Assembly: GCA_943789305.1 (NCBI GenBank)
Contig: CALSTP010000001.1
Span: forward strand, 1,257,178 to 1,321,177
Direction: 5' to 3'
Length of the DNA: 64,000 nt
From: an uncultured Flavobacteriaceae bacterium
Lineage (GTDB): Bacteria > Bacteroidota > Bacteroidia > Flavobacteriales > Flavobacteriaceae
Shown: one piece after another, positions 1 to 64,000 of the stretch
Numbering within the stretch: position 1 is the stretch's first letter
Layout of the letters: the number at the start of each line of letters is the position of its first letter
Position numbers and translations under genes: made by a program
The notes under the pieces: generated by a model
What the model was told of the DNA's origin: nothing
The model's database searches: none
Seen by the model: the letters and a program-made list of their open reading frames with translations, nothing else

Positions 1-48
1 CAGCTTCCTCATAATTACAAAAAACTTAAAAAACTATGTGAATTGTAG
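1..48 (+). other. Possible C-terminal end of a gene entering from the left
   Basis: Frame 1 is open from the window edge and ends at TAG (46-48), giving a 15-residue tail ending KKLCEL. A second open frame (to 235) runs over the same bases, so the true frame cannot be decided from 48 bases. No family can be named. The following 200 bases up to the tRNA hold no convincing gene. Confidence 0.25.
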
Positions 49-247
49 AAGAATAAAGGCATTGAATACGTTACAAAGCCAAAATCCTTCTCCAAAAAAA
101 GAAAAAACATCTCAACTAAAATATGTCTCAGATATCTTTATAGATTTTGATTTGATATCAAAACAAAGTATTATATTTGCCCACGAATTAAAGATGATTT
201 GGTTTATAGAAGTTTATACAAATTCGCATTCTTAATTCATCATCTAT

Positions 248-321
248 GGCCTCGTAGCATAACTGAATAGTGCACTTGATTACGGCTCAAGAGGTTGCAG
301 GTTTGAATCCTGCCGAGGTCA
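248..321 (+). tRNA. tRNA-Arg (anticodon ACG)
   Basis: A full cloverleaf can be drawn by hand. The acceptor stem GGCCTCG pairs with CGAGGTC (one G-U). The D arm is GCAT/GTGC. The anticodon stem CTTGA/TCAAG encloses the loop TTACGGC with anticodon ACG. The T arm GCAGG/CCTGC encloses TTTGAAT. The discriminator base is A at 321 and CCA is not encoded. It would read CGN arginine codons after A34-to-inosine editing. A terminator follows directly, so it is probably a single-gene unit. tRNA 3' ends are frequent integration sites, and the DNA beyond it looks accessory. Confidence 0.95.
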
Positions 322-325
322 CTAA

Positions 326-355
326 GGCTCAGCTAATTAAAGGCTGGGCTTTTTC
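326..355 (+). terminator. Rho-independent terminator of the tRNA gene
   Basis: The stem GCTCAGC/GCTGGGC (7 bp with one G-U) has a short AT-rich loop and is followed by a run of T. It lies immediately after the tRNA-Arg. Confidence 0.7.
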
Positions 356-553
356 TTTGGGTGACAGATGGGGTGACAAGTATCTTAATTGGTCCTCTCT
401 ATCGGATAGCTGTTCTTATTTCCGTTATCTCTTCTAATCGGTTGCTAACCAGGACTTATGTAAGTAATTGATATGTAAGGTGTACTTTACATTTTATATA
501 GTCTCTGAGTTCGGTGTTTCATATCGGAGTTGACGCATAGCGGATTAGTCTTG

Positions 554-610
554 GCAGAGTTACCTTGCTTTAAAATTAGTATATTGAATAAAATTAGATT
601 TATGAAAAAG
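554..610 (+). repeat. Shared leader repeat, copy 1
   Basis: Starts GCAGAGTTACC and continues through an AT-rich stretch containing ATTAGTATATTG and TTAGATTTATGAAAAAG, so it runs into the first codons of the lipoprotein gene at 602. The same leader, with small indels, precedes the next gene at 1104-1162. It probably carries the promoter and translation start region. Confidence 0.6.
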
Positions 611-1048
611 CTAGTTCTTCTTTTACTTTTAACCAATGTAGCACTATCCTGTTCCAAAGATGGCTCAAATATTGACCCACATCTCGGGGATTTTATTTGT
701 ACGGTAGATTATGTTGAATTGAAAAATAATTCATCTGCAAAAATAAAATTTGACATTTCGTATAATGGCGAAGAAGAGAGTTATATTGTTGATGAAAACT
801 ATGAATTTTCTAATGACACTTATTCTGTTGGGGACGAATTAGTGAATATTAATAGTTTTGTAATTAATGGAAATCAAGCTACTTTCAACTTCTATTATGG
901 CTCAAATCTTGGAGCTTTTTGTAAAAATATATTTAATGCAATACCTCCTCACAATCACGACCCTTTTGGAGCAGAAGCAGAGAAAACAGAATCAGATAAG
1001 GGTGTAGGACGTTGGAAAATCAAAAAGAAAACACCAATGTCAAATTAA
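602..1048 (+). CDS. Small lipoprotein of unknown function
   Basis: The 148-residue product starts MKKLVLLLLL and has a lipobox ending LSCSKDGS, so it is predicted to be an outer-membrane or periplasmic lipoprotein. An in-frame ATG at 530 lies upstream, but the start at 602 puts the signal peptide first and follows the repeated leader. The mature part is acidic, probably beta-rich, with an unusual basic tail (KIKKKTP). I recognise no domain. It sits between a leader repeat and a tail repeat, like the next small gene, which suggests the two are copies of one mobile or duplicated module with different contents. Confidence 0.6.
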   Translation: MKKLVLLLLLTNVALSCSKDGSNIDPHLGDFICTVDYVELKNNSSAKIKFDISYNGEEESYIVDENYEFSNDTYSVGDELVNINSFVINGNQATFNFYYGSNLGAFCKNIFNAIPPHNHDPFGAEAEKTESDKGVGRWKIKKKTPMSN

Positions 1049-1066
1049 TTAATAATGCCAACTAAT

Positions 1067-1103
1067 CCTGTAACACATTCCAATCTCATCTATTCAGAGA
1101 CTA
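1067..1103 (+). repeat. 37-bp tail repeat, copy 1
   Basis: Begins CCTGTAACACATTCC and ends TTCAGAGACTA. It is identical to 1372-1408 except for two bases. It contains an imperfect inverted repeat: AATCTC and GAGACT can pair around a 9-base loop, and together with the following GTTAC an outer GTAAC/GTTAC pair forms. The geometry resembles a small attC-like hairpin. A shorter inverted copy of its end (TAGTCTCTGA) is at 499-508. Confidence 0.6.
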
Positions 1104-1162
1104 GCAGAGTTACCCTCCCTTTAATATTAGTATATTGCGATAAATTAGATTTTATGAAAAAG
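1104..1162 (+). repeat. Shared leader repeat, copy 2
   Basis: Second copy of the leader seen at 554-610. It starts GCAGAGTTACC directly after the 37-bp tail repeat and runs into the ATGAAAAAG start of the 1154 gene. Confidence 0.6.
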
Positions 1163-1345
1163 TCAAAATTTATTTATTCTATGAGAACAAGGATAATTGT
1201 AATTTGTCTGTTTGTATTTTTAACACTTTACATTGGAAGTTTATTTACAGACATTATTAAGGAAAACCCTATATATGAAGGTGGTTTTTGGTTTACCATT
1301 TTGGCTTGGATAATCACAATGTATTTTGACGGAAAAGCTAAATAA
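1154..1345 (+). CDS. Small two-helix membrane protein
   Basis: The 63-residue product has two hydrophobic stretches, one around IIVICLFVFLTLYIG and one around FWFTILAWIITMYF, and a short basic C-terminus. No family is recognised. The start at 1154 is chosen over the in-frame ATG at 1055 because the leader and first codons match those of the gene at 602. It is bounded on both sides by the 37-bp tail repeat, so gene plus leader forms a discrete module. Confidence 0.5.
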   Translation: MKKSKFIYSMRTRIIVICLFVFLTLYIGSLFTDIIKENPIYEGGFWFTILAWIITMYFDGKAK

Positions 1346-1371
1346 TTATAGATTAAAAAAACCCATCTAAA

Positions 1372-1408
1372 CCTGTAACACATTCCGATCTTATCTATTC
1401 AGAGACTA
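1372..1408 (+). repeat. 37-bp tail repeat, copy 2
   Basis: Two mismatches to 1067-1103. After it the sequence diverges (ACGTTAATAC), so no third leader or gene follows and the repeated block ends here. Confidence 0.6.
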
Positions 1409-1493
1409 CGTTAATACATAGGCTCTTCAACTACATAGCATTAAATTCAAAAAAAAGAGTTTGGTAATTAATCAAACTGCAAAATACTATCGT

Positions 1494-1628
1494 CTAACTT
1501 TTACTTTCAATCTCGTTTTTAATTTTTAATAATTCCTCTTTTGTATATCTTTTATTATTCCAATACAACTGAACGCCTGATTTAGGAACTACTAAATTTT
1601 TAAAAAAAGCTTTTTCCAAATTATTCAT
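1494..1628 (-). CDS. Possible 44-residue protein
   Basis: A short minus-strand frame beginning MNNLEKAFFKNLVVPK and ending with a lysine/glutamate-rich helix (TKEELLKIKNEIESKS). The composition is protein-like, with a YWNNKRY segment in the middle that recalls a small DNA-binding or phage-type peptide, but no family can be named. The upstream bases are AT-rich, with no Shine-Dalgarno, as is usual in this phylum. It may also be a chance frame. Confidence 0.35.
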   Translation of the reverse strand: MNNLEKAFFKNLVVPKSGVQLYWNNKRYTKEELLKIKNEIESKS

Positions 1629-1788
1629 AATCAATAAAATTTAAAAATAGATTTTAAAAGCTTTTTGTTAATTTAAATTCACAAAATTTTATAGTAGAAT
1701 ATTCATATCTTACTTAATGTTATCAAATATTTGATTGAAAAACAGCTTCAAATGTAACTTTGCCAGTACTTAAGTTTGTGAGATAGAT

Positions 1789-2145
1789 TTAGTAATCTGA
1801 ATTCTTTTGAAAAAAAGCTTGGACATCTCTATTTGAATTCATTGTTATAGCAGATCGACACTTGCCAGGGCCTGCCCAACATCCATAGGGTTGATTATCA
1901 TTATCTGTTCCTTCCCACCTATCAAATACATACCCATCATCTGGAGTTGCTGTAACTGTTATTGTTGCTCCCTCGTTATATATTCCATTAGCGTCTGGTG
2001 ATATCGTGCCTCCTTCTTCAGCATTTATAGTTAAGGTATATTGAGTAGAAGCTGGTTCTTCTGGAACTGGAGCATCCTTTGAACAAGAGTTTATAAATAG
2101 AAATAAAAACGTTATATGGACAGTACTACTGAGAATGCTTTTCAT
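1789..2145 (-). CDS. Lipoprotein with one InlB B-type repeat
   Basis: The 118-residue product has a signal peptide with lipobox NSCSKD, then one repeat of the divergent InlB-B (Flg_new_2) type: YTLTINAEEGGTISP, an EGATITVTATPDDGYVFDRWEG core, and an ITMNSNRDVQAFF ending. These beta-grasp-like repeats are common in surface proteins and usually occur in tandem, so a single repeat is short for the family. Two cysteines (YGCWAGPGKC) inside the repeat could form a disulfide. Likely a cell-surface lipoprotein; partner unknown. Confidence 0.75.
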   Translation of the reverse strand: MKSILSSTVHITFLFLFINSCSKDAPVPEEPASTQYTLTINAEEGGTISPDANGIYNEGATITVTATPDDGYVFDRWEGTDNDNQPYGCWAGPGKCRSAITMNSNRDVQAFFQKNSDY

Positions 2146-2297
2146 AGTGTAAATTTAAATAAATCATATATAATAATATTATTAATAAGCAAGTATAAAC
2201 ATAAAAGGTATTAATTTGCTCTAATCCTAAGGTAAATGCTTTTAAATTGCATATATTTATTGGATACTTTTTTGTTTCAAAATTTAATCAAATTATT

Positions 2298-3560
2298 ATG
2301 AAAAATAGATATTTAATTTTAGCTTCAATTGTATTATTAATCATTTCCTGCGAAAAAGATATGGTAAATCCTCCTCCCGGGGGAGTAGACGCTTCGGTTG
2401 ATATAAGATTTCCTGTTATTTCTCTTATTGGTTCTTCTTCAATTAGTATCGAGAGAGGAACAACATATTCAGATGCTGGTGCAACAGCTTCAGATAACAT
2501 AGATGGAGATATTACTTCTTCAATAACATCCTCAGGGCTCGTAGACACTTCCACGCCAGGAACATACACAATTACATATAGTGTTTCGGACGCAGCAGGA
2601 AATTCGACTTCTTTATCCAGAACAATTATAGTTAATGAATCGGCTGCAATAACAGCTCTAGCAGCTACAGGAGTTTTATCAGAACAAACTCCTGCTGAAG
2701 CAAAGAAAACTATCAGTGGAAAATGGAATATTAATAATAGTTCAAAATCATTTAATACTGGATGTGAGTTCGATTACATTGAGTTTACCGATGATTATTA
2801 TTTAATGGCTTTAATCTTAGATGGAGAAACAGTTTCTGCATTTGGAAGCTATGTTTTAAATGAAGATTCGGAAGGTAATGTTAATAGTGTAGATTTAAAC
2901 TACAATATTGGTGGTTCTGAAATAGTTATTGCCTCGTTAACTGATATTAGTGTTACAATGACTGGACTCGATCTTTTTGCTACATTTACTGTAGATTTAG
3001 ATATTCCTGAAGCTGCTGCTTTTGATTCATGCAATAGTCTTGATGGAACATGGGATTCTACTAAACAAGATCCTATGCCACAAAGTTATGCTGCTGCTGA
3101 AACTTCTTCATCATCATTAAATTCCCCAACTAATTCATCTTCAAATACTTATATTGATTCAGATACACATGTTTTACTAATAAATAATTCTTGGGAATTA
3201 AAAACGGTTACTTCAGATGGTATAACATTAAGTGCTGAAGATTTCTTATTTGATGATGGTGAGCCTGACGAGGTTTTTTGTGATGAAAATTATGAGAATT
3301 GTTCCCCACCTACTTCTGTAAATATTCAATTTTCAGCTTATGGAAGCTATAATTTTGTATTTTTTGGTTCCTTATATGGACCGCAAGTTGAACCTGGTAC
3401 ATGGATATGGATTGATGAACCAGGTCCTAAAAGGTTTTATGTATTTGGTACAGATGATGATCCAGAAGATTATGAAATAATAACAATCAGTGTTTTAACT
3501 GAATATGAATTAATAGTGACCAATTCAGATGGAGACGTTTATTCTTTTGTTGCATTGTAA
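2298..3560 (+). CDS. Lipoprotein with DUF5011 Ig-like domain
   Basis: The 420-residue product starts MKNRYLILASIVLL and has lipobox ISCEKD. Residues of about 35-110 form a DUF5011-type Ig-like domain (GTTYSDAGATASDNIDGDIT, then GTYTITYSVSDAAGN), usually a surface adhesion or carbohydrate-associated module. The rest consists of two lipocalin-like segments each starting with a GKW/SW block, rich in Asp, Ser and Thr, with no recognised family. The ATG at 2247 is rejected because 17 extra residues would precede the signal peptide. Confidence 0.75.
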   Translation: MKNRYLILASIVLLIISCEKDMVNPPPGGVDASVDIRFPVISLIGSSSISIERGTTYSDAGATASDNIDGDITSSITSSGLVDTSTPGTYTITYSVSDAAGNSTSLSRTIIVNESAAITALAATGVLSEQTPAEAKKTISGKWNINNSSKSFNTGCEFDYIEFTDDYYLMALILDGETVSAFGSYVLNEDSEGNVNSVDLNYNIGGSEIVIASLTDISVTMTGLDLFATFTVDLDIPEAAAFDSCNSLDGTWDSTKQDPMPQSYAAAETSSSSLNSPTNSSSNTYIDSDTHVLLINNSWELKTVTSDGITLSAEDFLFDDGEPDEVFCDENYENCSPPTSVNIQFSAYGSYNFVFFGSLYGPQVEPGTWIWIDEPGPKRFYVFGTDDDPEDYEIITISVLTEYELIVTNSDGDVYSFVAL

Positions 3561-3724
3561 ATAATTAAATCTTTATTAAGAATTTTTACTTCTATAATAG
3601 AGATTAAAACTCGTTTAGTGTGCCATTAAAGCCTGTGAAAATAACAACGGAGTTAGCTGCTTTTTTACTGTAAAAAAGTTTAATGTAATTAGCTGAACTT
3701 ACTTAAATGGAATTTACTCTTGCT

Positions 3725-4090
3725 TTAAGCTTTATTTCTTTCAATAAGGTATAGCGTAATGAATATAAAATTCAACACAAGATTAATAACAGGAGTTGGC
3801 CCTTCTGCTTGTCCATTCATCAAGTGAACTCCTATTAAAATTACAAAGGTTAAATGTCCAAGGATTACGGTTGTAATTGCTTCTGTCATATTTCCGACGA
3901 ATGAAGGTATTCTAAAAACAGTAATTCCTATTGTTATTAAAGCAGCTCCAAATGCTTGAGCGGTTGTTATTCCATCAGCATTAAGAGTCATTCCGGCTCC
4001 TTCTAAAAACAGTTCTGAAAAAAATGCAGCCATGACTCCATTTATTAGTAAAATAATTCCGTCAATTCGAAATAATAAATTTGGTTTCAT
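3725..4090 (-). CDS. Four-helix inner-membrane protein, unknown function
   Basis: The 121-residue product is very hydrophobic, with about four transmembrane helices (IDGIILLINGVMAAFF; FGAALITIGITVF; ITTVILGHLTFVILIGVHLM; LVLNFIFITLYLI). It resembles small uncharacterised membrane proteins seen singly in flavobacteria, but I cannot name a family. It is followed by a perfect AT-rich palindrome at 3660-3678 that could serve as a weak transcription end. Confidence 0.65.
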   Translation of the reverse strand: MKPNLLFRIDGIILLINGVMAAFFSELFLEGAGMTLNADGITTAQAFGAALITIGITVFRIPSFVGNMTEAITTVILGHLTFVILIGVHLMNGQAEGPTPVINLVLNFIFITLYLIERNKA

Positions 4091-4257
4091 AATTAATTGA
4101 TTTTTGTTTTTTTATTCATGATACAAAGATATTTAAAATCCCCAGATATAGCTTAAAGTCAGGAAAGTATGAGACAAAAGGATAGAAAACTCCTACCAGT
4201 TTCCTGAAAAACTCCAATCATTAGATTGAAGTTAATATTTAATTTATAAATGCTTAA

Positions 4258-4680
4258 TTAATTCAAAAACCTAACCTTACATGCATAGGTTTTGTTTTGT
4301 AAATCCATCGTTCCTGTGGTAAGGAGCTGATCTCCCCCGGTGGTATTTTCAAAATGTTTCATTGAGTAGTGGTCACCTTCTTTTTTCCACACCCCTCTTA
4401 CAGTTGTTCTCAAAAGTTCTGATCCTTTTTCTGCCCATGCGTTAGCAGTATACTCACCTTGATCAGATGTGTTTAGTTTATTTGTAAACCTAAAGGTCAT
4501 GTTGACATGCCACTCCCCTGCTAATCCCGAAACATTTATATGATTACCCTCTCCATTTGGGTCATTAAGTGTGATTGAATCAATAGTAAAATTGCCATCA
4601 ATAGCGTTTTTCCAAGATAATTCTTGAGCACCTAAAATTGTAGTTATAAAGAGTATAAATAGTGTAAAGATTTTTTTCAT
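4258..4680 (-). CDS. Secreted protein of unknown function
   Basis: The 140-residue product has a signal peptide (MKKIFTLFILFITTILGAQ) and a mature domain of about 120 residues that looks like an eight-strand lipocalin-like barrel (LSWKNAIDGNF, VRGVWKKEGDHY, TGTMDLQNKTYAC). No family is recognised. It lies downstream of a strong terminator that closes the 4758-5531 gene, so it is probably transcribed separately from its minus-strand neighbours. Confidence 0.65.
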   Translation of the reverse strand: MKKIFTLFILFITTILGAQELSWKNAIDGNFTIDSITLNDPNGEGNHINVSGLAGEWHVNMTFRFTNKLNTSDQGEYTANAWAEKGSELLRTTVRGVWKKEGDHYSMKHFENTTGGDQLLTTGTMDLQNKTYACKVRFLN

Positions 4681-4715
4681 TTCAATGTCGTTAATTTCTA
4701 ATTATGTTAAAAGGT

Positions 4716-4740
4716 AAAAAACCTCCAAATGGAGGTTTTT
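4716..4740 (-). terminator. Strong hairpin terminator
   Basis: The stem ACCTCCA/TGGAGGT has a 2-base loop and is flanked by A-run and T-run, so it can act in both directions. It lies just downstream of the minus-strand gene ending at 4758. Confidence 0.8.
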
Positions 4741-4757
4741 ATGGAATTTATTGGTAA

Positions 4758-5531
4758 TTAATTCTCGATATGAATTATTTCTAATTCAGCTGCATCATAC
4801 ATTTTTCTGGAATCTAGTCCCAATTGAAGTAGCTTTGAGTCTAAGAACGTTTCTTCTTCAAAAACTAATTCAACTCCTGTTCGGTTTTGGAAGACAAAAT
4901 GAGTGAGGTTTTTGAATGCATTAGCATTCGATGAAACTACTTTGGCCAGTCCCCACATTCTTAATCCCCCTGAATTAATTAATTTTTGCCACATGGGTAG
5001 AAAATATTCCAATTCAAATTTTTCGTAATCCTCGTTCAAAGCCTCCATAGGTGCTAAATTTATTATATCTCCTACTTGTGCCCTGTATGTTGGGGTCTGA
5101 TACAAACCTTCAATTTCATATTGCCGCCAGGATTTTTTGACTTTATTCCCCTCGGCCTTTTCAAACATTTTTGTTATTGAAGTCTTAGATATTTTATTCT
5201 TATAAAACTTATCAGCATATTTTTTGTAATTATTCCAGTTGTCTGATTCCTTTTGCGCTTTATTTTTGTATATGTTAAAAACTATATAATCAGCTACTTG
5301 TTTGGATTCATCAAGAGAAGTAAGATTTCCTCCAGATTTTCTTTTCATTACTACCCATTGCACGAGATTACCTTCTTTGATCGCCATAGCTTTTAAAGGA
5401 GCTACAAATTCTTCAATTTGTCTGTAATCAGAATCTTTTCCTTCATTGATTACATACGCATCCATCGTTGCAATCTGTGCATTTAAAAAAGTCATAAATA
5501 CTAATAAAAGTGTTGTAAGTGTTTTTTTCAT
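4758..5531 (-). CDS. Secreted protein, possibly two dimeric alpha/beta-barrel halves
   Basis: The 257-residue product starts with a signal peptide (MKKTLTTLLLVFMTFLNAQ). The mature part appears to contain two related halves, each with a strand-helix pattern typical of ferredoxin-like ABM/EthD stress proteins: VKxWV-type strands around residues 20-110, then YFLPMWQKLINSGG and FVFQNRTG in the second half. This is a fold guess; I see no heme- or flavin-binding motif. It is 38 bases downstream of the AhpD-like gene and probably co-transcribed with it, so a stress or detoxification role is possible. Confidence 0.65.
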   Translation of the reverse strand: MKKTLTTLLLVFMTFLNAQIATMDAYVINEGKDSDYRQIEEFVAPLKAMAIKEGNLVQWVVMKRKSGGNLTSLDESKQVADYIVFNIYKNKAQKESDNWNNYKKYADKFYKNKISKTSITKMFEKAEGNKVKKSWRQYEIEGLYQTPTYRAQVGDIINLAPMEALNEDYEKFELEYFLPMWQKLINSGGLRMWGLAKVVSSNANAFKNLTHFVFQNRTGVELVFEEETFLDSKLLQLGLDSRKMYDAAELEIIHIEN

Positions 5532-5569
5532 ATTATTTGATAATTAATTAAAATTGATGAGCCTTTGGT

Positions 5570-5989
5570 TTACTCCCCTTTGAGCATTTTCTTAAATGCC
5601 TCTAAGTCAAATTCATTTCCGTAGAATAGGGTACTCATTTTCATGATATCTGCAGCGATAAGAACTGCCGTTTTTATTTCATCTTCAGATGCACCTAATC
5701 TTTTTAATTCTGAAATATGATAAGGAATACAGTATTGACATTTAATTGCTGCGGAAGTTCCAAGGGCTACTAAGTGAGCTTCTTTTTCAGCAATTGCTCC
5801 TTTAAGATATAAACCCATTTGGGCTTTAAAATATGTGTCAGCACTTTTTAAGATTGATGTAGGATAAACGGAGTTAAAAGGGCTTGATGCTAAAAGTTCT
5901 TGCTTTTCCTCTGCTGTTAGTACTGCATCTTGTGAAAATGAAGCGGAATACATACCTAAAAATAGTAGAATAAATAATAGATTTTTCAT
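5570..5989 (-). CDS. Exported carboxymuconolactone decarboxylase/AhpD-like protein
   Basis: The 139-residue product has a signal peptide to about residue 19, then an all-helical CMD domain with the family's active motif: Glu70, then Cys84-x-x-Cys87-x-x-x-His91 in IKCQYCIPYHISEL. In AhpD this CxxC and His relay electrons for peroxide reduction. Cytoplasmic members are usual; an exported copy is less common and suggests a periplasmic peroxidase or disulfide role. Neighbours in the same direction are secreted proteins of unknown function. No peroxiredoxin partner is present nearby. Confidence 0.85.
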   Translation of the reverse strand: MKNLLFILLFLGMYSASFSQDAVLTAEEKQELLASSPFNSVYPTSILKSADTYFKAQMGLYLKGAIAEKEAHLVALGTSAAIKCQYCIPYHISELKRLGASEDEIKTAVLIAADIMKMSTLFYGNEFDLEAFKKMLKGE

Positions 5990-6077
5990 GTTTAATATAG
6001 TTGTTGGTTAATATTTCTTTTTGTAAAACAATTCCCTAGATATGAGTAAATTGAACCTAGTAAAATGTTTTTTTATT

Positions 6078-6557
6078 TCAGTTAATTGGAACCAATTGGT
6101 AATCATATAGTCGAGTAGCTACCAAAAGATCACTATTGTATTCTCTTAAAGAATGAATGAGTCCGTCTTTCATTTTAAAAACCCAAACGTAATTATTGTC
6201 ATACTCTCCATTTTTACCTTCCGCATCCCCTACCTGAATTATGGCAACTCCATTTTCATCTGATATTGAATCAACGGTTTTTAAGACAATTCCATTGGGA
6301 AGGATTTCGGGGATTATCTTTTTAAAGTATTCGTTAAATAAATTCTCTCTATTCCAAATTTTTCCACCTTGCTCAATAATTCCCATCCAAGCAAAAGTAA
6401 AATCTTTGTGAAGTAAACTTTTTGCTGTTTCTGGGTTTGTAATTATATTATCAAGAAAAGATTGGGCTGTGTTTAGGTTTGTTTCACTCGTATTGGTTTT
6501 TTTTACAGTACAAGAAAAAAACGCTAGTAAAATAAATAAAAGAAAAAGTCTTTTCAT
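6078..6557 (-). CDS. SnoaL/NTF2-like lipoprotein
   Basis: The 159-residue product starts MKRLFLLFILLAFFSC, a lipobox signal, so the start at 6557 is preferred to the in-frame ATG at 6635. The mature domain has the cone-fold order of DUF4440/SnoaL proteins: an N-terminal helix (AQSFLDNIITNPETAKSLL), DFTFAWMG, a helix near LFNEYFKKIIPEIL, then strands including NNYVWVFKMKDGLIHSLREY. Such domains bind or isomerise small molecules, but no catalytic residues can be assigned. It is the first gene of the minus-strand set 6557-4758. Confidence 0.7.
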   Translation of the reverse strand: MKRLFLLFILLAFFSCTVKKTNTSETNLNTAQSFLDNIITNPETAKSLLHKDFTFAWMGIIEQGGKIWNRENLFNEYFKKIIPEILPNGIVLKTVDSISDENGVAIIQVGDAEGKNGEYDNNYVWVFKMKDGLIHSLREYNSDLLVATRLYDYQLVPIN

Positions 6558-6932
6558 TTGAATTGATTTTTGATGTGTTTCTAAATTATAAAATAAATTG
6601 ATTAAAAAGGCACAAACCGACAATTTTAATTTCAAATTACAATTAAAAAATTTGACTTTTATTATTCCTTTTTACTATTCTCCTATTAAGAATGGAATAA
6701 AAAACAGCATAAATTATATTTAAGTTTTAAAAGAGAAGAATCCATTAAAAAATTACTCCCCTTTATTAATCATTTACGATCTGTGGGATACAGAGATATT
6801 GAAGAAGATGACTTTAAAGTTTTTTAAACGTTTTAGATAAAATATGGATGAATTACCAGCAATGTGAAGTTATCCCGCTCAAAATAAATAAATCTAAATA
6901 AATTTTGTTTTGGTATAGGTTTAAAAATCGGT
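6558..6932. other. Gap of about 375 bases with a possible gene remnant
   Basis: No intact gene is seen. A plus-strand stretch ending at TAA near 6826 reads as about 45 sense codons without a Met (ending RSVGYRDIEEDDFKVF) and has protein-like composition. It may be the tail of a decayed gene. It has no start codon, and I cannot assign it to a family. No convincing promoter or terminator was found. Confidence 0.3.
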
Positions 6933-7586
6933 TCAAGATTTTTTATTCCACAAAGCAATTGAAGATGCTGTAAAGAAAATAATCAGAATAATATTTAAAT
7001 ACCCACCACAAACAATTATGGTTAAACTCTCTGGAATATGTTTACAAATTAAGTCTTGAAACAGAAATGGTATCAAGGGATAAAAAAGAATTATCCAACG
7101 GGGGTAAAGTGTATTTTTATTCCAAACTTGAGAGATGAATATAAATGATAAGAGTACAAAAATTGGATAGACAAACATTCTCATGGTTTGGTTTGTTTCT
7201 CTAGCGAGTAAAATTGCTGCTTCTATATCAAGGTTGAATTGAGTTGATAATTTTGCAGAGGTAGCTATTGCAATAAAGGCTCCATGCACAATACCATAAG
7301 AAACCAAAATACATCCAAAACAAATTAAAACAAGGGTTCTCAATGCTTTCCTTGTAGGTTTAAAGGCATGAAAAACATGCCCCATTCCAATCAAATAAAA
7401 CCATGTAGCAAATAAAGCAGAAACCCCACTTGCAATAATTCTAAAATCTGAGGCCGAAGCCATATTGAGGTAAAAGTTTGTATTAATTGGTCCATAATAC
7501 AATAACATGTCGCCAATAAATAAAACAAAACCTCCAAGAATACCCGAAAGTCCCATCATTTTATTCCAAAATAAATTTCCACCCAT
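6933..7586 (-). CDS. Multi-helix membrane protein (DUF6796-like)
   Basis: The 217-residue product has about six transmembrane helices, alternating with short loops (GILGGFVLFIGDMLLYYGP; IIASGVSALFATWFYLIGMGH; LRTLVLICFGCILVSYGIVHG; a C-terminal NIILIIFFTASSIAL). The G-D-M-L-L-Y-Y-G-P stretch near residue 25 and the conserved aromatic-rich second helix recall the DUF6796 family of uncharacterised membrane proteins; this assignment is from memory and not certain. The gene stands alone, with 90 bases to the DUF1080 gene downstream. Confidence 0.65.
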   Translation of the reverse strand: MGGNLFWNKMMGLSGILGGFVLFIGDMLLYYGPINTNFYLNMASASDFRIIASGVSALFATWFYLIGMGHVFHAFKPTRKALRTLVLICFGCILVSYGIVHGAFIAIATSAKLSTQFNLDIEAAILLARETNQTMRMFVYPIFVLLSFIFISQVWNKNTLYPRWIILFYPLIPFLFQDLICKHIPESLTIIVCGGYLNIILIIFFTASSIALWNKKS

Positions 7587-7679
7587 ATTCTTGTTTTTCG
7601 TTAGGTGTAATTTAATAAATTACCACCATACAAACTCTAAAAAATTGTTGGACTAAATAGAAAGGGAACAAAAAAATAT

Positions 7680-8417
7680 TTAATCGAGGTTTCTGATTTT
7701 TATATTCCTAAAAGATGTTATTCCTTCATATTGATCATCCATTGGCCCGTGGGCTTGAAGACTAATGTGTCCTTTTTCGTATTTGCCAAATTCAGACCAG
7801 GTTTTAAATTTACTCTCTTGAACCAATTGATTCCACTCCTCGCCCTTCAGGGGAAAACGTAGTACCTCCGAATTATTGAACACCAAAATACCAAGATTTT
7901 CATCATAATTTATTCGAATCAAATAGGAATTCCATTCATTCATAGGAAGAGATACCTTTTGATTCGGTGCTAGCATATCAAAAAGTGCACCAGCATTATG
8001 CTTTTGTTCCTCAGGCATGCTTTCATATACTTGTGGATCAACTATTTGAATTTCCCTTCCAGTGAGATAGGTCTGATCTAATCCTTCAATATCTCGAACC
8101 CCCCAAAGAAAACCACTATTAGCATAGGCTGCTGTTTTCCAATCAAATGAAATTTCAAAATTATAGTATTGATCATTGGTTAAAATACTACTATCAAGTC
8201 CCGATTTATTTTTTGACGCATCGTAGGTCATGACTCCATTTTTTATGGACCACCCATTATCTTCTCCCTTATTTCTATGGAAAAACCAACCTTCTATTTT
8301 GTCTGGATTGGGGTTTATAAGTACCCAATCGTTTTCTTGTTTTGTCTTTTGTTTCTTTTGTGGTTCATCACAAGCCCAAACGAAAAGAATTAATAAAACT
8401 AAAATTATATTTTTCAT
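7680..8417 (-). CDS. DUF1080 lipoprotein (3-keto-disaccharide hydrolase family)
   Basis: The 245-residue product has a signal peptide with lipobox WACDEP and one DUF1080 domain (concanavalin-like jelly roll): GWFFHRNK near the start, NFEISFDWKTAAYANSGFLWGV in the core, GREIQIVDPQV, and a final FRNIKIRNL strand. Family members hydrolyse 3-keto-glycosides made by a partner dehydrogenase, in the periplasm or on the surface. Its ATG overlaps the stop of the GMC/small-subunit remnant by four bases (ATGA), so it was evidently the third gene of a dehydrogenase operon. It should need another dehydrogenase now, most likely the intact pair at 10812-13241. Confidence 0.88.
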   Translation of the reverse strand: MKNIILVLLILFVWACDEPQKKQKTKQENDWVLINPNPDKIEGWFFHRNKGEDNGWSIKNGVMTYDASKNKSGLDSSILTNDQYYNFEISFDWKTAAYANSGFLWGVRDIEGLDQTYLTGREIQIVDPQVYESMPEEQKHNAGALFDMLAPNQKVSLPMNEWNSYLIRINYDENLGILVFNNSEVLRFPLKGEEWNQLVQESKFKTWSEFGKYEKGHISLQAHGPMDDQYEGITSFRNIKIRNLD

Positions 8418-8737
8418 AATCTGTCTTTATATATTTTGAAGATACTAAAAAAACACTGGTTTGAATAAGTTAGCAGATTCCCATCTTCATCCCATTCTGC
8501 ATAAGCTATGTCATATTCACCAAAAAATCTCTTTGTTCCAGCTACCCTACAAGGAGACTCATATGGCCATTTAAACTGAGTTTGCTGATCTGGATTCGCT
8601 GGGTCAAAGTAGGGGCCTGCCTCTATTACAGCTACTTTTAGTCCTGCATCTACCAATACTTTTGTAGCCATTCCACCACCAGCACCGGAGCCTACAATTA
8701 TGACATCATATTCTTTTATGTTTTCAATTATTTGTAT
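8414..8737 (-). pseudogene. Chimeric remnant: GMC oxidoreductase N-terminus fused to small-subunit C-terminus
   Basis: From about 8737 the frame matches residues 4-80 of the intact GMC protein at 11517-13241 (DVIIVGSGAGGGMATKVL, AVIEAGPYFDPANPDQQTQF, GEYDIAY), but the start region reads ATA instead of ATG. After GEYDIAY it switches in frame to AEWDEDGNLLT, which matches the last 11 residues of the small subunit (AEWDDQGNLLT). The stop is lost and the frame runs 14 more codons to a TGA overlapping the DUF1080 start. The join lies where both genes have G-A-(G/A)-x-A-TGGGAT, so a microhomology deletion removed most of a second dehydrogenase operon. Confidence 0.85.
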
Positions 8738-8832
8738 CTTATGAAATAAATTTTTAATAAATTAAAAATACATCAAGTGTTAATTTTTTCGGTGTTTTTC
8801 ATGATTTTATTAATTTTTTTTCTACAAAAAAA

Positions 8833-8855
8833 GTGAGAAGATAGCGACTTCTCAC
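8833..8855 (-). terminator. Hairpin terminator
   Basis: Perfect 8-bp stem GTGAGAAG/CTTCTCAC with a 7-base loop. On the minus strand it is followed by eight T, so it ends leftward transcription from the serine hydrolase gene at 9230-10489 before the remnant/DUF1080 unit. Confidence 0.8.
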
Positions 8856-9229
8856 TTTTAAATTAAAACACAACTATAAAAAATTAATCAAAACACTATC
8901 TTGAAAAAGTTTTACACACCAATTTACATTTGAATACTCTTTCTGTTTTTTTTAATTATACAAAAGCTGTGAAATTGTCTACCAAATCCACAGAAACATA
9001 AAAATTACAGCCCTTTAGTTAACGCTAGATTATATTACTACCCTTTAATGGGCTTAAAATCAGTATATAAAAAAGTAAGGAGTCAGTTATTGGAGTATTT
9101 GACCTTATCGCACCAGAGCTTGTAACAAGCAATGCAGTTCAACAATATACAGTTCAAGAATGCCACGTATGAATGATTCGTAAAACATCTTATCATCAAT
9201 TAACTTTGCGGGATAGGATTTATTAGCAT
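8856..9229. other. Gap with decayed sequence
   Basis: No intact gene. A plus-strand frame of about 33 codons (9071-9172, GVFDLIAPELVTSNAVQQ) has protein-like composition. The next bases encode a 17-residue frame (9173-9226) whose SYHQLTL start vaguely resembles the N-terminus of IS30-type transposases. Both are too short to name and are read as debris from earlier insertion or deletion events. Confidence 0.3.
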
Positions 9230-10489
9230 TTAATTAATTAATGAATGAAAAACTAACGACTTAAATTCATTGGAAATTAAATAGGAAGTATCGTCACGGG
9301 TTTGTAAATATATAATACCGATTAGTTCCTCCGTTGGATCTGCAAAAATAGATGTATTGAAATAACCAGCCCAATATAATGTTCCTACACTTCCTTTTCC
9401 CCCAAGAGCTTGATCTTTTTCAGATACTAAACCAAAAGTTAGTCCAAAAGTTGAGTCAGGAATATGACTATTCTGATTTACATAAACTAGTTCAACTGTT
9501 TTCTTACCCAATATCTGTTTGTCCTTAAACGATCCCTTGTTAAGAAACATTTGAAGGAAATTGGAATAATCTGCAGTTGTACTTGATAAACCTGCACCTC
9601 CTGATAAAAAAGTTTTTGCTCCTTTTACAGGATAATTTGTGTCATAAAAATCTCCTTGGTATTTAGTCCAAAAACCATCTTTATTTGTCTGAACAGGAAC
9701 TAATCTGTCCTGATGTGTTGTTGGTAAATAGAAATAGGTGTCATTCATTTCTAAAGGGTCAAAGATTCGTTCTTTAAAAAAAACATCTAAAGATTTTTGT
9801 GAAATAACTTCAATAAAATAGCCCAACACATCTAAGCTCTCCCCATAAGTAAACGCCTCTCCAGGTTCATGGTGTAAAGGCAGTTGCGCTAATTTCTTAA
9901 CATTTGATCCTATATTTATGGAGTCTGTTGTAAATAAATCTACAATACCTTGCTTTTTATAAATAGCCTTAAAACGAGCATCCTCATCATGAACTCCGTA
10001 GCCAATTCCTGAGGTATGAGTTAACAAATGTCTAATCGAAATTTTATTTTCAGCAGGTTTTGACAAATAAGTACTATCCGTTTCATTAAAGTCTGTTAAA
10101 ACTTTAAGGTCTTTAAATTCTGGAATATACTTTTCAATGGGATCGTCCAAATTAAATTCCCCTTCTTCCCAAAGCATCAAAACAGCTAATGATGTTACAG
10201 CCTTGGTCATAGAAGCAATTCTAAAAATATCATCTGTCGAATACATTATTTTATTCTCTACATCAGAATATCCAAAAGCTTTATTATAAATGATTTTATT
10301 GTTTCTTCGGATTAAAGCTACTGCTCCTGGGATCTGATTCTTCTCTATAGCTTTATTGAGGTAGGAATCAATTCTATCTAGACGCTCCGAAGACACGCCT
10401 TGATTTTCAGGAAGATCAAATGTTGAAGAGGTTTGACTACAGCCTGAAACTAAAAAAATTATTATTAAGACAAAAAAGAGTCTTTTCAT
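9230..10489 (-). CDS. Serine beta-lactamase-fold hydrolase lipoprotein, copy 1
   Basis: The 419-residue product has lipobox VSGC17 and a class C/esterase-family-VIII fold. The S93-M-T-K96 nucleophile/base pair is in RIASMTK; Y215 of FTYGES takes the place of the YxN motif. Family members are esterases, D-amino acid amidases or transglycosylase-like enzymes rather than true beta-lactamases. Residues of about 17-340 are nearly identical to copy 2 at 26097-27356, while the last 50-60 residues and the signal peptide differ strongly. Leftward transcription would end at the 8833 hairpin. Substrate unknown; location next to a SusCD/dehydrogenase block suggests removal of acyl groups from glycans or glycosides. 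Confidence 0.88.
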   Translation of the reverse strand: MKRLFFVLIIIFLVSGCSQTSSTFDLPENQGVSSERLDRIDSYLNKAIEKNQIPGAVALIRRNNKIIYNKAFGYSDVENKIMYSTDDIFRIASMTKAVTSLAVLMLWEEGEFNLDDPIEKYIPEFKDLKVLTDFNETDSTYLSKPAENKISIRHLLTHTSGIGYGVHDEDARFKAIYKKQGIVDLFTTDSINIGSNVKKLAQLPLHHEPGEAFTYGESLDVLGYFIEVISQKSLDVFFKERIFDPLEMNDTYFYLPTTHQDRLVPVQTNKDGFWTKYQGDFYDTNYPVKGAKTFLSGGAGLSSTTADYSNFLQMFLNKGSFKDKQILGKKTVELVYVNQNSHIPDSTFGLTFGLVSEKDQALGGKGSVGTLYWAGYFNTSIFADPTEELIGIIYLQTRDDTSYLISNEFKSLVFHSLIN

Positions 10490-10811
10490 AATAAGGAGAT
10501 GAATTATTAAATCTAAAGTACATAATTAATAAATGAGTCTAATATGAAGCTTATTATATTTTTATGCCCATGACTATTGGAGCTTGTATGAACAGTTGAC
10601 TAATCGTTTTATTCTAAAAAAAAATACATTAGTTGTATCAGGCAGATCCTTGGATTGAGCTTTAATAAATCATATATCCTTGGTATACAGGTGTTCTTAA
10701 ACACTAGTAACCTAATTAGGGATTGATGCAATTGAAATATTATCTAATAATTGGAATTGATTAAATACAGAATTACAACTTAAGATTTTTATGAAAAATG
10801 TAACCGTGTAT
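10490..10811. other. Intergenic region of 322 bases
   Basis: No gene and no exact TTTG/TANNTTTG promoter was found. ATCCTTGG occurs twice (near 10648 and 10676). No hairpin terminator after the small-subunit gene was recognised, so read-through into the serine hydrolase gene is possible. Confidence 0.4.
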
Positions 10812-11513
10812 TTATGTTAGAAGATTCCCTTGGTCATCCCATTCTGCCTGTTCATTTCTTTTGTCCTGATCAATACACCTATCAATCCAATCTTGATCAT
10901 ATGCAACGCCTACACTTTTCAATACATCTTCGGGTACTCCATCCCAAACATTAGGCATATTTCCCTGATAATCTATTTCTGAAACTCCAACTTCAGAGGT
11001 GAAATACCCAGTCATTACAAGGTTTCTTAGTAAAGAGAAAAATTGAACTTCATGCGATTGAATCTCTAAATCAGGGTTAGGAAAGGCAATTTTATCGAGG
11101 ATATCTTTTTGTTCGTTCTCTGAAATATTTACGAAACGTTTTTTAAAATTTTGGTTGCTATAACTATTCAACCACATTAAACCTCCACGTATTTTGGTTT
11201 GAAATTCAGGAACATCTTTCATCATAAACTCTATGAATTCAGGAACACCAGCTTGCTCAATGGTTCCTTCTTTTGTAGGAGGTAAAATCAAATTAGCCAA
11301 GACAACGATCAAATTCAATTCGGAATCATCAAAGAATTTTTCTTGAAGTAATTTTTCATCAAAAGCTGCTTCTTTTGGAGTCCTTCCGTATTTATAATCC
11401 CAAATATTTTTTTTAATTATAGCCTCTGAATTTGGCGCACAGCCTTCAAGCAGCAAACCACCTCCGGCTATAGATCCTACTAATAAAGACTTGATACTTT
11501 CTCTTCTATCCAT
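10812..11513 (-). CDS. Gluconate 2-dehydrogenase subunit 3-family protein (small subunit of GMC dehydrogenase)
   Basis: The 233-residue product starts MDRRESIKSLLVGSIAGGG, a twin-arginine-type signal with a lipobox-like LEGC. The body matches the small gamma subunits of FAD-dependent gluconate, glucose and glucoside-3-dehydrogenases: LNLIVVLANLILPPT, a FIEFMMKD helix, NPDLEIQSHEVQFFSLLRNLVMTGYFTS, then GYQGNMPNVWDGVP-like residues near the end. In this family the small subunit carries the Tat signal and exports the signal-less catalytic subunit by hitchhiking. It is three bases downstream of the GMC gene, so translation is coupled. Its last 11 residues are also found in the chimeric remnant at 8414-8737. 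Confidence 0.9.
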   Translation of the reverse strand: MDRRESIKSLLVGSIAGGGLLLEGCAPNSEAIIKKNIWDYKYGRTPKEAAFDEKLLQEKFFDDSELNLIVVLANLILPPTKEGTIEQAGVPEFIEFMMKDVPEFQTKIRGGLMWLNSYSNQNFKKRFVNISENEQKDILDKIAFPNPDLEIQSHEVQFFSLLRNLVMTGYFTSEVGVSEIDYQGNMPNVWDGVPEDVLKSVGVAYDQDWIDRCIDQDKRNEQAEWDDQGNLLT

Positions 11514-11516
11514 TTC

Positions 11517-13241
11517 TTAAAAATTTTGTTTTTTGAATTGATCTATTATATGATCTGCCGTTCTCCAAGATAGTGCTAGTATGGTCCAGGTTGGATTTTT
11601 ATCAGCCTGTGAAACAAAAGGACCAGCATCAACGATAAAAACATTCTCTACGTCATGTAGTCGTTCAAATTCATTTACTACTGACGTTTTTGGATCACTT
11701 CCCATGCGTGTAGTACCAACTTCATGTATAATTCTACCCGGAGCGTGAAGTCCAAAATTTTTGTCTTTTCCTGGCTTATCCCCCAAAACAATCCCACCCA
11801 TATTATGAGCAATTTCTTCAAAGGTATCGTGCATATGATTGGCTTGTTTCTTCTCAAAATCGGACCAATGGTAATTAAACCTTAAAACAGGAATACCATA
11901 CTGATCTACCTGAGTTGGATCAATTTCACAATAGTTTTCTTTTTGAGCAATCGACTCTCCTCTTCCTGACATACCCATAACTGATCCATAAAACTTTTTA
12001 ACATCTTGTCTTAGAGAATTTCCATATCCTCCAACGGGTAATCCGAGGTGTTCATTTAAAAGATTTGGGTCAAAACCAGTACCATAAGAAGGCATACCCA
12101 AACCTCCCCAAACTTCGATATGGTATCCTCTAGGAAAATCTAAATTTTTGTTATCTAACCACCAAGGAGAATAAACATGCATCCCTCCTACACCATCTTC
12201 GTTGTAGGTTTTTCTATCCATAAGTTTTGGAACAAAAACTACCCTGTCAGTACCCGTAGAATCATGAAGATACTTTCCTATCAAATCACTACTGTTACCC
12301 AATCCATTGGGGTGTTGAGTTGATTTAGAATTTAATAAAATTCGTGCACTGCTGCAGGCAGAAGCTGCTAAAACGACCACCTTAGATTTGAGTCTATACT
12401 CCAACCGATCTTTCTTGCTTATGTAAGAAACGCCCGTAGCTTTTCCATTTTCATCAACATCTACTCGATGCACCATGCTATCTACATACAAATCTATCTG
12501 TCCACCACTTTTTTGAGCTGGGAAAATTAAACAGGATCCAGAAGAAAAATCAGCATAAACAGAGCAGCTTCTATTGCATTGACCACAGTAGAAACAAACA
12601 CCTCGTTCTGGATTAATTCTTTTGGTTAAGACCGAGAGTCTAGAAGGGATTACCTTTACATTAGATTTTCTTGCACCCTTTATATAAAATAATTCGTGCA
12701 GCCTTGGCTTCGGTGGAGGAAGAAAAAATCCATCTGGATCGTTATACATGTTTTCTTTGGTACCAAAAACACCAATTAACTTATCTACTTTATCGTAATA
12801 AGGCTTTATATCTTCATAACCAATTGGCCAGTTCTCTCCTAAACCATCTTTATCTTTGCTTTTAAAGTCGTTGGGGCCAAAGCGAAGAGAAATTCGGCCC
12901 CAATGATTCGTTCTACCTCCTAACATCCTTGATCGGTACCAGTCAAACTGAGTATCTCCAATTCTATTGTAAGGTTCTCCTTCGATATCCCATCCTCCAT
13001 AAGCCATATCATATTCCCCAAAATCTCTTTGAGTACCTGCTCCTCTTCTAGGCGATTCATGAGCCCACTTAAATTGAGTTTGCTGATCTGGGTTTGCTGG
13101 ATCAAAATGAGGGCCAGCTTCAATGACAGCAACCTTTAATCCTGAGTCGGCTAAAACTTTTGTAGCCATACCTCCACCTGCACCAGAACCGACAATTATG
13201 ACATCATAATATTTAGTGTTTTCAATTATTTCCATATTCAA
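11517..13241 (-). CDS. GMC-family FAD dehydrogenase, glucoside-3-dehydrogenase-like catalytic subunit
   Basis: The 574-residue product has no signal peptide. An FAD-binding Rossmann motif lies near the start (VGSGAGGG, residues 17-24), then GGRTNHWG (108-115). A cysteine cluster C216-x2-C219-x2-C222-x3-C226 lies where bacterial FAD-glucose dehydrogenases hold a 3Fe-4S cluster. The C-terminal catalytic His is in RIIHEVGTTRMG and the Asn in DKNPTWTI. This set fits the FAD-GDH/glucoside-3-dehydrogenase branch, which oxidises sugar hydroxyls, including C3 of glycosides, in the periplasm. The usual cytochrome c partner is not in the window. A second in-frame ATG (13235) could be the real start. 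An exact promoter lies about 190 bases upstream. Substrate is inferred. Confidence 0.9.
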   Translation of the reverse strand: MNMEIIENTKYYDVIIVGSGAGGGMATKVLADSGLKVAVIEAGPHFDPANPDQQTQFKWAHESPRRGAGTQRDFGEYDMAYGGWDIEGEPYNRIGDTQFDWYRSRMLGGRTNHWGRISLRFGPNDFKSKDKDGLGENWPIGYEDIKPYYDKVDKLIGVFGTKENMYNDPDGFFLPPPKPRLHELFYIKGARKSNVKVIPSRLSVLTKRINPERGVCFYCGQCNRSCSVYADFSSGSCLIFPAQKSGGQIDLYVDSMVHRVDVDENGKATGVSYISKKDRLEYRLKSKVVVLAASACSSARILLNSKSTQHPNGLGNSSDLIGKYLHDSTGTDRVVFVPKLMDRKTYNEDGVGGMHVYSPWWLDNKNLDFPRGYHIEVWGGLGMPSYGTGFDPNLLNEHLGLPVGGYGNSLRQDVKKFYGSVMGMSGRGESIAQKENYCEIDPTQVDQYGIPVLRFNYHWSDFEKKQANHMHDTFEEIAHNMGGIVLGDKPGKDKNFGLHAPGRIIHEVGTTRMGSDPKTSVVNEFERLHDVENVFIVDAGPFVSQADKNPTWTILALSWRTADHIIDQFKKQNF

Positions 13242-13433
13242 TTAATAGTTTTTTAAAAAAATGATATCGCTTAAAAGTTCAATTGTCTTATAATAATAAA
13301 CCCCAAAAACAATAAATTCCTTTGCGTTTGAGTGATCTTTGTCTGCGACTCTAAATCAGAACACTTTTCTAATATGTCCATGTACCACAAACACTGGGTG
13401 CAATTTTATTTTGTTAATAGCGATTATATAAAA

Positions 13434-13464
13434 CAAAATTAACTGAAATAAATTTTCACACAAA
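13434..13464 (-). promoter_or_regulatory. Bacteroidota-type promoter for the GMC dehydrogenase operon
   Basis: On the minus strand: TTTG at 13464-13461, exactly 19 bases, then TAATTTTG at 13441-13434, a full match to TTTG-N19-TANNTTTG. Transcription would start near 13427, giving a leader of about 185 bases before the GMC start. The surrounding 13242-13583 region has no gene. Confidence 0.65.
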
Positions 13465-13583
13465 TCAAATTAGACGAATCCAATTATTTTATGTACTAAA
13501 AAAAAAAAGATGATGAGAAATGTGCTTTTTATAGACTTTTAACAAAAAAAATATAGCAGTGGAATAAAATAAAAGCTTAAAGG

Positions 13584-15710
13584 TCAATTATTTTTTATAA
13601 AAAAATTATTCTTGTAAATCGAATCTTCCACTTTGGCATCTAATAAAGAAAATAATTCGTCGATACTTTGAACCGGAATTTTACAGAAATTATTTTCACA
13701 TACATAGTAATAGGTCTCAACAGGATCATGCCGGTCTTTTAATAAATATAAATCTGATTTAGATGCAGAAGTTGAAATAACCGAATTGGGGATATAAAAG
13801 GGAAGTAATAGATTCATTTTATCAATTGCTAACGGTCCTGTAATAGCTATTTCATAAAAAGGAAGCGTAAAGTTATATATGGATTGTAACCAATTAGCAT
13901 GTTTTAATGGTTTCTCGAACGACATCGGCTGAATTAAAGAAGTCATTTTTTCAGCCCGTAATTTAAATTCTGGAATGCCAAAAAAGTGATTTAACTTGAA
14001 TAGAATTTCAGCCATTTTACTGTTAGCTGATGGAAATAAATTATCTTCAAGCTGAACCATTGAGCTGGTAATTAATTGAGCATTATCTTTTGAAAATTTA
14101 AAATAAACTCCATCTTCAGAAGAAAATGTATCGAGCGTAAAATCAGTTAATTCTTTAGCTAGAAAAAGTTTACTTTCGTCTGCTGTTAATTCATAATAAG
14201 CAATTAAAACATCAATTAAAAAAACATAGTCTTCTAAGAGTAAAAGCGACTCTGAAGTATTTACAGTGTGCTTAATTATTTTGTTATTGTATAAATTTTC
14301 TGAAATTAAAACATGTAACATTTGACTAGCCTGTTCTAAAAAAACCGAATCTTCAAAGGATTTGTAAGAATCTAACAAGCCCATTACAGCAATAGCATTC
14401 CATGAAAATATGATCTTTTTATCTACAACAGGAGCAGGTCTATTTTGTCTTAAACGATATAATTCATCATTTACAATTCTCTTCTTTTCTTTAAAATAAT
14501 CCGCAGACCAATCATATTTTTCAGCAAAAATAGAATCGTTAGTTTGTTTGAAGGGTATAAACCTATTACTGTCCAAAATTTCATCATTAGATATATTGTA
14601 ATAATCTGAAAACCAACTGAAATTGTTGCCTAAAGCCTTGTTCAACTCCTGTAAGGACCAAGTGTAAAAATCTCCCTCATTTATAATACCATTTATATCT
14701 TGACTATCTGCTGCAATCGAAGAGTAAAACAAAAGTGAGGGATCTTTCATTTCTCGATTAAGAAAGCTCAATATCCTATAGGCTTCTTCTTTATAGAATT
14801 CATCCTTGAAAACCTGATAAAAATTTGCATACAAACTCAACATTTGAACATTATCGTAAAGCATTTTCTCGTAGTGTGGAATTTTCCATTTTCTGTCCGT
14901 TGAATAACGATGAAATCCTCCTCCTATTTGATCATTAACCCCACCGTAAGAAATATTTTGTAAAGATTTTTTCAGGAATTCTTTAATCTCTTTTATGTCA
15001 AATTCAACAGCGTATCTCAGCAAAGACTGCAAGACAATAGGTGACATAAATTTCTCACCAACTCCAAAACCCCCATGTTTCATATCCATTTTCTGACTAA
15101 TTTCAGATACTATATTAGCTATACTCTCATTTGAAAAAGAACTTTCCTTAACAAAATCAGGAATTATAAGTGTTTTAGATATTCCTTGTTCAATTTTTTT
15201 TGCGTGATCTTTTAAATCTGAAGGGCGTGTTTTGTAAAAAGATTGAAGTTGCTTTAGGATTGATATCCATTGAGTTTTATCAACATAAGTTCCAGCCCAT
15301 ATGGGACTTCCATCTGGCAGCGTTATTATATTCATAGGCCATCCTACATTTCCTGAAATAGTTTTAAGTGCTTTCATGAAATGTGCATCTATATCAGGGC
15401 GCTCTTCACGGTCTACTTTTATACTTATGAAATTTGAATTCATCTGAATTGCAACATCATTATCTTGGAAAGTCTCTTCCTCCATAACATGACACCAATG
15501 ACAAGAAGAATAGCCTACACTAACTATAATCAATTTCTGTTCAATTTTAGCGCGTTCTAGAGCTTCTTCACCCCATGGATTCCAATGAATAGGATTGTTT
15601 GCGTGTTGTTGAAGGTATAGACTGCCTTGATCAGCTAGTTTGTTTTGAGCAAATAATAAGATTGATGAAAAAAAGAAAAAAAATGAAAAATTACATCTAA
15701 GATTAGCCAT
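13584..15710 (-). CDS. Exported DUF255 thioredoxin-domain protein (YyaL/SSP411 family)
   Basis: The 708-residue product matches the family over its whole usual length. After a probable signal peptide (FFFFSSILLFAQ), residues 36-50 carry the signature HANNPIHWNPWGEEA and a thioredoxin-like domain with C70-H-W-C73. The rest is an (alpha/alpha)6 barrel like N-acylglucosamine 2-epimerases (GGFGVGEKF, GGGFHRYSTDRKWKIPHYEKMLYDN, NAIAVMGLLDSY). Family function is not established. Most homologues are cytoplasmic, so an exported form next to SusCD and sugar dehydrogenase genes is notable. The gene follows the VCBS gene by 5 bases, so the two are one transcription unit. Confidence 0.88.
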   Translation of the reverse strand: MANLRCNFSFFFFFSSILLFAQNKLADQGSLYLQQHANNPIHWNPWGEEALERAKIEQKLIIVSVGYSSCHWCHVMEEETFQDNDVAIQMNSNFISIKVDREERPDIDAHFMKALKTISGNVGWPMNIITLPDGSPIWAGTYVDKTQWISILKQLQSFYKTRPSDLKDHAKKIEQGISKTLIIPDFVKESSFSNESIANIVSEISQKMDMKHGGFGVGEKFMSPIVLQSLLRYAVEFDIKEIKEFLKKSLQNISYGGVNDQIGGGFHRYSTDRKWKIPHYEKMLYDNVQMLSLYANFYQVFKDEFYKEEAYRILSFLNREMKDPSLLFYSSIAADSQDINGIINEGDFYTWSLQELNKALGNNFSWFSDYYNISNDEILDSNRFIPFKQTNDSIFAEKYDWSADYFKEKKRIVNDELYRLRQNRPAPVVDKKIIFSWNAIAVMGLLDSYKSFEDSVFLEQASQMLHVLISENLYNNKIIKHTVNTSESLLLLEDYVFLIDVLIAYYELTADESKLFLAKELTDFTLDTFSSEDGVYFKFSKDNAQLITSSMVQLEDNLFPSANSKMAEILFKLNHFFGIPEFKLRAEKMTSLIQPMSFEKPLKHANWLQSIYNFTLPFYEIAITGPLAIDKMNLLLPFYIPNSVISTSASKSDLYLLKDRHDPVETYYYVCENNFCKIPVQSIDELFSLLDAKVEDSIYKNNFFIKNN

Positions 15711-15715
15711 TTTTT

Positions 15716-18700
15716 CTATTTAGATTTTATAAAACTCTGTAAGACATCGTTATTATTGGCAACTAAAATAATTGTTCCATCATTAGTTTGTACTTCAATC
15801 ATTTTTTTTGCATCTCCAGGAGTAAAAAACCCACTTTGATTAACCGGAGAAAAAGTGTATTCTCCTGATTCTGAACCTAAAAATAGGGCTCCTATTCCAG
15901 CATCGTTTCGAGGGGTTTCAATTTCAGAATGATGCATATTTCCTATCAATAAAATGTCATTAATATCATCTCTATTATAATCACCAACCAAAAAGTCATT
16001 GACTGATGAAAATTGTGCTCTTACAGGGAGTTTATTTATCATAAAGTCCCCAGAACCAAGATTGGTAAGTATGGTACTCGAAAAATAAGTAGCTTGATAG
16101 TGTAATGAATTATTCAAAAGGTCTCCGTAAACGTTATTTACATCCAGACTTGCAAAAACATCATATTTCATGAATTTCTCTTTAATTTCAGGCACCTGTT
16201 GAGCAGAGCAAGAAAAACCCCTCAATGGATATTGAATACCGTAGTTGTAATAAGTAAGAACGATGTCATTTTTTCCGTTTTGATCAAAATCATTGTAATA
16301 AACTTCAAAAGGACTTTCGGGCTTTGCTTTGTACTTATAGTTATCACCTAAATTACCAACTAATAGATCCATATCTCCATCATTATCAATATCTGCCTCT
16401 TTAATTGTAAACCACCATCCTTTCAATTGATCAAGATTAGGGCTAGGTTTTGGGTAAAGAATTCCAGCCACATTTTCATAAACACGAATTGAAGACCATT
16501 CACCCACAACAACTAGGTCTTTATCGTTATCGCTGTCAATATCTGTCCAAACGGCGTCACTTACCATTCCCCAATCTTTGAAGTTTTTACTGTTAACAAT
16601 ATCTATTTCAAAAACACCTTTATTGTTTTTTAAAATATAACTTGATGTTGGTTCAGGATAATTCCAAGGTTTTAATTTAGATCCAATAAAAAGATCTAAA
16701 TCACCATCTTTGTCGTAATCTGTAGCTGTTACAACTGATCCACTTAGAAACAAATCAGGTAAGCTTTTTTTAGAAAAAACAAAATTACCTCTACCATCAT
16801 TTAGATACAAACGGTCTAAATATGCAGGATTATTGGGTTCAAATTCATTCCCCCCACTTACCACATATAAATCCATATCATTATCATTGTCTACATCTAA
16901 AAAAAGAGCATCAATGTCTTCAGTAAACTTATGTCTTTCCCAGGGTGCATTTTTAGTTTTGACAAATCCTCCTAAAATACTTTGTAGATAAAGATTTCCA
17001 GCTTTACCAAGAGCACCGCCAACAAAAAAATCTTCAAGTCCATCGCCATTGACATCAGCTTTTGCTAAAGCAGGTCCTTGTTGAGAAAATTTATGAGGTA
17101 GCAGGATTTGCTGCTTATAGTCGTCAAAAAATTGTTCTTCGTGAATGTGTTTAGGAGCAAGTTTAGACAGAGTTATATCTGTGAAAATTGTTTTTGGTTT
17201 TGGTTTTTTAACAGAAGTCTTATTAGGTTGATAATAAACCTGATGAAGTTTGTTAGCCTTTGGTTTATAAAGCATTTGTCTTTTTTCATTTGGCCAAATT
17301 ATTTCAATGCTATCAACTATTTTATTAGCTCCAAGTCCAAAATGAAGTTGATTTTCGCTTACTGAATACATACCTCTGATACTTGTAACCTCTGCATGTT
17401 GAGTATTTTTAGGTGTATATATTATACATTTTGTGCCTATTTCACTTTTAAAGTTTTCATAAGTAACTTTCAATCTAATATAATTTGCATCTCCAAGTTC
17501 AACAGTATTGTTTTTGTATAGAAAAGGAAAATCATTAACATTATTTACAACTATTTCCAAATCACCATCATTATCCAGATCAGCATATGCAGAGCCATTG
17601 GAAAATGAAGGTTGATTTAATCCCCAATTAGCTGTTGTGTTTTTAAAAGAAAAATTTCCTGAATTTTGGTACATATAATTTGAAAGCTTTATGCTTGGTA
17701 AAAAATCAAGCACTTCTTGAAGAGGAAGAATATCCCAAATATTGATTTCTCCTAAATTAGGGTTATCATTAATATAATTCGTAATAAAGTTTTTTGTGAA
17801 TTTATCTACAGATTTATCCCCATCTGTATTTCTTATGTCTCTTAAAAGACCATTGGTAATGTGAATGTCACGAAAACCATCGTTATCAAAATCAGCAATC
17901 AAATTAGACCAACTCCAGTCTGTTGCAGCTAAATTAGCGAAGTTAGAAATCTCGCTAAAGCTTTCATTGCCATTATTCAAATGAAGGGCATTAAACATAT
18001 ATTGGTAGTGCCCACCATCATTTACAACATTCCAAAACTCTTGAATGTCCATACCACTCATGTTTGATTTTAAGCGGAAGTTATCTTCGGCAACCATATC
18101 AAGAGTCATTATGTCTATATTTCCATCATTATCTATATCGGCTGAGTCAACTCCCATACTATAAAAAGATGTATGTTTCATAGATTGCTCTGTCTGGTAC
18201 CTAAAAGTACCATCACCATTATTCATATATAAAAAATCTGGTGCATCAAAGTCATTTGAAACATAAAGATCTAACCAACCGTCTTTATTGAAATCTGCTA
18301 CACTGGCGCTACTGGGAAAACCTGTTTTGACTAATCCAGCTTCTTTAGTAATAAGTTCAAAGTATTTATTGTTGATGTTTTTGTAGAGTTGCGAAGTATA
18401 TTCTGGTTTCATAATGTCCTGACCTACAAAAGGAGAATAACTTCCTCTATTAGGAGGATGATTTAAAACAAATAAATCTAAAAATCCATCTCTGTTATAA
18501 TCAAAAAAAACAGCCTGTCTTGAGCGTTGTTTATCATCAACACCCCATTTTTCAGCTTCTTCTTCAAAAGTAAAATTTCCTTTGTTTATATAGAGTTTAT
18601 TAGCCCTTCGCTCTGGTTCAAAATCGTATAGTTCTTTACTAACATAAATATCTAAAAGTCCATCTCCATTGACATCTGCAATGGAAACTCCTGAAGACCA

Positions 18701-19018
18701 ATTCCCGTCATTTGTAATTCCAGCAGAAATTGTTTTTTTTTCAAATTTTAAATCTCCTTTATTCTTGTATATTTCATCCCCAACAAGATTGCCTGTAAAA
18801 TAAATATCTGTTAGACCGTCGTTATCAAAATCAGCCAAACCTACTCCACCACCACCATAAAAATTAGCGTATAACAAAATATTTTGTGACTTACTATCCT
18901 GGACAGTATTGACAAAATCTATTCCAGTCAGACTTGAAGGTAAAGATTCAAACTTTTTGTTTTGAGCTTTTAAAATGGATATTACAAAAAAGAAATAGAT
19001 AAATAACTTTTTATGCAT
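15716..19018 (-). CDS. Large VCBS/FG-GAP repeat protein with ASPIC/UnbV domain
   Basis: The 1100-residue product has a signal peptide (MHKKLFIYFFFVISILKAQ) and two FG-GAP/VCBS propellers with many DxDxDGxxD calcium-binding loops (DFDNDGLTDIY, DVNGDGLLDIY, DKDGDLDLF). They are separated by an ASPIC/UnbV domain near residues 510-600 (VTSIRGMYSVSENQLHFGLG, IEIIWPNEKRQ). Such CRTAC1-type proteins are abundant in Bacteroidota SusCD loci, and glycan or protein binding is presumed. No T9SS tail was recognised. An 8-bp inverted repeat lies 34-56 bases upstream. It is the first gene of a pair with the DUF255 gene, separated from SusD by a terminator. Confidence 0.9.
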   Translation of the reverse strand: MHKKLFIYFFFVISILKAQNKKFESLPSSLTGIDFVNTVQDSKSQNILLYANFYGGGGVGLADFDNDGLTDIYFTGNLVGDEIYKNKGDLKFEKKTISAGITNDGNWSSGVSIADVNGDGLLDIYVSKELYDFEPERRANKLYINKGNFTFEEEAEKWGVDDKQRSRQAVFFDYNRDGFLDLFVLNHPPNRGSYSPFVGQDIMKPEYTSQLYKNINNKYFELITKEAGLVKTGFPSSASVADFNKDGWLDLYVSNDFDAPDFLYMNNGDGTFRYQTEQSMKHTSFYSMGVDSADIDNDGNIDIMTLDMVAEDNFRLKSNMSGMDIQEFWNVVNDGGHYQYMFNALHLNNGNESFSEISNFANLAATDWSWSNLIADFDNDGFRDIHITNGLLRDIRNTDGDKSVDKFTKNFITNYINDNPNLGEINIWDILPLQEVLDFLPSIKLSNYMYQNSGNFSFKNTTANWGLNQPSFSNGSAYADLDNDGDLEIVVNNVNDFPFLYKNNTVELGDANYIRLKVTYENFKSEIGTKCIIYTPKNTQHAEVTSIRGMYSVSENQLHFGLGANKIVDSIEIIWPNEKRQMLYKPKANKLHQVYYQPNKTSVKKPKPKTIFTDITLSKLAPKHIHEEQFFDDYKQQILLPHKFSQQGPALAKADVNGDGLEDFFVGGALGKAGNLYLQSILGGFVKTKNAPWERHKFTEDIDALFLDVDNDNDMDLYVVSGGNEFEPNNPAYLDRLYLNDGRGNFVFSKKSLPDLFLSGSVVTATDYDKDGDLDLFIGSKLKPWNYPEPTSSYILKNNKGVFEIDIVNSKNFKDWGMVSDAVWTDIDSDNDKDLVVVGEWSSIRVYENVAGILYPKPSPNLDQLKGWWFTIKEADIDNDGDMDLLVGNLGDNYKYKAKPESPFEVYYNDFDQNGKNDIVLTYYNYGIQYPLRGFSCSAQQVPEIKEKFMKYDVFASLDVNNVYGDLLNNSLHYQATYFSSTILTNLGSGDFMINKLPVRAQFSSVNDFLVGDYNRDDINDILLIGNMHHSEIETPRNDAGIGALFLGSESGEYTFSPVNQSGFFTPGDAKKMIEVQTNDGTIILVANNNDVLQSFIKSK

Positions 19019-19051
19019 ATGTATAAATTTAATAGTTTTTTAATGGAATCC

Positions 19052-19074
19052 TATCCTATTGTAAATATAGGATA
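19052..19074 (-). promoter_or_regulatory. Operator-like inverted repeat before the VCBS gene
   Basis: TATCCTAT (19052-19059), 7-base spacer, ATAGGATA (19067-19074): perfect 8-bp arms, 34 bases before the gene start. Could bind a dimeric regulator or form a leader hairpin; no other copy was noticed. Confidence 0.35.
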
Positions 19075-19144
19075 TGTTTATCTTATCTAAAATATCAATT
19101 CATTCAATTTTACACACAAAATCTGTATCTGAATTTATTATATA

Positions 19145-19172
19145 AAAAAGGGAGAATTAATCCCCCTTTTTT
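19145..19172 (-). terminator. Terminator after susD
   Basis: AAAAAAGGGAGAATTAATCCCCCTTTTTT forms a GC-cored hairpin with A and T tracts on either side, active in both directions. It lies 33 bases after the SusD stop codon. Confidence 0.65.
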
Positions 19173-19204
19173 CAAATCTTGGTTATAACTATTTTAAACA
19201 AACA

Positions 19205-20695
19205 CTAGTTAACATCCCACCAAACTCTTGTTGTTCGATTATTTGGACCCTGAGATGTGATCATTGCATCGAAGTTCTCAGGATTAATATTAGCTTCATT
19301 TGGATTATAAATCATCCTTCTAGGGATAGTCCCGTTAGTTAAATTTTCTGGATGAGCTGGGTTACCTCCAAAAGGCTGAAGAGCAGGGAAGCCTGTTCTT
19401 CTAAAGTTAGCGAAAGCCTCAAACCAGTCAAAAAAAGATGCTACCCAAAATTGATCACCAATAAGCTCGTCATAATTTGCTGAATCATACGGATTCGCTG
19501 TTAGATATTCACTGATATCAGCAGCGCTTAAAGCAAAGCTTGGATCCCATAAAGCCCATTGATTCATTGCGGATGTAACACCCTCATTATAATTAGTTTC
19601 TGCTGAAGCATGGTCACCATTTGCTCCATAGTGCTCTGCTAATACAAATGCAGTTTGAGCATACGTTAGAAGCATTCTAGGCTGATCAACTCTTGAAATC
19701 GCAGGATTTACCCTAGCATATGGAAGAGTTCCAACATCAATACCTTGTGCACTCAAATCTTCATCATTTAAACCATATGGGTTTCCTCCAGCAGAGAACA
19801 TTGGTTCCTCGGGATTAGCAATAATTGTTAATCGTGGGTCACTTCTAACAGCAAGCCAGTCGTAAATAGTTTTTCCTAATCTAGCCCTAACATAACGTGG
19901 ATAATAAACTCCCCAAGCATTTTTATTGAGGTCAGTTGGACCATCGGTATGAACCATTAAAGCAGTATCAGCACTTGAACTCATAACTCCACCTGCGATA
20001 GCTTTTGCTACCCATGTGCTTGAATTTTCGGAATCAACATTTTTTATTCGCATAGCAAGTCTTAACATCAGTGAATTACCAAACTTTTTCCATTTGGTAG
20101 TATCTCCTCCAAATATGAGATCTGAGTTTCCAAGAGTAGTACTTCCACCAATTTGTGCAACCCCTTCCTCAAGTTCTTTGAGCATATCCATATAAATCAA
20201 TTGAGCATCGTCATAAACAGGTCTAAAGTTTGAATCTAGATAACCTTTTCCCGCATTGAAGTATGGTGTGTCACCGTAAGCATCAACAATTTTATGGAAA
20301 ACATAAGCTTTCATAATTCTTGCTATACCCATCTCAGTCCCTGTATTACCCTCTTTTTCTAATTGATCAATAATATCAACTACAGTCTTAATTGTTGTTA
20401 CGTATGCTACATCCCATGAAGCGGTCAGCAAATCTTCACGCAGGGAAAATATACTTGATTGAGGGAATGTTTGATGCATTACATGCTGAACTAGCTGCCC
20501 TGCACAAAGGATTTCAGTATATGAGTATTCATATTCATCGTTAGCAGACTTTAGAAATAAATATGCGAATTTTTGATTTACATCTAGAGATGTACTCGCT
20601 GTTGGATCAACATTCATTTCTTCGAAACCTTCATCATATTCACACGACAAAAGTGCAAATGATATAGTTAATAATAAAATATTTAATTTTTTCAT
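19205..20695 (-). CDS. SusD/RagB-like nutrient-binding outer-membrane lipoprotein
   Basis: The 496-residue product has lipobox LSCEYD and the SusD-like_2 pattern: an N-terminal EEMNVDPTAS segment, TPR-like helices (YVFHKIVDAYGDTPYFNAGKG, DMLKELEEGVAQI), KWKKFGNSLMLRLAMRI, and a C-terminal WVASFFDWFEAFANFRRTGFP followed by PRRMIYNPNE. SusD proteins form the lid of the SusC transporter and bind the incoming ligand on the cell surface. It lies 6 bases after susC. The ligand cannot be told from sequence; this branch is often associated with oligosaccharides or peptides. Confidence 0.95.
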   Translation of the reverse strand: MKKLNILLLTISFALLSCEYDEGFEEMNVDPTASTSLDVNQKFAYLFLKSANDEYEYSYTEILCAGQLVQHVMHQTFPQSSIFSLREDLLTASWDVAYVTTIKTVVDIIDQLEKEGNTGTEMGIARIMKAYVFHKIVDAYGDTPYFNAGKGYLDSNFRPVYDDAQLIYMDMLKELEEGVAQIGGSTTLGNSDLIFGGDTTKWKKFGNSLMLRLAMRIKNVDSENSSTWVAKAIAGGVMSSSADTALMVHTDGPTDLNKNAWGVYYPRYVRARLGKTIYDWLAVRSDPRLTIIANPEEPMFSAGGNPYGLNDEDLSAQGIDVGTLPYARVNPAISRVDQPRMLLTYAQTAFVLAEHYGANGDHASAETNYNEGVTSAMNQWALWDPSFALSAADISEYLTANPYDSANYDELIGDQFWVASFFDWFEAFANFRRTGFPALQPFGGNPAHPENLTNGTIPRRMIYNPNEANINPENFDAMITSQGPNNRTTRVWWDVN

Positions 20696-20701
20696 CTTAG
20701 A

Positions 20702-23700
20702 TTATAGTTTTAAATTAATTGAAAGACCAAGAGATTGACCTATTGGCATACCAATACCCTCTATTCCTTGAGCATTCGTGCTCGCTCTGTTGAATGATTC
20801 GGGATCAATATTAGGAACATCTTTGAAAATAAACCCTAAATTATTTCCAACAAGAGCTACGTTTGCACTTTTTATAAAAGTTTTTTGCAAGAATTCTTTA
20901 GGAAGTCTGTAATTAAGTGAAAGTTGGCTAATTCTTATGAAATCATTTGTGTATACATTTTCTTCCCCAATATCGAATCTAGCTGCAGTATTCCAATATT
21001 TTTGAATATCACCACTTCCCACAACTTTTGGCACAGCACTTCCATCATCCATTACTCCATCTGGAGTAAACCCAGCTTCTCTACCTCCAGCAGGAACTGT
21101 GATTTGATGTCTTCCCAATTGTTTCATACGTGAATTTGTATCTGATATAATACTACCCCCAAATTTACCCTCAAAAAATACGTACAGAGAGAAGTTCTTA
21201 TATCTTAAATCACCTCCAAAACCTATTTGAGTTGGAGCAACTCCTAATCCAAGAACTTTACTCGCATTTTCTTGTTGAGCGATTGGAACTCCGTCAACTA
21301 ATTTATGAATAACTCTTCCCTGATTATCTCTTAAAAAAGATGTTCCATAAATAACTCCAAAAGGTTCACCTTCCTTAGCTCCAATAAATGAATTAAATAA
21401 TGAACCAACTGCTAATTGTAATAAACTTCCATTTTCATCGGTTTTAACTACATTGCTTTGATTATTGGCATAATTTAGAGATAAATCTAAAGATAAATCT
21501 TCTTTATCAATTACAGTTCCTCTTAACAAAATCTCAACACCCTTATTGGTCATCTCTCCAAGATTGATAGTAGTTGCAGTATATCCAGATGCTCGAGAAG
21601 TTGCAGCGTTTACAATGTCTCCCATAGTTTTGTTTTCATAATAAGCAAAATCAAGTGATACTTTATTATCAAACATTCTCAAATCAAAACCAATTTCTGT
21701 TTCGTCTTTCTGAAAAGGAGTTATACTTAAATTAGGAATATTATCTCCTTTTATAGCTCCTAATGGAGATCCTAAATGGCCTTGACCTATTAAACCGTAT
21801 GTAAGCGAAAGTGAATAAGGGTTTCCAGCTCCACCTGCTACTTGTGAATATCCACCTCTTAACTTAGCAAAGTTTATGAAGCTTGGAAGCTCCACCAGGT
21901 CTGAAAGGATTACAGATAAACTTGCTGATCCATATAAATCATTATTTGGAGCTTCTTTTCCAGCTGCTGATAGAGTAGAAAACCAGTCATTACGAGCTGT
22001 AAATGTTAAGAAAATTTTATCTTGATAATCAAACTCTGTATTAGCATAAACAGAATTTATCTGCTTCTGCCCATAATTATATAACGCTTGTTGATTTTCT
22101 GTGTTTTGTATTGTGAGCAAACCTGGAATTACAGTATTTCTTCCTAATACTCCAATTGATTCAGATTCAAATGCAAACGTTCCTGTTCCAATAAATCCGT
22201 TAAATGAGAAGTCATCAGTAATATTAATTCCATTAGTACCAATAAAAAAATCAGCGTCATGTTGTTTAATCGTCTGAGTTTGTTCATAAAGATCACCTTT
22301 AGGGAAAAATGATATTCCGGGAAAGTTCAAGTTACCCCCAAAATTTGTGGTGTTATTGAAGTGATTTGTACTTCTATCAAATCCAGCTTGAAGTTTTAAA
22401 TATAGATAGTCCTTTATGTCATACTGAATACTAGTAGATGCTAATAAACGATCTTTAAAAACAGAATTAGGATTATTGTATTTTGCAAACCATGGATTTG
22501 TTGAATAAATACTAGTTGAAGGTAAAAGTTCATTTATTCCGTCAGTAGTTCCATTACCAAATGTTCCTAAGTAATCGTTAACATCAATTTCTGGGGTAAA
22601 ATTTCTTATGGTTTCATTTGGACTAGCTGGAGATGTACCCATTACAATATTACCTTTTTCTCTTGTTTCACTATATTTAACACTCGCATTAACAGTTAGT
22701 TTGTCTGAAAGATTCTGAACTGTAGTTAGGTTTAATGAATTTCTTTTTAGTTGTGAGGTGTCAATTACATCTGATGCTTCTAAATTAGTAAAAGCAACTC
22801 GTGTACTTCCCATATCTGTATTGGATGTAAAAGCAACAGAGTTTGACATATTAAAACCTGTATCATACAACGTATCCATGTTGTCATATAATTTTGTGCC
22901 TGAGCTTAGTTTAGGTCCCCATGAATTAAAAGGATCTTTAACATTGGTGGACGCAACACCCAACAGACCGTTTCCGTAAGACAATTGTGGATTAAAAAAA
23001 TCATTAATTCTAGTGTAAGTCGTTTGGTTAGAAATTTCAACTCCTAAACCTTTTTCAGCATTACTTCCATTTTTAGTGGTAATTAATATAACACCATTAG
23101 AAGCTCTTGATCCGTAAAGTGCAGCTGCTGCTCCACCTTTTAGCACACTAACTGACTTAATGTCATCCGGGTTGATTGTAGATAAACCATCTCCACCATC
23201 AATTCCACCCCATTCACCTGCAGTTCCTAGCTGTTCGTTTTGAATAGAGATACCATCGATTATATAGAGCGGTTGATTAGAGCCATTGAAAGAACTACTT
23301 CCTCGAATTACTACTCTTGTAGAGCCTTTTACTCCAGAAGCATTGTTACTGATATTTACACCTGCAATTTTTCCCCTTAGAGCTTGTAAAGGATTTGAAG
23401 ATTTCACTCTACTCATCTCATCTCCATCTACTTGGCTAACTGAATATCCTAGTGATTTAGTTTTCTTTTCAAATCCAAAAGAAGAAACAACAACTTCTTC
23501 TAGTTCATTTCCTGGTTCAAGCTGGATATTTATAATATCAGAAAGACCTGAAACTTGGAATTCATAAGTTTGAAAACCAATAAAGGAAATCTGTAGAATA
23601 TCATCTAATGACGATTTGATACTGAAATTACCATCAAAATCAGTTGTAGTTCCTTCTGAGGTGTTCAAGTTGACGACTGTAGCGCCTGGCAAAGGCATGC

Positions 23701-23797
23701 CTTCATTATCATTAATTATTCCCGAAACTGATTGAGCATAAATCAAAGTCGAAAAAACAAAAAATAATAATGTGAATAATTTTTTTAGTTTCATCAT
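20702..23797 (-). CDS. SusC/RagA-type TonB-linked outer-membrane transporter
   Basis: The 1031-residue product has a signal peptide, an N-terminal carboxypeptidase-regulatory-like domain (VSGIINDNEGMPLPGATV, TDFDGNFSI), a TonB-box region (EEVVVSSFGFEKKTKSLGYS), a plug domain (ALRGKIAGVNI, RVVIRGSSSF, PLYIIDGIS) and a 22-strand barrel ending GQSLGLSINLKL. It imports ligands captured by SusD with energy from TonB. Another ATG lies one codon downstream. It sits immediately downstream of the LytTR regulator gene, with an 88-base gap containing two 10-bp direct repeats that may be its control site. Confidence 0.95.
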   Translation of the reverse strand: MMKLKKLFTLLFFVFSTLIYAQSVSGIINDNEGMPLPGATVVNLNTSEGTTTDFDGNFSIKSSLDDILQISFIGFQTYEFQVSGLSDIINIQLEPGNELEEVVVSSFGFEKKTKSLGYSVSQVDGDEMSRVKSSNPLQALRGKIAGVNISNNASGVKGSTRVVIRGSSSFNGSNQPLYIIDGISIQNEQLGTAGEWGGIDGGDGLSTINPDDIKSVSVLKGGAAAALYGSRASNGVILITTKNGSNAEKGLGVEISNQTTYTRINDFFNPQLSYGNGLLGVASTNVKDPFNSWGPKLSSGTKLYDNMDTLYDTGFNMSNSVAFTSNTDMGSTRVAFTNLEASDVIDTSQLKRNSLNLTTVQNLSDKLTVNASVKYSETREKGNIVMGTSPASPNETIRNFTPEIDVNDYLGTFGNGTTDGINELLPSTSIYSTNPWFAKYNNPNSVFKDRLLASTSIQYDIKDYLYLKLQAGFDRSTNHFNNTTNFGGNLNFPGISFFPKGDLYEQTQTIKQHDADFFIGTNGINITDDFSFNGFIGTGTFAFESESIGVLGRNTVIPGLLTIQNTENQQALYNYGQKQINSVYANTEFDYQDKIFLTFTARNDWFSTLSAAGKEAPNNDLYGSASLSVILSDLVELPSFINFAKLRGGYSQVAGGAGNPYSLSLTYGLIGQGHLGSPLGAIKGDNIPNLSITPFQKDETEIGFDLRMFDNKVSLDFAYYENKTMGDIVNAATSRASGYTATTINLGEMTNKGVEILLRGTVIDKEDLSLDLSLNYANNQSNVVKTDENGSLLQLAVGSLFNSFIGAKEGEPFGVIYGTSFLRDNQGRVIHKLVDGVPIAQQENASKVLGLGVAPTQIGFGGDLRYKNFSLYVFFEGKFGGSIISDTNSRMKQLGRHQITVPAGGREAGFTPDGVMDDGSAVPKVVGSGDIQKYWNTAARFDIGEENVYTNDFIRISQLSLNYRLPKEFLQKTFIKSANVALVGNNLGFIFKDVPNIDPESFNRASTNAQGIEGIGMPIGQSLGLSINLKL

Positions 23798-23833
23798 ATT
23801 ATTGGTTTAGTTATTAATTAAAGTAAACCTAAA

Positions 23834-23890
23834 AATAGTTTTCACTGAAAAGCGATAAAATAGACGAGATAATAGTTTTCGTATACTAAA
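23834..23890 (-). promoter_or_regulatory. Direct repeats upstream of susC (candidate regulator site)
   Basis: AATAGTTTTC occurs at 23834-23843 and again at 23871-23880 (GAAAACTATT on the coding strand), 37 bases apart. The outer copy adjoins a GTATAC core (TTTAGTATACGAAAAC on the minus strand, 23890-23875); almost the same motif is at 28858-28873. LytTR proteins bind direct repeats, and the LytTR gene ends at this site, so local control of susCD is plausible. No exact TANNTTTG promoter was found in the gap. Confidence 0.4.
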
Positions 23891-26060
23891 CCTTAGTTAT
23901 ATTCAATCGAGATTTGAGTCCTTCGATATATTTACCACCAATTTTGTAATATCTCTTATCTAAATACACAAGATCAACATCAATTGAAGTGATTTTATTG
24001 ATATTAACAATAAAAGACCTGTGAACACGAACAAAAAGTTCAGCCGGAAGACTTGCTTCGAACTTAGATAAATTACTATGAACGATGTGTGTCTTATCAG
24101 CACAAACAATTTTGATGTAATCTTTTAGAGCTTCAACAGCTAGGATATCCAAAAACGATATTTTTATATTTTGACGATTTGATCTAACAAATAAATAGTC
24201 AGGATAGATTTTTTTTATTTTAGAGATACTGTACTTTCTTATTAAATAAATAAAGATGATCAATAAAAAAATTAAAAAAAAGACTACAAATAATTTGTAT
24301 TTAAGAAATGAGTCAATAACTACTTGACCTTGTTTGAATCCATCGAAAGTTACAGGTTCAAATTCGATTGTGTAAAAAGATATTTGATTGTTTTGAATCT
24401 GATTATCTAAATATTCTTTTTTATATAGAACTAAGCGATTATTCTTCTCGAGCTGAAATAGGTTTATTTTATTTGGAAATTTATTTGTTTTGAATGGGAT
24501 TTCATCTCCTAATAAAACTGTTCGGCCATCCTTGATTTGAACTTTTTTTAATTGAATATTTGCGCTTGAAGTATTTTCTGCAAAAGATAAATTATAAAAA
24601 GATAGTCCATCTGGATTTAAAATTAAGTTTTCTGACGATGCACTCTGAAAAAGCTCGTTCTCACCAGACCATTTTCTTAAAATAGATTTTTTTGTGAAAT
24701 CGATTTCATATAAATCATCAAAATATTTTCTGCCAATATGTTCTTCTCCAGACATATTTCCAACTCCACCATAAATAAAAAGTTTTTTGTTATCTGTATA
24801 TGAGTGGCTTGCAAAAAATCTGGGTGGAATAACATCTCCAGTAAAAATAACTTTTGATTTTTCTTTAGTGCTCAAATCATATTGAGTGAAATCATTGAAG
24901 TATTGGAAATTGGAATACCCTCCAAACATGATCATTTTACCAGATGTATTATCCAAAAAAGTGTTGTTGTGAAACCGAATTTCTTCAAATAAATTCTCTT
25001 CATCGATTGATTCCCATTTAAATGTATCTAAACTTAAAGAAGCAACCGTGTATAAATCTTTATACTTTTTTTCAATCTCTTCTTTTTTCTCACTCTCGAT
25101 AGTTAAACCAAGCTTTTGAACCAATAAGTCGTTTTTAACCATTCGATTCATACTTGTTTTATAAACAATAATTGAATTGTTTTTATAATCAATGATACCT
25201 TTTCCTGAAAGAGATGGTACAAAACTTTTTTTATTATTGTAGGGAATACTATCAACTGTATTTAATAAAAAATTGTATCTCAATAAATGTGTATTCGCTA
25301 ATAAATAAAAGGAAGAATTTACTTTATCAAATACAACTTCAGTTGAATTTGATTGTAGAAAGGTTCTAGTTTTTTTCCAATGATAAAAATCTCCAATCAA
25401 CCAATAAGGATTGTCGACATAGCCTTTGTGCCTTTTATTTTTGCTGTAAACTTCTTCCCCCTCCATTTGATTAAGAGGAAAGTTTAATTCAAAATTATCA
25501 CTACTTACGTCTAGATTTATAATTTTAAATGACGGAACATCAAAATAAATATCATGTTTACCAAATACTATGTCATACTTGTCTTCATTTCGTTCGAAAT
25601 TTTGGGGGATTTCAACCGTATTTCCGTCAAAAGAAAATACAATTTTATCATTAATAAAGTCTAATGTAAATTGAACATCAATCCAAGCTCCATTAATGAT
25701 TATGTCATCGGGTATTTTACTTTGATAAATTTTCTGCTCACCTACCTTATTAATTTGGATGAAAGATTCATTTTTTTCATTGTAGGTATATTTATAGTAC
25801 AAAGAAATTTCTTTTTGGTTTCTTGTGTTTTTAATAGACAATATTTCACCTATAAAAAGGGGACTATAGAAAGTCATTTCAAAAGAAACCTTCAGATTAT
25901 CCTTGAAATTAATCTCTTCTTCAAAAACATGATAGCTAGTTCTTTCATCTTTTGGTTTGTCATTGGATATAAATGTAAGACCACCTTGAGCAACTAAAAC
26001 ATAATTAGCCAATAAGGAAAAAACTAATACAGAATTGCGAAACAAATTTTTATAAATCAA
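23886..26060 (-). CDS. Membrane-bound Kelch-like sensor with LytTR DNA-binding domain
   Basis: The 724-residue product has a signal peptide (to about AQGG), a beta-sandwich-like region (residues 30-200, LamG-like guess), then Kelch-type repeats (MIMFGGYSNFQYFNDFTQYD, FIYGGVGNMSGEEH, FDDLYEIDF). One transmembrane helix follows at about 585-606 (LFVVFFLIFLLIIFIYLI). A cytoplasmic LytTR domain fills about 619-724 (FLDILAVEALKDYIKI, LFVRVHRSFIVNINKI). It lacks receiver and kinase domains, so it would sense outside the membrane and bind DNA directly. It directly precedes susC, so it is the probable local regulator. Confidence 0.88.
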   Translation of the reverse strand: MIYKNLFRNSVLVFSLLANYVLVAQGGLTFISNDKPKDERTSYHVFEEEINFKDNLKVSFEMTFYSPLFIGEILSIKNTRNQKEISLYYKYTYNEKNESFIQINKVGEQKIYQSKIPDDIIINGAWIDVQFTLDFINDKIVFSFDGNTVEIPQNFERNEDKYDIVFGKHDIYFDVPSFKIINLDVSSDNFELNFPLNQMEGEEVYSKNKRHKGYVDNPYWLIGDFYHWKKTRTFLQSNSTEVVFDKVNSSFYLLANTHLLRYNFLLNTVDSIPYNNKKSFVPSLSGKGIIDYKNNSIIVYKTSMNRMVKNDLLVQKLGLTIESEKKEEIEKKYKDLYTVASLSLDTFKWESIDEENLFEEIRFHNNTFLDNTSGKMIMFGGYSNFQYFNDFTQYDLSTKEKSKVIFTGDVIPPRFFASHSYTDNKKLFIYGGVGNMSGEEHIGRKYFDDLYEIDFTKKSILRKWSGENELFQSASSENLILNPDGLSFYNLSFAENTSSANIQLKKVQIKDGRTVLLGDEIPFKTNKFPNKINLFQLEKNNRLVLYKKEYLDNQIQNNQISFYTIEFEPVTFDGFKQGQVVIDSFLKYKLFVVFFLIFLLIIFIYLIRKYSISKIKKIYPDYLFVRSNRQNIKISFLDILAVEALKDYIKIVCADKTHIVHSNLSKFEASLPAELFVRVHRSFIVNINKITSIDVDLVYLDKRYYKIGGKYIEGLKSRLNITKV

Positions 26061-26096
26061 AATTAAGTATATATTGTAAATCCTAAGTTAGGTAAA

Positions 26097-27356
26097 TTAT
26101 TTGATAAGTGACTGAAATAATAATGTACTGAATTCTATGTTTGTTTTTTCTTCCTCTATTTCTCGAGTTTGTTTGTAAAGAATACCAATTATATTTTCAA
26201 CTGGATCTGCAAAATAAAATGTATTGAAATAACCACCCCAAGTAATTGTTCCCATACTCCCTTTTCCTCCAAGAGCCTGATCTTTTTCCGATACTAAACC
26301 AAAGGCTAGACCAATAGATGAGTCAGGAATATGATTATTCTGATTTACATAAACTAGTTCAACTGTTTTCTTACCCAATATCTGTTTGTCATTAAACGAT
26401 CCCTTGTTGAGAAACATTTGAAGGAAATTTGAATAATCTGCAGTTGTACTTGATAAACCTGCACCTCCTGATAAAAAAGTCTTTGCCCCTTTTACAGGGT
26501 AATTTGTATCATAAAAATCTCCTTGGTATTTAGTCCAAAAACCGTCTCTCTTTGTCTGAACAGGAACTAATCTGTCCTGATGTGTTGTTGGTAAATAGAA
26601 ATAGGTATCATTCATTTCTAAAGGGTCAAAGATTCGTTCTTTAAAAAAAACATCTAAAGATTTTTGTGAAATAACTTCAATAAAATAGCCCAACACATCT
26701 AAGCTCTCCCCATAAGTAAACGCCTCTCCAGGTTCATGGTGTAAAGGCAGTTGCGCTAATTTCTTAACATTTGATCCTATATTTATGGAGTCTGTTGTAA
26801 ATAAATCTACAATACCTTGCTTTTTATAAATAGCCTTAAAACGAGCATCCTCATCAATAACTCCGTAGCCAATTCCTGAGGTATGAGTTAACAAATGTCT
26901 AATCGAAATTTTATTTTCAGCAGGTTTTGACAAATAAGTACTATCCGTTTCATTAAAGTCTGTTAAAACTTTAAGGTCTTTAAATTCTGGAATATACTTT
27001 TCAATGGGATCGTCCAAATTAAATTCCCCTTCTTCCCAAAGCATCAAAACAGCTAATGATGTTACAGCCTTGGTCATAGAAGCAATTCTAAAAATATCAT
27101 CTGTCGAGTACATTATTTTGTTCTCTACATCAGAATATCCAAAAGCTTTATTATAAATGATTTTATTGTTTCTTCGGATTAAAGCTACTGCTCCTGGGAT
27201 CTGATTCTTCTCTATAGCTTTATTGAGGTAGGAATCAATTCTGTCTAGACGCTCCGAAGACACGCCTTGATTTTCTGGAAGATCAAATGTTGAAGAGGTT
27301 TGACTACAGCCTGAAACTAAAAAAATTATTGTAAGGGCAAAGATTATTTTTTTCAT
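26097..27356 (-). CDS. Serine beta-lactamase-fold hydrolase lipoprotein, copy 2
   Basis: The 419-residue product has the same motifs as copy 1: lipobox VSGC17, S93-M-T-K96 and Y215. Between about residues 17 and 340 I count only a handful of differences from copy 1 (for example H167I, NK to KR near 263). After SEKDQALGGKGS the C-terminus diverges (GTITWGGYFNTFYFADPVEN here). The signal peptides also differ. This mosaic suggests gene conversion between older paralogues. It follows the SGNH esterase by 63 bases and precedes the LytTR gene by 36, so it is probably part of the SusCD operon. Confidence 0.88.
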   Translation of the reverse strand: MKKIIFALTIIFLVSGCSQTSSTFDLPENQGVSSERLDRIDSYLNKAIEKNQIPGAVALIRRNNKIIYNKAFGYSDVENKIMYSTDDIFRIASMTKAVTSLAVLMLWEEGEFNLDDPIEKYIPEFKDLKVLTDFNETDSTYLSKPAENKISIRHLLTHTSGIGYGVIDEDARFKAIYKKQGIVDLFTTDSINIGSNVKKLAQLPLHHEPGEAFTYGESLDVLGYFIEVISQKSLDVFFKERIFDPLEMNDTYFYLPTTHQDRLVPVQTKRDGFWTKYQGDFYDTNYPVKGAKTFLSGGAGLSSTTADYSNFLQMFLNKGSFNDKQILGKKTVELVYVNQNNHIPDSSIGLAFGLVSEKDQALGGKGSMGTITWGGYFNTFYFADPVENIIGILYKQTREIEEEKTNIEFSTLLFQSLIK

Positions 27357-27419
27357 AGATTTTTATTGTAATGTAAATATTGAGAAATTAGAGAGTGGAA
27401 ATTTAGCTTTCAAATGAAA

Positions 27420-28142
27420 TTATTTAAAAGCAGTTGAAACAGATTGCTTTGCTAGCACACTCATCAATTCATATCCTTTTTCAGTTACATGAACTCCATC
27501 AGAAGTTAATTCAACTCGTAACCCTCCATTATTATTATCCATTTCATCAAAATAATTGAGATATATAACTTGATTATTATTAGCATAGGCCTTTAGTAAG
27601 GTATTTAACTTAATGACAGAATCCGCAGGTGAAATATCAGGATTCCAACTAAATTCATCTGCAGGAAGAACGGAACATATAATTGGTACAATTCCATTTA
27701 TTTTTGCCAATTCAACCATAGAAAAAATATTCTCGGCAATTATTTCTAGGCTATAAAATTTGTTGTTTCTAGCAATGTCATTTATACCGGCAAGTATGAC
27801 AACACTTTTGGGTTTTAAATTAATAACATCTTGTCTGAATCGGATGAGCATTTGTGATGTTGTTTGCCCACTAATACCCCTGTTAATATAATTGTTATTA
27901 GAAAAAAATTCTGGCAAAAAAACACTCCATCCTTCTGTTATTGAGTCTCCCATAAATACTGCATCAGGTGAACTTTTAGATATTTGCAATTCATTTTGCT
28001 TATTGTATTTGTCTATACCTGCCCAGTCTAAGTTCTTTATAACTTCGTTTACTTTAGTTTTAACTATTTCCTCAAGATTTTCTTGTGCTTGCACAGGAAT
28101 AAAACATAAAAACGTAAGCAAAATAAGTATTCGGTATGTCAT
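27420..28142 (-). CDS. Exported SGNH/GDSL hydrolase
   Basis: The 240-residue product has a signal peptide (MTYRILILLTFLCFIPVQAQ) and the four SGNH blocks: GDSI (Ser67), NRGISGQTT (Gly89), AGIND (Asn121), SDGVHVTEKG (Asp215 and His218). Secreted members of this group are mostly carbohydrate esterases or lysophospholipase-type enzymes. As the first gene of the minus-strand SusCD block, and next to a second esterase-like hydrolase, it could remove acetyl or other acyl groups from an imported glycan or glycoside. No exact promoter is visible upstream. Confidence 0.9.
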   Translation of the reverse strand: MTYRILILLTFLCFIPVQAQENLEEIVKTKVNEVIKNLDWAGIDKYNKQNELQISKSSPDAVFMGDSITEGWSVFLPEFFSNNNYINRGISGQTTSQMLIRFRQDVINLKPKSVVILAGINDIARNNKFYSLEIIAENIFSMVELAKINGIVPIICSVLPADEFSWNPDISPADSVIKLNTLLKAYANNNQVIYLNYFDEMDNNNGGLRVELTSDGVHVTEKGYELMSVLAKQSVSTAFK

Positions 28143-28927
28143 GATTTAATTTTTGTTAAATTTAATCTTTTAGTTAATTAGCAGTTTACATTTTATACCA
28201 ATGATGTAAAATTATCTACTAAAAAAAATAAAATAATTATACTTTATTGATTGATGTTAATTGGGTCTCCAAACTTAAAAAATTCACAATTTTCTAAAAT
28301 GGCTTTTCAACATCAGTCTCCTATCTACCTCCTCCATTTAAAAACAAAATCTACAAAATACATAAACCAATACCTTAGGGACTATAGTTGTGTAGAAAGG
28401 AATACTCCATTGAATGAAAAAAGACTTGTGTCAATTCTGAAAAATATTATTCATCAAAGAATAGAGATTATATGGGGGTGTTTAGATTAATTATATTTTA
28501 AAAAAGGATAGTGTTTTTAGGCTAATGCCTTTTGTGATAAACAAACAACAGGCATATACAAAACTGCTAATAATCCATTGAACTGAGGTGCGATTTAATA
28601 AAGCTATAATATGAAGCATTTAGCCTCGTCTTTTGACTGTTTTAGCTTATGTATAGGATATTGTAATTTTAAATAATCTTTACTAGTGGGTCAATATAGA
28701 AAATCAAAGCGAAAAATCACGCCGTTATATATTTCATCAGAGTCATCAACTAAGGAGTAATCATAAACAAAAAACCTATTAAATGCCAAGAACGAAAATA
28801 TACTTAAGACAATCTAATTTGCGTAATTTTTAAAATAGCGCCTTGAAACAACTGAAATTTAGTATACAAAAAACCACATCTCATCTATTTTACATTTTAA
28901 AACAACATAAATTTTGTAAATTCAGAT
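28143..28927. other. Gene-free region of 785 bases between divergent blocks
   Basis: Contains no convincing gene. A 79-codon plus-strand frame (28251-28490) is judged a chance frame. At 28858-28875 lies TTTAGTATACAAAAAACC, almost the same motif as upstream of susC, 53 bases before the BspA-like gene. A weak 4-bp hairpin followed by T lies at 28520-28534. This should hold the promoters of both flanking divergent units, but no exact promoter match was found. Confidence 0.4.
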
Positions 28928-29677
28928 ATGAATAAATACTTTCTTATTTTATTATTATCAATATCTCTTTCTTGCCAATCAGAAAAAAACGAAACTATTG
29001 AAACTAACAATAATAACATTCCTTCGGTTTTGTCAAATGACTCTGATGAAGACGGAATAAACGACGATTTAGACCAAGATAATAATACACGAGCGGGAGT
29101 TCCTGTGGACGATAATGGTGTCATGCAAAACCCAATCTATTTGGATGAAAATGGTGTTACTATTAAAGCATTTGAATGGTCAATAAATGGTGATAATGGG
29201 ATTTTAAATGAAATAATATATACCGTTGTTGACGAACAAACTTTACGAAATATGGTTTCAAGCGATGAAGATGTTTCCAGGGTATGTACAAGTAAAGTAA
29301 CCTTAATGACACAACTATTCGATTTTAAAAAAACATTTAATCAAGACATTAGCACTTGGGACACTTCTAATGTTAACGGTATGAATTTTATGTTTAATAT
29401 GGCTGAGGCATTTAATCAGAACATTAGTAGCTGGGACACTTCCAATGTACAAGACATGAATTACATGTTTAGAAATGCTTTATCCTTTAATCAAAATATA
29501 AGATTTTGGGACACATCAAATGTATCTATAATGCGAGATATGTTTAATGGGGCAGTTACTTTTGATCAAGATTTAAGTTCTTGGAATGTTTTGAAAGTAT
29601 ATGATTGTCAGTCTTTTTTTGGCAACACCCCTAGTTGGTCTCTGCAAAAACCAAACTTTACAAACTGTACCCCTTAA
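28928..29677 (+). CDS. BspA-like (DUF285) surface lipoprotein, copy 1
   Basis: The 249-residue product has lipobox LSCQSE, an acidic Asp-rich linker (SNDSDEDGINDDLDQDN, a thrombospondin-3-like calcium loop) and then at least three DUF285 repeats with the pattern FNQ(N/D)IS-x-WDTSNV-x-x-M-x-x-MF. These leucine-rich-like repeats form surface solenoids used in adhesion or protein binding. A homologous gene lies at 33201-33851 on the other strand. The cysteine pair at the end (YDCQ, FTNCTP) may cap the solenoid. Confidence 0.88.
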   Translation: MNKYFLILLLSISLSCQSEKNETIETNNNNIPSVLSNDSDEDGINDDLDQDNNTRAGVPVDDNGVMQNPIYLDENGVTIKAFEWSINGDNGILNEIIYTVVDEQTLRNMVSSDEDVSRVCTSKVTLMTQLFDFKKTFNQDISTWDTSNVNGMNFMFNMAEAFNQNISSWDTSNVQDMNYMFRNALSFNQNIRFWDTSNVSIMRDMFNGAVTFDQDLSSWNVLKVYDCQSFFGNTPSWSLQKPNFTNCTP

Positions 29678-29777
29678 AAAACTGCTTTAATAATTTAGGT
29701 TTAATCGAAACACAACTGATTCAAAATCCCCAAAAACACAAGTAACAAACTAAATATTATAGTATAAGTTAAGAAAC

Positions 29778-31988
29778 ATGAATTTGAAAATTTCTCTGTA
29801 TTTAATATTTTTCAATGTAATCATAACCTATGGTCAACAGACTTCAAAGTTAGTTAAAACAGAAAATGATTTAGATACATTTTCAATGGTAGACGAACTT
29901 AGAAAATTAAATTCTGAGGGTGACCCAAGAAATTATTACCATTGGAATGAACAACTTGCTACTATCTATCTATCGCAAATTTCAAAAGCTGCACCTGAAG
30001 AAAAATTAAATTTTTGGTTTAGATACTGTCAGCAACTCTTAAAATCTGGTGAAAATCAGGTATGCATTGATGAAATTGAAAATCTAATATCCAGACAAAA
30101 GTTATCTTATCAGGATTTAATTACCAAAGATTTACTTCCCATCATTGAGTTATTAGCTCTAGCTTATTTGAGATTAGGCGAGTCAACAAATTGTCAGAAC
30201 AACCATAATGCATTCTCCTGTATTTTGCCATTAAAAGATCAAGCGTATCATATTGATGTTGATGGGTCTAAAAAAGCCATCATACTATACACTCAAATTT
30301 TTGATAAATTTCCTAATGAAACCTATAAATGGCTAATAAATCTGGCCTATATGACCATTGGCAAACACCCAGATGGTGTTCCAGAAAAGTATTTTATAAA
30401 TCATCCTAATTGGAATATTGAGAGAAAGGAATTCCCTGCATTTAAAGAAGTAGCCCTGGACTTGGGTATTGCCCATGATGGTTTATCTGGAGGAGTAAGT
30501 GTTGAAGACTTTAACAATGATGGTTTAATCGATATTTTCATGACTTCGTATGGAATGACTGATCAAAGCAAACTTTTCATAAACACAGGTAAAGGTTTTA
30601 TTGATCAAACTGAAGAATCTGGATTAAAGGGAATAATTAGTGGACTTAATTGTATTCATGCAGACTATGATAATGACGGAAATATTGATATTTTTATTTT
30701 AAGGGGAGCTTGGCTTGGTCGCGGGGGAAATCATCCCAACTCGCTTCTTAAAAACAATGGAGATGGCACTTTTACAGATGTAACAAAAGCTGCTGGACTA
30801 CTCTCTTTTCATCCCACTCAAACAGCCGCTTGGGCTGATGTTAACAATGATGGATTCCTTGATCTTTTTATTGGAAATGAATCAGGGAAAAGTCAGTCAC
30901 ACCCATGTGAACTTTATATAAATCAAAAAAACGGAAGGTTTTTAGAACAATCTGCAAACTATAATCTTTCTTCTATTGAGGGCTTTGTTAAAGGTGTTGC
31001 TTTTGGTGACATTAATAATGATAATTGGCCAGACCTTTATCTCTCTGTAATGGGGGAAGCTAATTTATTATTCAGAAACGATTTTGGAAAATTTAAAGAT
31101 ATTTCAAAAACAGCTGGTGTTCAAGGGCCTAAATTCAGCTTTCCAACTTGGTTTTGGGATGTAAATAATGATGGATTCATTGATATTTTTGTAGCCAGTT
31201 ACGATACTAGTAATTTAAAAAACCTAGCCGGTGATTATGCCAAAGAAATCCAAGGGGATGAAGTATTGACAAATAAATCTAGGCTATTCATGAATAATGG
31301 TGATGAAACATTTAGTGATCAAAGTAAAAAATATAATATAGATAAAAGCTTGTATGCAATGGGTAGTAATTTTGGCGACCTTGATAACGATGGATGGTTA
31401 GATTTCTATATCGGAACAGGATCTCCTGAATTTACTTCTGTTATTCCCAATAGGATGTTTAGAAACTCAGAAGGTAAATCCTTTGAAGAAGTTACTTCAG
31501 CAGGTGGATTTGGACACATTCAAAAAGGACACGGAGTGGGTTTTGCCGATTTGGATAATGATGGTGATCAAGACATTTATACAGTTCTTGGTGGAGCTTA
31601 TGAAGGGGATAACTATCCTAATATTTGTTTTGAAAACCCTATTTCAAATAATAATTGGATCATACTAAAGTTAGAAGGAGTAGAATCGAACCGCAGTGCA
31701 ATAGGGACTCAGTTAAAGCTTGATTTAGAAAACGGTAGAAATATTTATTATTCGATTAATACGGGTGGAAGTTTTGGGGCAAACAGTTTGCAAGCTGAAA
31801 TAGGTATAGGCAGTAGTAAATTAATCGATACCTTAACTATTAGTTGGCCTAATTCAAAAGCACAAATTTTTAAAAGAATAGAAGGAAATAAAAAATATAA
31901 GCTAGTTGAAGGGGAAAATAAATTAGTTGAAGAACCCTACCAGAAGATTCAATTAAAAGGGAGGGAAATAATGCAGCATCATAATTAA
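29778..31988 (+). CDS. VCBS/FG-GAP repeat protein with ASPIC/UnbV domain and helical N-terminus
   Basis: The 736-residue product has a signal peptide (MNLKISLYLIFFNVIITYGQ), a helical TPR-like region to about residue 210, then FG-GAP/VCBS repeats (DFNNDGLIDIFM, DYDNDGNIDIFIL, DVNNDGFLDLFIG, DLDNDGDQDIYT). An ASPIC/UnbV domain closes it near 640-720 (LENGRNIYYSINTGGSFGAN, LTISWPNSKAQIF). This is the CRTAC1-like architecture with a TPR front that is frequent in Bacteroidota and Planctomycetes. It probably binds a ligand at the surface; an enzyme role is not established. It starts 100 bases after the BspA-like gene. Confidence 0.9.
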   Translation: MNLKISLYLIFFNVIITYGQQTSKLVKTENDLDTFSMVDELRKLNSEGDPRNYYHWNEQLATIYLSQISKAAPEEKLNFWFRYCQQLLKSGENQVCIDEIENLISRQKLSYQDLITKDLLPIIELLALAYLRLGESTNCQNNHNAFSCILPLKDQAYHIDVDGSKKAIILYTQIFDKFPNETYKWLINLAYMTIGKHPDGVPEKYFINHPNWNIERKEFPAFKEVALDLGIAHDGLSGGVSVEDFNNDGLIDIFMTSYGMTDQSKLFINTGKGFIDQTEESGLKGIISGLNCIHADYDNDGNIDIFILRGAWLGRGGNHPNSLLKNNGDGTFTDVTKAAGLLSFHPTQTAAWADVNNDGFLDLFIGNESGKSQSHPCELYINQKNGRFLEQSANYNLSSIEGFVKGVAFGDINNDNWPDLYLSVMGEANLLFRNDFGKFKDISKTAGVQGPKFSFPTWFWDVNNDGFIDIFVASYDTSNLKNLAGDYAKEIQGDEVLTNKSRLFMNNGDETFSDQSKKYNIDKSLYAMGSNFGDLDNDGWLDFYIGTGSPEFTSVIPNRMFRNSEGKSFEEVTSAGGFGHIQKGHGVGFADLDNDGDQDIYTVLGGAYEGDNYPNICFENPISNNNWIILKLEGVESNRSAIGTQLKLDLENGRNIYYSINTGGSFGANSLQAEIGIGSSKLIDTLTISWPNSKAQIFKRIEGNKKYKLVEGENKLVEEPYQKIQLKGREIMQHHN

Positions 31989-32629
31989 CTCTTTCAATAC
32001 AAATCCTCATGAAGAAAAGGAAAGGCAGGTAATTATCTATCGGATTTAGCGACTTTAGACATCCACATGGATTAAGTCATAATCAGTTCTTAAAACTGTT
32101 ATGATATTTCCCTTTATGCCTCATTGATTTTATAACATTGGTTGTTCTTTTCTTGACTTCTTTTATTTCTTCTAAATATTAATGTCTTAGGATAAGCAAA
32201 TGATCGCTATTTATAGTAGAAGTATTTAACCATATTAAAGGCTCTTCTGTTCATTATGCGATCTTTTAGTTTATGCAGCATACAAATTACTGTGGGGAAG
32301 TTCTATTTGAAAATATTAAACAATAGAAGCAATGTGGATTTTAATCTTAATAGTTGTATATTAACTGTTTACATAGGTTTTATTATACATCTTAAAATTA
32401 TCAAAAATTGATTTAAAACAGCCTTGACTTTGTATACAAAAAAGTCAAACTAGTATAATTTTTCATTTTAGCGTGAAAACAGTTTGTATATTGGAATCAT
32501 AAATTTAGATTTCTTTAAATGTACTACTTTATTTAAAATTAATTTTCTTTTGATAGTAATTGTGAGTTTTTGAATACCTTTTATTAAGAAGTTATTTTGT
32601 TTTTATAAATTCTTTTGAAATATAAATAT
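31989..32629. other. Gene-free region of 641 bases
   Basis: No intact gene on either strand. A 31-codon minus-strand stretch near 32070-32170 (LEEIKEVKKRTTNVIKS) has protein-like composition but no start. The notable element is the palindrome at 32424-32448. Otherwise AT-rich and unremarkable. Confidence 0.4.
32424..32448. promoter_or_regulatory. Nested palindrome TTTGTATACAAA
   Basis: A perfect 12-base palindrome TTTGTATACAAA (32429-32440) overlaps an inverted repeat with 8-bp arms TTGACTTT/AAAGTCAA (32424-32431 and 32441-32448). The GTATAC core with flanking A-run is shared with 28858-28873 and 23875-23890. Candidate protein-binding site; function unknown. Confidence 0.35.
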
Positions 32630-33124
32630 TTATTTCTCCTTTCTAAAGATATAACGTGTTATAAAAATTGCATCTCTTTCTTTATCAGCACTTTCAACAC
32701 CGGATGCAACAGTAAATAATTCCCACCCTTGAATTGACATTTCATTAAGCTTTGAACGCACCATTGCATCATTGGTGGCAATGTTGTTGAAACGTATTCC
32801 TGCAACATTATAAAAGTTTAATAATTTAGTTTCTTCAAAAGCCTTTGTTCTAATTTCAGAACGCTTTTTTTTACTTTTATCCTTTTCGCCATCTTCTTTT
32901 CTGATAGTAGTCGCCTCTCTGTAATTTACATTTTCAGTTTCTGAAATCATCCTAGATCGCCCCAATCCACTCTGAATAAGTGATTCAACAACTGTTACAA
33001 TTTGAAATTCATAAACAGGTGTAGTTCTTTGTTCTCTTTGATAAGTAGTTGTAAAACCTGAAATAATTACTACAAAACATATTGCAGCGAAAGTTGCGAT
33101 AGTTGTTAATTTAATCTTTTTCAT
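32630..33124 (-). CDS. Exported protein of unknown function
   Basis: The 164-residue product has a signal anchor (IATFAAICFVVIISGFTTTY), a beta-alpha domain starting YEFQIVTVVESLIQSGLGRSRM, a very basic middle (KEDGEKDKSKKKRSEIRTK) and a C-terminal half ending GWELFTVASGVESADKERDAIFITRYIFRK. The latter resembles DUF4177-type strands (xGWELxxVxx...YxFRK). It may be a small periplasmic protein. It is not clearly linked to its neighbour 76 bases upstream. Confidence 0.65.
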   Translation of the reverse strand: MKKIKLTTIATFAAICFVVIISGFTTTYQREQRTTPVYEFQIVTVVESLIQSGLGRSRMISETENVNYREATTIRKEDGEKDKSKKKRSEIRTKAFEETKLLNFYNVAGIRFNNIATNDAMVRSKLNEMSIQGWELFTVASGVESADKERDAIFITRYIFRKEK

Positions 33125-33200
33125 ATTAGTATAATTACAATGTTATTATTACAATATACCAAATAAAGATTTAATCAATGGGAAAAAGCTAGCTTAAATT

Positions 33201-33851
33201 TTATGGACAAGTACCCCAAACAGGCTTGTTTTCTTCAAGTAACGCTGAATTTGTTGAAAAATCTTGTGGCTCTGAGGAAAGGTTTGTAACGCACCAACTC
33301 GACAAGTTTTGATTAAAAGCAGTTGCTTCTGAAAATAACCCAAGCATTTTGGTTACTTTCGATGTGTCCCAATTTGATATATTTTGGTTAAACGAAGATG
33401 CACTCTTGAACATACTTCCCATATTAGTTACATTAGAAACATCCCAACCACTGATGTTTTGATTGAATAGATTTGCCTGAAAGAAAATACCATCCATATT
33501 GGTTACATTTGATACGTCCCAAAAACTAATGTCAGAGTTAAAAGAGTTATCATTGAAAAAATTTGTTAATGAAACCCCTGAACCAGACATATCCGTAACC
33601 AATGTTGTGCATAAATTATAATTTCCAGCTTCAATTTCATCTTTAATCGTTGAATTATTTACGGCTACATAAGTTTTCCCATTAATAATATCTATATCAC
33701 CCGCCTGAGCCTGTGGACATTTACAATGATTGTCTTCAAAATATATTTTCCCGGAATTTTGAATAGCGCTAGAGCTTTCATAAGTGTCGTCTCCATACCC
33801 ACCTCCACAGGAAATTAAGATTAAGATTACTAATAATAATAGTTTCTTCAT
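33201..33851 (-). CDS. BspA-like (DUF285) surface lipoprotein, copy 2
   Basis: The 216-residue product has lipobox LISCGGGYGDD. An N-terminal segment (YFEDNHCKCPQAQAGD, then INGKTYVAVNN) with paired cysteines is typical of flavobacterial BspA-like proteins. Three to four DUF285 repeats follow (FNSDISFWDVSNVTNMDGIF, FNQNISGWDVSNVTNMGSMF, FNQNISNWDTSKVTKMLGLF), closed by SSWCVTNL and WGTCP. Probably a surface adhesin-like protein. It differs from the copy at 28928 in its N-terminal segment. Confidence 0.88.
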   Translation of the reverse strand: MKKLLLLVILILISCGGGYGDDTYESSSAIQNSGKIYFEDNHCKCPQAQAGDIDIINGKTYVAVNNSTIKDEIEAGNYNLCTTLVTDMSGSGVSLTNFFNDNSFNSDISFWDVSNVTNMDGIFFQANLFNQNISGWDVSNVTNMGSMFKSASSFNQNISNWDTSKVTKMLGLFSEATAFNQNLSSWCVTNLSSEPQDFSTNSALLEENKPVWGTCP

Positions 33852-34121
33852 TTTATTTTTTTATTTAACTAAAGATAGAAAAAACTTACAGAAATAAATT
33901 TTGAAGTTTTATCAAAAATCTAATTTGAATTTTTAAAACCCGCTAATTCAAACTTAACGTTAGTCTAAAAAGGGCTAGATTAATGATTTAAAAGAGTAAT
34001 TTTTAATTTTTAAACGAATAATAAATTAAGATTATAAAACTAGTAATTGTGAAAATATAACTTTTATAATTGTTTATATCTTCTTTTTATATTACTTTTT
34101 CAGTTTAAAAGAAAACATTAA

Positions 34122-35213
34122 ATGGACACCAATCAACGACTACAATCTCTCGATGTCCTCAGAGGTCTAACCATTATTTTGATGATTATTGTAAACAGTC
34201 CTGGTAGCTGGTCACATGTTTATCCTCCACTATTGCATGCAGAATGGAACGGACTTACACCAACAGATCTTGTATTTCCAAGCTTCTTATTTATTGTTGG
34301 AATATCGATAGTATTATCATTAGAAAAACGTGTACTTGTTGATTCAAAACAAAAGCTTTTAAAAAAGGTTTTTGGGAGAGCCATTAAAATCTATTTAGTG
34401 GGATTACTACTCTGGATTTGGCCTGAATTTGATTTTTCCAACATTAGGTATGCTGGAGTTTTACAACGTATTTCAATTGTTTACTTGATTTGTGCTACGA
34501 TTTTTATCTACACCAAAAAAAGCAACCATATTTCACTTGGAGCCATGCTCTTAATCACGTATACCATTATTATGGTATTTGTTCCGGTTCCAGGAATTGG
34601 AAAACCTGATTTATCTGAACCCATGATGAATTGGGCAAACTACATAGACTCCCATTTACTTCCTGGTGTACTGTGGCAAAAAACTTGGGATCCAGAGGGT
34701 ATCTTAAGTACAATGGGAGCTGTTGTAACCGGTTTATTTGGAATGAGTGCTGCAGGAATTATTAAACAATACAAGGAAAGTAAATCTCTAGATCAATTGA
34801 TGATTTATGGTTTTATACTTGCATTTACCGGTTATATCACTCACTATATTTTCCCCATTAATAAAGCGCTTTGGTCGAGTTCATTTACCTTACTTACTGC
34901 GGGTATAAGTGCTTTGATACTTGGTACTTGTATATACTACATAGATCAAAAAAAAATAAAAAAAGGATTGAATATACCCTTAGCCTTTGGAGTAAATCCA
35001 ATTGTTGCTTATGCTCTTTCAAGTCTTTTGGTTTCTTTGTTTTACAGTGACTTTTTTATAGCGGTAGCACTCAACGACTTGTTTATGGAAAAATTTATTC
35101 AACTGGGTTTATCAGCAAAGTTAGTTTCTTTTTTTTATGCTCTAATTTATGGATTCATAATTTACATACCTACATATTTACTCTACAAAAAGAAATTATA
35201 TATTAAACTTTAA
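34122..35213 (+). CDS. Membrane acetyltransferase-like protein (NagX/HGSNAT family)
   Basis: The 363-residue product has about ten transmembrane helices and the family signature near the start: RLQSLDVLRGLTIILMIIVN, then LLHAEWNGLTPTDLVFPSFLFIVG, with the conserved His of LLHAEWNG. Human HGSNAT moves acetyl groups from cytoplasmic acetyl-CoA to glucosamine across the membrane through this His. Bacterial NagX-type homologues sit in amino-sugar or glycan loci. It is the first gene of a tight operon with two DUF1080 proteins and a Gfo/Idh/MocA enzyme (gaps of 9, 1 and 1 bases), so it probably acts on a sugar or sugar transport intermediate. Confidence 0.88.
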   Translation: MDTNQRLQSLDVLRGLTIILMIIVNSPGSWSHVYPPLLHAEWNGLTPTDLVFPSFLFIVGISIVLSLEKRVLVDSKQKLLKKVFGRAIKIYLVGLLLWIWPEFDFSNIRYAGVLQRISIVYLICATIFIYTKKSNHISLGAMLLITYTIIMVFVPVPGIGKPDLSEPMMNWANYIDSHLLPGVLWQKTWDPEGILSTMGAVVTGLFGMSAAGIIKQYKESKSLDQLMIYGFILAFTGYITHYIFPINKALWSSSFTLLTAGISALILGTCIYYIDQKKIKKGLNIPLAFGVNPIVAYALSSLLVSLFYSDFFIAVALNDLFMEKFIQLGLSAKLVSFFYALIYGFIIYIPTYLLYKKKLYIKL

Positions 35214-35222
35214 AAAAACTGC

Positions 35223-35813
35223 ATGAAAAAAATTTTTACACTCCTCATTCTTTTAACATCAATTGAATCTATTCAGGCACAGTTAACTTTATTTAATGGT
35301 GAAAACCTAGATGGTTGGGAAATTCACGGGACAGAAAAATGGTATGTTGAAAATGGAGAATTGATTTGTGAAAGTGGTCCCGATAAAGAGTATGGCTACT
35401 TATCTACCAAAGAACATTTTGATAATTTTGAGCTAGAACTCGAATTTAAACAGGAAGCTGACGGAAATAGTGGCGTGTTTTTTCGTTCAACTGTAGAAGG
35501 AACTAAAGTTAGTGGATGGCAAGTTGAAGTTGCTCCACCTAGTTTACATACCGGTGGTATTTATGAATCTTACGGAAGAGGTTGGCTCATAAAGCCCGAC
35601 CCCTCAAAAGACCAATACTTAAAAATGGGTGATTGGAATAAAATGAAAATCAAGGTCAATGGAGATAAAGTAATTACTTATTTAAATGGCCATGAAATGG
35701 TTCAAATAGAAGATCAAAAAATTGGACAAGGCAAAGGAGGCATTGCTCTTCAAATTCATTCTGGGGGGGGTATCAAAGTAAAATGGAGAAGTTTAAAATT
35801 AAAAAAAATATAA
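35223..35813 (+). CDS. Secreted DUF1080 protein (3-keto-glycoside hydrolase family)
   Basis: The 196-residue product has a signal peptide ending SIQAQ and one DUF1080 jelly-roll: TLFNGENLDGWEIHG at the start, FDNFELELEFKQEADGNSGVFFRS in the core, VSGWQVEVAPPS, and IHSGGGIKVKWRSLKLKKI at the end. It has no lipobox, in contrast to the next gene, so it should be soluble in the periplasm or secreted. Second gene of the 34122-37933 operon. Family members cleave 3-keto-glucosides by elimination/hydrolysis after C3 oxidation. Confidence 0.92.
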   Translation: MKKIFTLLILLTSIESIQAQLTLFNGENLDGWEIHGTEKWYVENGELICESGPDKEYGYLSTKEHFDNFELELEFKQEADGNSGVFFRSTVEGTKVSGWQVEVAPPSLHTGGIYESYGRGWLIKPDPSKDQYLKMGDWNKMKIKVNGDKVITYLNGHEMVQIEDQKIGQGKGGIALQIHSGGGIKVKWRSLKLKKI

Positions 35814-35814
35814 A

Positions 35815-36588
35815 ATGAAGTCGTTTATATTTATGAGTATATCTGTTTTTATGCTTTTGGGTTGCCAAGAGAATAAAACCAAACCCAAAAAAAAGTCCTC
35901 AGAATGGATTTACCTTTTTGACGGAAGCTCTCTTGATGGATGGAAAGCTTATAACGAGGACAGCTTACCCCCTGGATGGACTATTGTAGATAGCGTAATG
36001 ACTTTTAGCACTGAAATGATTTTGGAGCAAGATTATGACTACAGAGGAAGTAGGGATATCGTTTATGGTGGTCAAGAATTTGACAATTTTGAACTGTATG
36101 TTGAATGGAAAATTCCTCCGGGTGGGAATAGTGGAATTTTTTATCACATTACAGAAGGTTATAACGGTCTCCCAGAAGTAGCTCCCGAATATCAATTAAT
36201 CGATGATGAAAACTACACCGATTTCCATGATATTACAGAATACAACAAAAGTATAGGCATAACCAAAAACCCTCAAGATTTACAACCCCTTCAATCAACT
36301 GGAGCCGACTACGCTATGTACGTTCCAGATCCCGCAAAGAAAAATCTTAATCCTGCAGGTCAATGGAACAGCAGCAAAATTATATTTACCCCTGAAATAG
36401 TAGAACACTGGCTCAATGGGGAATTACTTCTAACTTTTGTTCCCTGGTCAGAAGAGTGGAATGCAAAAAAAAGTAATGGAAAATGGAAAATTGCTGAAGA
36501 TTATGGCATCTACAAAAAAGGATTTATAGGTTTTCAAGATCACGGAAGCCCTTTGTGGTTTAGAAATATTAAAATAAAAGAGTTGTAA
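35815..36588 (+). CDS. DUF1080 lipoprotein (3-keto-glycoside hydrolase family)
   Basis: The 257-residue product has lipobox LLGCQEN and one DUF1080 domain: WIYLFDGSSLDGWKAYN, FDNFELYVEWKIPPGGNSGIFYH, EYQLIDDENYTD, WNSSKIIFTPEIVEHWLNGE, and a closing GFQDHGSPLWFRNIKIKEL. It starts 1 base after the preceding DUF1080 stop, so translation is coupled. Two paralogues in one operon with a Gfo/Idh/MocA enzyme suggest distinct substrates or successive steps. The last strand is nearly the same as that of the 7680 protein (FRNIKI). Confidence 0.92.
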   Translation: MKSFIFMSISVFMLLGCQENKTKPKKKSSEWIYLFDGSSLDGWKAYNEDSLPPGWTIVDSVMTFSTEMILEQDYDYRGSRDIVYGGQEFDNFELYVEWKIPPGGNSGIFYHITEGYNGLPEVAPEYQLIDDENYTDFHDITEYNKSIGITKNPQDLQPLQSTGADYAMYVPDPAKKNLNPAGQWNSSKIIFTPEIVEHWLNGELLLTFVPWSEEWNAKKSNGKWKIAEDYGIYKKGFIGFQDHGSPLWFRNIKIKEL

Positions 36589-36589
36589 A

Positions 36590-37933
36590 ATGAAAAAAAG
36601 AGAATTTATCAAAACTGCTTCATTAGCTATTGGAGCTTCAGTCCTTCCCCTATCGACATGGTCTTGTGGAAAATCTGATGAGATATTACGTACAGCACAT
36701 ATCGGTATTGCAAATATGGGACTTGAAGATTTAAAGGCAATTTCATCCCATGCAAACGTTGTTGTAACTGCTCTGTGTGATGTCGATAACAATGCTTTGA
36801 AAGCTGCCAGTGAAATGTTTCCTCAAGCTCAAATCTTTAGCGACTATCGAATAATGTTTGATCAAATTTCAGATCAAATTGATGCAGTAGTAGTATCTAC
36901 TCCAGACCACACTCATGCTCCAGCTTCCTTATTGGCAATGGAAAAAAATAAAGCTGTTTATTGTCAAAAACCCCTGACTCATTACGTTTCCGAATCCAGA
37001 GAAATGCGAAAAGTTGCCAATGAAAAAAATCTTGTTACTCAAATGGGTATTCAAGTGCACTCATTCTATGATTATAAATTAGCTACTTATCTCATTCAAG
37101 GAGGTATCATTGAAAAAGTCAGCAAAGTAATTGCATGGTCAAACAAAAATTGGGGATATGATGGCCCTGCACCAGAAGGTTCTGATCCCATTCCAGAGAA
37201 TCTTGACTGGAATCTTTGGTTGGGTACTTCTCAAGAACGTGAATATAAAGATGGTTACTACCATCCTGGAAATTGGAGAAAGTTAGTAGATTATGGCTGT
37301 GCAACCTTGGGAGATATGGGAGTACATATTTTTGATACCCCTTACAACGCATTAGAACTTGATGTCCCCAATACAATCACTAATCAGTGTCGCCCATTTA
37401 ATGGTTATGCATATCCAGAGCGAAATATCGTTCGTTACACCTTTGATGGAACCGCCTACACAACAGATCGTTTTGAATGGTTGTGGTATGATGGCGTAGA
37501 TGGACCAGAAATTAAAGACGAATTGTTATTGCCTGATGGAGAGTCTCTTCCTGAACAAGGTGCAATGTTTATTGGAGAAAATGGCAAACGTTTGCTTTTA
37601 CCTCATTTTATGGAACTCCCAAAACTTATCGAAGGGGAGTCCTATGGAAATTATAAAATTGAAGATTATGACCCTGAGGGAACTCTTGGAGAACCGATTA
37701 GAGATTATGCCAAAGAATCTCCAAAACATTACCATGAATTTGTGGATAGTTGTTTAGGGAAATCGGATTGCTCTGCTCCATTTGAATATGCATCCAAACT
37801 AACAGAAACAATTCTTTTAGGAGTTATTGCAGGACGTTTTCCAAACCAAACCCTTCATTACAATAAAGAAACTTCAGAATTTGAAGAACAAGATGCAAAT
37901 ATATTTTTGAAAGGAAATTACCGTACTTTCTAA
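36590..37933 (+). CDS. Exported Gfo/Idh/MocA-family oxidoreductase, copy 1
   Basis: The 447-residue product starts MKKREFIKTASLAIGASVLP, a Tat-like signal with KR in place of RR. The NAD(P)-binding fold follows (HIGIANMGLEDL, VTALCDVDNNAL, AVVVSTPDHTHA), then the catalytic Lys in CQKPLTH and the LGDMGVHIFDTP segment. Exported members of this family keep a tightly bound NAD(H) and can oxidise and re-reduce sugars, including C3 of glucosides. It lies 1 base after the second DUF1080 gene, which strongly suggests that it supplies or consumes 3-keto-sugars. A hairpin terminator follows. Confidence 0.92.
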   Translation: MKKREFIKTASLAIGASVLPLSTWSCGKSDEILRTAHIGIANMGLEDLKAISSHANVVVTALCDVDNNALKAASEMFPQAQIFSDYRIMFDQISDQIDAVVVSTPDHTHAPASLLAMEKNKAVYCQKPLTHYVSESREMRKVANEKNLVTQMGIQVHSFYDYKLATYLIQGGIIEKVSKVIAWSNKNWGYDGPAPEGSDPIPENLDWNLWLGTSQEREYKDGYYHPGNWRKLVDYGCATLGDMGVHIFDTPYNALELDVPNTITNQCRPFNGYAYPERNIVRYTFDGTAYTTDRFEWLWYDGVDGPEIKDELLLPDGESLPEQGAMFIGENGKRLLLPHFMELPKLIEGESYGNYKIEDYDPEGTLGEPIRDYAKESPKHYHEFVDSCLGKSDCSAPFEYASKLTETILLGVIAGRFPNQTLHYNKETSEFEEQDANIFLKGNYRTF

Positions 37934-37963
37934 TAAATAAATAATTTGTTTAGAAAAAAAGGT

Positions 37964-37985
37964 CCTCTTGTTTAAGAGGCTCTTT
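37964..37985 (+). terminator. Terminator of the DUF1080 operon
   Basis: CCTCTT (37964-37969), a GTTT loop and AAGAGG (37974-37979), followed by CTCTTTT. It lies 30 bases after the operon's last stop codon. The stem has 6 bp and the T-run is short, so strength is moderate. Confidence 0.6.
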
Positions 37986-38064
37986 TAAGCCATAAAAAAT
38001 TCTGAGGATTTACAATTTATCTTCGTACAAATATAATTTGATAAAGATTTACAAGATTAAATTA

Positions 38065-40212
38065 TTATAAATCCATTAAAAACTTTAAAACCTCAACTGC
38101 GGCTTTACTAATTTTGGTTCCCGGTCCATAGACCCCCATTGCTCCTGCTCCAATTAAAAAACTGTGATCTTGAGGTGGGATTACTCCACCTACAATTACA
38201 ACTATATCTCCTCGACCCAATCGATTAAGTTCATTGATAACTTTCGGAACTAAGGTTTTATGCCCAGCAGCTAAAGAAGAAATACCCATAATGTGAATAT
38301 CATTTTCTACGGCCTGTTTTGCTGCTTCTTGTGGGGTTTGAAAAAGTGGACCTATGTCAACATCAAAGCCTAAATCTGCATAGCTGGTAGCGACAATCTT
38401 AGCCCCTCTATCGTGTCCATCTTGACCCATTTTGGCTATCATAATTCTGGGACGTCGGCCGTTTAATTCAAAAAATCGATTGGTTAGTTCTTTTCCTTTT
38501 TTAAAATCTACATCATTTTTGATTTCTTTGGAATAAACGCCTGTAAAACTATTTATTTTAGCTTGATAACGACCAAAAGACTGTTCTAATGCACTACTAA
38601 TCTCCCCTAATGTAGCACGTTCTCTTGCGGCAATTACCGCTAGTTCCAATAAATTTTGAGTTAACTTTTTCCCTGAAACCAATTCTTGAGCAGCTTGCTT
38701 CAGAGTCTCTAAAGCTTCTTTTAGTTTAGTATTATTTCTAGAATTTTTTAATTCTTTCAACTGTTTTAATTGCTGTTGCTGAACTTTAATTTGATCTACT
38801 TCCAAAAAGGAAATAAGTTCTTCTTCTTCCAATTTGTATTTATTTACACCAACTATCAAATCTTGACCACTATCGATTCGTGCTTGTTTTTTGGTAGCAG
38901 CTTCTTCAATTCTCATTTTGGGAATTCCAGCCTCGATGGCACTTGTCATTCCTCCATAAGATTCAATTTCTTCGATTAATTCCCATGCTTTTTGAGCAAT
39001 ATCATGAGTCAATTGTTCTACATAATAACTCCCCCCCCAAGGATCAACAGTTTTTGTAATTTGAGTTTCTTCTTGTAAGTAAAGCTGGGTGTTTCGGGCA
39101 ATTCTAGCCGAAAACTCAGTCGGTAAAGCTATTGCTTCATCCAAGGCATTAGTATGTAAACTTTGAGTACCTCCAAAAATAGCTGCCATGGCCTCTATGG
39201 TTGTTCTAGCAACATTATTAAAAGGATCTTGAGCAGTTAAACTCCAACCGCTGGTTTGGCAATGTGCTCGTAACGCTAATGATTTTTCATTTTTCGGATT
39301 GAACTGTTTTACTATTTTAGACCATAACATTCGCGCAGCTCTCATTTTGGCTATTTCCATAAAGTGATTCATACCTATTCCCCAAAAAAAGGAAAGCCTC
39401 GGTGCAAAATCATCAATAGATAAACCGGCTTTGAGACCTGTTCTTATGTATTCTAAACCATCTGAAAGGGTATAAGCCAATTCAATATCGGCAGTCGCAC
39501 CAGCCTCTTGCATATGATAGCCCGAAATACTAATACTATTAAACTTAGGCATATACTTTGAAGTATATTTAAAAATCTCTGATACAATTTTGATGGAATG
39601 CTCTGGTGGGTATATGTAAGTATTCCGAACCATAAATTCTTTCAAAATATCATTCTGTATGGTTCCAGAAAGCTTCTCAGGTTTGACACCTTGTTCTTCA
39701 GCAGCTACAATATAAAATGCCATTATCGGAAGTACCGCTCCATTCATCGTCATAGAAACTGACATTTGATCCAAAGGAATTTTATTAAATAATATCTTCA
39801 TGTCTTCTACTGAGTCAATTGCTACTCCAGCTTTCCCTACATCACCTTCAACACGCATATGATCACTATCATATCCCCTATGAGTGGGCAAATCAAAAGC
39901 CACAGAAAGCCCTTTTTGCCCCATGGCTAAATTCTTTAAGTAAAAAGCATTGCTTTCTTGTGCTGAGGAAAATCCAGCATATTGACGAATGGTCCAAGGT
40001 CGCCTTACATACATAGAACTATACGGTCCTCTTAAAAAAGGAGGTGTCCCAGAAGAAAAACCAAGATGCTCTAAAGATTCTTCAGCTAATGAGGCAATCT
40101 TTGGTATTGCAATCCCCTCAGCAGATAAAAAAACATCAGAAAGTGACTTTTCCGTATTCTTTAAAATTTTTGGAAGTTCAACATCTGAGAAATTTTTACG
40201 ATTATTCTTCAT
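38065..40212 (-). CDS. mutB: Methylmalonyl-CoA mutase large subunit
   Basis: The 715-residue product has the full family length. A CoA-binding TIM barrel comes first ([51 protein letters not shown]). After a linker comes the B12-binding domain from about residue 585 ([19 protein letters not shown]). Asp598-x-His600-x-x-Gly603 is the cobalt-ligating motif, and [11 protein letters not shown] holds the cofactor tail pocket. It converts (R)-methylmalonyl-CoA to succinyl-CoA. It overlaps mutA by 4 bases and forms the operon nitrilase-mutA-mutB. Confidence 0.97.
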
Positions 40213-41558
40213 GAATTTTCTGTTTTTTCAGCTAGGCGCTTTTCAATGATCGGCTGAATAATTCCTGTTTTAAATGTTTTTGTAGTTTTAAGAATAATAG
40301 CTGTTTTTGGTACTTGATGATCTTGATATTTATTTGTTCCAACCAAAATTAGATTACCAGAATCAAAAAGTGATTCTTCTTTTTCAGCGGAAGCTTGAAT
40401 TTCTTTTTGAATCTCTTCATTGAGCAAGGCATTCAAAAACCCGCCATGACTCTCTAGACTTTTAAAGTTTTCCAAAGATAACTCAGCAAGATCTTCCGTT
40501 ATTTTTTCTATATAATACGAACCTTCTATAGGATTGATGACTTGATCAAAATAACTTTCGTTTTTTAGGATAAGTAATTGGTTTTGTGCCATACGAACTC
40601 CAAAACTATTTGGAGGGTTAATAATAGAATCATAAGCAATATTATTGATGATATCAGCACCTCCCAATATTGCAGACATCATAGCTGTCGTTGTTCGAAG
40701 CATATTTGTATTGTAATCTTGTAACGTCATGCTGCGTTTTGACGGCTCAGCAATAATCTTGAATGATATCCGAAGGTTATAAATGGATGTTATTTGAGTA
40801 AAAACTGTTTTTAAAGCTTGGATTTTGGCTATTTCGAAGAAGTAATTACTTCCTAGTGCTAAATGAAAAAGAAATTCAACCGCATCAATTGACAAGGATT
40901 CTAATAAGGTTATGTAATCTATGGCAAGGCTCATACCATATGAAAGTTGCTGCGGAATAGTAGCACCAGCATTTTGGTATATTCGAGTATCTACATAAAT
41001 GGGGGCACTTGTTTTTTGGGAATTAATCAATTTTATCAAATGATTCAAATCAGTTTTTTGGTCTATAAGCCAATCCCCGTTTTTAGCAAGCATAGTTATT
41101 GGATCAAAAAGGAAAAAATATTTGTTTCTATTTAAAAATTTTGATTCCATCTCATCCAAATGTTTACGCTTTGGGATAAAATGAAAGATGAAATAAAAAT
41201 TGATTTGAAAGGGTTTCAGTGCTTCAAAAAGATTTTTAAAAGATATCTCTTTATTACTCAGACACAAAAAAACTGTTTCAATATCCAATTTAATTAAAGC
41301 TTCAAGGGAGTGAGCTAAAGATTCAATATCCAATTCAATGTATAGGGTATGAGCGGTATTCCATTGCTCGGGAAATGAATTAATGATTCGTTTTGATTGA
41401 TTATTGTCTCGTTCATAAAACGGTTGAGTTGTGATACCATCCAAAGATTCCCAACATAAAGTAGATTGATAGTTTAAGCCTTTTAAATCCTTTTGAATTT
41501 GTGACCACACTTCTTGATCGCTACTACTCTTAAATTCTGAAAATAGTTTTTGTTCCAT
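40209..41558 (-). CDS. mutA: Methylmalonyl-CoA mutase small subunit, without C-terminal domain
   Basis: The 449-residue product carries the catalytically inactive TIM barrel of the small subunit ([71 protein letters not shown]). It stops shortly after [10 protein letters not shown], where MutB continues into linker and B12 domain. Long-form MutA proteins (over 600 residues) carry a degenerate B12-like domain there. A short form is my recollection for flavobacteria too. A separate B12-like domain without cobalt ligand lies at 44070-44495 and could replace it. Confidence 0.93.
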
Positions 41559-41574
41559 TTTTAAGCTGTTGCTT

Positions 41575-42522
41575 TTATTCCTTAACTTTTAAGGTGGATT
41601 GTCGTTCGCGATTCAGGTGTAATTGAGTTACATCGGGTCTAGAATAATGACCCGAAGGATCAAAATTCTGTCGCTCTTGATAGATGCGATTCAAATAAAT
41701 TTCAGTACAAAAAACTCCCTCGGAATTAACTATGGGTTCAATAAGCCAGCTACCATCTGGATTTGCGACACAAGAACCTCCATTGGCTAAATTGTCAGGT
41801 GCAGCATCCAACAACTCTTCAAAATAGGGCGTGTCTTTTGGGAAATCATTTTTTGTCATCAAAGCACTAACAGAAATCACATAAGATCTACTTTCTCTTG
41901 CAATGAATCGAGTAATATCTTTAGTGTTATGCTCACTCCCTGGCCAAACTGCACAGTGTACATTCTCACCCATTCCATACAATGCTGCTCTGGGCAAGGG
42001 CATCCAATTTTCCCAACAGTTCAAGCCTCCAAGAGTAAAGCCTTTGTAAGAATGTACTTGCAATCCATTTCCGTCTCCTGGTGCCCATGTCAACCGCTCA
42101 TCATATGTAGGTTGTAGTTTTCTGTGGACACTGCAGATAACTCCTTGATCATTTATAAATACTAAAGAGCAGTATAAACTGTGTCCTCCTCGGTTTGAGG
42201 CCCGTTCTATTATGCCAATATAAACAGCCATTTTATATTGACTTGCTAAAGCACAAACTTCATCCAAATCCCCATTTTCTATGTTGATCGAATTTTGAGC
42301 GTAATGAGCATGCAAAACTTTATTAATTTTTAAATCCCATTGTGCTCCATTTGTTAAGGCTAACCAAAAAGGATACCCAGGCAAAAGACCCTCTCCAAAA
42401 ACAATAAGCTGTGCTTTTTCTTTGTATGCCTCAAGCATGGCAGTTTTTACTTTATCGAGGGTTTTGTTTTTGTTTAACCAAACAGGAGAAATTTGAGCTA
42501 AAGCAACCTGTAGTTTATTCAT
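41575..42522 (-). CDS. Nitrilase (carbon-nitrogen hydrolase)
   Basis: The 315-residue product has the catalytic triad in the usual spacing: Glu44 (FGEGLLPGYP), Lys135 (HRKLQPTYDE) and Cys169 (GGLNCWENWMPL). The CWENWMPL context places it with true nitrilases rather than amidases or ureidopropionases. It has no signal peptide. It hydrolyses nitriles to acids and ammonia; the substrate is not predictable. It lies 16 bases upstream of mutA in the same direction, so it is probably the first gene of the mut operon. That pairing is unexpected and hints at a nitrile whose acid enters the propionyl/methylmalonyl route. Confidence 0.93.
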   Translation of the reverse strand: MNKLQVALAQISPVWLNKNKTLDKVKTAMLEAYKEKAQLIVFGEGLLPGYPFWLALTNGAQWDLKINKVLHAHYAQNSINIENGDLDEVCALASQYKMAVYIGIIERASNRGGHSLYCSLVFINDQGVICSVHRKLQPTYDERLTWAPGDGNGLQVHSYKGFTLGGLNCWENWMPLPRAALYGMGENVHCAVWPGSEHNTKDITRFIARESRSYVISVSALMTKNDFPKDTPYFEELLDAAPDNLANGGSCVANPDGSWLIEPIVNSEGVFCTEIYLNRIYQERQNFDPSGHYSRPDVTQLHLNRERQSTLKVKE

Positions 42523-42671
42523 TTTAATGATTTATTTACAAGTAAATATAAACATATAATCTAGGTTAATAAGACTATTTTTCCAGGGTTTTATGTTTCA
42601 ATTCTTTGAAATACAATTACAAATTCGCAGTTGAATAAAATATGGTATCTTCGAAAGTATAATTAACACCT

Positions 42672-44045
42672 ATGGAAATCAAAAAAATTTATCAGAATCA
42701 AAAAACTTTTTTTGATTCAAATATTACCCAAGCAGTTCCCTATCGAAAAGCTGCATTAAAAAAATTACTACATACCATAGAAAATAAAGAAGATGCCATT
42801 TATAAAGCTTTGTTTGAAGATCTTAAAAAATCGGAATACGAGTCATTAATTACTGAGGTTTTTATTATTAAAAAAGAAATTAAGACCACACTAAATAACC
42901 TGAATTCTTGGACCAAAACAAAACGTATTGCTTCTTCATTGATAAATTATCCAACTCAAGATTATTTAATTCCAGAACCTTATGGTTGTACGTTACAAAT
43001 AAGTCCCTGGAATTACCCTTTTCAGCTGGCACTAGTTTCAGTAATTAATGCAGTTGGCGCAGGAAATACTGTAGTTCTAAAGCCCTCGGAATACGCACCT
43101 AAAACTTCTGCAATCGTCGAAGAAATTATCGGGGAATCTTTTGTGCCAGAACATGTTTGTGTTGTTCAGGGAGACGCTCAGGTGTCATCAGAATTATTGA
43201 AACTTCGCTGGGATTATGTTTTCTTTACAGGGAGTACTCATGTAGGTAAAATTGTTGCCCAAGCTGCAGCTAAACACCTCACTCCCTACACTCTTGAATT
43301 GGGAGGAAAAAATCCTTGTATTATAGATCAAACTGCTTCCGTTAACTTGACTGCTCGAAGAATTGTTTGGGGAAAGTATGTGAATTGTGGTCAAACTTGC
43401 ATCGCTCCCGATTACCTATTGGTTCATCAATCTAAAGTTTCGGAATTGAGTCAAGCGTTGATTCTTGAAATTAAAAAAGCTTTTGGTGAAGATCCACTAA
43501 AATCATCTAGTTACGGTAAAATAATTAGTCAAAAACATTTGTTACACCTCAAGAAAATGCTTGAGGGGGAATCCATAATTTATGGAGGAAAGATGAATGA
43601 AGAAGAATTATATTTAGAACCAACTCTAATCGACCAACCCGATTTGGATAGTGAGATAATGAAAGATGAAATTTTTGGTCCTCTCCTACCTATTTTGAGT
43701 TATGAAAATGAGAAGGAGTTAAAACCCATCATCAATCGTTATGAAAAACCACTTGGTTTTTATGTTTTTAGCAAAAGAAACTCTTTCATTAAAAAAATAC
43801 AGCAAGAATATTCATTTGGAGGTGGAGTTTCTAATGACACTGTAATTCAATTTTCGAACGATAAACTTCCTTTTGGAGGAGTTGGTCACAGTGGAACAGG
43901 AGCTTATCACGGGAAATATGGTTTTGATACCTTTACCCATTACAAACCATTTGTTAAAAAGGCCCTTTGGCTTGACTTACCCCTAAGATACGCACCCTAC
44001 CCGAAATCCTTTACCCTTTTAAAGAAAATACTAGGGCTCATATAA
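42672..44045 (+). CDS. Aldehyde dehydrogenase (ALDH3-like)
   Basis: The 457-residue product is of the short class-3 type. Conserved blocks are ISPWNYPFQL, GNTVVLKPSE, FFTGSTHVGK, LELGGKNPC with Glu209, and NCGQTCIAPDY with nucleophile Cys243. The C-terminal FGGVGHSGTGAYHGKYGFDTF and a hydrophobic tail suggest a fatty or medium-chain aldehyde substrate. It oxidises aldehydes to acids with NAD(P)+. It is divergent from the nitrilase/mut operon with a 149-base gap, and is followed 24 bases later by the B12-like protein, with which it is probably co-transcribed. Confidence 0.93.
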   Translation: MEIKKIYQNQKTFFDSNITQAVPYRKAALKKLLHTIENKEDAIYKALFEDLKKSEYESLITEVFIIKKEIKTTLNNLNSWTKTKRIASSLINYPTQDYLIPEPYGCTLQISPWNYPFQLALVSVINAVGAGNTVVLKPSEYAPKTSAIVEEIIGESFVPEHVCVVQGDAQVSSELLKLRWDYVFFTGSTHVGKIVAQAAAKHLTPYTLELGGKNPCIIDQTASVNLTARRIVWGKYVNCGQTCIAPDYLLVHQSKVSELSQALILEIKKAFGEDPLKSSSYGKIISQKHLLHLKKMLEGESIIYGGKMNEEELYLEPTLIDQPDLDSEIMKDEIFGPLLPILSYENEKELKPIINRYEKPLGFYVFSKRNSFIKKIQQEYSFGGGVSNDTVIQFSNDKLPFGGVGHSGTGAYHGKYGFDTFTHYKPFVKKALWLDLPLRYAPYPKSFTLLKKILGLI

Positions 44046-44069
44046 AACATAACGCTATGGATTAATGCC

Positions 44070-44495
44070 ATGTTAAAAAAAATTATAAACAATTTCATTA
44101 AGAGTCACGGGCGAAGGCCTAGGGTATTGATTTGTAATTTTGAACCAACTGAAAAATCGGTAGAGTATTCCGATTTAGCTATACAGTATGCAAATAATGG
44201 TTTTGATGTAGACCTCGCTCCCTTTAATTCAGAACTAAGTCATATACTCAAACAATCTATTGAAAATGATGTGCACTTTATTCATCTTCATCTAAATTCA
44301 TATAAGAATAAAAAAATAATTTCAGAGTTAAAAAAGAAGCTGAATCAAAGGAAAAAAATCGATATTTTATTCATTGTGTCAACTGAAAATGAAACGCATG
44401 AAATCATAAAAGGCAACATTCTTTATTTATCGATTAAAAACAAACGATTAAAACGATCTCTTCCTAAAATACTCGATGCATTGCAGTTGAAGTGA
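44070..44495 (+). CDS. Stand-alone degenerate B12-binding-like domain protein
   Basis: The 141-residue protein aligns without gaps from GRRPR (residue 14) to GFDVD (residue 44) with the C-terminal domain of MutB, and continues to resemble it (IENDVHFIHLHLNS against [14 protein letters not shown]). All three key positions of D-x-H-x-x-G are replaced: Asp by Thr27, His by Lys29, Gly by Glu32. The later Gly-rich loops are also lost, so it should not bind cobalamin. It could be a split C-terminal domain of the short MutA, a scaffold for MeaB, or a decayed paralogue. Its stop codon is one base from that of meaB on the other strand. Confidence 0.75.
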   Translation: MLKKIINNFIKSHGRRPRVLICNFEPTEKSVEYSDLAIQYANNGFDVDLAPFNSELSHILKQSIENDVHFIHLHLNSYKNKKIISELKKKLNQRKKIDILFIVSTENETHEIIKGNILYLSIKNKRLKRSLPKILDALQLK

Positions 44496-44496
44496 A

Positions 44497-45507
44497 TTAG
44501 GTATTCGGAAAGAGTTTAAGCAATAGCTTTTCCAATCTTTTTGAAGCCTCCAGAGGGGTAAGTTCCTCTTGTTCAACTTCCTGATTTATCAGGGATATAC
44601 CTTGATTGAGTTTGGGATTTTCTTCCAGAAAACGCTTGAGTTGATCTTGCTGAAGTTCTAGATGCCACTTTATATTTTGAGCAGCTCTCTTTTTTTCAAA
44701 ATACCCGGAGTTTTGGGTTTGTTCTACATAATTAACAACCATTTTCCACAACTCTGATATCCCTTTATTTTCCTTTGAGGAACAAGTCATCGCTACAGGA
44801 TTCCATTGAGATTCCTTTGGAGGAAATAAAGCAAACATTTTTTTAAAATTTGCAGCTTCATGACTTGCTTGGTTTATCTTATCTTGGTCAGCTTTGTGAA
44901 CTACTAACAAATCAATATGTTCATAAATCCCTCTTTTGATTGCCTGAAGGTCATCGCCTCCACCAACAATTTGAAGCATCATAAAAAAATCAACCATAGA
45001 ATGAACTGCTGTTTCTGACTGTCCAACTCCTACAGTTTCAATTAAAATAATGTCATAGCCTGCGGCTTCACACAAATAAACAGCTTCACGTGTGTTTTGG
45101 GTTACTCCCCCTAAATTAGATTTTGAAGGAGATGGTCGGATAAAAGCTTGTTTGGATCGACTCAAAAGTTCCATCCGGGTTTTATCTCCCAAGATGCTCC
45201 CATGGTTTAACTCACTACTCGGATCGACAGCCAAAACAGCTACTTTCTTCTGGTGTTTTTCGATTAAATAGGTTCCCAAACTTTCTATCAATGTACTTTT
45301 ACCAGCTCCTGGAGTGCCTGTAATCCCAATCCGTATTGAAGACCCAGAATTTGGGATTAACTCGGCGAGTAAATCTCGAAACTGATTTCTATGCAAGGAT
45401 AAAGTACTTTCGCCAAGGGTTATTGCTCGACTTAAAAAAGAGGAATTACCCTTAGAAATCTCTTCTATAAAATTATGTAAGTCAATACGTTGAGGTTTAT
45501 TTTCCAT
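44497..45507 (-). CDS. meaB: MeaB/ArgK-type GTPase, methylmalonyl-CoA mutase chaperone
   Basis: The 336-residue product is a G3E P-loop GTPase: Walker A GITGTPGAGKST (near residue 58), VLAVDPSS, GSILGDKTRM, ETVGVGQSE (switch region) and VVHKADQD (base recognition). MeaB gates transfer of adenosylcobalamin into the mutase and protects it from inactivation. It is four bases downstream of mce and belongs with mutAB located 4 kb away. C-terminal helices ending LLKLFPNT provide the dimer arm. Confidence 0.96.
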   Translation of the reverse strand: MENKPQRIDLHNFIEEISKGNSSFLSRAITLGESTLSLHRNQFRDLLAELIPNSGSSIRIGITGTPGAGKSTLIESLGTYLIEKHQKKVAVLAVDPSSELNHGSILGDKTRMELLSRSKQAFIRPSPSKSNLGGVTQNTREAVYLCEAAGYDIILIETVGVGQSETAVHSMVDFFMMLQIVGGGDDLQAIKRGIYEHIDLLVVHKADQDKINQASHEAANFKKMFALFPPKESQWNPVAMTCSSKENKGISELWKMVVNYVEQTQNSGYFEKKRAAQNIKWHLELQQDQLKRFLEENPKLNQGISLINQEVEQEELTPLEASKRLEKLLLKLFPNT

Positions 45508-45510
45508 AAA

Positions 45511-45912
45511 TCAACATATTTCTTGGCACAACTCGATCAGAACCCCATTGGTTGTTTTGGGGTGAAAAAAAATAACAAGTTTGTTGTCCGCTCCTATTGA
45601 AGGTTCGTCATCAAGAGCTTTAAAACCTTCCTTTTTTAAACGTTTTATTTCTGCTCGAATATCCTTTACTTCAAAAGCAATATGGTGAATTCCTTCTCCT
45701 TTTTTATCAATAAATTTAGAAATTGGACTCGATGGGTCTGTTGCTGCAACTAATTCAATTTTCTGGTCTGCCATTTTGAAAAATGAAGTCCGTACTTTTT
45801 GATTGGAAATGTCTTCAATTTTGTAACAACTTGTGTTTAATAAAGCCTCAAAAAGTCTATTTGAAGATTCTAAATCGCTAACAGCTATTCCTATATGATC
45901 GATTCCTTTCAT
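45511..45912 (-). CDS. mce: Methylmalonyl-CoA epimerase
   Basis: The 133-residue product is a VOC-superfamily protein of normal length with two beta-alpha-beta-beta-beta halves. Metal-binding residues are His6 (IDHIGIAV), the second His of GIHHIAFEV, and the Glu in GVLIELCQ. It interconverts (S)- and (R)-methylmalonyl-CoA so that the product of propionyl-CoA carboxylase can be used by MutAB. It lies between the HTH peptide gene and meaB with gaps of about 2-3 bases, so all three are co-transcribed. Confidence 0.95.
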   Translation of the reverse strand: MKGIDHIGIAVSDLESSNRLFEALLNTSCYKIEDISNQKVRTSFFKMADQKIELVAATDPSSPISKFIDKKGEGIHHIAFEVKDIRAEIKRLKKEGFKALDDEPSIGADNKLVIFFHPKTTNGVLIELCQEIC

Positions 45913-45914
45913 TT

Positions 45915-46127
45915 CTATTTATTGTCTTGGTTTTGAAAGGGCTTTAAAACTTTAGGGTCAGGAGCATGGGTCAGAAAAGCATCGTATGTCTTTTTGTTTT
46001 TGTATATCATACGCTTGACAGCACTAGTGCTACAACTGTACTTTTTTGCCAAACGAGCTATAGAATGATACTCTCTTTCACAAGGCTTAATAATATCCCA
46101 TTTTGAGAGTTTAGAAGATGTTTTCAT
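45915..46127 (-). CDS. Small helix-turn-helix protein
   Basis: The 70-residue basic product has a clear helix-turn-helix pattern in the middle (SIARLAKKYSCSTSAVKRMIYKNKKTYDAFL). No family name can be given. It is the first gene of the mce-meaB unit, with its stop two bases from the mce start. It could be a regulator of the methylmalonyl genes or a small nucleic-acid-binding protein that merely shares the operon. A TACCTTTG promoter -7 box lies only a few bases upstream, which would give an almost leaderless mRNA. Confidence 0.65.
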   Translation of the reverse strand: MKTSSKLSKWDIIKPCEREYHSIARLAKKYSCSTSAVKRMIYKNKKTYDAFLTHAPDPKVLKPFQNQDNK

Positions 46128-46131
46128 AATT

Positions 46132-46139
46132 CAAAGGTA
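46132..46139 (-). promoter_or_regulatory. Possible -7 promoter element for HTH-mce-meaB
   Basis: On the minus strand TACCTTTG matches TANNTTTG exactly, but no TTTG lies 19 bases upstream (ATAA there). Transcription would start at or next to the ATG at 46127. Confidence 0.35.
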
Positions 46140-46297
46140 GTCCAAAAGCTTAACTTCATTATATATATTTCTAATAGAGCTAATCAAAATCTTGATTTTT
46201 TATTTTAAGACAGTAAAAATCTCATAGAATTCCCTTGGTATTGTTTCTTAATTTGTTCTTTAATTCTTATTTTTAAGCCAACAAAAAAAATATTATA

Positions 46298-46591
46298 ATG
46301 AGTAACGAAGTATTTGATCAATTGAAAGAGAAAGCAGAATCTGCAGAAGCAATAGGAGGTACTCTGAAATTTGAGGTTGGGGACATAATTGTCTATGTAG
46401 ACGGGACCGGTAATTCTAACATTGTTTCCCAAGAAGATAAGGAAGCGGATTGTACTATATCTGCTTCGGCAGACGTATTAATGGATATAAAAAATGGTGA
46501 TTTAAATCCGATGATGGCTGTTATGGGTGGTAAAATTAAAATAGGTGGTGATATGGGCCTAGCAATGAAAGTTCAATCATTGTTAGCTTAA
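46298..46591 (+). CDS. SCP2 sterol/lipid-carrier domain protein
   Basis: The 97-residue product is a single SCP2-fold domain: a leading helix (FDQLKEKAESAEAIGGTLKFEV), strands (DIIVYVDGTGNSNIV, ADCTISASADVLMDI) and the hallmark NPMMAVMGGKIKIGGDMGLAMKVQSLL. Single-domain bacterial members bind lipids or acyl-CoA in the cytoplasm. It is divergent from the HTH-mce-meaB operon and 80 bases upstream of the giant surface protein gene; acyl-CoA metabolism would link it with the mut genes, but this is only context. Confidence 0.9.
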   Translation: MSNEVFDQLKEKAESAEAIGGTLKFEVGDIIVYVDGTGNSNIVSQEDKEADCTISASADVLMDIKNGDLNPMMAVMGGKIKIGGDMGLAMKVQSLLA

Positions 46592-46671
46592 TCGTTAATA
46601 AGAACCAATTTACTAATGAATATCCGCAATAGATTTGATTTTATTGCGTTAGGAATGTATTAGAAAGTCTT

Positions 46672-49473
46672 ATGTTAAATTTAAAAAATTCAATTCTATC
46701 TAAATTACTGGTAGTAATTTCTTTGCTTAGTTTTTTCCTGGTTTTTGACGAGGGAATGAATCCCAAAGAGTTACATGAATTTTTTGTAAATAATAGCCCA
46801 TTTAAAGAAACTCAAAAGTTAACTAGAAGTGAACGTAAAGCTAGTGGTTTACCTCCAAATCAATATCATGAACAGTTGTATGATTTAACTTTAAATCCTA
46901 CCACAGGAGTTCCAGATTATTCCAGTAAATTAGAAGCTCAGCAACAAATTGAAAGAGATAAAGATGAGGCAGCTAAATATGCTGTCCCTGGTGAGAGTGT
47001 TGCAACACCGTGGTATGAAGTCGGACCTAAAAATCATTCTGGGAGAACTCGAGCAGCTGTTTGGGATCAAACAGATGGAACTGGAAGAAGAGTTATAGCT
47101 GGAGGAGTTAGTGGTGGTCTATGGAAAAATAACGACATAACAAATTCAACTTCCGAGTGGACAAGAATAAATGGTGTTCCCGGAAATTTAGCTGTATCAG
47201 TTATTGTTCAAGATGAAGATAATCCAAGTCTTCTTTATGTAGGTACAGGAGAAAATTATACAAACGGTGATGCTTTTGGGAATGGTATTTATAAATCAAC
47301 TGATGGAGGGGATAATTGGACTCTTGTTTTTGGAAGAGGTGCATCTACAACAGTAACTAATACTGGTTCAATAGGAAATCTTAGGGTAGAAGGGTTTTTC
47401 TCTGTTAACGATATTGCACTTTATGACCATGATAAAAATCCAGGTACAGAACCCCAAGTATTTGCCGGATTAAGTTCAGTTTATTATTACAGGAGAAGTA
47501 GTGGATTTCTTACTTGGACTGATGAAAATGTTGTTGGATTATACAAATATGATGGGACAAGCTGGGATAGAATAACCAGTGTAAATAACGGTGTAGGTCG
47601 GTTTGAAAATATAAATGATATTGAGGTTCAAGAAGTTTCCAATAGAATATGGTTAAGTACTCAGAGAAGTGCACTAGGAAGTTCATTTGGACTCGGTGGC
47701 AGGTTTTGGTATAGTGACGATGGTATAACTTTTACCAAAGCAAACCCAGGATTTCCTGCGTTTCCATTATCAGGTGTAAACGATAGGAGAAGAACAGAAA
47801 TTGCCTCTAGTCATCAAAATACAGACACTCATTATATAGTTGTTCAAACATCTGGAACAGCATCTGGTACAATTCCGGTTATCTATAAAACTACAGATAA
47901 TTTTACAACCTTCTCTTACATTGAACCTCCATTGGACAAAGATACCGGAATTCCCGATGAAGATTATACAAGGGGTCAATCTGGTTACGATCTTGAAATT
48001 GAAGTTGATCCTTTTAATGATCAAATTCTATATGTTGGAGGTATTGATTGGTTTAGAAGTCAAAATGCTGGTTCAGATTGGTCTCAAATTACCAAATGGT
48101 CTAACAACAATTTACTATCAACTTTGGATTGTTCAGTTGTACATGCTGATCAACACGGATTATATTTTAAACCAGGACCAGGTAATTCTAATGAAGCTAT
48201 TGTAGTGAATGATGGAGGTGTGTATTATTCATCTAGTTTATCTACTGCACCTGCCACTAATACTTTTACTGAGATGGAAAAAAATATGATAACCACTCAG
48301 TTTTATGCTGTTGCTCAATCTCCTACTGATTTTGCAGGTGCAGATTGGATTATAGGAGGAACTCAAGATAACGGAACTTATTCCGTAATAAATTCAAATC
48401 AAAATAAGACTGATGGTACTGAAATTCAAACTGGTGACGGTGGGGATACTTTCTTTGATCAGGTAGGTGGCCATTATTATATTTCAAGTTACGTACGAAA
48501 TAATTCAATACTTAGAGGTAATTTTGATGCTCTTGGAAATATTGATATAAATTTGGGGTGGGGTGCTTTTGAAGCTATGAACAACGGAATCGACAATCTA
48601 AGCTCCGACCTTGGTATTCCTAATGATGAAGGGAGTTTTATAAATCCTGCTGCATTGGATTCTAATCAGGATGTTTATTTTTCAAATGCTGGAAATTCGA
48701 GTGGTGCGAATTCCATCAGAGTTATAACTGGCCTTGAAAGAGGTGGTACTCCAGCCACTTTTCTTATTCCGTCGGTATCTACTGGTGCTGATTTTGTAAC
48801 TGCTCTAGAGGTATCACCCTTCACAACTGATCGAACTACTCTTTTTGTGGGCTTGAAAAGTGGTGAAGTAAAAAAAATAACTAATGCTCAAAATCTTGGT
48901 TTACATGTAATTACTTCAGTTTATAGTCAATTAGGAAGTGTCTCAGATATTCAGTTTGGAGATAATGAAAATGAAATTTATTTAACATATTATAACTACG
49001 GTTTAAATGCAGCTAATAATAGTAACATAAGATATACTAATAATGGCTTTGCAGGTGGGGTATCATCAAACAAGGAAGGTGACTTACCTGATATCCCTGT
49101 TTTGACCATTCTAAATAATCCATTTGAAGATGATGAGGTTATTGTAGGAACGGATTTAGGAGTCTGGAGAACAGCAAATTTTAGTGCAGCTAATCCCAAT
49201 TGGACTTCCGCATACGAAGGAATGCAGGATGTTGCTGTGCGCGATTTAGACTACAGAGGCGTTTCTGCTCTTGATAATCGTGTTTTAGCTGCCTCATATG
49301 GTAGAGGTGTTTTTGTGGGATCTTTCACATCAAATTCCAATCCACCAATAACTGTAGCTGATAATATCACAGTTGCTGAAGGTGGAACAGCAACAACAAC
49401 TACTGGAGGAGCTACGTCTGTATTATCAAATGATAGTGATCCTGATGGACGACCCAATCAACGACTGATCTAG
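46672..49473 (+). CDS. Giant surface protein, N-terminal part (BNR/VPS10-like propeller), broken by frameshift
   Basis: The 933 codons begin with a hydrophobic signal segment (ILSKLLVVISLLSFFLVF) and a pro-region, followed by a sialidase/VPS10-like propeller with BNR boxes (GIYKSTDGGDNWTLVFG, DWFRSQNAGSDWSQI, LGVWRTANFSAANPNWTSAYEG). The first cadherin/Ig-like repeat begins near residue 893 (ITVAEGGTATTTTGGATSVLSNDSDPDG) and ends at TAG (49471-49473) within it. The repeat resumes in the same frame at 49498, so this and the next entry are one gene of about 2160 codons. Probably a cell-surface adhesin. Confidence 0.85.
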   Translation: MLNLKNSILSKLLVVISLLSFFLVFDEGMNPKELHEFFVNNSPFKETQKLTRSERKASGLPPNQYHEQLYDLTLNPTTGVPDYSSKLEAQQQIERDKDEAAKYAVPGESVATPWYEVGPKNHSGRTRAAVWDQTDGTGRRVIAGGVSGGLWKNNDITNSTSEWTRINGVPGNLAVSVIVQDEDNPSLLYVGTGENYTNGDAFGNGIYKSTDGGDNWTLVFGRGASTTVTNTGSIGNLRVEGFFSVNDIALYDHDKNPGTEPQVFAGLSSVYYYRRSSGFLTWTDENVVGLYKYDGTSWDRITSVNNGVGRFENINDIEVQEVSNRIWLSTQRSALGSSFGLGGRFWYSDDGITFTKANPGFPAFPLSGVNDRRRTEIASSHQNTDTHYIVVQTSGTASGTIPVIYKTTDNFTTFSYIEPPLDKDTGIPDEDYTRGQSGYDLEIEVDPFNDQILYVGGIDWFRSQNAGSDWSQITKWSNNNLLSTLDCSVVHADQHGLYFKPGPGNSNEAIVVNDGGVYYSSSLSTAPATNTFTEMEKNMITTQFYAVAQSPTDFAGADWIIGGTQDNGTYSVINSNQNKTDGTEIQTGDGGDTFFDQVGGHYYISSYVRNNSILRGNFDALGNIDINLGWGAFEAMNNGIDNLSSDLGIPNDEGSFINPAALDSNQDVYFSNAGNSSGANSIRVITGLERGGTPATFLIPSVSTGADFVTALEVSPFTTDRTTLFVGLKSGEVKKITNAQNLGLHVITSVYSQLGSVSDIQFGDNENEIYLTYYNYGLNAANNSNIRYTNNGFAGGVSSNKEGDLPDIPVLTILNNPFEDDEVIVGTDLGVWRTANFSAANPNWTSAYEGMQDVAVRDLDYRGVSALDNRVLAASYGRGVFVGSFTSNSNPPITVADNITVAEGGTATTTTGGATSVLSNDSDPDGRPNQRLI

Positions 49474-49488
49474 TTTCTACCACATTAA

Positions 49489-52400
49489 ACGGTACTTCTA
49501 ACACTGTCACCAAGCGGTACTGGATCATTTACATACACCCACAACGATACAGAAACGACAACTGACACTTTCTGGTACCGAGCATATGATGGTGCTGTTT
49601 ATGGAAATACTGTTTCAGTAACCATAAACATTACCCCTGTTAATGAGTGCCCTATTGTTCAAAATCCTCTTTCCAATGTAACGGTTCCAGAGGACGCCTC
49701 GGACACCGTCATTCCAATTACCAATATATTTAATGACCCTGAGAGTAATATTTTAACTTATACAGTAACAAATACAAATGCTGCATTAGTAACTGTAAGT
49801 TTAGATACAACTACTTTAACACTAAATTACGCATCTGATGCAACAGGAACCGCAACAATTACAATTTTTGCAAATGATTCTGGATGTGGGTCACTTGTTC
49901 CTCACGAATTTCTGGTAACTGTAAATTCTGATAATGACCTTCCTATTGGAGTTTCAGACACAGTTACAGTTACTGAAGGAGGAACCGTTACTGTAACAAC
50001 AGCAGGAGCTACTTCTGTTCTCTTCAATGACACAGATTTGGAGAATCACACTCTTACAGTGGGTATTGGAAAAGGGGCAATAGCTCCATCTGTATCCAAA
50101 GGTTCAATTAACTTGTTAAATGATGGGTCTTTCACTTATACACACAATGGAAATCAAAATCCTGGCGATATCTTTACCACTGATTCGTTCTTATATCGTC
50201 CTTTTGACTTAGGTGCTGGACCTGATGCTGGTTTTGGAAATACTACAACGGTTACTATTCAAATCCTTCATACCAACGACTGTCCAATTATTAATATACC
50301 GATCAATGACTTCAACGCAATGGAAGATGATCCTGATTTAGAAATTGATATTAGCTCAGTGTTTTCTGATGAAGAAAATGATGCAATTACATTAACCGTA
50401 AGCAGTACAAATTTAGCATTACTCTCTGCTACAAAATCTTCTGCTACAACTCTGACAATTGATTATGTTGATAATATGACTGGTAGTAGTACAATAATAT
50501 TGTATGCCACAGATAATACAGCTGAATGCTCAACTTTAGTCAGTTCTACCTTTGTAATTTCTGTAGAACCTGAAAATGACACCCCGGTTGGTGTTCCCGA
50601 TACCATCACAGTATTTGAGGGAAGTTCTGTTACAACAACAACCGCCGGAAATTCGGTACTTGTAAACGATACAGATACTGAAGGAGATAATTTAACAGTA
50701 ATTAAATTAACAGATCCTTTGTGGCATCAAGAGGGTGGTGCTAATTTTACTTTACAAGCGAGCGGAACATTTATTTATAATCACGATAGCAGTGAAACAA
50801 CTACGGATAGTTTTACATATCGACTCACTGACTCATTCACTACCACAGACGTTCTTGTTACAATTAACATAATTCCAGTTAATGACTGTCCTGAAGTTAC
50901 AGTACCACCACTCCCTGATGTTAATGTGCCAGAAGATTCAGTAGACACGGTAATCAATCTAAACGATTATTTCACAGATGCTGAAAATGATCCTTTATCA
51001 TATTCATTTACAAATGACGATACAAGTCTAGTAACTGTAACGCTATTAGCAGAAAATTTAACAATCGATTATATCCCTGAGCAAAATGGAACGACAACAA
51101 TAACCATATTTGTGGATGATTCACAGGGTTGTAATACCACTCAAGATGTCTTCATTGTTAATGTAGCAGATGTGAATGATGTGCCGGTTTCAACCGTTAA
51201 CTCTCTTATAGTTGATGAAGGAGGTACAGTCACAACCACCACAAATGGATTCTCAAGCTTATTAGATAATGACATAGATGCAGAAGGCGAAACCTTAACA
51301 GCAATAGAAGTAACATCTCCTGTAAATGGTAGCTTAACATTACTTTCTTCAGGTACATTTCAGTATGTTCATAACGGGTCGGAAACTACAACAGACTCCT
51401 TTCAATATAAAGCAAATGATGGAATTGATGATGGAAATACTGTAACGGTTAGTATAACAATAAATCCAGTTAATGATTGTCCAGTATGGAACGATTCTTC
51501 ATTTGCAACCCAAATAAATACAGTTACAAGAGCTGAAGATTTCACAAACTTCAATTGGCTAACACCTCTGCAAAATTATGTAACAGATCCAGACAATCCA
51601 TCTCATACAATTACGGTTTCCTACACCAACAGTGATATTGTTTCAATCTCAATAGGTGGATTAGGACGGTTATTCTTCTCAAGCATTCCAAATCAACATG
51701 GAAGCTCTACAGGTACAATCACCATTGATGATGGAACATGTAAACTTTACCAACCAATCAGTATAACAATTTCACCAATAAACGACTGTCCAACACTCGA
51801 TAATCCAGTAGATGATGTTTCAGTAACTGAAGATGAACCTGATAGATACGTTCCATTAGCTGACATATTTTCAGATGTTGATGTGGCAGATGTATTAACC
51901 TACACCGCTACACCAGGGGATTCAAGCTTAATTGCAACAAGTATTACTTCAACAGCATTAATTATTGACTTTTTACTTAATCAAAACGGAAGTACTTTTG
52001 TTAGCTTAATGGTAAGTGATGGTGATGATAATTGTACTGTTGATGATCTATTTAACGTAACCGTAGTTCAAGAAAATGACCAACCCACAGGAGTTGAAGA
52101 TTTAATCAGCGTTGTCAATGGAGGAACAATAAGTGTTCTAAATGATGGGGCTACTAATTCGGTATTATCCAATGACAGTGATCCAGAAAGTGATCCTATA
52201 ACAGCTGTATTGGCTTCACCACCAAATAACGGAACCTTGACATTTTTAAATAATGGAAATTTTACGTATACCCATGATGGGTCTGCTACTACAACGGATA
52301 GTTTTACTTACACACCCCGAGATTTTGGAGGTATTGGAAATACTACTACGGTTACGATTTACATCAATAATTTACCTGTTGGAGTTGCTGATACAATCCA

Positions 52401-53154
52401 AGTAATTGAAGGTGGGACGACAACAGTTACAACAAATGCGTCAACCAGCGTTTTGTCAAACGATACGGATGCTGATGCTGGTGATACTTCTAATTTAACC
52501 GCTTCTATAGAAACAAGCCCCGCTTTTGGAACTCTTGTATTAAACTCAGATGGTTCATTTATTTATACTCACGATGATTCAGAAAACTTATCAGACAGTT
52601 TTACCTATCTTCCTTACGATCAAAAAGGTTATGGACTACCAACAACAGTATCAATATCTGTAACAAATACAAATGGTCCACCTGTTGCATTCACAGATTC
52701 AATAATTCTTGGTTTAGGTTCAACCTCGTCATTATTAGCAAATGGAACAAACAATGTTTTACTTAACGATATTGATCCTGATGGTGATGTTTTAACTGCA
52801 ACTTTGGTTTCAACACCCAGTTTCGGAACCATAGTACTCAACCCAGGTGGAACATTTACTTATGTTCAAGATGGAGTAATGAATGGAGGCGATAGTTTTA
52901 CTTATAAAGCCAATGATGGTGTGTCAGACAGTAATGTTGTTTCAGTTACAATAGCACTTACTTGTTCGCCTTGTACTGAATCTACCATTGAAGGAGGTAG
53001 TAATGGAGTTGTCTTTACCTATAAAGGATGCGATTGCAGGGATTATGATGTCTATGTTCCAAAAGGCAAAACATTTATCTTTTGTCACCTGAATAATTCG
53101 ATATCGATTAGTCAAGGAAGTTATACGGTCATTACAACCAAAGTATGTAAATAA
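49489..53154 (+). CDS. Giant surface protein, C-terminal part (tandem cadherin/Ig-like repeats)
   Basis: The frame is open from 49489 and has no ATG at its start; a TTG at 50038 is the first candidate start but lies inside a repeat, so this is the continuation of the gene at 46672. It contains about ten alternating repeats of two types: D(T/S)(I/V)xVxEGGTxTTT...VLxNDxDxEG...GxFxYxHDGSETTTDSFTY, and (V/D)NDCPxxxxPxxDVxVxEDExD...LVT...LTIDYxxNQNGxxTITI. The C-terminus is a distinct Cys-rich segment (CSPCTESTIEGGSNG, YKGCDCRDYDVYVPKG, TTKVCK) that may be a surface anchor or capping domain; no typical T9SS tail was seen. Confidence 0.85.
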   Translation, partial: TVLLTLSPSGTGSFTYTHNDTETTTDTFWYRAYDGAVYGNTVSVTINITPVNECPIVQNPLSNVTVPEDASDTVIPITNIFNDPESNILTYTVTNTNAALVTVSLDTTTLTLNYASDATGTATITIFANDSGCGSLVPHEFLVTVNSDNDLPIGVSDTVTVTEGGTVTVTTAGATSVLFNDTDLENHTLTVGIGKGAIAPSVSKGSINLLNDGSFTYTHNGNQNPGDIFTTDSFLYRPFDLGAGPDAGFGNTTTVTIQILHTNDCPIINIPINDFNAMEDDPDLEIDISSVFSDEENDAITLTVSSTNLALLSATKSSATTLTIDYVDNMTGSSTIILYATDNTAECSTLVSSTFVISVEPENDTPVGVPDTITVFEGSSVTTTTAGNSVLVNDTDTEGDNLTVIKLTDPLWHQEGGANFTLQASGTFIYNHDSSETTTDSFTYRLTDSFTTTDVLVTINIIPVNDCPEVTVPPLPDVNVPEDSVDTVINLNDYFTDAENDPLSYSFTNDDTSLVTVTLLAENLTIDYIPEQNGTTTITIFVDDSQGCNTTQDVFIVNVADVNDVPVSTVNSLIVDEGGTVTTTTNGFSSLLDNDIDAEGETLTAIEVTSPVNGSLTLLSSGTFQYVHNGSETTTDSFQYKANDGIDDGNTVTVSITINPVNDCPVWNDSSFATQINTVTRAEDFTNFNWLTPLQNYVTDPDNPSHTITVSYTNSDIVSISIGGLGRLFFSSIPNQHGSSTGTITIDDGTCKLYQPISITISPINDCPTLDNPVDDVSVTEDEPDRYVPLADIFSDVDVADVLTYTATPGDSSLIATSITSTALIIDFLLNQNGSTFVSLMVSDGDDNCTVDDLFNVTVVQENDQPTGVEDLISVVNGGTISVLNDGATNSVLSNDSDPESDPITAVLASPPNNGTLTFLNNGNFTYTHDGSATTTDSFTYTPRDFGGIGNTTTVTIYINNLPVGVADTIQVIEGGTTTVTTNASTSVLSNDTDADAGDTSNLTASIETSPAFGTLVLNSDGSFIYTHDDSENLSDSFTYLPYDQKGYGLPTTVSISVTNTNGPPVAFTDSIILGLGSTSSLLANGTNNVLLNDIDPDGDVLTATLVSTPSFGTIVLNPGGTFTYVQDGVMNGGDSFTYKANDGVSDSNVVSVTIALTCSPCTESTIEGGSNGVVFTYKGCDCRDYDVYVPKGKTFIFCHLNNSISISQGSYTVITTKVCK

Positions 53155-53167
53155 TTTACGAACTGTC

Positions 53168-53785
53168 CTAGTTTTCAGTTGAATTGGTGGTTTCTATCAA
53201 CTTTCCGTTTTTGTAGGTAACGCGTTGATCAAGTTTACCATTGGCTAAAAAATCTTCCCATACTCCATCTTTCCTTCCTTTTGAATCGAACTTGAGTCTT
53301 TTACGTAATTTACCATTAGAATAATAAAATAAATTCTCTCCACCCAAAATACCATTTGTAAAATGATTTTGTTCTTTTAGAATACCGTTGCTCCAATAAA
53401 CCATTCTTTTTCCATGAAAATTACCGTTTACATAATTTACAGACTCGTAAAGTTGCCCGTTTTCATAATACTTTTCTTCTAACCCATTGAGGACACCATT
53501 TTTGTAAAATAAATTACGAATCAAAGATCCATTGATATTGTATTCAGAATATTGTTCATGAATCAATCCTTCAAGAAGATTAAAATCCAACAGTAAACTC
53601 TTATTATCTTGAGCAAGTTTATAAACCCTACCAGTATAAGGTTCACCGTCTAAATAATGAAAAGATTTATTATCTACTGTTTCAATTATCAATTCATCTA
53701 AATTAATCCCTTTATCCAATGAACAGCTAGAAATGATACCAATTACAATAAAAAAAGTTAAAAGAATTGAAATTGTTTTTTTCAT
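53168..53785 (-). CDS. Lipoprotein with MORN-variant repeats (YwqK-like)
   Basis: The 205-residue product has lipobox ISSCSLDK and about five or six MORN_2-type repeats (GLEEKYYENGQLYESVNYVNG, HGKRMVYWSNGILKEQNHFTNG, GGENLFYYSNGKLRKRLKF). Proteins of this kind are often labelled YwqK antitoxin-like, but nothing here supports a toxin-antitoxin role. A surface binding or scaffolding role is more likely. It is convergent with the giant surface protein gene, 13 bases between stop codons. Confidence 0.88.
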   Translation of the reverse strand: MKKTISILLTFFIVIGIISSCSLDKGINLDELIIETVDNKSFHYLDGEPYTGRVYKLAQDNKSLLLDFNLLEGLIHEQYSEYNINGSLIRNLFYKNGVLNGLEEKYYENGQLYESVNYVNGNFHGKRMVYWSNGILKEQNHFTNGILGGENLFYYSNGKLRKRLKFDSKGRKDGVWEDFLANGKLDQRVTYKNGKLIETTNSTEN

Positions 53786-53960
53786 TATTTTTTTTTTGAA
53801 GATATAAAATATTTATTGTTTGAATTCATTCAATATGAAGAATCGATGTTCATATGAGATAAACTACTGGGTTGAAAATAAAAGTTATTATTTTTTAAAA
53901 TTTTCAAAAACACTTTAGTGAAAAATCGAAAAACGACTCTACATAATTACACGATCCATA

Positions 53961-54830
53961 CTACACATCACATATTAGTATCGACTTTTTGAGGGAATCA
54001 AGAGGTTTATTATTCTTTGGAATAAATTCTTGAGCAACTACCCCTTTGTACCCTGTATCTACAATTGCTTGCATTATTGCAGGATAAAAAAGCTCTTGAG
54101 TTTCATCAATTTCATTTCGACCAGGAACACCTGCTGTATGATAATGTCCAAAATATTGATGATTATCCGTTATTGTTCGGATGATATCCCCTTCAGAAAT
54201 CTGCATATGATAAATATCATAAAGCAACTTAAAATTTGGTGAGTCAAGTCGCTTACACAATTCAATACCCCAACGACTATTGTCGCACATATAATCGGGG
54301 TGATTGATTTTAGAATTAAATAATTCCATTTGAATCACCACACCCAACTTTTCAGCTAAGGGCAATATTTTTTGTAAAGCAGTTACACAATTTTCAAGGC
54401 CTGTTTCATCATCCATCCCTCTTTTGTTTCCACTGAAACAAATCAGGTTGGTATACCCAGCTTGAGCAACTTGTTTTATCTGCTTGGTATAATTGTCTAT
54501 AAGTAATGTATGGTATTGAGGGTCATTAAAACCCTCGGTTAAACTAATTTCAGCTCCATTACACATGGTAGATTCTAGACCATAATTTTTCAAAGTATCC
54601 CATCCATCTGGTCCTATCAAATCAATTCCCATAAGACCAAATTCCTTTGCAACAATACACAATTCCTCTAAACTTAAATCAGGATAACACCATTGACATA
54701 CAGAATGGTTTATGTTTCCTTTCAATTGACTCGAAACTTCATTGGCTTCTTGTTTAGTAAACCCTGTTGATCCAATGAATACGGTTGAAGCACTTGCAGC
54801 AAGTGTTTTAATAAGGTCTCGTCTTTGCAT
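53961..54830 (-). CDS. Exported hydroxypyruvate isomerase-like TIM-barrel protein
   Basis: The 289-residue product starts MQRRDLIKTLAASASTVFIG, a twin-arginine-type signal. The xylose-isomerase-like/AP-endonuclease-2 barrel follows, with metal residues suggested by QMELFNSK, LLYDIYHMQISEGD, GHYHTAGVPGRNEID and VVAQEFIP. Cytoplasmic Hyi interconverts hydroxypyruvate and tartronate semialdehyde, but many exported relatives act as epimerases or isomerases on keto-sugars. It is the last gene of the operon with the SDR and the exported Gfo/Idh/MocA enzyme (gaps 38 and 13 bases), so it probably isomerises their oxidised product. Confidence 0.88.
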   Translation of the reverse strand: MQRRDLIKTLAASASTVFIGSTGFTKQEANEVSSQLKGNINHSVCQWCYPDLSLEELCIVAKEFGLMGIDLIGPDGWDTLKNYGLESTMCNGAEISLTEGFNDPQYHTLLIDNYTKQIKQVAQAGYTNLICFSGNKRGMDDETGLENCVTALQKILPLAEKLGVVIQMELFNSKINHPDYMCDNSRWGIELCKRLDSPNFKLLYDIYHMQISEGDIIRTITDNHQYFGHYHTAGVPGRNEIDETQELFYPAIMQAIVDTGYKGVVAQEFIPKNNKPLDSLKKSILICDV

Positions 54831-54868
54831 ATTAAATTCTTTTGATAATTTTAATTATTAGGAGTTAT

Positions 54869-55651
54869 TTAGCGAACATTAGATCGTATTACAATAGCAT
54901 GTAATAGTTTTTGAGAAAACCTTTTGACAAATACGCCAAGTTTTTCTTTTTTTCCATAAGAAACTTCCCATTTTTTGTTTTTTATCGCATGAATCATTTT
55001 TCGGCAAAAATAAGCTACCTCTATGCCATTTTGAGTACCTGGGTCATCGTGGTTTAACGGTTCACCTGTTCCAGTCAAAGCATTAACTGTAACTTGGGTC
55101 TGAACAAAACCCGGACAAATAAGTGTAACATCTACATTATCTTTTTGATGTTCCATACGGAGTACATCAAAAAAACCATGAAGTGCATGCTTTGCTCCAC
55201 AATAACCAGAACGGAATGGTGAACCAAATTTACCCATAACACTTGTAACTACAGCAAAATGACCTTTTTTTCGCTTAATAAAATGGGGTAATAACGCTTT
55301 GGTTAACGCTACTGTTCCTAGATAGTTTATATTGATTAATTCTTGGTAAACATCAAATTGTGTTTCAGCTATTAAAGATCGCTGACTTACCCCTCCGTTA
55401 TTTATTAAAAGATCTACTGATCCATAAAAAGCTATTGCTTTTTCAACATGTTTTTCCATAGAATCAAAGTCTTTTAAATCCAATGGAAGCACTTTTATAT
55501 TCTCTGGGTATTCGCAGGAATTCTTAACCACTTTAAGTTCGGCCTCTCGACGTGCTGACAAAATCAATAATTTTCGTTGTTTAGAATATTGTTTGGCTAA
55601 TTCTGCACCAATCCCCGATGATGCCCCTGTAATCCATATGACTTGATTCAT
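54869..55651 (-). CDS. Short-chain dehydrogenase/reductase
   Basis: The 260-residue product begins MNQVIWITGASSGIG with the NAD(P)-binding TGxxxGIG. It has NNGG, Ser of VVTSVMG, and the Tyr-x-x-x-Lys of SGYCGAKHAL, so it is a complete classical SDR. The start at 55651 is preferred over 55699, which would overlap the upstream gene's end. It has no signal peptide, so unlike its operon partners it acts in the cytoplasm. It resembles the DHRS7B-like branch with a membrane-associating tail (KRFSQKLLHAIVIRS). Substrate unknown. Confidence 0.92.
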   Translation of the reverse strand: MNQVIWITGASSGIGAELAKQYSKQRKLLILSARREAELKVVKNSCEYPENIKVLPLDLKDFDSMEKHVEKAIAFYGSVDLLINNGGVSQRSLIAETQFDVYQELININYLGTVALTKALLPHFIKRKKGHFAVVTSVMGKFGSPFRSGYCGAKHALHGFFDVLRMEHQKDNVDVTLICPGFVQTQVTVNALTGTGEPLNHDDPGTQNGIEVAYFCRKMIHAIKNKKWEVSYGKKEKLGVFVKRFSQKLLHAIVIRSNVR

Positions 55652-55664
55652 AATGAGCTTTATT

Positions 55665-57116
55665 TTACAATTCCCAACCTTTACGGTAGTTTCGTCCAAT
55701 AAATTGATTGGCTTCTCTCAAATTAGTGATTTGCATATTTTCTCCGTCCCAAAGTAATTTCTTACGTCCATAGTATTCCATATTTCTGTTTGTTCCTTTT
55801 CGTAACAAGTAACTACGGATTGCAATATTCCCCATCAAGACAGTCTCAGTCAAAGGGCCAGAATAATCAAAAGAAGAAGTGAGTGCCTTGTGTTGATCAC
55901 TATTAAAGCCTGCCTTGATGGCATCTATCCATTGTTGTTGATGACCAAACTCGGGCGTTGTTTGTTTGGGTTGTTCAAAAGTTAAAGTAGGCTCACCTTT
56001 TCTAAATAATTTAGGAGTCATTCCATAAACCCCTGTAGTAATGACACCCTGTTCACCAATCATCATTACACCGTTTCCACCTCCAGGTTCACCAATATCC
56101 TCTGAAATGGGAATTAAATCGGGACGTGGCGGACGAATTCCACCATCAGACCAAGTCATAACCATTGGAGTATCGTTTTTTTCAGTAGGGTCGAAGTTAA
56201 TCGTTACTGTAGAAGATGGAGGACACCCCTCGGGAATATATTCTGGGACCCACATTTTAGTGTATACACTACCAACACTGCATTCTAGAGCGGTTGGATA
56301 ATGCAAACCTAATGCGCGAAAGGGAATATCAATTATATGACACCCCATATCCCCCAAAGCTCCGGTACCATACTCCCACCATCCCCTCCAATTGAAAGGA
56401 TGCAATGAAGAACTAAACGGGCTGTATTTTGCAGGACCAAGCCATAAATCCCAAGCCAGCTGATCGGGTTTATTTTGTGGATCTGATTGAGGTTTGGGAA
56501 CACCTTGAGGCCAAACTGGACGATTTGTCCATACTTTTACTTCGGATACTTTTCCTATCAAGCCGGCATCAATCCATTCTTGAACTCGAACTTGTGCGGG
56601 ATTTGAAGCTCCTTGATTTCCCATTTGAGTAACAATTTTATTTTCCCGAGCTTTTTCGGTTAAAAGACGAGCTTCCTTGATGTTATGAGTCAAGGGCTTT
56701 TGAACGTATACATGAATTCCACGATTCATAGCTTCCATTGCAATAATACCGTGGGTATGATCGGGTGTTGAAACTGTTATTGCATCAAGATTTTTTTCTA
56801 CATCGAGCAATTTTCTGAAATCAGTATAAAAGCTTGCATTAGGGAAATCTTTAACTGTATCCAAAACTCCGTGTTTTCCTTGAGGATCAATATCACACAA
56901 GGCTATTACTCGCTCTCGCCCTTTTACAGAAGCATTAATAATATCGCTACGTCCTTTTCCACCTGCTCCTATTGCAGCAATATTGAGTTGATCACTCGGG
57001 GCTGTAAAATCCTGACCACCTAGGACATGACGCGGCACAATCATGATTGATGAGGCGAGAATTCCTTTTTTAAGAAATGTTCTTCTAGAATTTTTTTTAA
57101 GATTTTTTGATTTCAT
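55665..57116 (-). CDS. Exported Gfo/Idh/MocA-family oxidoreductase, copy 2 (Tat signal)
   Basis: The 483-residue product has a clear Tat motif (NSRRTFLKKGILASSIMIV). The Rossmann fold follows (NIAAIGAGGKGRSDI, VIALCDIDPQGK, AITVSTPDHTHG), with the QKPLTHNIKEARLL catalytic block and a GALGDMGCHIIDIPFRAL segment. It is longer than the copy at 36590 and has the WDLWLGPA signature shared with it (WNLWLG there). Periplasmic members usually have bound NAD. It is first in an operon with SDR and TIM-barrel genes, and is likely to oxidise or reduce a sugar or 3-keto-sugar. Confidence 0.93.
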   Translation of the reverse strand: MKSKNLKKNSRRTFLKKGILASSIMIVPRHVLGGQDFTAPSDQLNIAAIGAGGKGRSDIINASVKGRERVIALCDIDPQGKHGVLDTVKDFPNASFYTDFRKLLDVEKNLDAITVSTPDHTHGIIAMEAMNRGIHVYVQKPLTHNIKEARLLTEKARENKIVTQMGNQGASNPAQVRVQEWIDAGLIGKVSEVKVWTNRPVWPQGVPKPQSDPQNKPDQLAWDLWLGPAKYSPFSSSLHPFNWRGWWEYGTGALGDMGCHIIDIPFRALGLHYPTALECSVGSVYTKMWVPEYIPEGCPPSSTVTINFDPTEKNDTPMVMTWSDGGIRPPRPDLIPISEDIGEPGGGNGVMMIGEQGVITTGVYGMTPKLFRKGEPTLTFEQPKQTTPEFGHQQQWIDAIKAGFNSDQHKALTSSFDYSGPLTETVLMGNIAIRSYLLRKGTNRNMEYYGRKKLLWDGENMQITNLREANQFIGRNYRKGWEL

Positions 57117-57166
57117 AAAATGCTTTTAAAATCAAAAATTACAAAAAAAATGTAAGAGAGAAGAGT

Positions 57167-57703
57167 TTAAGGTGTTCTAAATTCACCGACCCATTTAGAT
57201 TTATTCTTTTTAAACAAGGCACGAATATGTGCTGGACGTTTCAGTTGAAGATATTCTATTTGTGTAGCTTCAAAAACAAGTTTCAAAAAATAATGTGTCT
57301 CTTTCAAGAAATCAACAGAGCTTTCAGATTCTATTGGAGTTCCTGGAGCATGTTGGGTTGTATAATCTTTTTGAGATGCAGAAGGTTGTTGAATGAATAC
57401 AGAATTATCTTCAATCATTAAAATACAAGATGCTTGAACACGAATTTGTGTAAGTTTTTCAGGATTATAAAAAAGCAGTTCAACATTTTTATTGTTTTCT
57501 AAACTCAAAACCTTTTGAGAACGCGAATCAGTGTAAATAGTGAATTGCTTTTTTTCGGGGTCATAATCTCTAAGAACAACAACTCTCAGCTCAGGAATAT
57601 TGTTATTTGAAGTGGCTAAATTAAAAAAGCGAAAACTATGCTTTTTTTGATTCAATGAACTTTTCCATTCCTCATTGCACTTGGTAAATATTTGATCGAG
57701 CAT
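57167..57703 (-). CDS. Pyridoxamine 5'-phosphate oxidase-family FMN-binding protein
   Basis: The 178-residue product has a split-barrel FMN-binding domain like PNPOx: FRFFNLATSNNNIPELRVVVLRDYD, FTIYTDSRSQKVLSL, VELLFYNPEKLTQIRVQA. It lacks the C-terminal substrate block of true PdxH and has a short C-terminus (KSKWVGEFRTP), so it belongs to the uncharacterised alr4036-like group rather than being a vitamin B6 enzyme. Its start overlaps the DUF3089 stop by one base (TAATG), so the two are translationally coupled. Confidence 0.85.
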   Translation of the reverse strand: MLDQIFTKCNEEWKSSLNQKKHSFRFFNLATSNNNIPELRVVVLRDYDPEKKQFTIYTDSRSQKVLSLENNKNVELLFYNPEKLTQIRVQASCILMIEDNSVFIQQPSASQKDYTTQHAPGTPIESESSVDFLKETHYFLKLVFEATQIEYLQLKRPAHIRALFKKNKSKWVGEFRTP

Positions 57704-58716
57704 TAATTTGGATTGTTAAGTTCTTCCCATTTCTTGGCTCTATGCTGGGCATTTAATTCAATATCTTTCCAAAACAAATTGACATCGGCAAAGTGATAGC
57801 TTTTGATAAAAGAAAGCCAGAAGCGCTTTGGTATTTTTGGCACAGAGGACCATAATAAACCATCAACTACTTCAATATCAATTGCATTTTCATAAATAAC
57901 CCCATCAGAATTGAGAGTTCCTAGATGATCTTTCCTTGAAGTTTTTATTTCTTCATTCCATTTAATGGGATTTGTTGTTACCCCACCTTTATACCATTCC
58001 TCATATGTTTTAGGATATTTCTTTCGTTTGTATGTATTCCAACTCACAAACCCCCCTACTTGATCAGGTTTAGTCATCGGTTTAATTGTTTTAAAATCAT
58101 CAGCCTTTACACGAACACCCGGAAGGTATGCAGCTACTAAAAAGTTTTGAAGATCTTTATCATCAAAATAATCCTTGACTAACTCCTTTGCCATGATACT
58201 TCCCTGACTGTGACCAGCAATGATAATTGCTTTTCCATTATTGTAATTTTCTAAATAAAATTCAAAGGCTCTTGATACATCATCATAAGCCACTTTCCAA
58301 GAAGCTGGACCGTCTTGGTCGTGGGGAGCTACATAAGTTTTATAATGGGATTGTCTATAATAGGGCACGTATATGTTCCCTGCTTTTGCCCAACTCGAAG
58401 CTTGAAATTTAACCGATTTTACAAGGACGTCTTCCCTCAAATCTTTTCGCCCTAAATCTGCATTCCAAAGAGAATCTTTCTTGTCAGTCAGCAAGGTCGG
58501 GTAAATGAAAAAAACATCAATGTTTTTAGGTTTTGGCTCTCCAGTTATTTCTTTCAACACCTTTGGGTATTGCCCTGGAAGTACAGCCCAAGAATTGGTG
58601 TTTTTATAATCGGGTGCTTTAGGAATTGGAGTTTCTGAAAATGAAAGTGTTTTGTATGCAGTTTTACAACTAAGTAAAAGCAACATTACAAGGATAAATG
58701 ATAATTTTGTACGCAA
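57703..58716 (-). CDS. DUF3089 alpha/beta-hydrolase lipoprotein
   Basis: The 337-residue product has lipobox LLSCKTA and the DUF3089 alpha/beta hydrolase core: DVFFIYPTLLTDKKDSLWNADL, YVPYYRQSHYKTYV, the nucleophile elbow IIAGHSQGSIMAKEL, and the C-terminal LSFIKSYHFADVNLFW with the catalytic His. The function of the family is not established; an esterase or lipase at the cell envelope is likely. It is first of a two-gene unit with the FMN protein. Confidence 0.9.
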   Translation of the reverse strand: MRTKLSFILVMLLLLSCKTAYKTLSFSETPIPKAPDYKNTNSWAVLPGQYPKVLKEITGEPKPKNIDVFFIYPTLLTDKKDSLWNADLGRKDLREDVLVKSVKFQASSWAKAGNIYVPYYRQSHYKTYVAPHDQDGPASWKVAYDDVSRAFEFYLENYNNGKAIIIAGHSQGSIMAKELVKDYFDDKDLQNFLVAAYLPGVRVKADDFKTIKPMTKPDQVGGFVSWNTYKRKKYPKTYEEWYKGGVTTNPIKWNEEIKTSRKDHLGTLNSDGVIYENAIDIEVVDGLLWSSVPKIPKRFWLSFIKSYHFADVNLFWKDIELNAQHRAKKWEELNNPN

Positions 58717-58859
58717 TTTTTTTTTATAAATATAGTGTTTTTTTGAACTTTAGTTTTTAAATTTTTTGATGCAATAATTCCAAACAAAGAAGATATGAAT
58801 CCCTATTACAAGCTCCAATATGGTTTTTTTTATAACTTTAAACAGTTAAAAAAATAAAA

Positions 58860-59597
58860 ATGAAAACTTTATCCATCCTTATCTTAAATTTGTTCTTATC
58901 TGTGTTTCTTATTTCATGTAACTCAAAACCCAGAAAAGAAAAAAATGCAGAAGTTTCAATTGAAATGAAAAAAATAAATGACACCCTAGTGCGAGCAACC
59001 ATAACAACCATTTTAGAAAAAAATGGAAATGCAACCGAAGAGATTCAAGTAATCGAGGGCACTCCAGGAGTAGTAAAAGCAAAAGTTGAAGCACATAAAA
59101 GTAAAGTATTACATAATAAACCTCATCAAATTCATCAAAAAACAGAAAATAAATTACAACTTTTTTTGGAAGCAAAAAGTGGAAGTAACACAAGTGAAAC
59201 AGTGATTCTATCTGAAAAAGATGGTCAGGTTACCCTAGAAGCATCCATCAATGGTTTAGAAGAGGGTATTTATGCGATTCACATTCATGAAAAAGCAGAT
59301 TGTAGCTCTGACAACGGAAAATCAGCTGGAGGGCATTGGAATCCTACATTTGAAGCTCATGGAGCCTGGGGTAATACCGATGGATTCCATAGAGGAGATA
59401 TTGGAAACTTCATTGCTGACAGCAATGGGTTCGGTATGATCACATTCAATACAGATCTCTGGTGTCTTGGTTGTGACAACAAAGAAAAAAATTTAATAGG
59501 AAAAGCAATAATTGTGCACCAAGGTGAGGATGATTTGACATCTCAACCCTCGAGTGCTGCTGGTGCACGAATTAGTTGTTCAGGTATTATAAAATAA
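58860..59597 (+). CDS. sodC: Copper/zinc superoxide dismutase lipoprotein with N-terminal extension
   Basis: The 245-residue product has lipobox LISCNSK, about 85 extra residues of unknown role (an alpha-beta segment rich in Lys and Glu, VSIEMKKINDTLVRAT), then the CuZn-SOD domain. Metal ligands are in IYAIHIHEKADCS, the bridging GGHWNP, FEAHGA, DGFHRGDIGNF and AIIVHQGEDDL, with the disulfide between ADCS and RISCSG. The cysteines LWCLGCDN near the electrostatic loop are additional. It removes periplasmic superoxide. It stands alone, 61 bases before the sigma factor gene. Confidence 0.94.
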   Translation: MKTLSILILNLFLSVFLISCNSKPRKEKNAEVSIEMKKINDTLVRATITTILEKNGNATEEIQVIEGTPGVVKAKVEAHKSKVLHNKPHQIHQKTENKLQLFLEAKSGSNTSETVILSEKDGQVTLEASINGLEEGIYAIHIHEKADCSSDNGKSAGGHWNPTFEAHGAWGNTDGFHRGDIGNFIADSNGFGMITFNTDLWCLGCDNKEKNLIGKAIIVHQGEDDLTSQPSSAAGARISCSGIIK

Positions 59598-59658
59598 AAA
59601 ACAATTTAACTCTGTAACAAAAACCTCTCTTTCAACACCCATAAGTATAGAAATCTAG

Positions 59659-60150
59659 ATGCACTTAAATGAAACTGATTTTTTGCAATTGCTGGAAAAG
59701 CATCAAAATATTATTCACAAAATATGTCGCATCTATTCATATGATTACTCAGATCAGAAAGATCTCTTTCAAGAAATAAGTATTCAACTATGGAAATCAT
59801 ATCCAAGCTTCAAAGGCAAATCGAAATTTACAACTTGGATGTATCGTGTTGGTTTAAATACCGCAATTACCCTTTATAGAAAAAATAAAAAAACCATTCG
59901 TGGAGAAGACTATTCAAAAATTTCGGAATTAAAAGCTAATGAAGAATATGATGAAACCAAAGACAATCAAATTAAGTGGTTGTATGGGAAGATCGACACC
60001 TTTTCGGAAATAGAGAAAGCTTTGATTTTATTGTATTTAGAAGATAAAAAATATTCGGAAATAGCCGAAACTTTAGGGATATCAGAAGTCAATGCCCGAG
60101 TCAAAATCAATAGATTGAAAAAAAAATTAAAAACCATGCTGGAGCAATAA
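59659..60150 (+). CDS. ECF-type RNA polymerase sigma factor
   Basis: The 163-residue product has a sigma-70 region 2 (DQKDLFQEISIQLWKSYPSF, KFTTWMYRVGLNTAITLYRK) and region 4 HTH (YSEIAETLGISEVNARVKINRLKKKL), with no regions 1.1 or 3, as in ECF factors. It is followed after 4 bases by a membrane protein that may be its anti-sigma partner. Its target is unknown; the upstream CuZn-SOD and downstream OxyR raise, but do not prove, an oxidative stress link. Confidence 0.92.
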   Translation: MHLNETDFLQLLEKHQNIIHKICRIYSYDYSDQKDLFQEISIQLWKSYPSFKGKSKFTTWMYRVGLNTAITLYRKNKKTIRGEDYSKISELKANEEYDETKDNQIKWLYGKIDTFSEIEKALILLYLEDKKYSEIAETLGISEVNARVKINRLKKKLKTMLEQ

Positions 60151-60154
60151 GATC

Positions 60155-60781
60155 ATGAATAAACTAGATGCTTTAAAAAAAGAGTGGAAAAATCAAAAAT
60201 TTGACTTACAACTGTCGAAAGATGAATTACATCAGTTAACACAAAAAAAGTCGGTTTCTTCGATCAAATGGATTTTTATATTCAGTTGTTTTGAATTTTT
60301 TGCTTACCTCCTATTCCCGTTTTTTATACCGGATTATTTTGACGCTTTTGAGTACTACAGAAGTATCCATCTGTATCATTTTTCAATTTTGGTTAATGCT
60401 CTTGGATACGTAATACTCTCTTATTTTATGATTCAATTTTATCTGAATTATCGAAAAATTAAAACCTCAAACTCAATAGCTTTTTTAATTGAATCTATTA
60501 TTGCCTCCAGAAAATCAGTAAACAAATATGTTATTTATAACATTAGCTTGTTTCTTGTATTCATTATTGTTGTTTTGATTAATGCATTTAGATACGATGA
60601 AAACTACATTGAACTCATTAATATTGGAAACTCGTCAAGCGAGGGTTCTATTGTGAAAATGGTAATTGCAATAATCATGATTATGATAATAATATTGACA
60701 CTCTTACTTGTGTTTTATTATATCATCTACGGAAGGTATTTTTATCGACTAAAAAAACTGATTAAAGAATTAGAAGCATAG
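60155..60781 (+). CDS. Four-helix membrane protein, possible anti-sigma factor
   Basis: The 208-residue product has a cytoplasmic N-terminus of about 35 residues (LDALKKEWKNQKFDLQLSKDEL) followed by four transmembrane helices (WIFIFSCFEFFAYLLFPFFI; a second near ILVNALGYVILSYFMIQFY; IYNISLFLVFIIVVLINAF; MVIAIIMIMIIILTLLLVFYYII). Position four bases after an ECF sigma gene suggests an anti-sigma role through the N-terminal helix, but no ASD/zinc motif is visible. Confidence 0.75.
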   Translation: MNKLDALKKEWKNQKFDLQLSKDELHQLTQKKSVSSIKWIFIFSCFEFFAYLLFPFFIPDYFDAFEYYRSIHLYHFSILVNALGYVILSYFMIQFYLNYRKIKTSNSIAFLIESIIASRKSVNKYVIYNISLFLVFIIVVLINAFRYDENYIELINIGNSSSEGSIVKMVIAIIMIMIIILTLLLVFYYIIYGRYFYRLKKLIKELEA

Positions 60782-60787
60782 AATTTT

Positions 60788-61585
60788 TTACCACTCTCGC
60801 TTTTTATTTAGTTCTTCTTGTTCTTTTATTTCTTCGGGTGATAATACTTTTAAAAAAGAAGAATGTTGTTCAATAGCGAACTCAATTTTCTTTAAGATAG
60901 AATCTACCGATTCATTTTCATAATCAATTTTTAAAGGATCTTTGATAACCATAGATTGCAAAATTCCCTTTTTCTTTATCATTAGTCCTTTTTTATCAAA
61001 GGACCTTCTAAAACCGTCTATCACGATTGGAACAACAACGGGTTTATATTTTTTAATTATAAAAGCAGTTCCTTTTCTCATAGGACGAAATGGCTTGGTA
61101 GTTCCTTGTGGAAAAGTAATGACCCAACCGTCTTCTAACGCTTTACCAATACTCGATATATCACTAAACTTAACTTGTCGTTTTACATCCTTTCCTGATT
61201 CTCGCCAAGTTCGTTCTATTGAAACAGAACCTGCATAGGCTAGTATTCTTGGAAGTATTCCAGATTTCATTGTTTCTTTTGCAGCTACATAATAGATATT
61301 CAACTTAGGATTCCATAGATAACCAACATTCTTGATATTATCTATTCGACCGCTTAAACTCGCATTAAAAACATGAAACATAGCAACCACATCTGCAAAA
61401 TAAGTCTGGTGGTTGGAGACAAAAAGTACATTTTCATCTGGTAAATTCTTAATAATATTAGAGCCTTCAATCTTCAACTCATTAAAACCCCTGTATCGTC
61501 GATGTGACACAAAACCCAAATATCGAATCAACATTTTTTTTAAAAAAAGTATATGACCGAAAGGATTTTTTTTTAGTATTCCCAT
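60788..61585 (-). CDS. plsC: 1-acyl-sn-glycerol-3-phosphate acyltransferase
   Basis: The 265-residue product has the acyltransferase H-x4-D motif in VSNHQTYFADVV and the second block FPQGTTKPFRPMRKGTAFI, where GTT stands where EGTR is usual. Residues VVPIVIDGFRRSF form block IV. It makes phosphatidic acid from lysophosphatidic acid at the inner membrane. The atypical QGTT suggests a specialised acyl transfer (for example ornithine- or sphingolipid type) as an alternative. Divergent neighbours: it is convergent with the anti-sigma-like gene, 6 bases apart. Confidence 0.9.
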   Translation of the reverse strand: MGILKKNPFGHILFLKKMLIRYLGFVSHRRYRGFNELKIEGSNIIKNLPDENVLFVSNHQTYFADVVAMFHVFNASLSGRIDNIKNVGYLWNPKLNIYYVAAKETMKSGILPRILAYAGSVSIERTWRESGKDVKRQVKFSDISSIGKALEDGWVITFPQGTTKPFRPMRKGTAFIIKKYKPVVVPIVIDGFRRSFDKKGLMIKKKGILQSMVIKDPLKIDYENESVDSILKKIEFAIEQHSSFLKVLSPEEIKEQEELNKKREW

Positions 61586-61611
61586 AATTCAAAAATCCCC
61601 TAAAGATAATA

Positions 61612-62259
61612 TTATTCTTTGAGAGCTGAGAGAATGAGTTCCTTCATTTCGGAAAGAATTGATGCTGTAGCTCCCCAAACCTGTACATCATTAAACAAAT
61701 ACATAGGAACATTCACCTCACCAACATAAGAGGTTAAAACCGTTCCTCGGGTCTCATTATCAGAATTTAATAATTCCGAAAGAGGTACTTCAAGAATCTT
61801 TTCAACTTCTTTAACCTCTCTTTCAAATGAAAATTTATTTTTCATTACACCAACAAAAGGATAAACCATAAAATTACTGGGAGGGATATAAACATCAGTC
61901 AAAGTTAGTAGTTTGCTGATATGAGATGGAGGGACGTTGATTTCCTCATTGGCCTCTCGCAGTGCTGTATCCCAAAAGGACCTATCTACCGAATCCTTTT
62001 TGCCTCCTGGGAAACTAATTTGACCTGAATGAACCCCGGGATAAACTGAACGCTGAATCAATACAAAATGAGTTTGGTTATCCGTACCTGGGTAAAATAA
62101 AATCAAAACTGCTGATTTCTTCGCTTTATTTTTATCTAGTTTAAGATTAATCAATTCTTGAGCACGAAACATTGGAGACATTTTTTTTTGTGCTTCAATT
62201 CCTGGTAAGGGTAAATCGATTACTTTTGACAGAAGTGATTCAAATTTGGTAAAAAGCAT
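61612..62259 (-). CDS. CoA pyrophosphatase, Nudix family (YeaB/NudL type)
   Basis: The 215-residue product has the NudL signature GGKKDSVDRSFWDTALREANEEINV and the upstream HSGQISFPGGK typical of CoA pyrophosphatases, with the family's PLPGIEAQKKMSPMFR start that supports the ATG at 62259. It cleaves CoA and its derivatives into 4'-phosphopantetheine and ADP. The start codon is only 5 bases from that of the divergent cyclophilin gene, so promoters must lie inside the opposing genes or a shared leader. Confidence 0.93.
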   Translation of the reverse strand: MLFTKFESLLSKVIDLPLPGIEAQKKMSPMFRAQELINLKLDKNKAKKSAVLILFYPGTDNQTHFVLIQRSVYPGVHSGQISFPGGKKDSVDRSFWDTALREANEEINVPPSHISKLLTLTDVYIPPSNFMVYPFVGVMKNKFSFEREVKEVEKILEVPLSELLNSDNETRGTVLTSYVGEVNVPMYLFNDVQVWGATASILSEMKELILSALKE

Positions 62260-62264
62260 AAAAA

Positions 62265-62954
62265 ATGAAAAAAATCCTTTTTATTGTTTTAATAATTTTT
62301 TCAGTGGGGTGTAATGATGCTCCAAAGAAAATAAAAAGTATTGAAAAAAAAGTTGAACCTAAAAAGAAACTTTCTAAAAAGAAAATTCTTTTGGAAGAAC
62401 CTACCCTTTTTTTGGATGAGAAAACAGCCATCCCATTTTTATTTGAATACCAACAAAAAAACAAAGAAAATAAGGTGAGAATTTCTACTACTTATGGAGA
62501 TATTGATCTTATTCTTTTTGAAAACACCCCCTATCATCGGGCTAACTTCATTTACTTAACAAAGTTAGGATACTTCAATGATACCTTTTTCCACAGAGTT
62601 GTTCCTGGTTTTGTAATCCAAGGGGGTAATTCTGATCATCCTAACACTTGGCTGAAAAGGAGAAGAATCGGAAGATATTTATTACCACAAGACAACGACA
62701 AAGGTTACAAACACCATCGAGGTATACTATCAATTCCCAGTAGTGAAGAAAAGAATCCTCATAAACTAGCCTCTCCTTATGAATTTTTTATAGTACAACA
62801 AAAGGGAGGAGCATACCATTTGGATCAGAACTTTACTCCTTTCGGAAAAGTAATCAAAGGGATGGATGTGGTTGATAAAATTTGCTCGCAACCTATTGAC
62901 GGTAGAGAAAATCCAATAAGAAACATCAAAATGAATGTAACAATTCTTAATTAA
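62265..62954 (+). CDS. Cyclophilin-type peptidyl-prolyl isomerase lipoprotein
   Basis: The 229-residue product has lipobox SVGCNDAP, a Lys-rich linker (KKIKSIEKKVEPKKKLSKKK) and a cyclophilin domain (ISTTYGDIDLILFENTPYHRANFIYLTKLGYF, FHRVVPGFVIQGGN, FFIVQQ, FGKVIKGMDVVDKI). The FHRV-Arg and FVIQGG active-site residues are present. It is anchored in the envelope and would assist folding of periplasmic or outer-membrane proteins. Confidence 0.93.
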   Translation: MKKILFIVLIIFSVGCNDAPKKIKSIEKKVEPKKKLSKKKILLEEPTLFLDEKTAIPFLFEYQQKNKENKVRISTTYGDIDLILFENTPYHRANFIYLTKLGYFNDTFFHRVVPGFVIQGGNSDHPNTWLKRRRIGRYLLPQDNDKGYKHHRGILSIPSSEEKNPHKLASPYEFFIVQQKGGAYHLDQNFTPFGKVIKGMDVVDKICSQPIDGRENPIRNIKMNVTILN

Positions 62955-62970
62955 TATAAGATATTATTAT

Positions 62971-62978
62971 TATATTTG
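62971..62978 (+). promoter_or_regulatory. -7 promoter element for oxyR
   Basis: TATATTTG matches TANNTTTG exactly, 24 bases before the oxyR start. The TTTG expected 19 bases upstream reads TAAT, so only the -7 box is good. Confidence 0.45.
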
Positions 62979-63001
62979 AAAAATAATAAATTTAACACAT
63001 A

Positions 63002-63931
63002 ATGACACTTACCCAACTCAAATACATGATCGCAGTAGCAGAGGCAGGTAATTTTACAGTAGCTGCCGAAAAATCATTTGTTACACAACCTACATTGAGT
63101 ATGCAAATCCAAAAACTAGAAGAAGAATTAGGAGTTAAAATATTCAATAGAACAAAAAAACCTATACGCTTAACTAAAGTTGGATCAGAAATTCTTATGC
63201 AGGCCCGTAAGATCATATCGGAGTCAAAACGAATGGAAGATGTTGTAGCTCAAGAAAAAGGCTTTATTGGAGGTGATTTTACACTTGGAATTATACCAAC
63301 CGTTATGCCAACATTGCTCCCTATGTTTTTAAATACATTCCTAAAAACTTATCCAAAAGTAAATTTAAAAATAGAGGAACTTACGACCGAGAGTATTATT
63401 GAAAGATTATCAGAAGGAAAACTGGATGCCGGAATAGCATCAACTCCTCTAAAACATGAAAACATAATTGAGCGTCCTTTATATTATGAACCTTTTGTAG
63501 CCTATATACCAGAAGGACATAGATTGTCCAAAAGTAAAAATATTAATGTTGATGATATTGAAAATGAAAATGTTCTTTTACTAGAAGACGGTCATTGCTT
63601 CAAAAACCAAGTATTGTCTTTGTGTTCTTTTTCAAAAAGTGGGCTCAATAAGCAATTCAATCTAAAAAGCGGAAGTTTTGAAACCCTTGTAAATTTAGCA
63701 AATGAAGGTCTAGGGATGTCCCTAATACCTTATTTAAATTCAGCAAATCTATCTGAAAAGAATTCTGAAAATGTAAGAAACTTCCCTGCACCCTCTCCTG
63801 CAAGAGAAATTAGTGTAATTTATCCAAAAAGTCAGCTAAAGCTTCAAATCATAGAGGCATTAAAAGAAAGTATAAGCGGAGTTGTTCGTGGTGCAATAAC
63901 CTTTGAAGATGTCAAGATAATCGTTCCTTAA
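63002..63931 (+). CDS. oxyR: OxyR-like LysR-family regulator
   Basis: The 309-residue product has the LysR HTH (LKYMIAVAEAGNFTVAAEKSFVTQPTLSMQIQKLEEELG) and an OxyR-type effector domain. GHCFKNQVLSLCSF carries two cysteines 10 residues apart, at the position of OxyR's redox pair, though the spacing is shorter than in E. coli. It should activate peroxide defence genes when oxidised. Its stop overlaps by 3 bases the end of a convergent gene at 63928. The AhpD-like, SOD and ECF genes in the window are possible targets, but no binding site was identified. Confidence 0.92.
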   Translation: MTLTQLKYMIAVAEAGNFTVAAEKSFVTQPTLSMQIQKLEEELGVKIFNRTKKPIRLTKVGSEILMQARKIISESKRMEDVVAQEKGFIGGDFTLGIIPTVMPTLLPMFLNTFLKTYPKVNLKIEELTTESIIERLSEGKLDAGIASTPLKHENIIERPLYYEPFVAYIPEGHRLSKSKNINVDDIENENVLLLEDGHCFKNQVLSLCSFSKSGLNKQFNLKSGSFETLVNLANEGLGMSLIPYLNSANLSEKNSENVRNFPAPSPAREISVIYPKSQLKLQIIEALKESISGVVRGAITFEDVKIIVP

Positions 63932-64000
63932 AACGACATTGTAGACTGAAGATGAGGGTACTGAGCCACAAAAATTCGGCACCAGTTCTGTAATTTTTCA
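63928..64000 (-). CDS. Partial C-terminus of a minus-strand gene running off the window
   Basis: 24 codons read from the right edge end in TAA (63928-63930): LQNWCRIFVAQYPHLQSTMSF. The composition is protein-like and no plus-strand gene competes. The stop overlaps that of oxyR. Not identified; it needs the next bases. Confidence 0.45.
   Translation of the reverse strand, partial: EKLQNWCRIFVAQYPHLQSTMSF

Follow-up and report, generated by a model that had tools for sequence, protein, structure and literature searches.

The genes analysed here, in a window of 64,000 nucleotides (the whole stretch of DNA under study) from a flavobacterium, the family being judged from the nearest named relatives, can be read as dispersed modules of one glycan-catabolic capacity, probably directed at N-acetylhexosamine and equipped with an oxidative 3-keto branch, a reading to which we give an even chance. 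Besides ordinary hydrolysis, a route that oxidises a sugar ring before the bond is cleaved has recently been described. The original prediction assigned the genes to one locus, but they form several modules, in separate runs on two strands with gaps of 6 kb and 16 kb: a SusCD uptake island (module 1, 9.2-28.1 kb), a NagX-DUF1080-DUF1080-Gfo operon (module 2, 34.1-37.9 kb), and a Gfo2-TIM cluster (54-57 kb). DUF1080a is separate, behind a collapsed second pair of GMC dehydrogenase and small subunit genes. Every gene named in the prediction is present where it was placed, but four features were missing from its list, namely an exported thioredoxin/DsbH protein, an FG-GAP/ASPIC protein, a NagX-like membrane protein, and the remnant of the collapsed pair at 8468-8737.

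The uptake island and its hydrolases

On the minus strand, a SusD-like_2 lipoprotein (19205-20695; PF12771, 2.8e-78) and a SusC TonB-dependent transporter (20702-23797; PF07715, PF13715) are encoded side by side, a feature of polysaccharide utilisation loci. The same strand carries the exported thioredoxin-DsbH/DUF255 protein (13584-15710; PF03190, 1.3e-58; PDB 7tkv, 3.5e-78), the FG-GAP/ASPIC-UnbV protein (15716-19018; PF13517, PF07593), and a regulator made up of a Kelch propeller, one transmembrane segment and a LytTR domain (23886-26060; PF04397, 4.4e-17, and Kelch models), with a hydrophobic stretch near 580-613 of the protein. The two esterase-like hydrolases initially reported are present, but three were counted, also on the minus strand: two near-identical beta-lactamase-family serine hydrolase lipoproteins (copy 1, esterase-like, 9230-10489, PF00144, 3.3e-64; copy 2, 26097-27356, PF00144, 4.1e-64; 94.9% DNA identity) and a GDSL/SGNH hydrolase (27420-28142; PF13472, 1.5e-23).

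In a scan of 50 proteins of the window (the 53 frames of at least 100 aa, less three overlapping ones), no glycoside hydrolase, nor a lyase of the kind found in polysaccharide utilisation loci, exceeded its Pfam cut-off; the sole match named after a glycoside hydrolase was a sub-threshold Glyco_hydro_88 on the DsbH protein. The reported lack of such enzymes thus holds for the window, but it is local, since islands of relatives carry them. In a sister species, the syntenic island has GH20 and NagB/PIG-L, and several SusCD relatives have GH20, GH3, GH29 or GH92 alongside. Ordinary glycoside hydrolase genes for the SusCD ligand are therefore found, in relatives and not in the window, an outcome that the prediction itself had counted against it, and the proposal that the set replaces classical hydrolases is not supported by this comparison.

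A four-cysteine dehydrogenase and its predicted electron path

Within the island lies a GMC dehydrogenase (11517-13241, minus strand; PF05199, PF00732) with the cysteines C216/C219/C222/C226. C216, C222 and C226 are conserved in 80 of 81 alignment rows, the remaining row having a gap, and their spacing equals that of C212/C218/C222, the 3Fe-4S ligands of BcGDH (PMC6719666). The extra residue, C219, is a fourth invariant cysteine that sets the clade of the window GMC apart, and it is placed differently from C213 of BcGDH. In a tree whose rows were sorted by their nearer match, either the window GMC or the GMC of locus L008 (labelled LacA-type by its gene neighbourhood, Caulobacter LacA itself being outside the tree), window-type and LacA-type sequences form separate supported clades (24 vs. 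32 rows; 99/96 and 100/100). Thus, the phylogeny that had been called for places the GMC in a supported clade of its own, outside the LacA-type GMCs. Because the GMC does not group with these, its C3 specificity is something that we infer; the hydroxyl at C3 is the most likely site of ring oxidation.

The four-cysteine clade is present in 51 of 199 genomes of the family, with at least 67% identity from Flavobacteriaceae to Saprospiraceae (80 loci kept). A search of open-access text, made through listings and abstract openings and not aimed at the clade by name, returned no paper describing it as such.

The GMC gene is adjacent to that of its small subunit in 77 of 80 named loci. In the window, the latter (10812-11513, minus strand; PF13618, 1.3e-29) encodes a Gluconate_2-dh3 protein predicted to be a Tat lipoprotein (R3, R4, C25), with these three residues conserved in 81/81 rows and export predicted from the motif alone; by sequence, it matched no small subunit in the PDB. 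Known FAD-glucose dehydrogenase (FAD-GDH) and fructose dehydrogenase (FDH) complexes, which are of the DET type, pair with a small subunit of the Gluconate_2-dh3 kind. The window proteins share with these complexes (6a2u, 7w2j) the GMC fold and the CX5CX3C Fe-S ligands as well, but their small subunit is a lipoprotein and the window has no multihaem cytochrome subunit. Indeed, among the 56 frames of at least 60 aa, CXXCH occurs only in the DsbH protein (as CHWCH), and no cytochrome gene with this motif is present in the window, as had been noted. Within six genes of the GMC, 13 of 792 proteins from the 80 loci have CXXCH, five of them DsbH-like. Elsewhere in the genome there are four Cytochrom_C matches, one beside the LacA-type locus.

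The LacABC lactose/glycoside 3-dehydrogenase of Caulobacter (Price et al. 2022; PMC9007349) likewise combines a GMC and small subunit with an exported DUF1080 protein and Gfo/TIM partners. In contrast, the window GMC has the fourth invariant cysteine, is outside the L008-like clade, sits in a SusCD island, and lacks a neighbouring cytochrome c gene. The genome also contains a LacABC-like locus, L008, at a separate position, and this one encodes a cytochrome c of its own.

DUF1080 proteins and exported oxidoreductases

Three DUF1080 proteins exceed the Pfam cut-off (PF06439). DUF1080a, an intact member of the 3-keto-disaccharide hydrolase family (7680-8417, minus strand; 1.1e-27), lies 50 bp downstream of the remnant (8468-8737, minus strand), which has 79% identity to GMC residues 3-88. 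In this fossil, a deletion has fused the N-terminal part of a GMC with the final 11 residues of a small subunit (35 bp matching the 3' end of the small-subunit gene at 85.7%, E 4e-7), and the start codon is lost. The order GMC-small subunit-DUF1080a thus once existed here, and in 10 of the 80 named loci the GMC operon includes a DUF1080 gene; both observations support the 3-keto idea. The proposed co-occurrence was seen at this level and in genome counts (DUF1080 at E 1e-3 in 51/51 genomes having the four-cysteine clade vs. 81/148 without it), but the latter are confounded, because 49 of the 51 genomes carried more than one GMC match. Moreover, DUF1080 genes are rarer near four-cysteine GMCs (6/43 and 11/80 loci) than near LacA-type GMCs (15/25).

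Module 2, on the plus strand, encodes a NagX-like/HGSNAT-like membrane acyltransferase (34122-35213; PF07786, 1.3e-12; 170 bits with NagX model NF046061, below its curated cut-off of 480), DUF1080b (35223-35813; 7.5e-39), DUF1080c (35815-36588; 5.8e-44; PDB 3u1x, 9e-46, and 8tda, 1.5e-29), and an exported Gfo/Idh/MocA protein (36590-37933; PF01408, 1e-14; PDB 8tdf, 8.1e-39). The third module, on the minus strand, contains an exported AP_endonuc_2 TIM barrel (53961-54830; PF01261, 3.7e-22; PDB 3ngf, 1.9e-16) and Gfo2, a second exported, BT_2158-like Gfo/Idh/MocA protein (55665-57116; PDB 8tdf, 5.1e-92). The nearest solved relatives of both Gfo proteins are 8tdf/8tdh. Of 199 genomes, 53 encode a close relative of the first; in the 20 loci fetched for its relatives, DUF1080 is the next gene upstream in 16 and lies no more than two genes away in 18. 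Gfo2 has a close relative (57-59%) two genes upstream of the GMC in 6 of 80 loci. The grouping of GMC-small subunit pairs, DUF1080 and Gfo put forward at the outset is therefore seen in some relatives.

The BT2156-BT2159 genes reportedly encode a 3-keto pathway for alternative, broad-specificity glycan breakdown. The window resembles this system in having an exported BT_2158-like Gfo, DUF1080 and a TIM barrel. It differs in its tandem DUF1080 genes with a NagX-like gene, in an FAD dehydrogenase as possible first step, and in Gfo scores of 442 (Gfo2) and 267 bits against a cut-off of 750 for the best NCBIfam family of both, the BT_2158 'glycoside 3-dehydrogenase' equivalog NF058561.

Amino-sugar links and competing readings

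Markers of N-acetylhexosamine glycans (GH20, NagB or similar) are absent from the window and present in the sister species and in genome G020, which belongs to another genus. In G020, locus L230 reads NagX, a 554-aa membrane protein, NagB, GMC (80%), small subunit, GH20 and DsbH, with a convergent DUF1080b relative (68%) beside it. Glycosylasparaginase is encoded in 8 of 80 GMC loci (one checked against the PDB, 1e-98). Ten of 19 fetched SusD regions have at least one marker (GH20 in 4, NagX-like in 5, NagB in 2, glycosylasparaginase in 1), and fucosidase, GH92, MurQ and NamZ accompany single representatives. Among the exported-Gfo loci, L211 has divergent GH20 and NagB, and L213 a NagX (54%) and a weak GH20 match. 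The family's amino-sugar, glycoprotein-glycan and peptidoglycan-sugar loci share SusCD relatives (L196, L199, L201), FG-GAP (L095, L196), GH20 (L095, L196, L199) or a NagX-like protein (L201, without a Pfam match), whereas the window island has none of their hydrolases; L095, with GH20 and NagB, belongs to the window genome. Amino-sugar markers occur near four-cysteine GMCs in 5/43 and 13/80 loci vs. 0/25 controls (P 0.15 and 0.035), a generous test, the markers having been picked after the loci were seen, the two sets not being independent, L230 (one of the 43) having been fetched through a GH20 search, and seven of the 13 positives sharing one gene order. GH20 lies within 10 kb of the GMC for 2 of 46 anchors (0.54 expected, P 0.10). 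The glycan probably contains N-acetylhexosamine and would also be served by the ordinary GH20 encoded elsewhere in the genome.

In the mechanism that we favor, module 1 would unite the SusCD island and its membrane Kelch-LytTR regulator with a membrane-anchored FAD dehydrogenase (GMC and Tat-lipoprotein small subunit), and module 2, the Gfo2/TIM cluster and DUF1080a would form a periplasmic 3-keto-glycoside branch. SusCD would import an oligosaccharide and the esterases strip its ester groups; the GMC would oxidise a hydroxyl of the ring, most likely that at C3, and pass the two electrons via its Fe-S cluster to an acceptor encoded outside the window; DUF1080 proteins would then split the 3-keto-glycoside, and the exported Gfo/Idh/MocA and TIM proteins may interconvert and reduce the keto products.

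The GMC could instead resemble FAD-GDH in being an aldose 1-dehydrogenase that oxidises a freed monosaccharide (glucose, GlcNAc) for respiration, with DUF1080 and Gfo serving the LacA-type GMC at another place in the genome. Its nearest solved structures by sequence and fold are indeed FAD-GDH and fructose dehydrogenase (Foldseek, FDH 1.5e-28 and FAD-GDH 1.1e-27, for a model of mean pLDDT 66), its mean identity to FAD-GDH (29.8%) is near that to LacA-type GMCs (32.0%), most fetched four-cysteine loci have no DUF1080 (37/43, 69/80), and in sister-species locus L224 the DUF1080c-Gfo pair directly follows a LacA-type GMC-small subunit pair. The fossil and the ten DUF1080-containing operons argue against this reading, which we hold doubtful. 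Alternatively, the set might work like LacABC with DUF1080 and take the place of classical hydrolases on some neutral glycoside, such as a glucoside or C-glycoside. This reading would fit the hydrolase-free scan, the presence of DUF1080 and a BT_2158-like Gfo, and loci L145, L146 and L156, where a four-cysteine GMC lies in a TIM-transporter-Gfo-TIM-DUF1080 cluster (transporter assigned by eye). It is unlikely given the GH20 and NagB of the sister island, the hydrolases beside SusCD relatives, the position of the GMC outside the LacA-type clade, and a genome already provided with L008.

Finally, uptake island, 3-keto operon and Gfo2 cluster might be chance neighbours with unrelated substrates, as their opposite strands, their spacing and their separation in the sister genome (79.5 kb compared) would allow; other combinations of the modules in G020 (L230), G137 (L214), G139 (L046) and G004 (L055) make this very improbable. 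A bolder form of the amino-sugar reading, which we consider rather unlikely, is that the four-cysteine GMCs represent a new respiratory dehydrogenase whose relay is [4Fe-4S] instead of [3Fe-4S]. In the periplasm, it would oxidise C3 of N-acetylhexosaminides (chitobiose, GlcNAc-Asn, glycan cores) and open, with DUF1080, the exported Gfo, the exported DsbH protein and NagX, a 3-keto-HexNAc route beside GH20 that feeds NagB.

Use on an N-acetylated amino sugar, hinted at by the relatives, would, if true, extend 3-keto chemistry to a new purpose. If amino-sugar glycans in Bacteroidota are among the targets of this chemistry, some of the turnover of N-acetylhexosamine (in chitin, glycoproteins and cell walls) could follow a route that escapes surveys based on hydrolases. 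As the four-cysteine clade is common, strongly conserved and without a describing paper in our text search, one characterised complex could annotate many genomes.

Gene organization of the window and of its sister island

All the genes on which the original prediction was built are present where it had placed them, with the families it had named (Pfam). On the minus strand, a GDSL hydrolase, a beta-lactamase-family hydrolase, a Kelch-LytTR regulator, SusC, SusD, an FG-GAP/ASPIC protein, an exported DsbH/DUF255 protein, the GMC dehydrogenase (11517-13241), its Gluconate_2-dh3 small subunit (10812-11513), a second beta-lactamase-family hydrolase and DUF1080a (7680-8417) follow one another with intergenic gaps of 63, 36, 88, 6, 186, 5, 342, 3, 322, and 812 bp. 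On the plus strand, a tight operon-like run (34122-37933; gaps of 9, 1, and 1 bp) carries a NagX-like gene, DUF1080b (35223-35813), DUF1080c (35815-36588) and the exported Gfo (36590-37933). Finally, Gfo2 (55665-57116, minus strand), a short-chain dehydrogenase and a TIM barrel are found at 53961-57116. Of the 50 window proteins scanned, none reaches the Pfam cut-off for a glycoside hydrolase.

The regulator (23886-26060) is a one-component membrane protein made up of an N-terminal domain, a Kelch propeller, one hydrophobic stretch and a LytTR DNA-binding domain. Between the two modules, DUF285 repeat proteins (28928-29677 and 33201-33851) lie on either side of a second FG-GAP/ASPIC protein. 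A 141-residue protein without Pfam match (44070-44495) looks by eye like the B12-binding portion of the mutase encoded at 38065-40212, the cobalamin motif of which it seems to lack. Two large consecutive frames (46672-49473 and 50038-53154), the second with a TTG start and cadherin-like/Ig repeats, are possibly one interrupted adhesin. A promoter pattern, TTTG-N18-23-TANNTTTG, has 7 matches vs. 5.5 expected, and the match 5' of the GMC gene (13434-13464) carries no weight.

In G099, a sister species of the same genus, the island is conserved at 83-89% DNA identity (window 13588-28245, 10811-13512, and 9225-10535), with three additional genes. Two of them, NagB/PIG-L and an SGNH esterase (other strand), lie between DsbH and GMC; the third, a GH20, separates the small subunit from the beta-lactamase-family gene. 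Nothing in the 79.5 kb of sister genome compared corresponds to DUF1080a, the NagX run or Gfo2. The sister island has its FG-GAP/ASPIC gene broken into two frames (L044:2336-5639). The two beta-lactamase-family genes of the window (9294-10490 and 26161-27357) share 94.9% DNA identity, and each is about 85% identical, as protein, to the gene at the corresponding position in the sister species; the two island ends have probably undergone recent gene conversion.

The window lies at G000:C1:1257178-1321177 in a 2.08 Mb genome (about 90% complete) with five DUF1080 genes and two small-subunit genes. A second locus of this genome, L008, is ordered cytochrome c, small subunit, GMC, TIM, transporter-like, Gfo, TIM, DUF1080 (transporter and Gfo by eye). 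Its gene content resembles that described around LacABC by Price et al. (PMC9007349), and GMCs of this kind are therefore named LacA-type. The lack of cytochrome c noted originally holds for the window, with no Cytochrom_C match; the genome has four such matches elsewhere.

The four-cysteine GMC clade

Close relatives of the window GMC (68-97%) occur in 51 of 199 family genomes, after which identity drops to 37% among the matches listed. From a wider contig scan with at least 591 relatives, the best 80, all at ≥67%, were kept; they come from Flavobacteriaceae, Saprospiraceae, Roseivirga and others, and the small-subunit gene is adjacent in 77 of these 80 loci. In a tree of 58 rows, two of which are database rows covering aligned stretches only, the four-cysteine proteins (24) are separate from the LacA-type GMCs (32), with support of 99/96 and 100/100. 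Mean identities are 32.0% between the clade and LacA-type, 29.8% between the clade and FAD-GDH, and 26.3% between LacA-type and FAD-GDH.

The four cysteines (C216, C219, C222, and C226) are conserved in 80 of 81 rows; the remaining row has a gap there. Each of the six LacA-type GMCs examined has three cysteines; among five further GMCs of the 80 loci, four show the three-cysteine pattern and one neither pattern. According to PMC6719666, the 3Fe-4S ligands of BcGDH have the spacing of C216/C222/C226, and an additional cysteine, C213, bonds the small subunit. A similar inter-subunit disulfide is unlikely as a general role of C219 because in the small subunit the lipid-anchor C25 is the only invariant cysteine, with C213 found in 62/81 rows. 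The small subunit is predicted to be a Tat lipoprotein, R3, R4, and C25 occurring in 81/81 rows. We infer that the four-cysteine GMC may carry a [4Fe-4S] cluster. The AlphaFold model is poor at residues 214-230 (pLDDT <50).

Partners of the GMC and Gfo genes

DUF1080 (E 1e-3) is found in 51/51 genomes having the four-cysteine clade vs. 81/148 without it, and in 106/107 genomes with any GMC (E 1e-60) vs. 26/92 without. Since 49 of the 51 clade genomes have more than one GMC match among the matches listed, this co-occurrence cannot be put down to the clade by itself.

Operon partners were counted on the same strand in the 80 GMC loci. DUF1080 directly precedes GMC in L109, L110, L113, L117, L118, and L119, five of which have a Gfo2 relative (57-59%) before DUF1080; in L168, a Gfo2 relative also stands at -2 of GMC, and in L147, DUF1080 is located five genes before it. 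Other orders are glycosylasparaginase before GMC with glycerol genes after it (the latter labelled by eye), and GMC-small subunit-exported TIM-sulfatase, in some cases with a SASA esterase or DsbH. Glycosylasparaginase relatives occur in 8/80 loci, seven of which have the order with the glycerol genes (one checked against the PDB, 1e-98). In L145, L146, and L156, TIM-transporter-Gfo-TIM is followed by GMC-small subunit-DUF1080, a single 3-keto cluster common to four-cysteine and LacA-type GMC genes.

The control consisted of 25 LacA-type loci (20 chosen from the 33-37% GMC matches, L008, and L080-L083). DUF1080 is present in 15/25 and an L008-type Gfo in 17/25, vs. DUF1080 in 6/43 and 11/80 loci in two sets from the four-cysteine clade. 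The simple claim that this GMC works with DUF1080 is weakened by this control, and the counts go against simply equating the clade with LacA.

Relatives of the exported Gfo (E 1e-100) occur in 53/199 genomes; of 20 such loci fetched, 16 have DUF1080 as the next gene upstream and 18 have it within two genes. In L214, Gfo2 and the TIM barrel are linked to DUF1080c-Gfo. GH109 was rejected as best label for the exported Gfo proteins: its structure 6t2b is a weak match for Gfo2 (3.6e-7) vs. 8tdf (5.1e-92), and is absent among the 22 structures listed for the exported Gfo.

DUF1080 and Gfo might work with a LacA-type GMC rather than with the four-cysteine one, as suggested by L224 of the sister genome, where a DUF1080c-Gfo pair lies behind a LacA-type GMC-small-subunit pair; we regard this as rather improbable. 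Within the window, a fossil gives the most direct evidence that GMC, small subunit and DUF1080 once formed one unit. The stretch 8737-8468 (minus strand) matches GMC residues 3-88 (79%) and ends with the last 11 small-subunit residues (35 bp, 85.7%, E 4e-7); its start codon is lost and DUF1080a starts 50 bp downstream. We conclude from this sequence and position that DUF1080a was formerly preceded, immediately upstream, by a second GMC-small-subunit pair, which an internal deletion has since reduced to this remnant. A role in a 3-keto-glycoside pathway is plausible for the DUF1080 and Gfo proteins, and by inference fairly likely for the window GMC.

Amino-sugar genes and the likely substrate

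Amino-sugar markers (GH20, NagB, NagX, glycosylasparaginase) are found in none of the 25 control loci vs. 5/43 and 13/80 clade loci (P = 0.15 and 0.035), a comparison that is suggestive only because the markers were picked after such loci had been seen and one of the 43 loci, L230, had been retrieved for its GH20. "GMC is next to GH20" is not retained, with only 2/46 anchors in 45 genomes searched, one being the sister (P = 0.10). GH20 lies near the exported Gfo in 3/35 cases (P = 0.011) and near SusD in 2/14 (P = 0.023), or, at 20-kb reach, in 3 (P = 0.06) and 4 (P = 0.001), all these P values being rough, uncorrected and based on random gene placement. Exported DsbH/DUF255 (13584-15710) recurs near the four-cysteine GMC (10/43 and 6/80 loci vs. 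0/25 LacA-type) and also adjoins some SusCD-ASPIC sets; it is possibly an unrecognised pathway enzyme.

SusD relatives (E 1e-50) occur in 29/199 genomes. Twenty stretches were fetched, all but L207 holding a SusD relative. Ten of these 19 have an amino-sugar marker: GH20 relatives in four (L192, L196, L199, L204), NagX relatives in five, NagB in two, and glycosylasparaginase in one. Single representatives checked include a fucosidase, a sialidase-like BNR protein, GH92, GH3, MurQ, and NamZ. L201, L203, L204, and L205 combine SusCD relatives with NagX-like, transporter-like, MurQ, GH3, and NamZ genes in one run, likely a peptidoglycan-sugar utilisation locus (families checked in L201 alone, the NagX relative of which has no Pfam match).

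The exported Gfo has similar company. L211 is ordered ASPIC, GH20 and NagB (other strand), DUF1080b, DUF1080c, Gfo, GDSL, and L213 GH20-like (weak match, 26%), NagX, a 238-aa protein, DUF1080b, DUF1080c, a 745-aa protein, Gfo. The idea that the GMC/DUF1080/Gfo set replaces classical hydrolases is not borne out; relatives combine the set with GH20 and other hydrolases. The only GH20 of the genome studied and the genome's NagB/PIG-L gene are located away from the window, in L095, where their neighbours are a TIM barrel, an ASPIC protein and a SusCD pair (SusC and SusD recognised by eye).

In another genus, locus G020:C55 is ordered NagX (55% identity; 169 bits, cut-off 480), a 554-aa membrane protein without family call that reads like a sodium/solute symporter, NagB/PIG-L, GMC (80%), small subunit (59%), GH20 (53% to L095), and DsbH (35%), with DUF1080b (68%) convergent. 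In this locus, most of the module kinds that lie apart in the window occur together, along with genes of amino-sugar catabolism. By association, a glycan containing N-acetylhexosamine is the most likely substrate.
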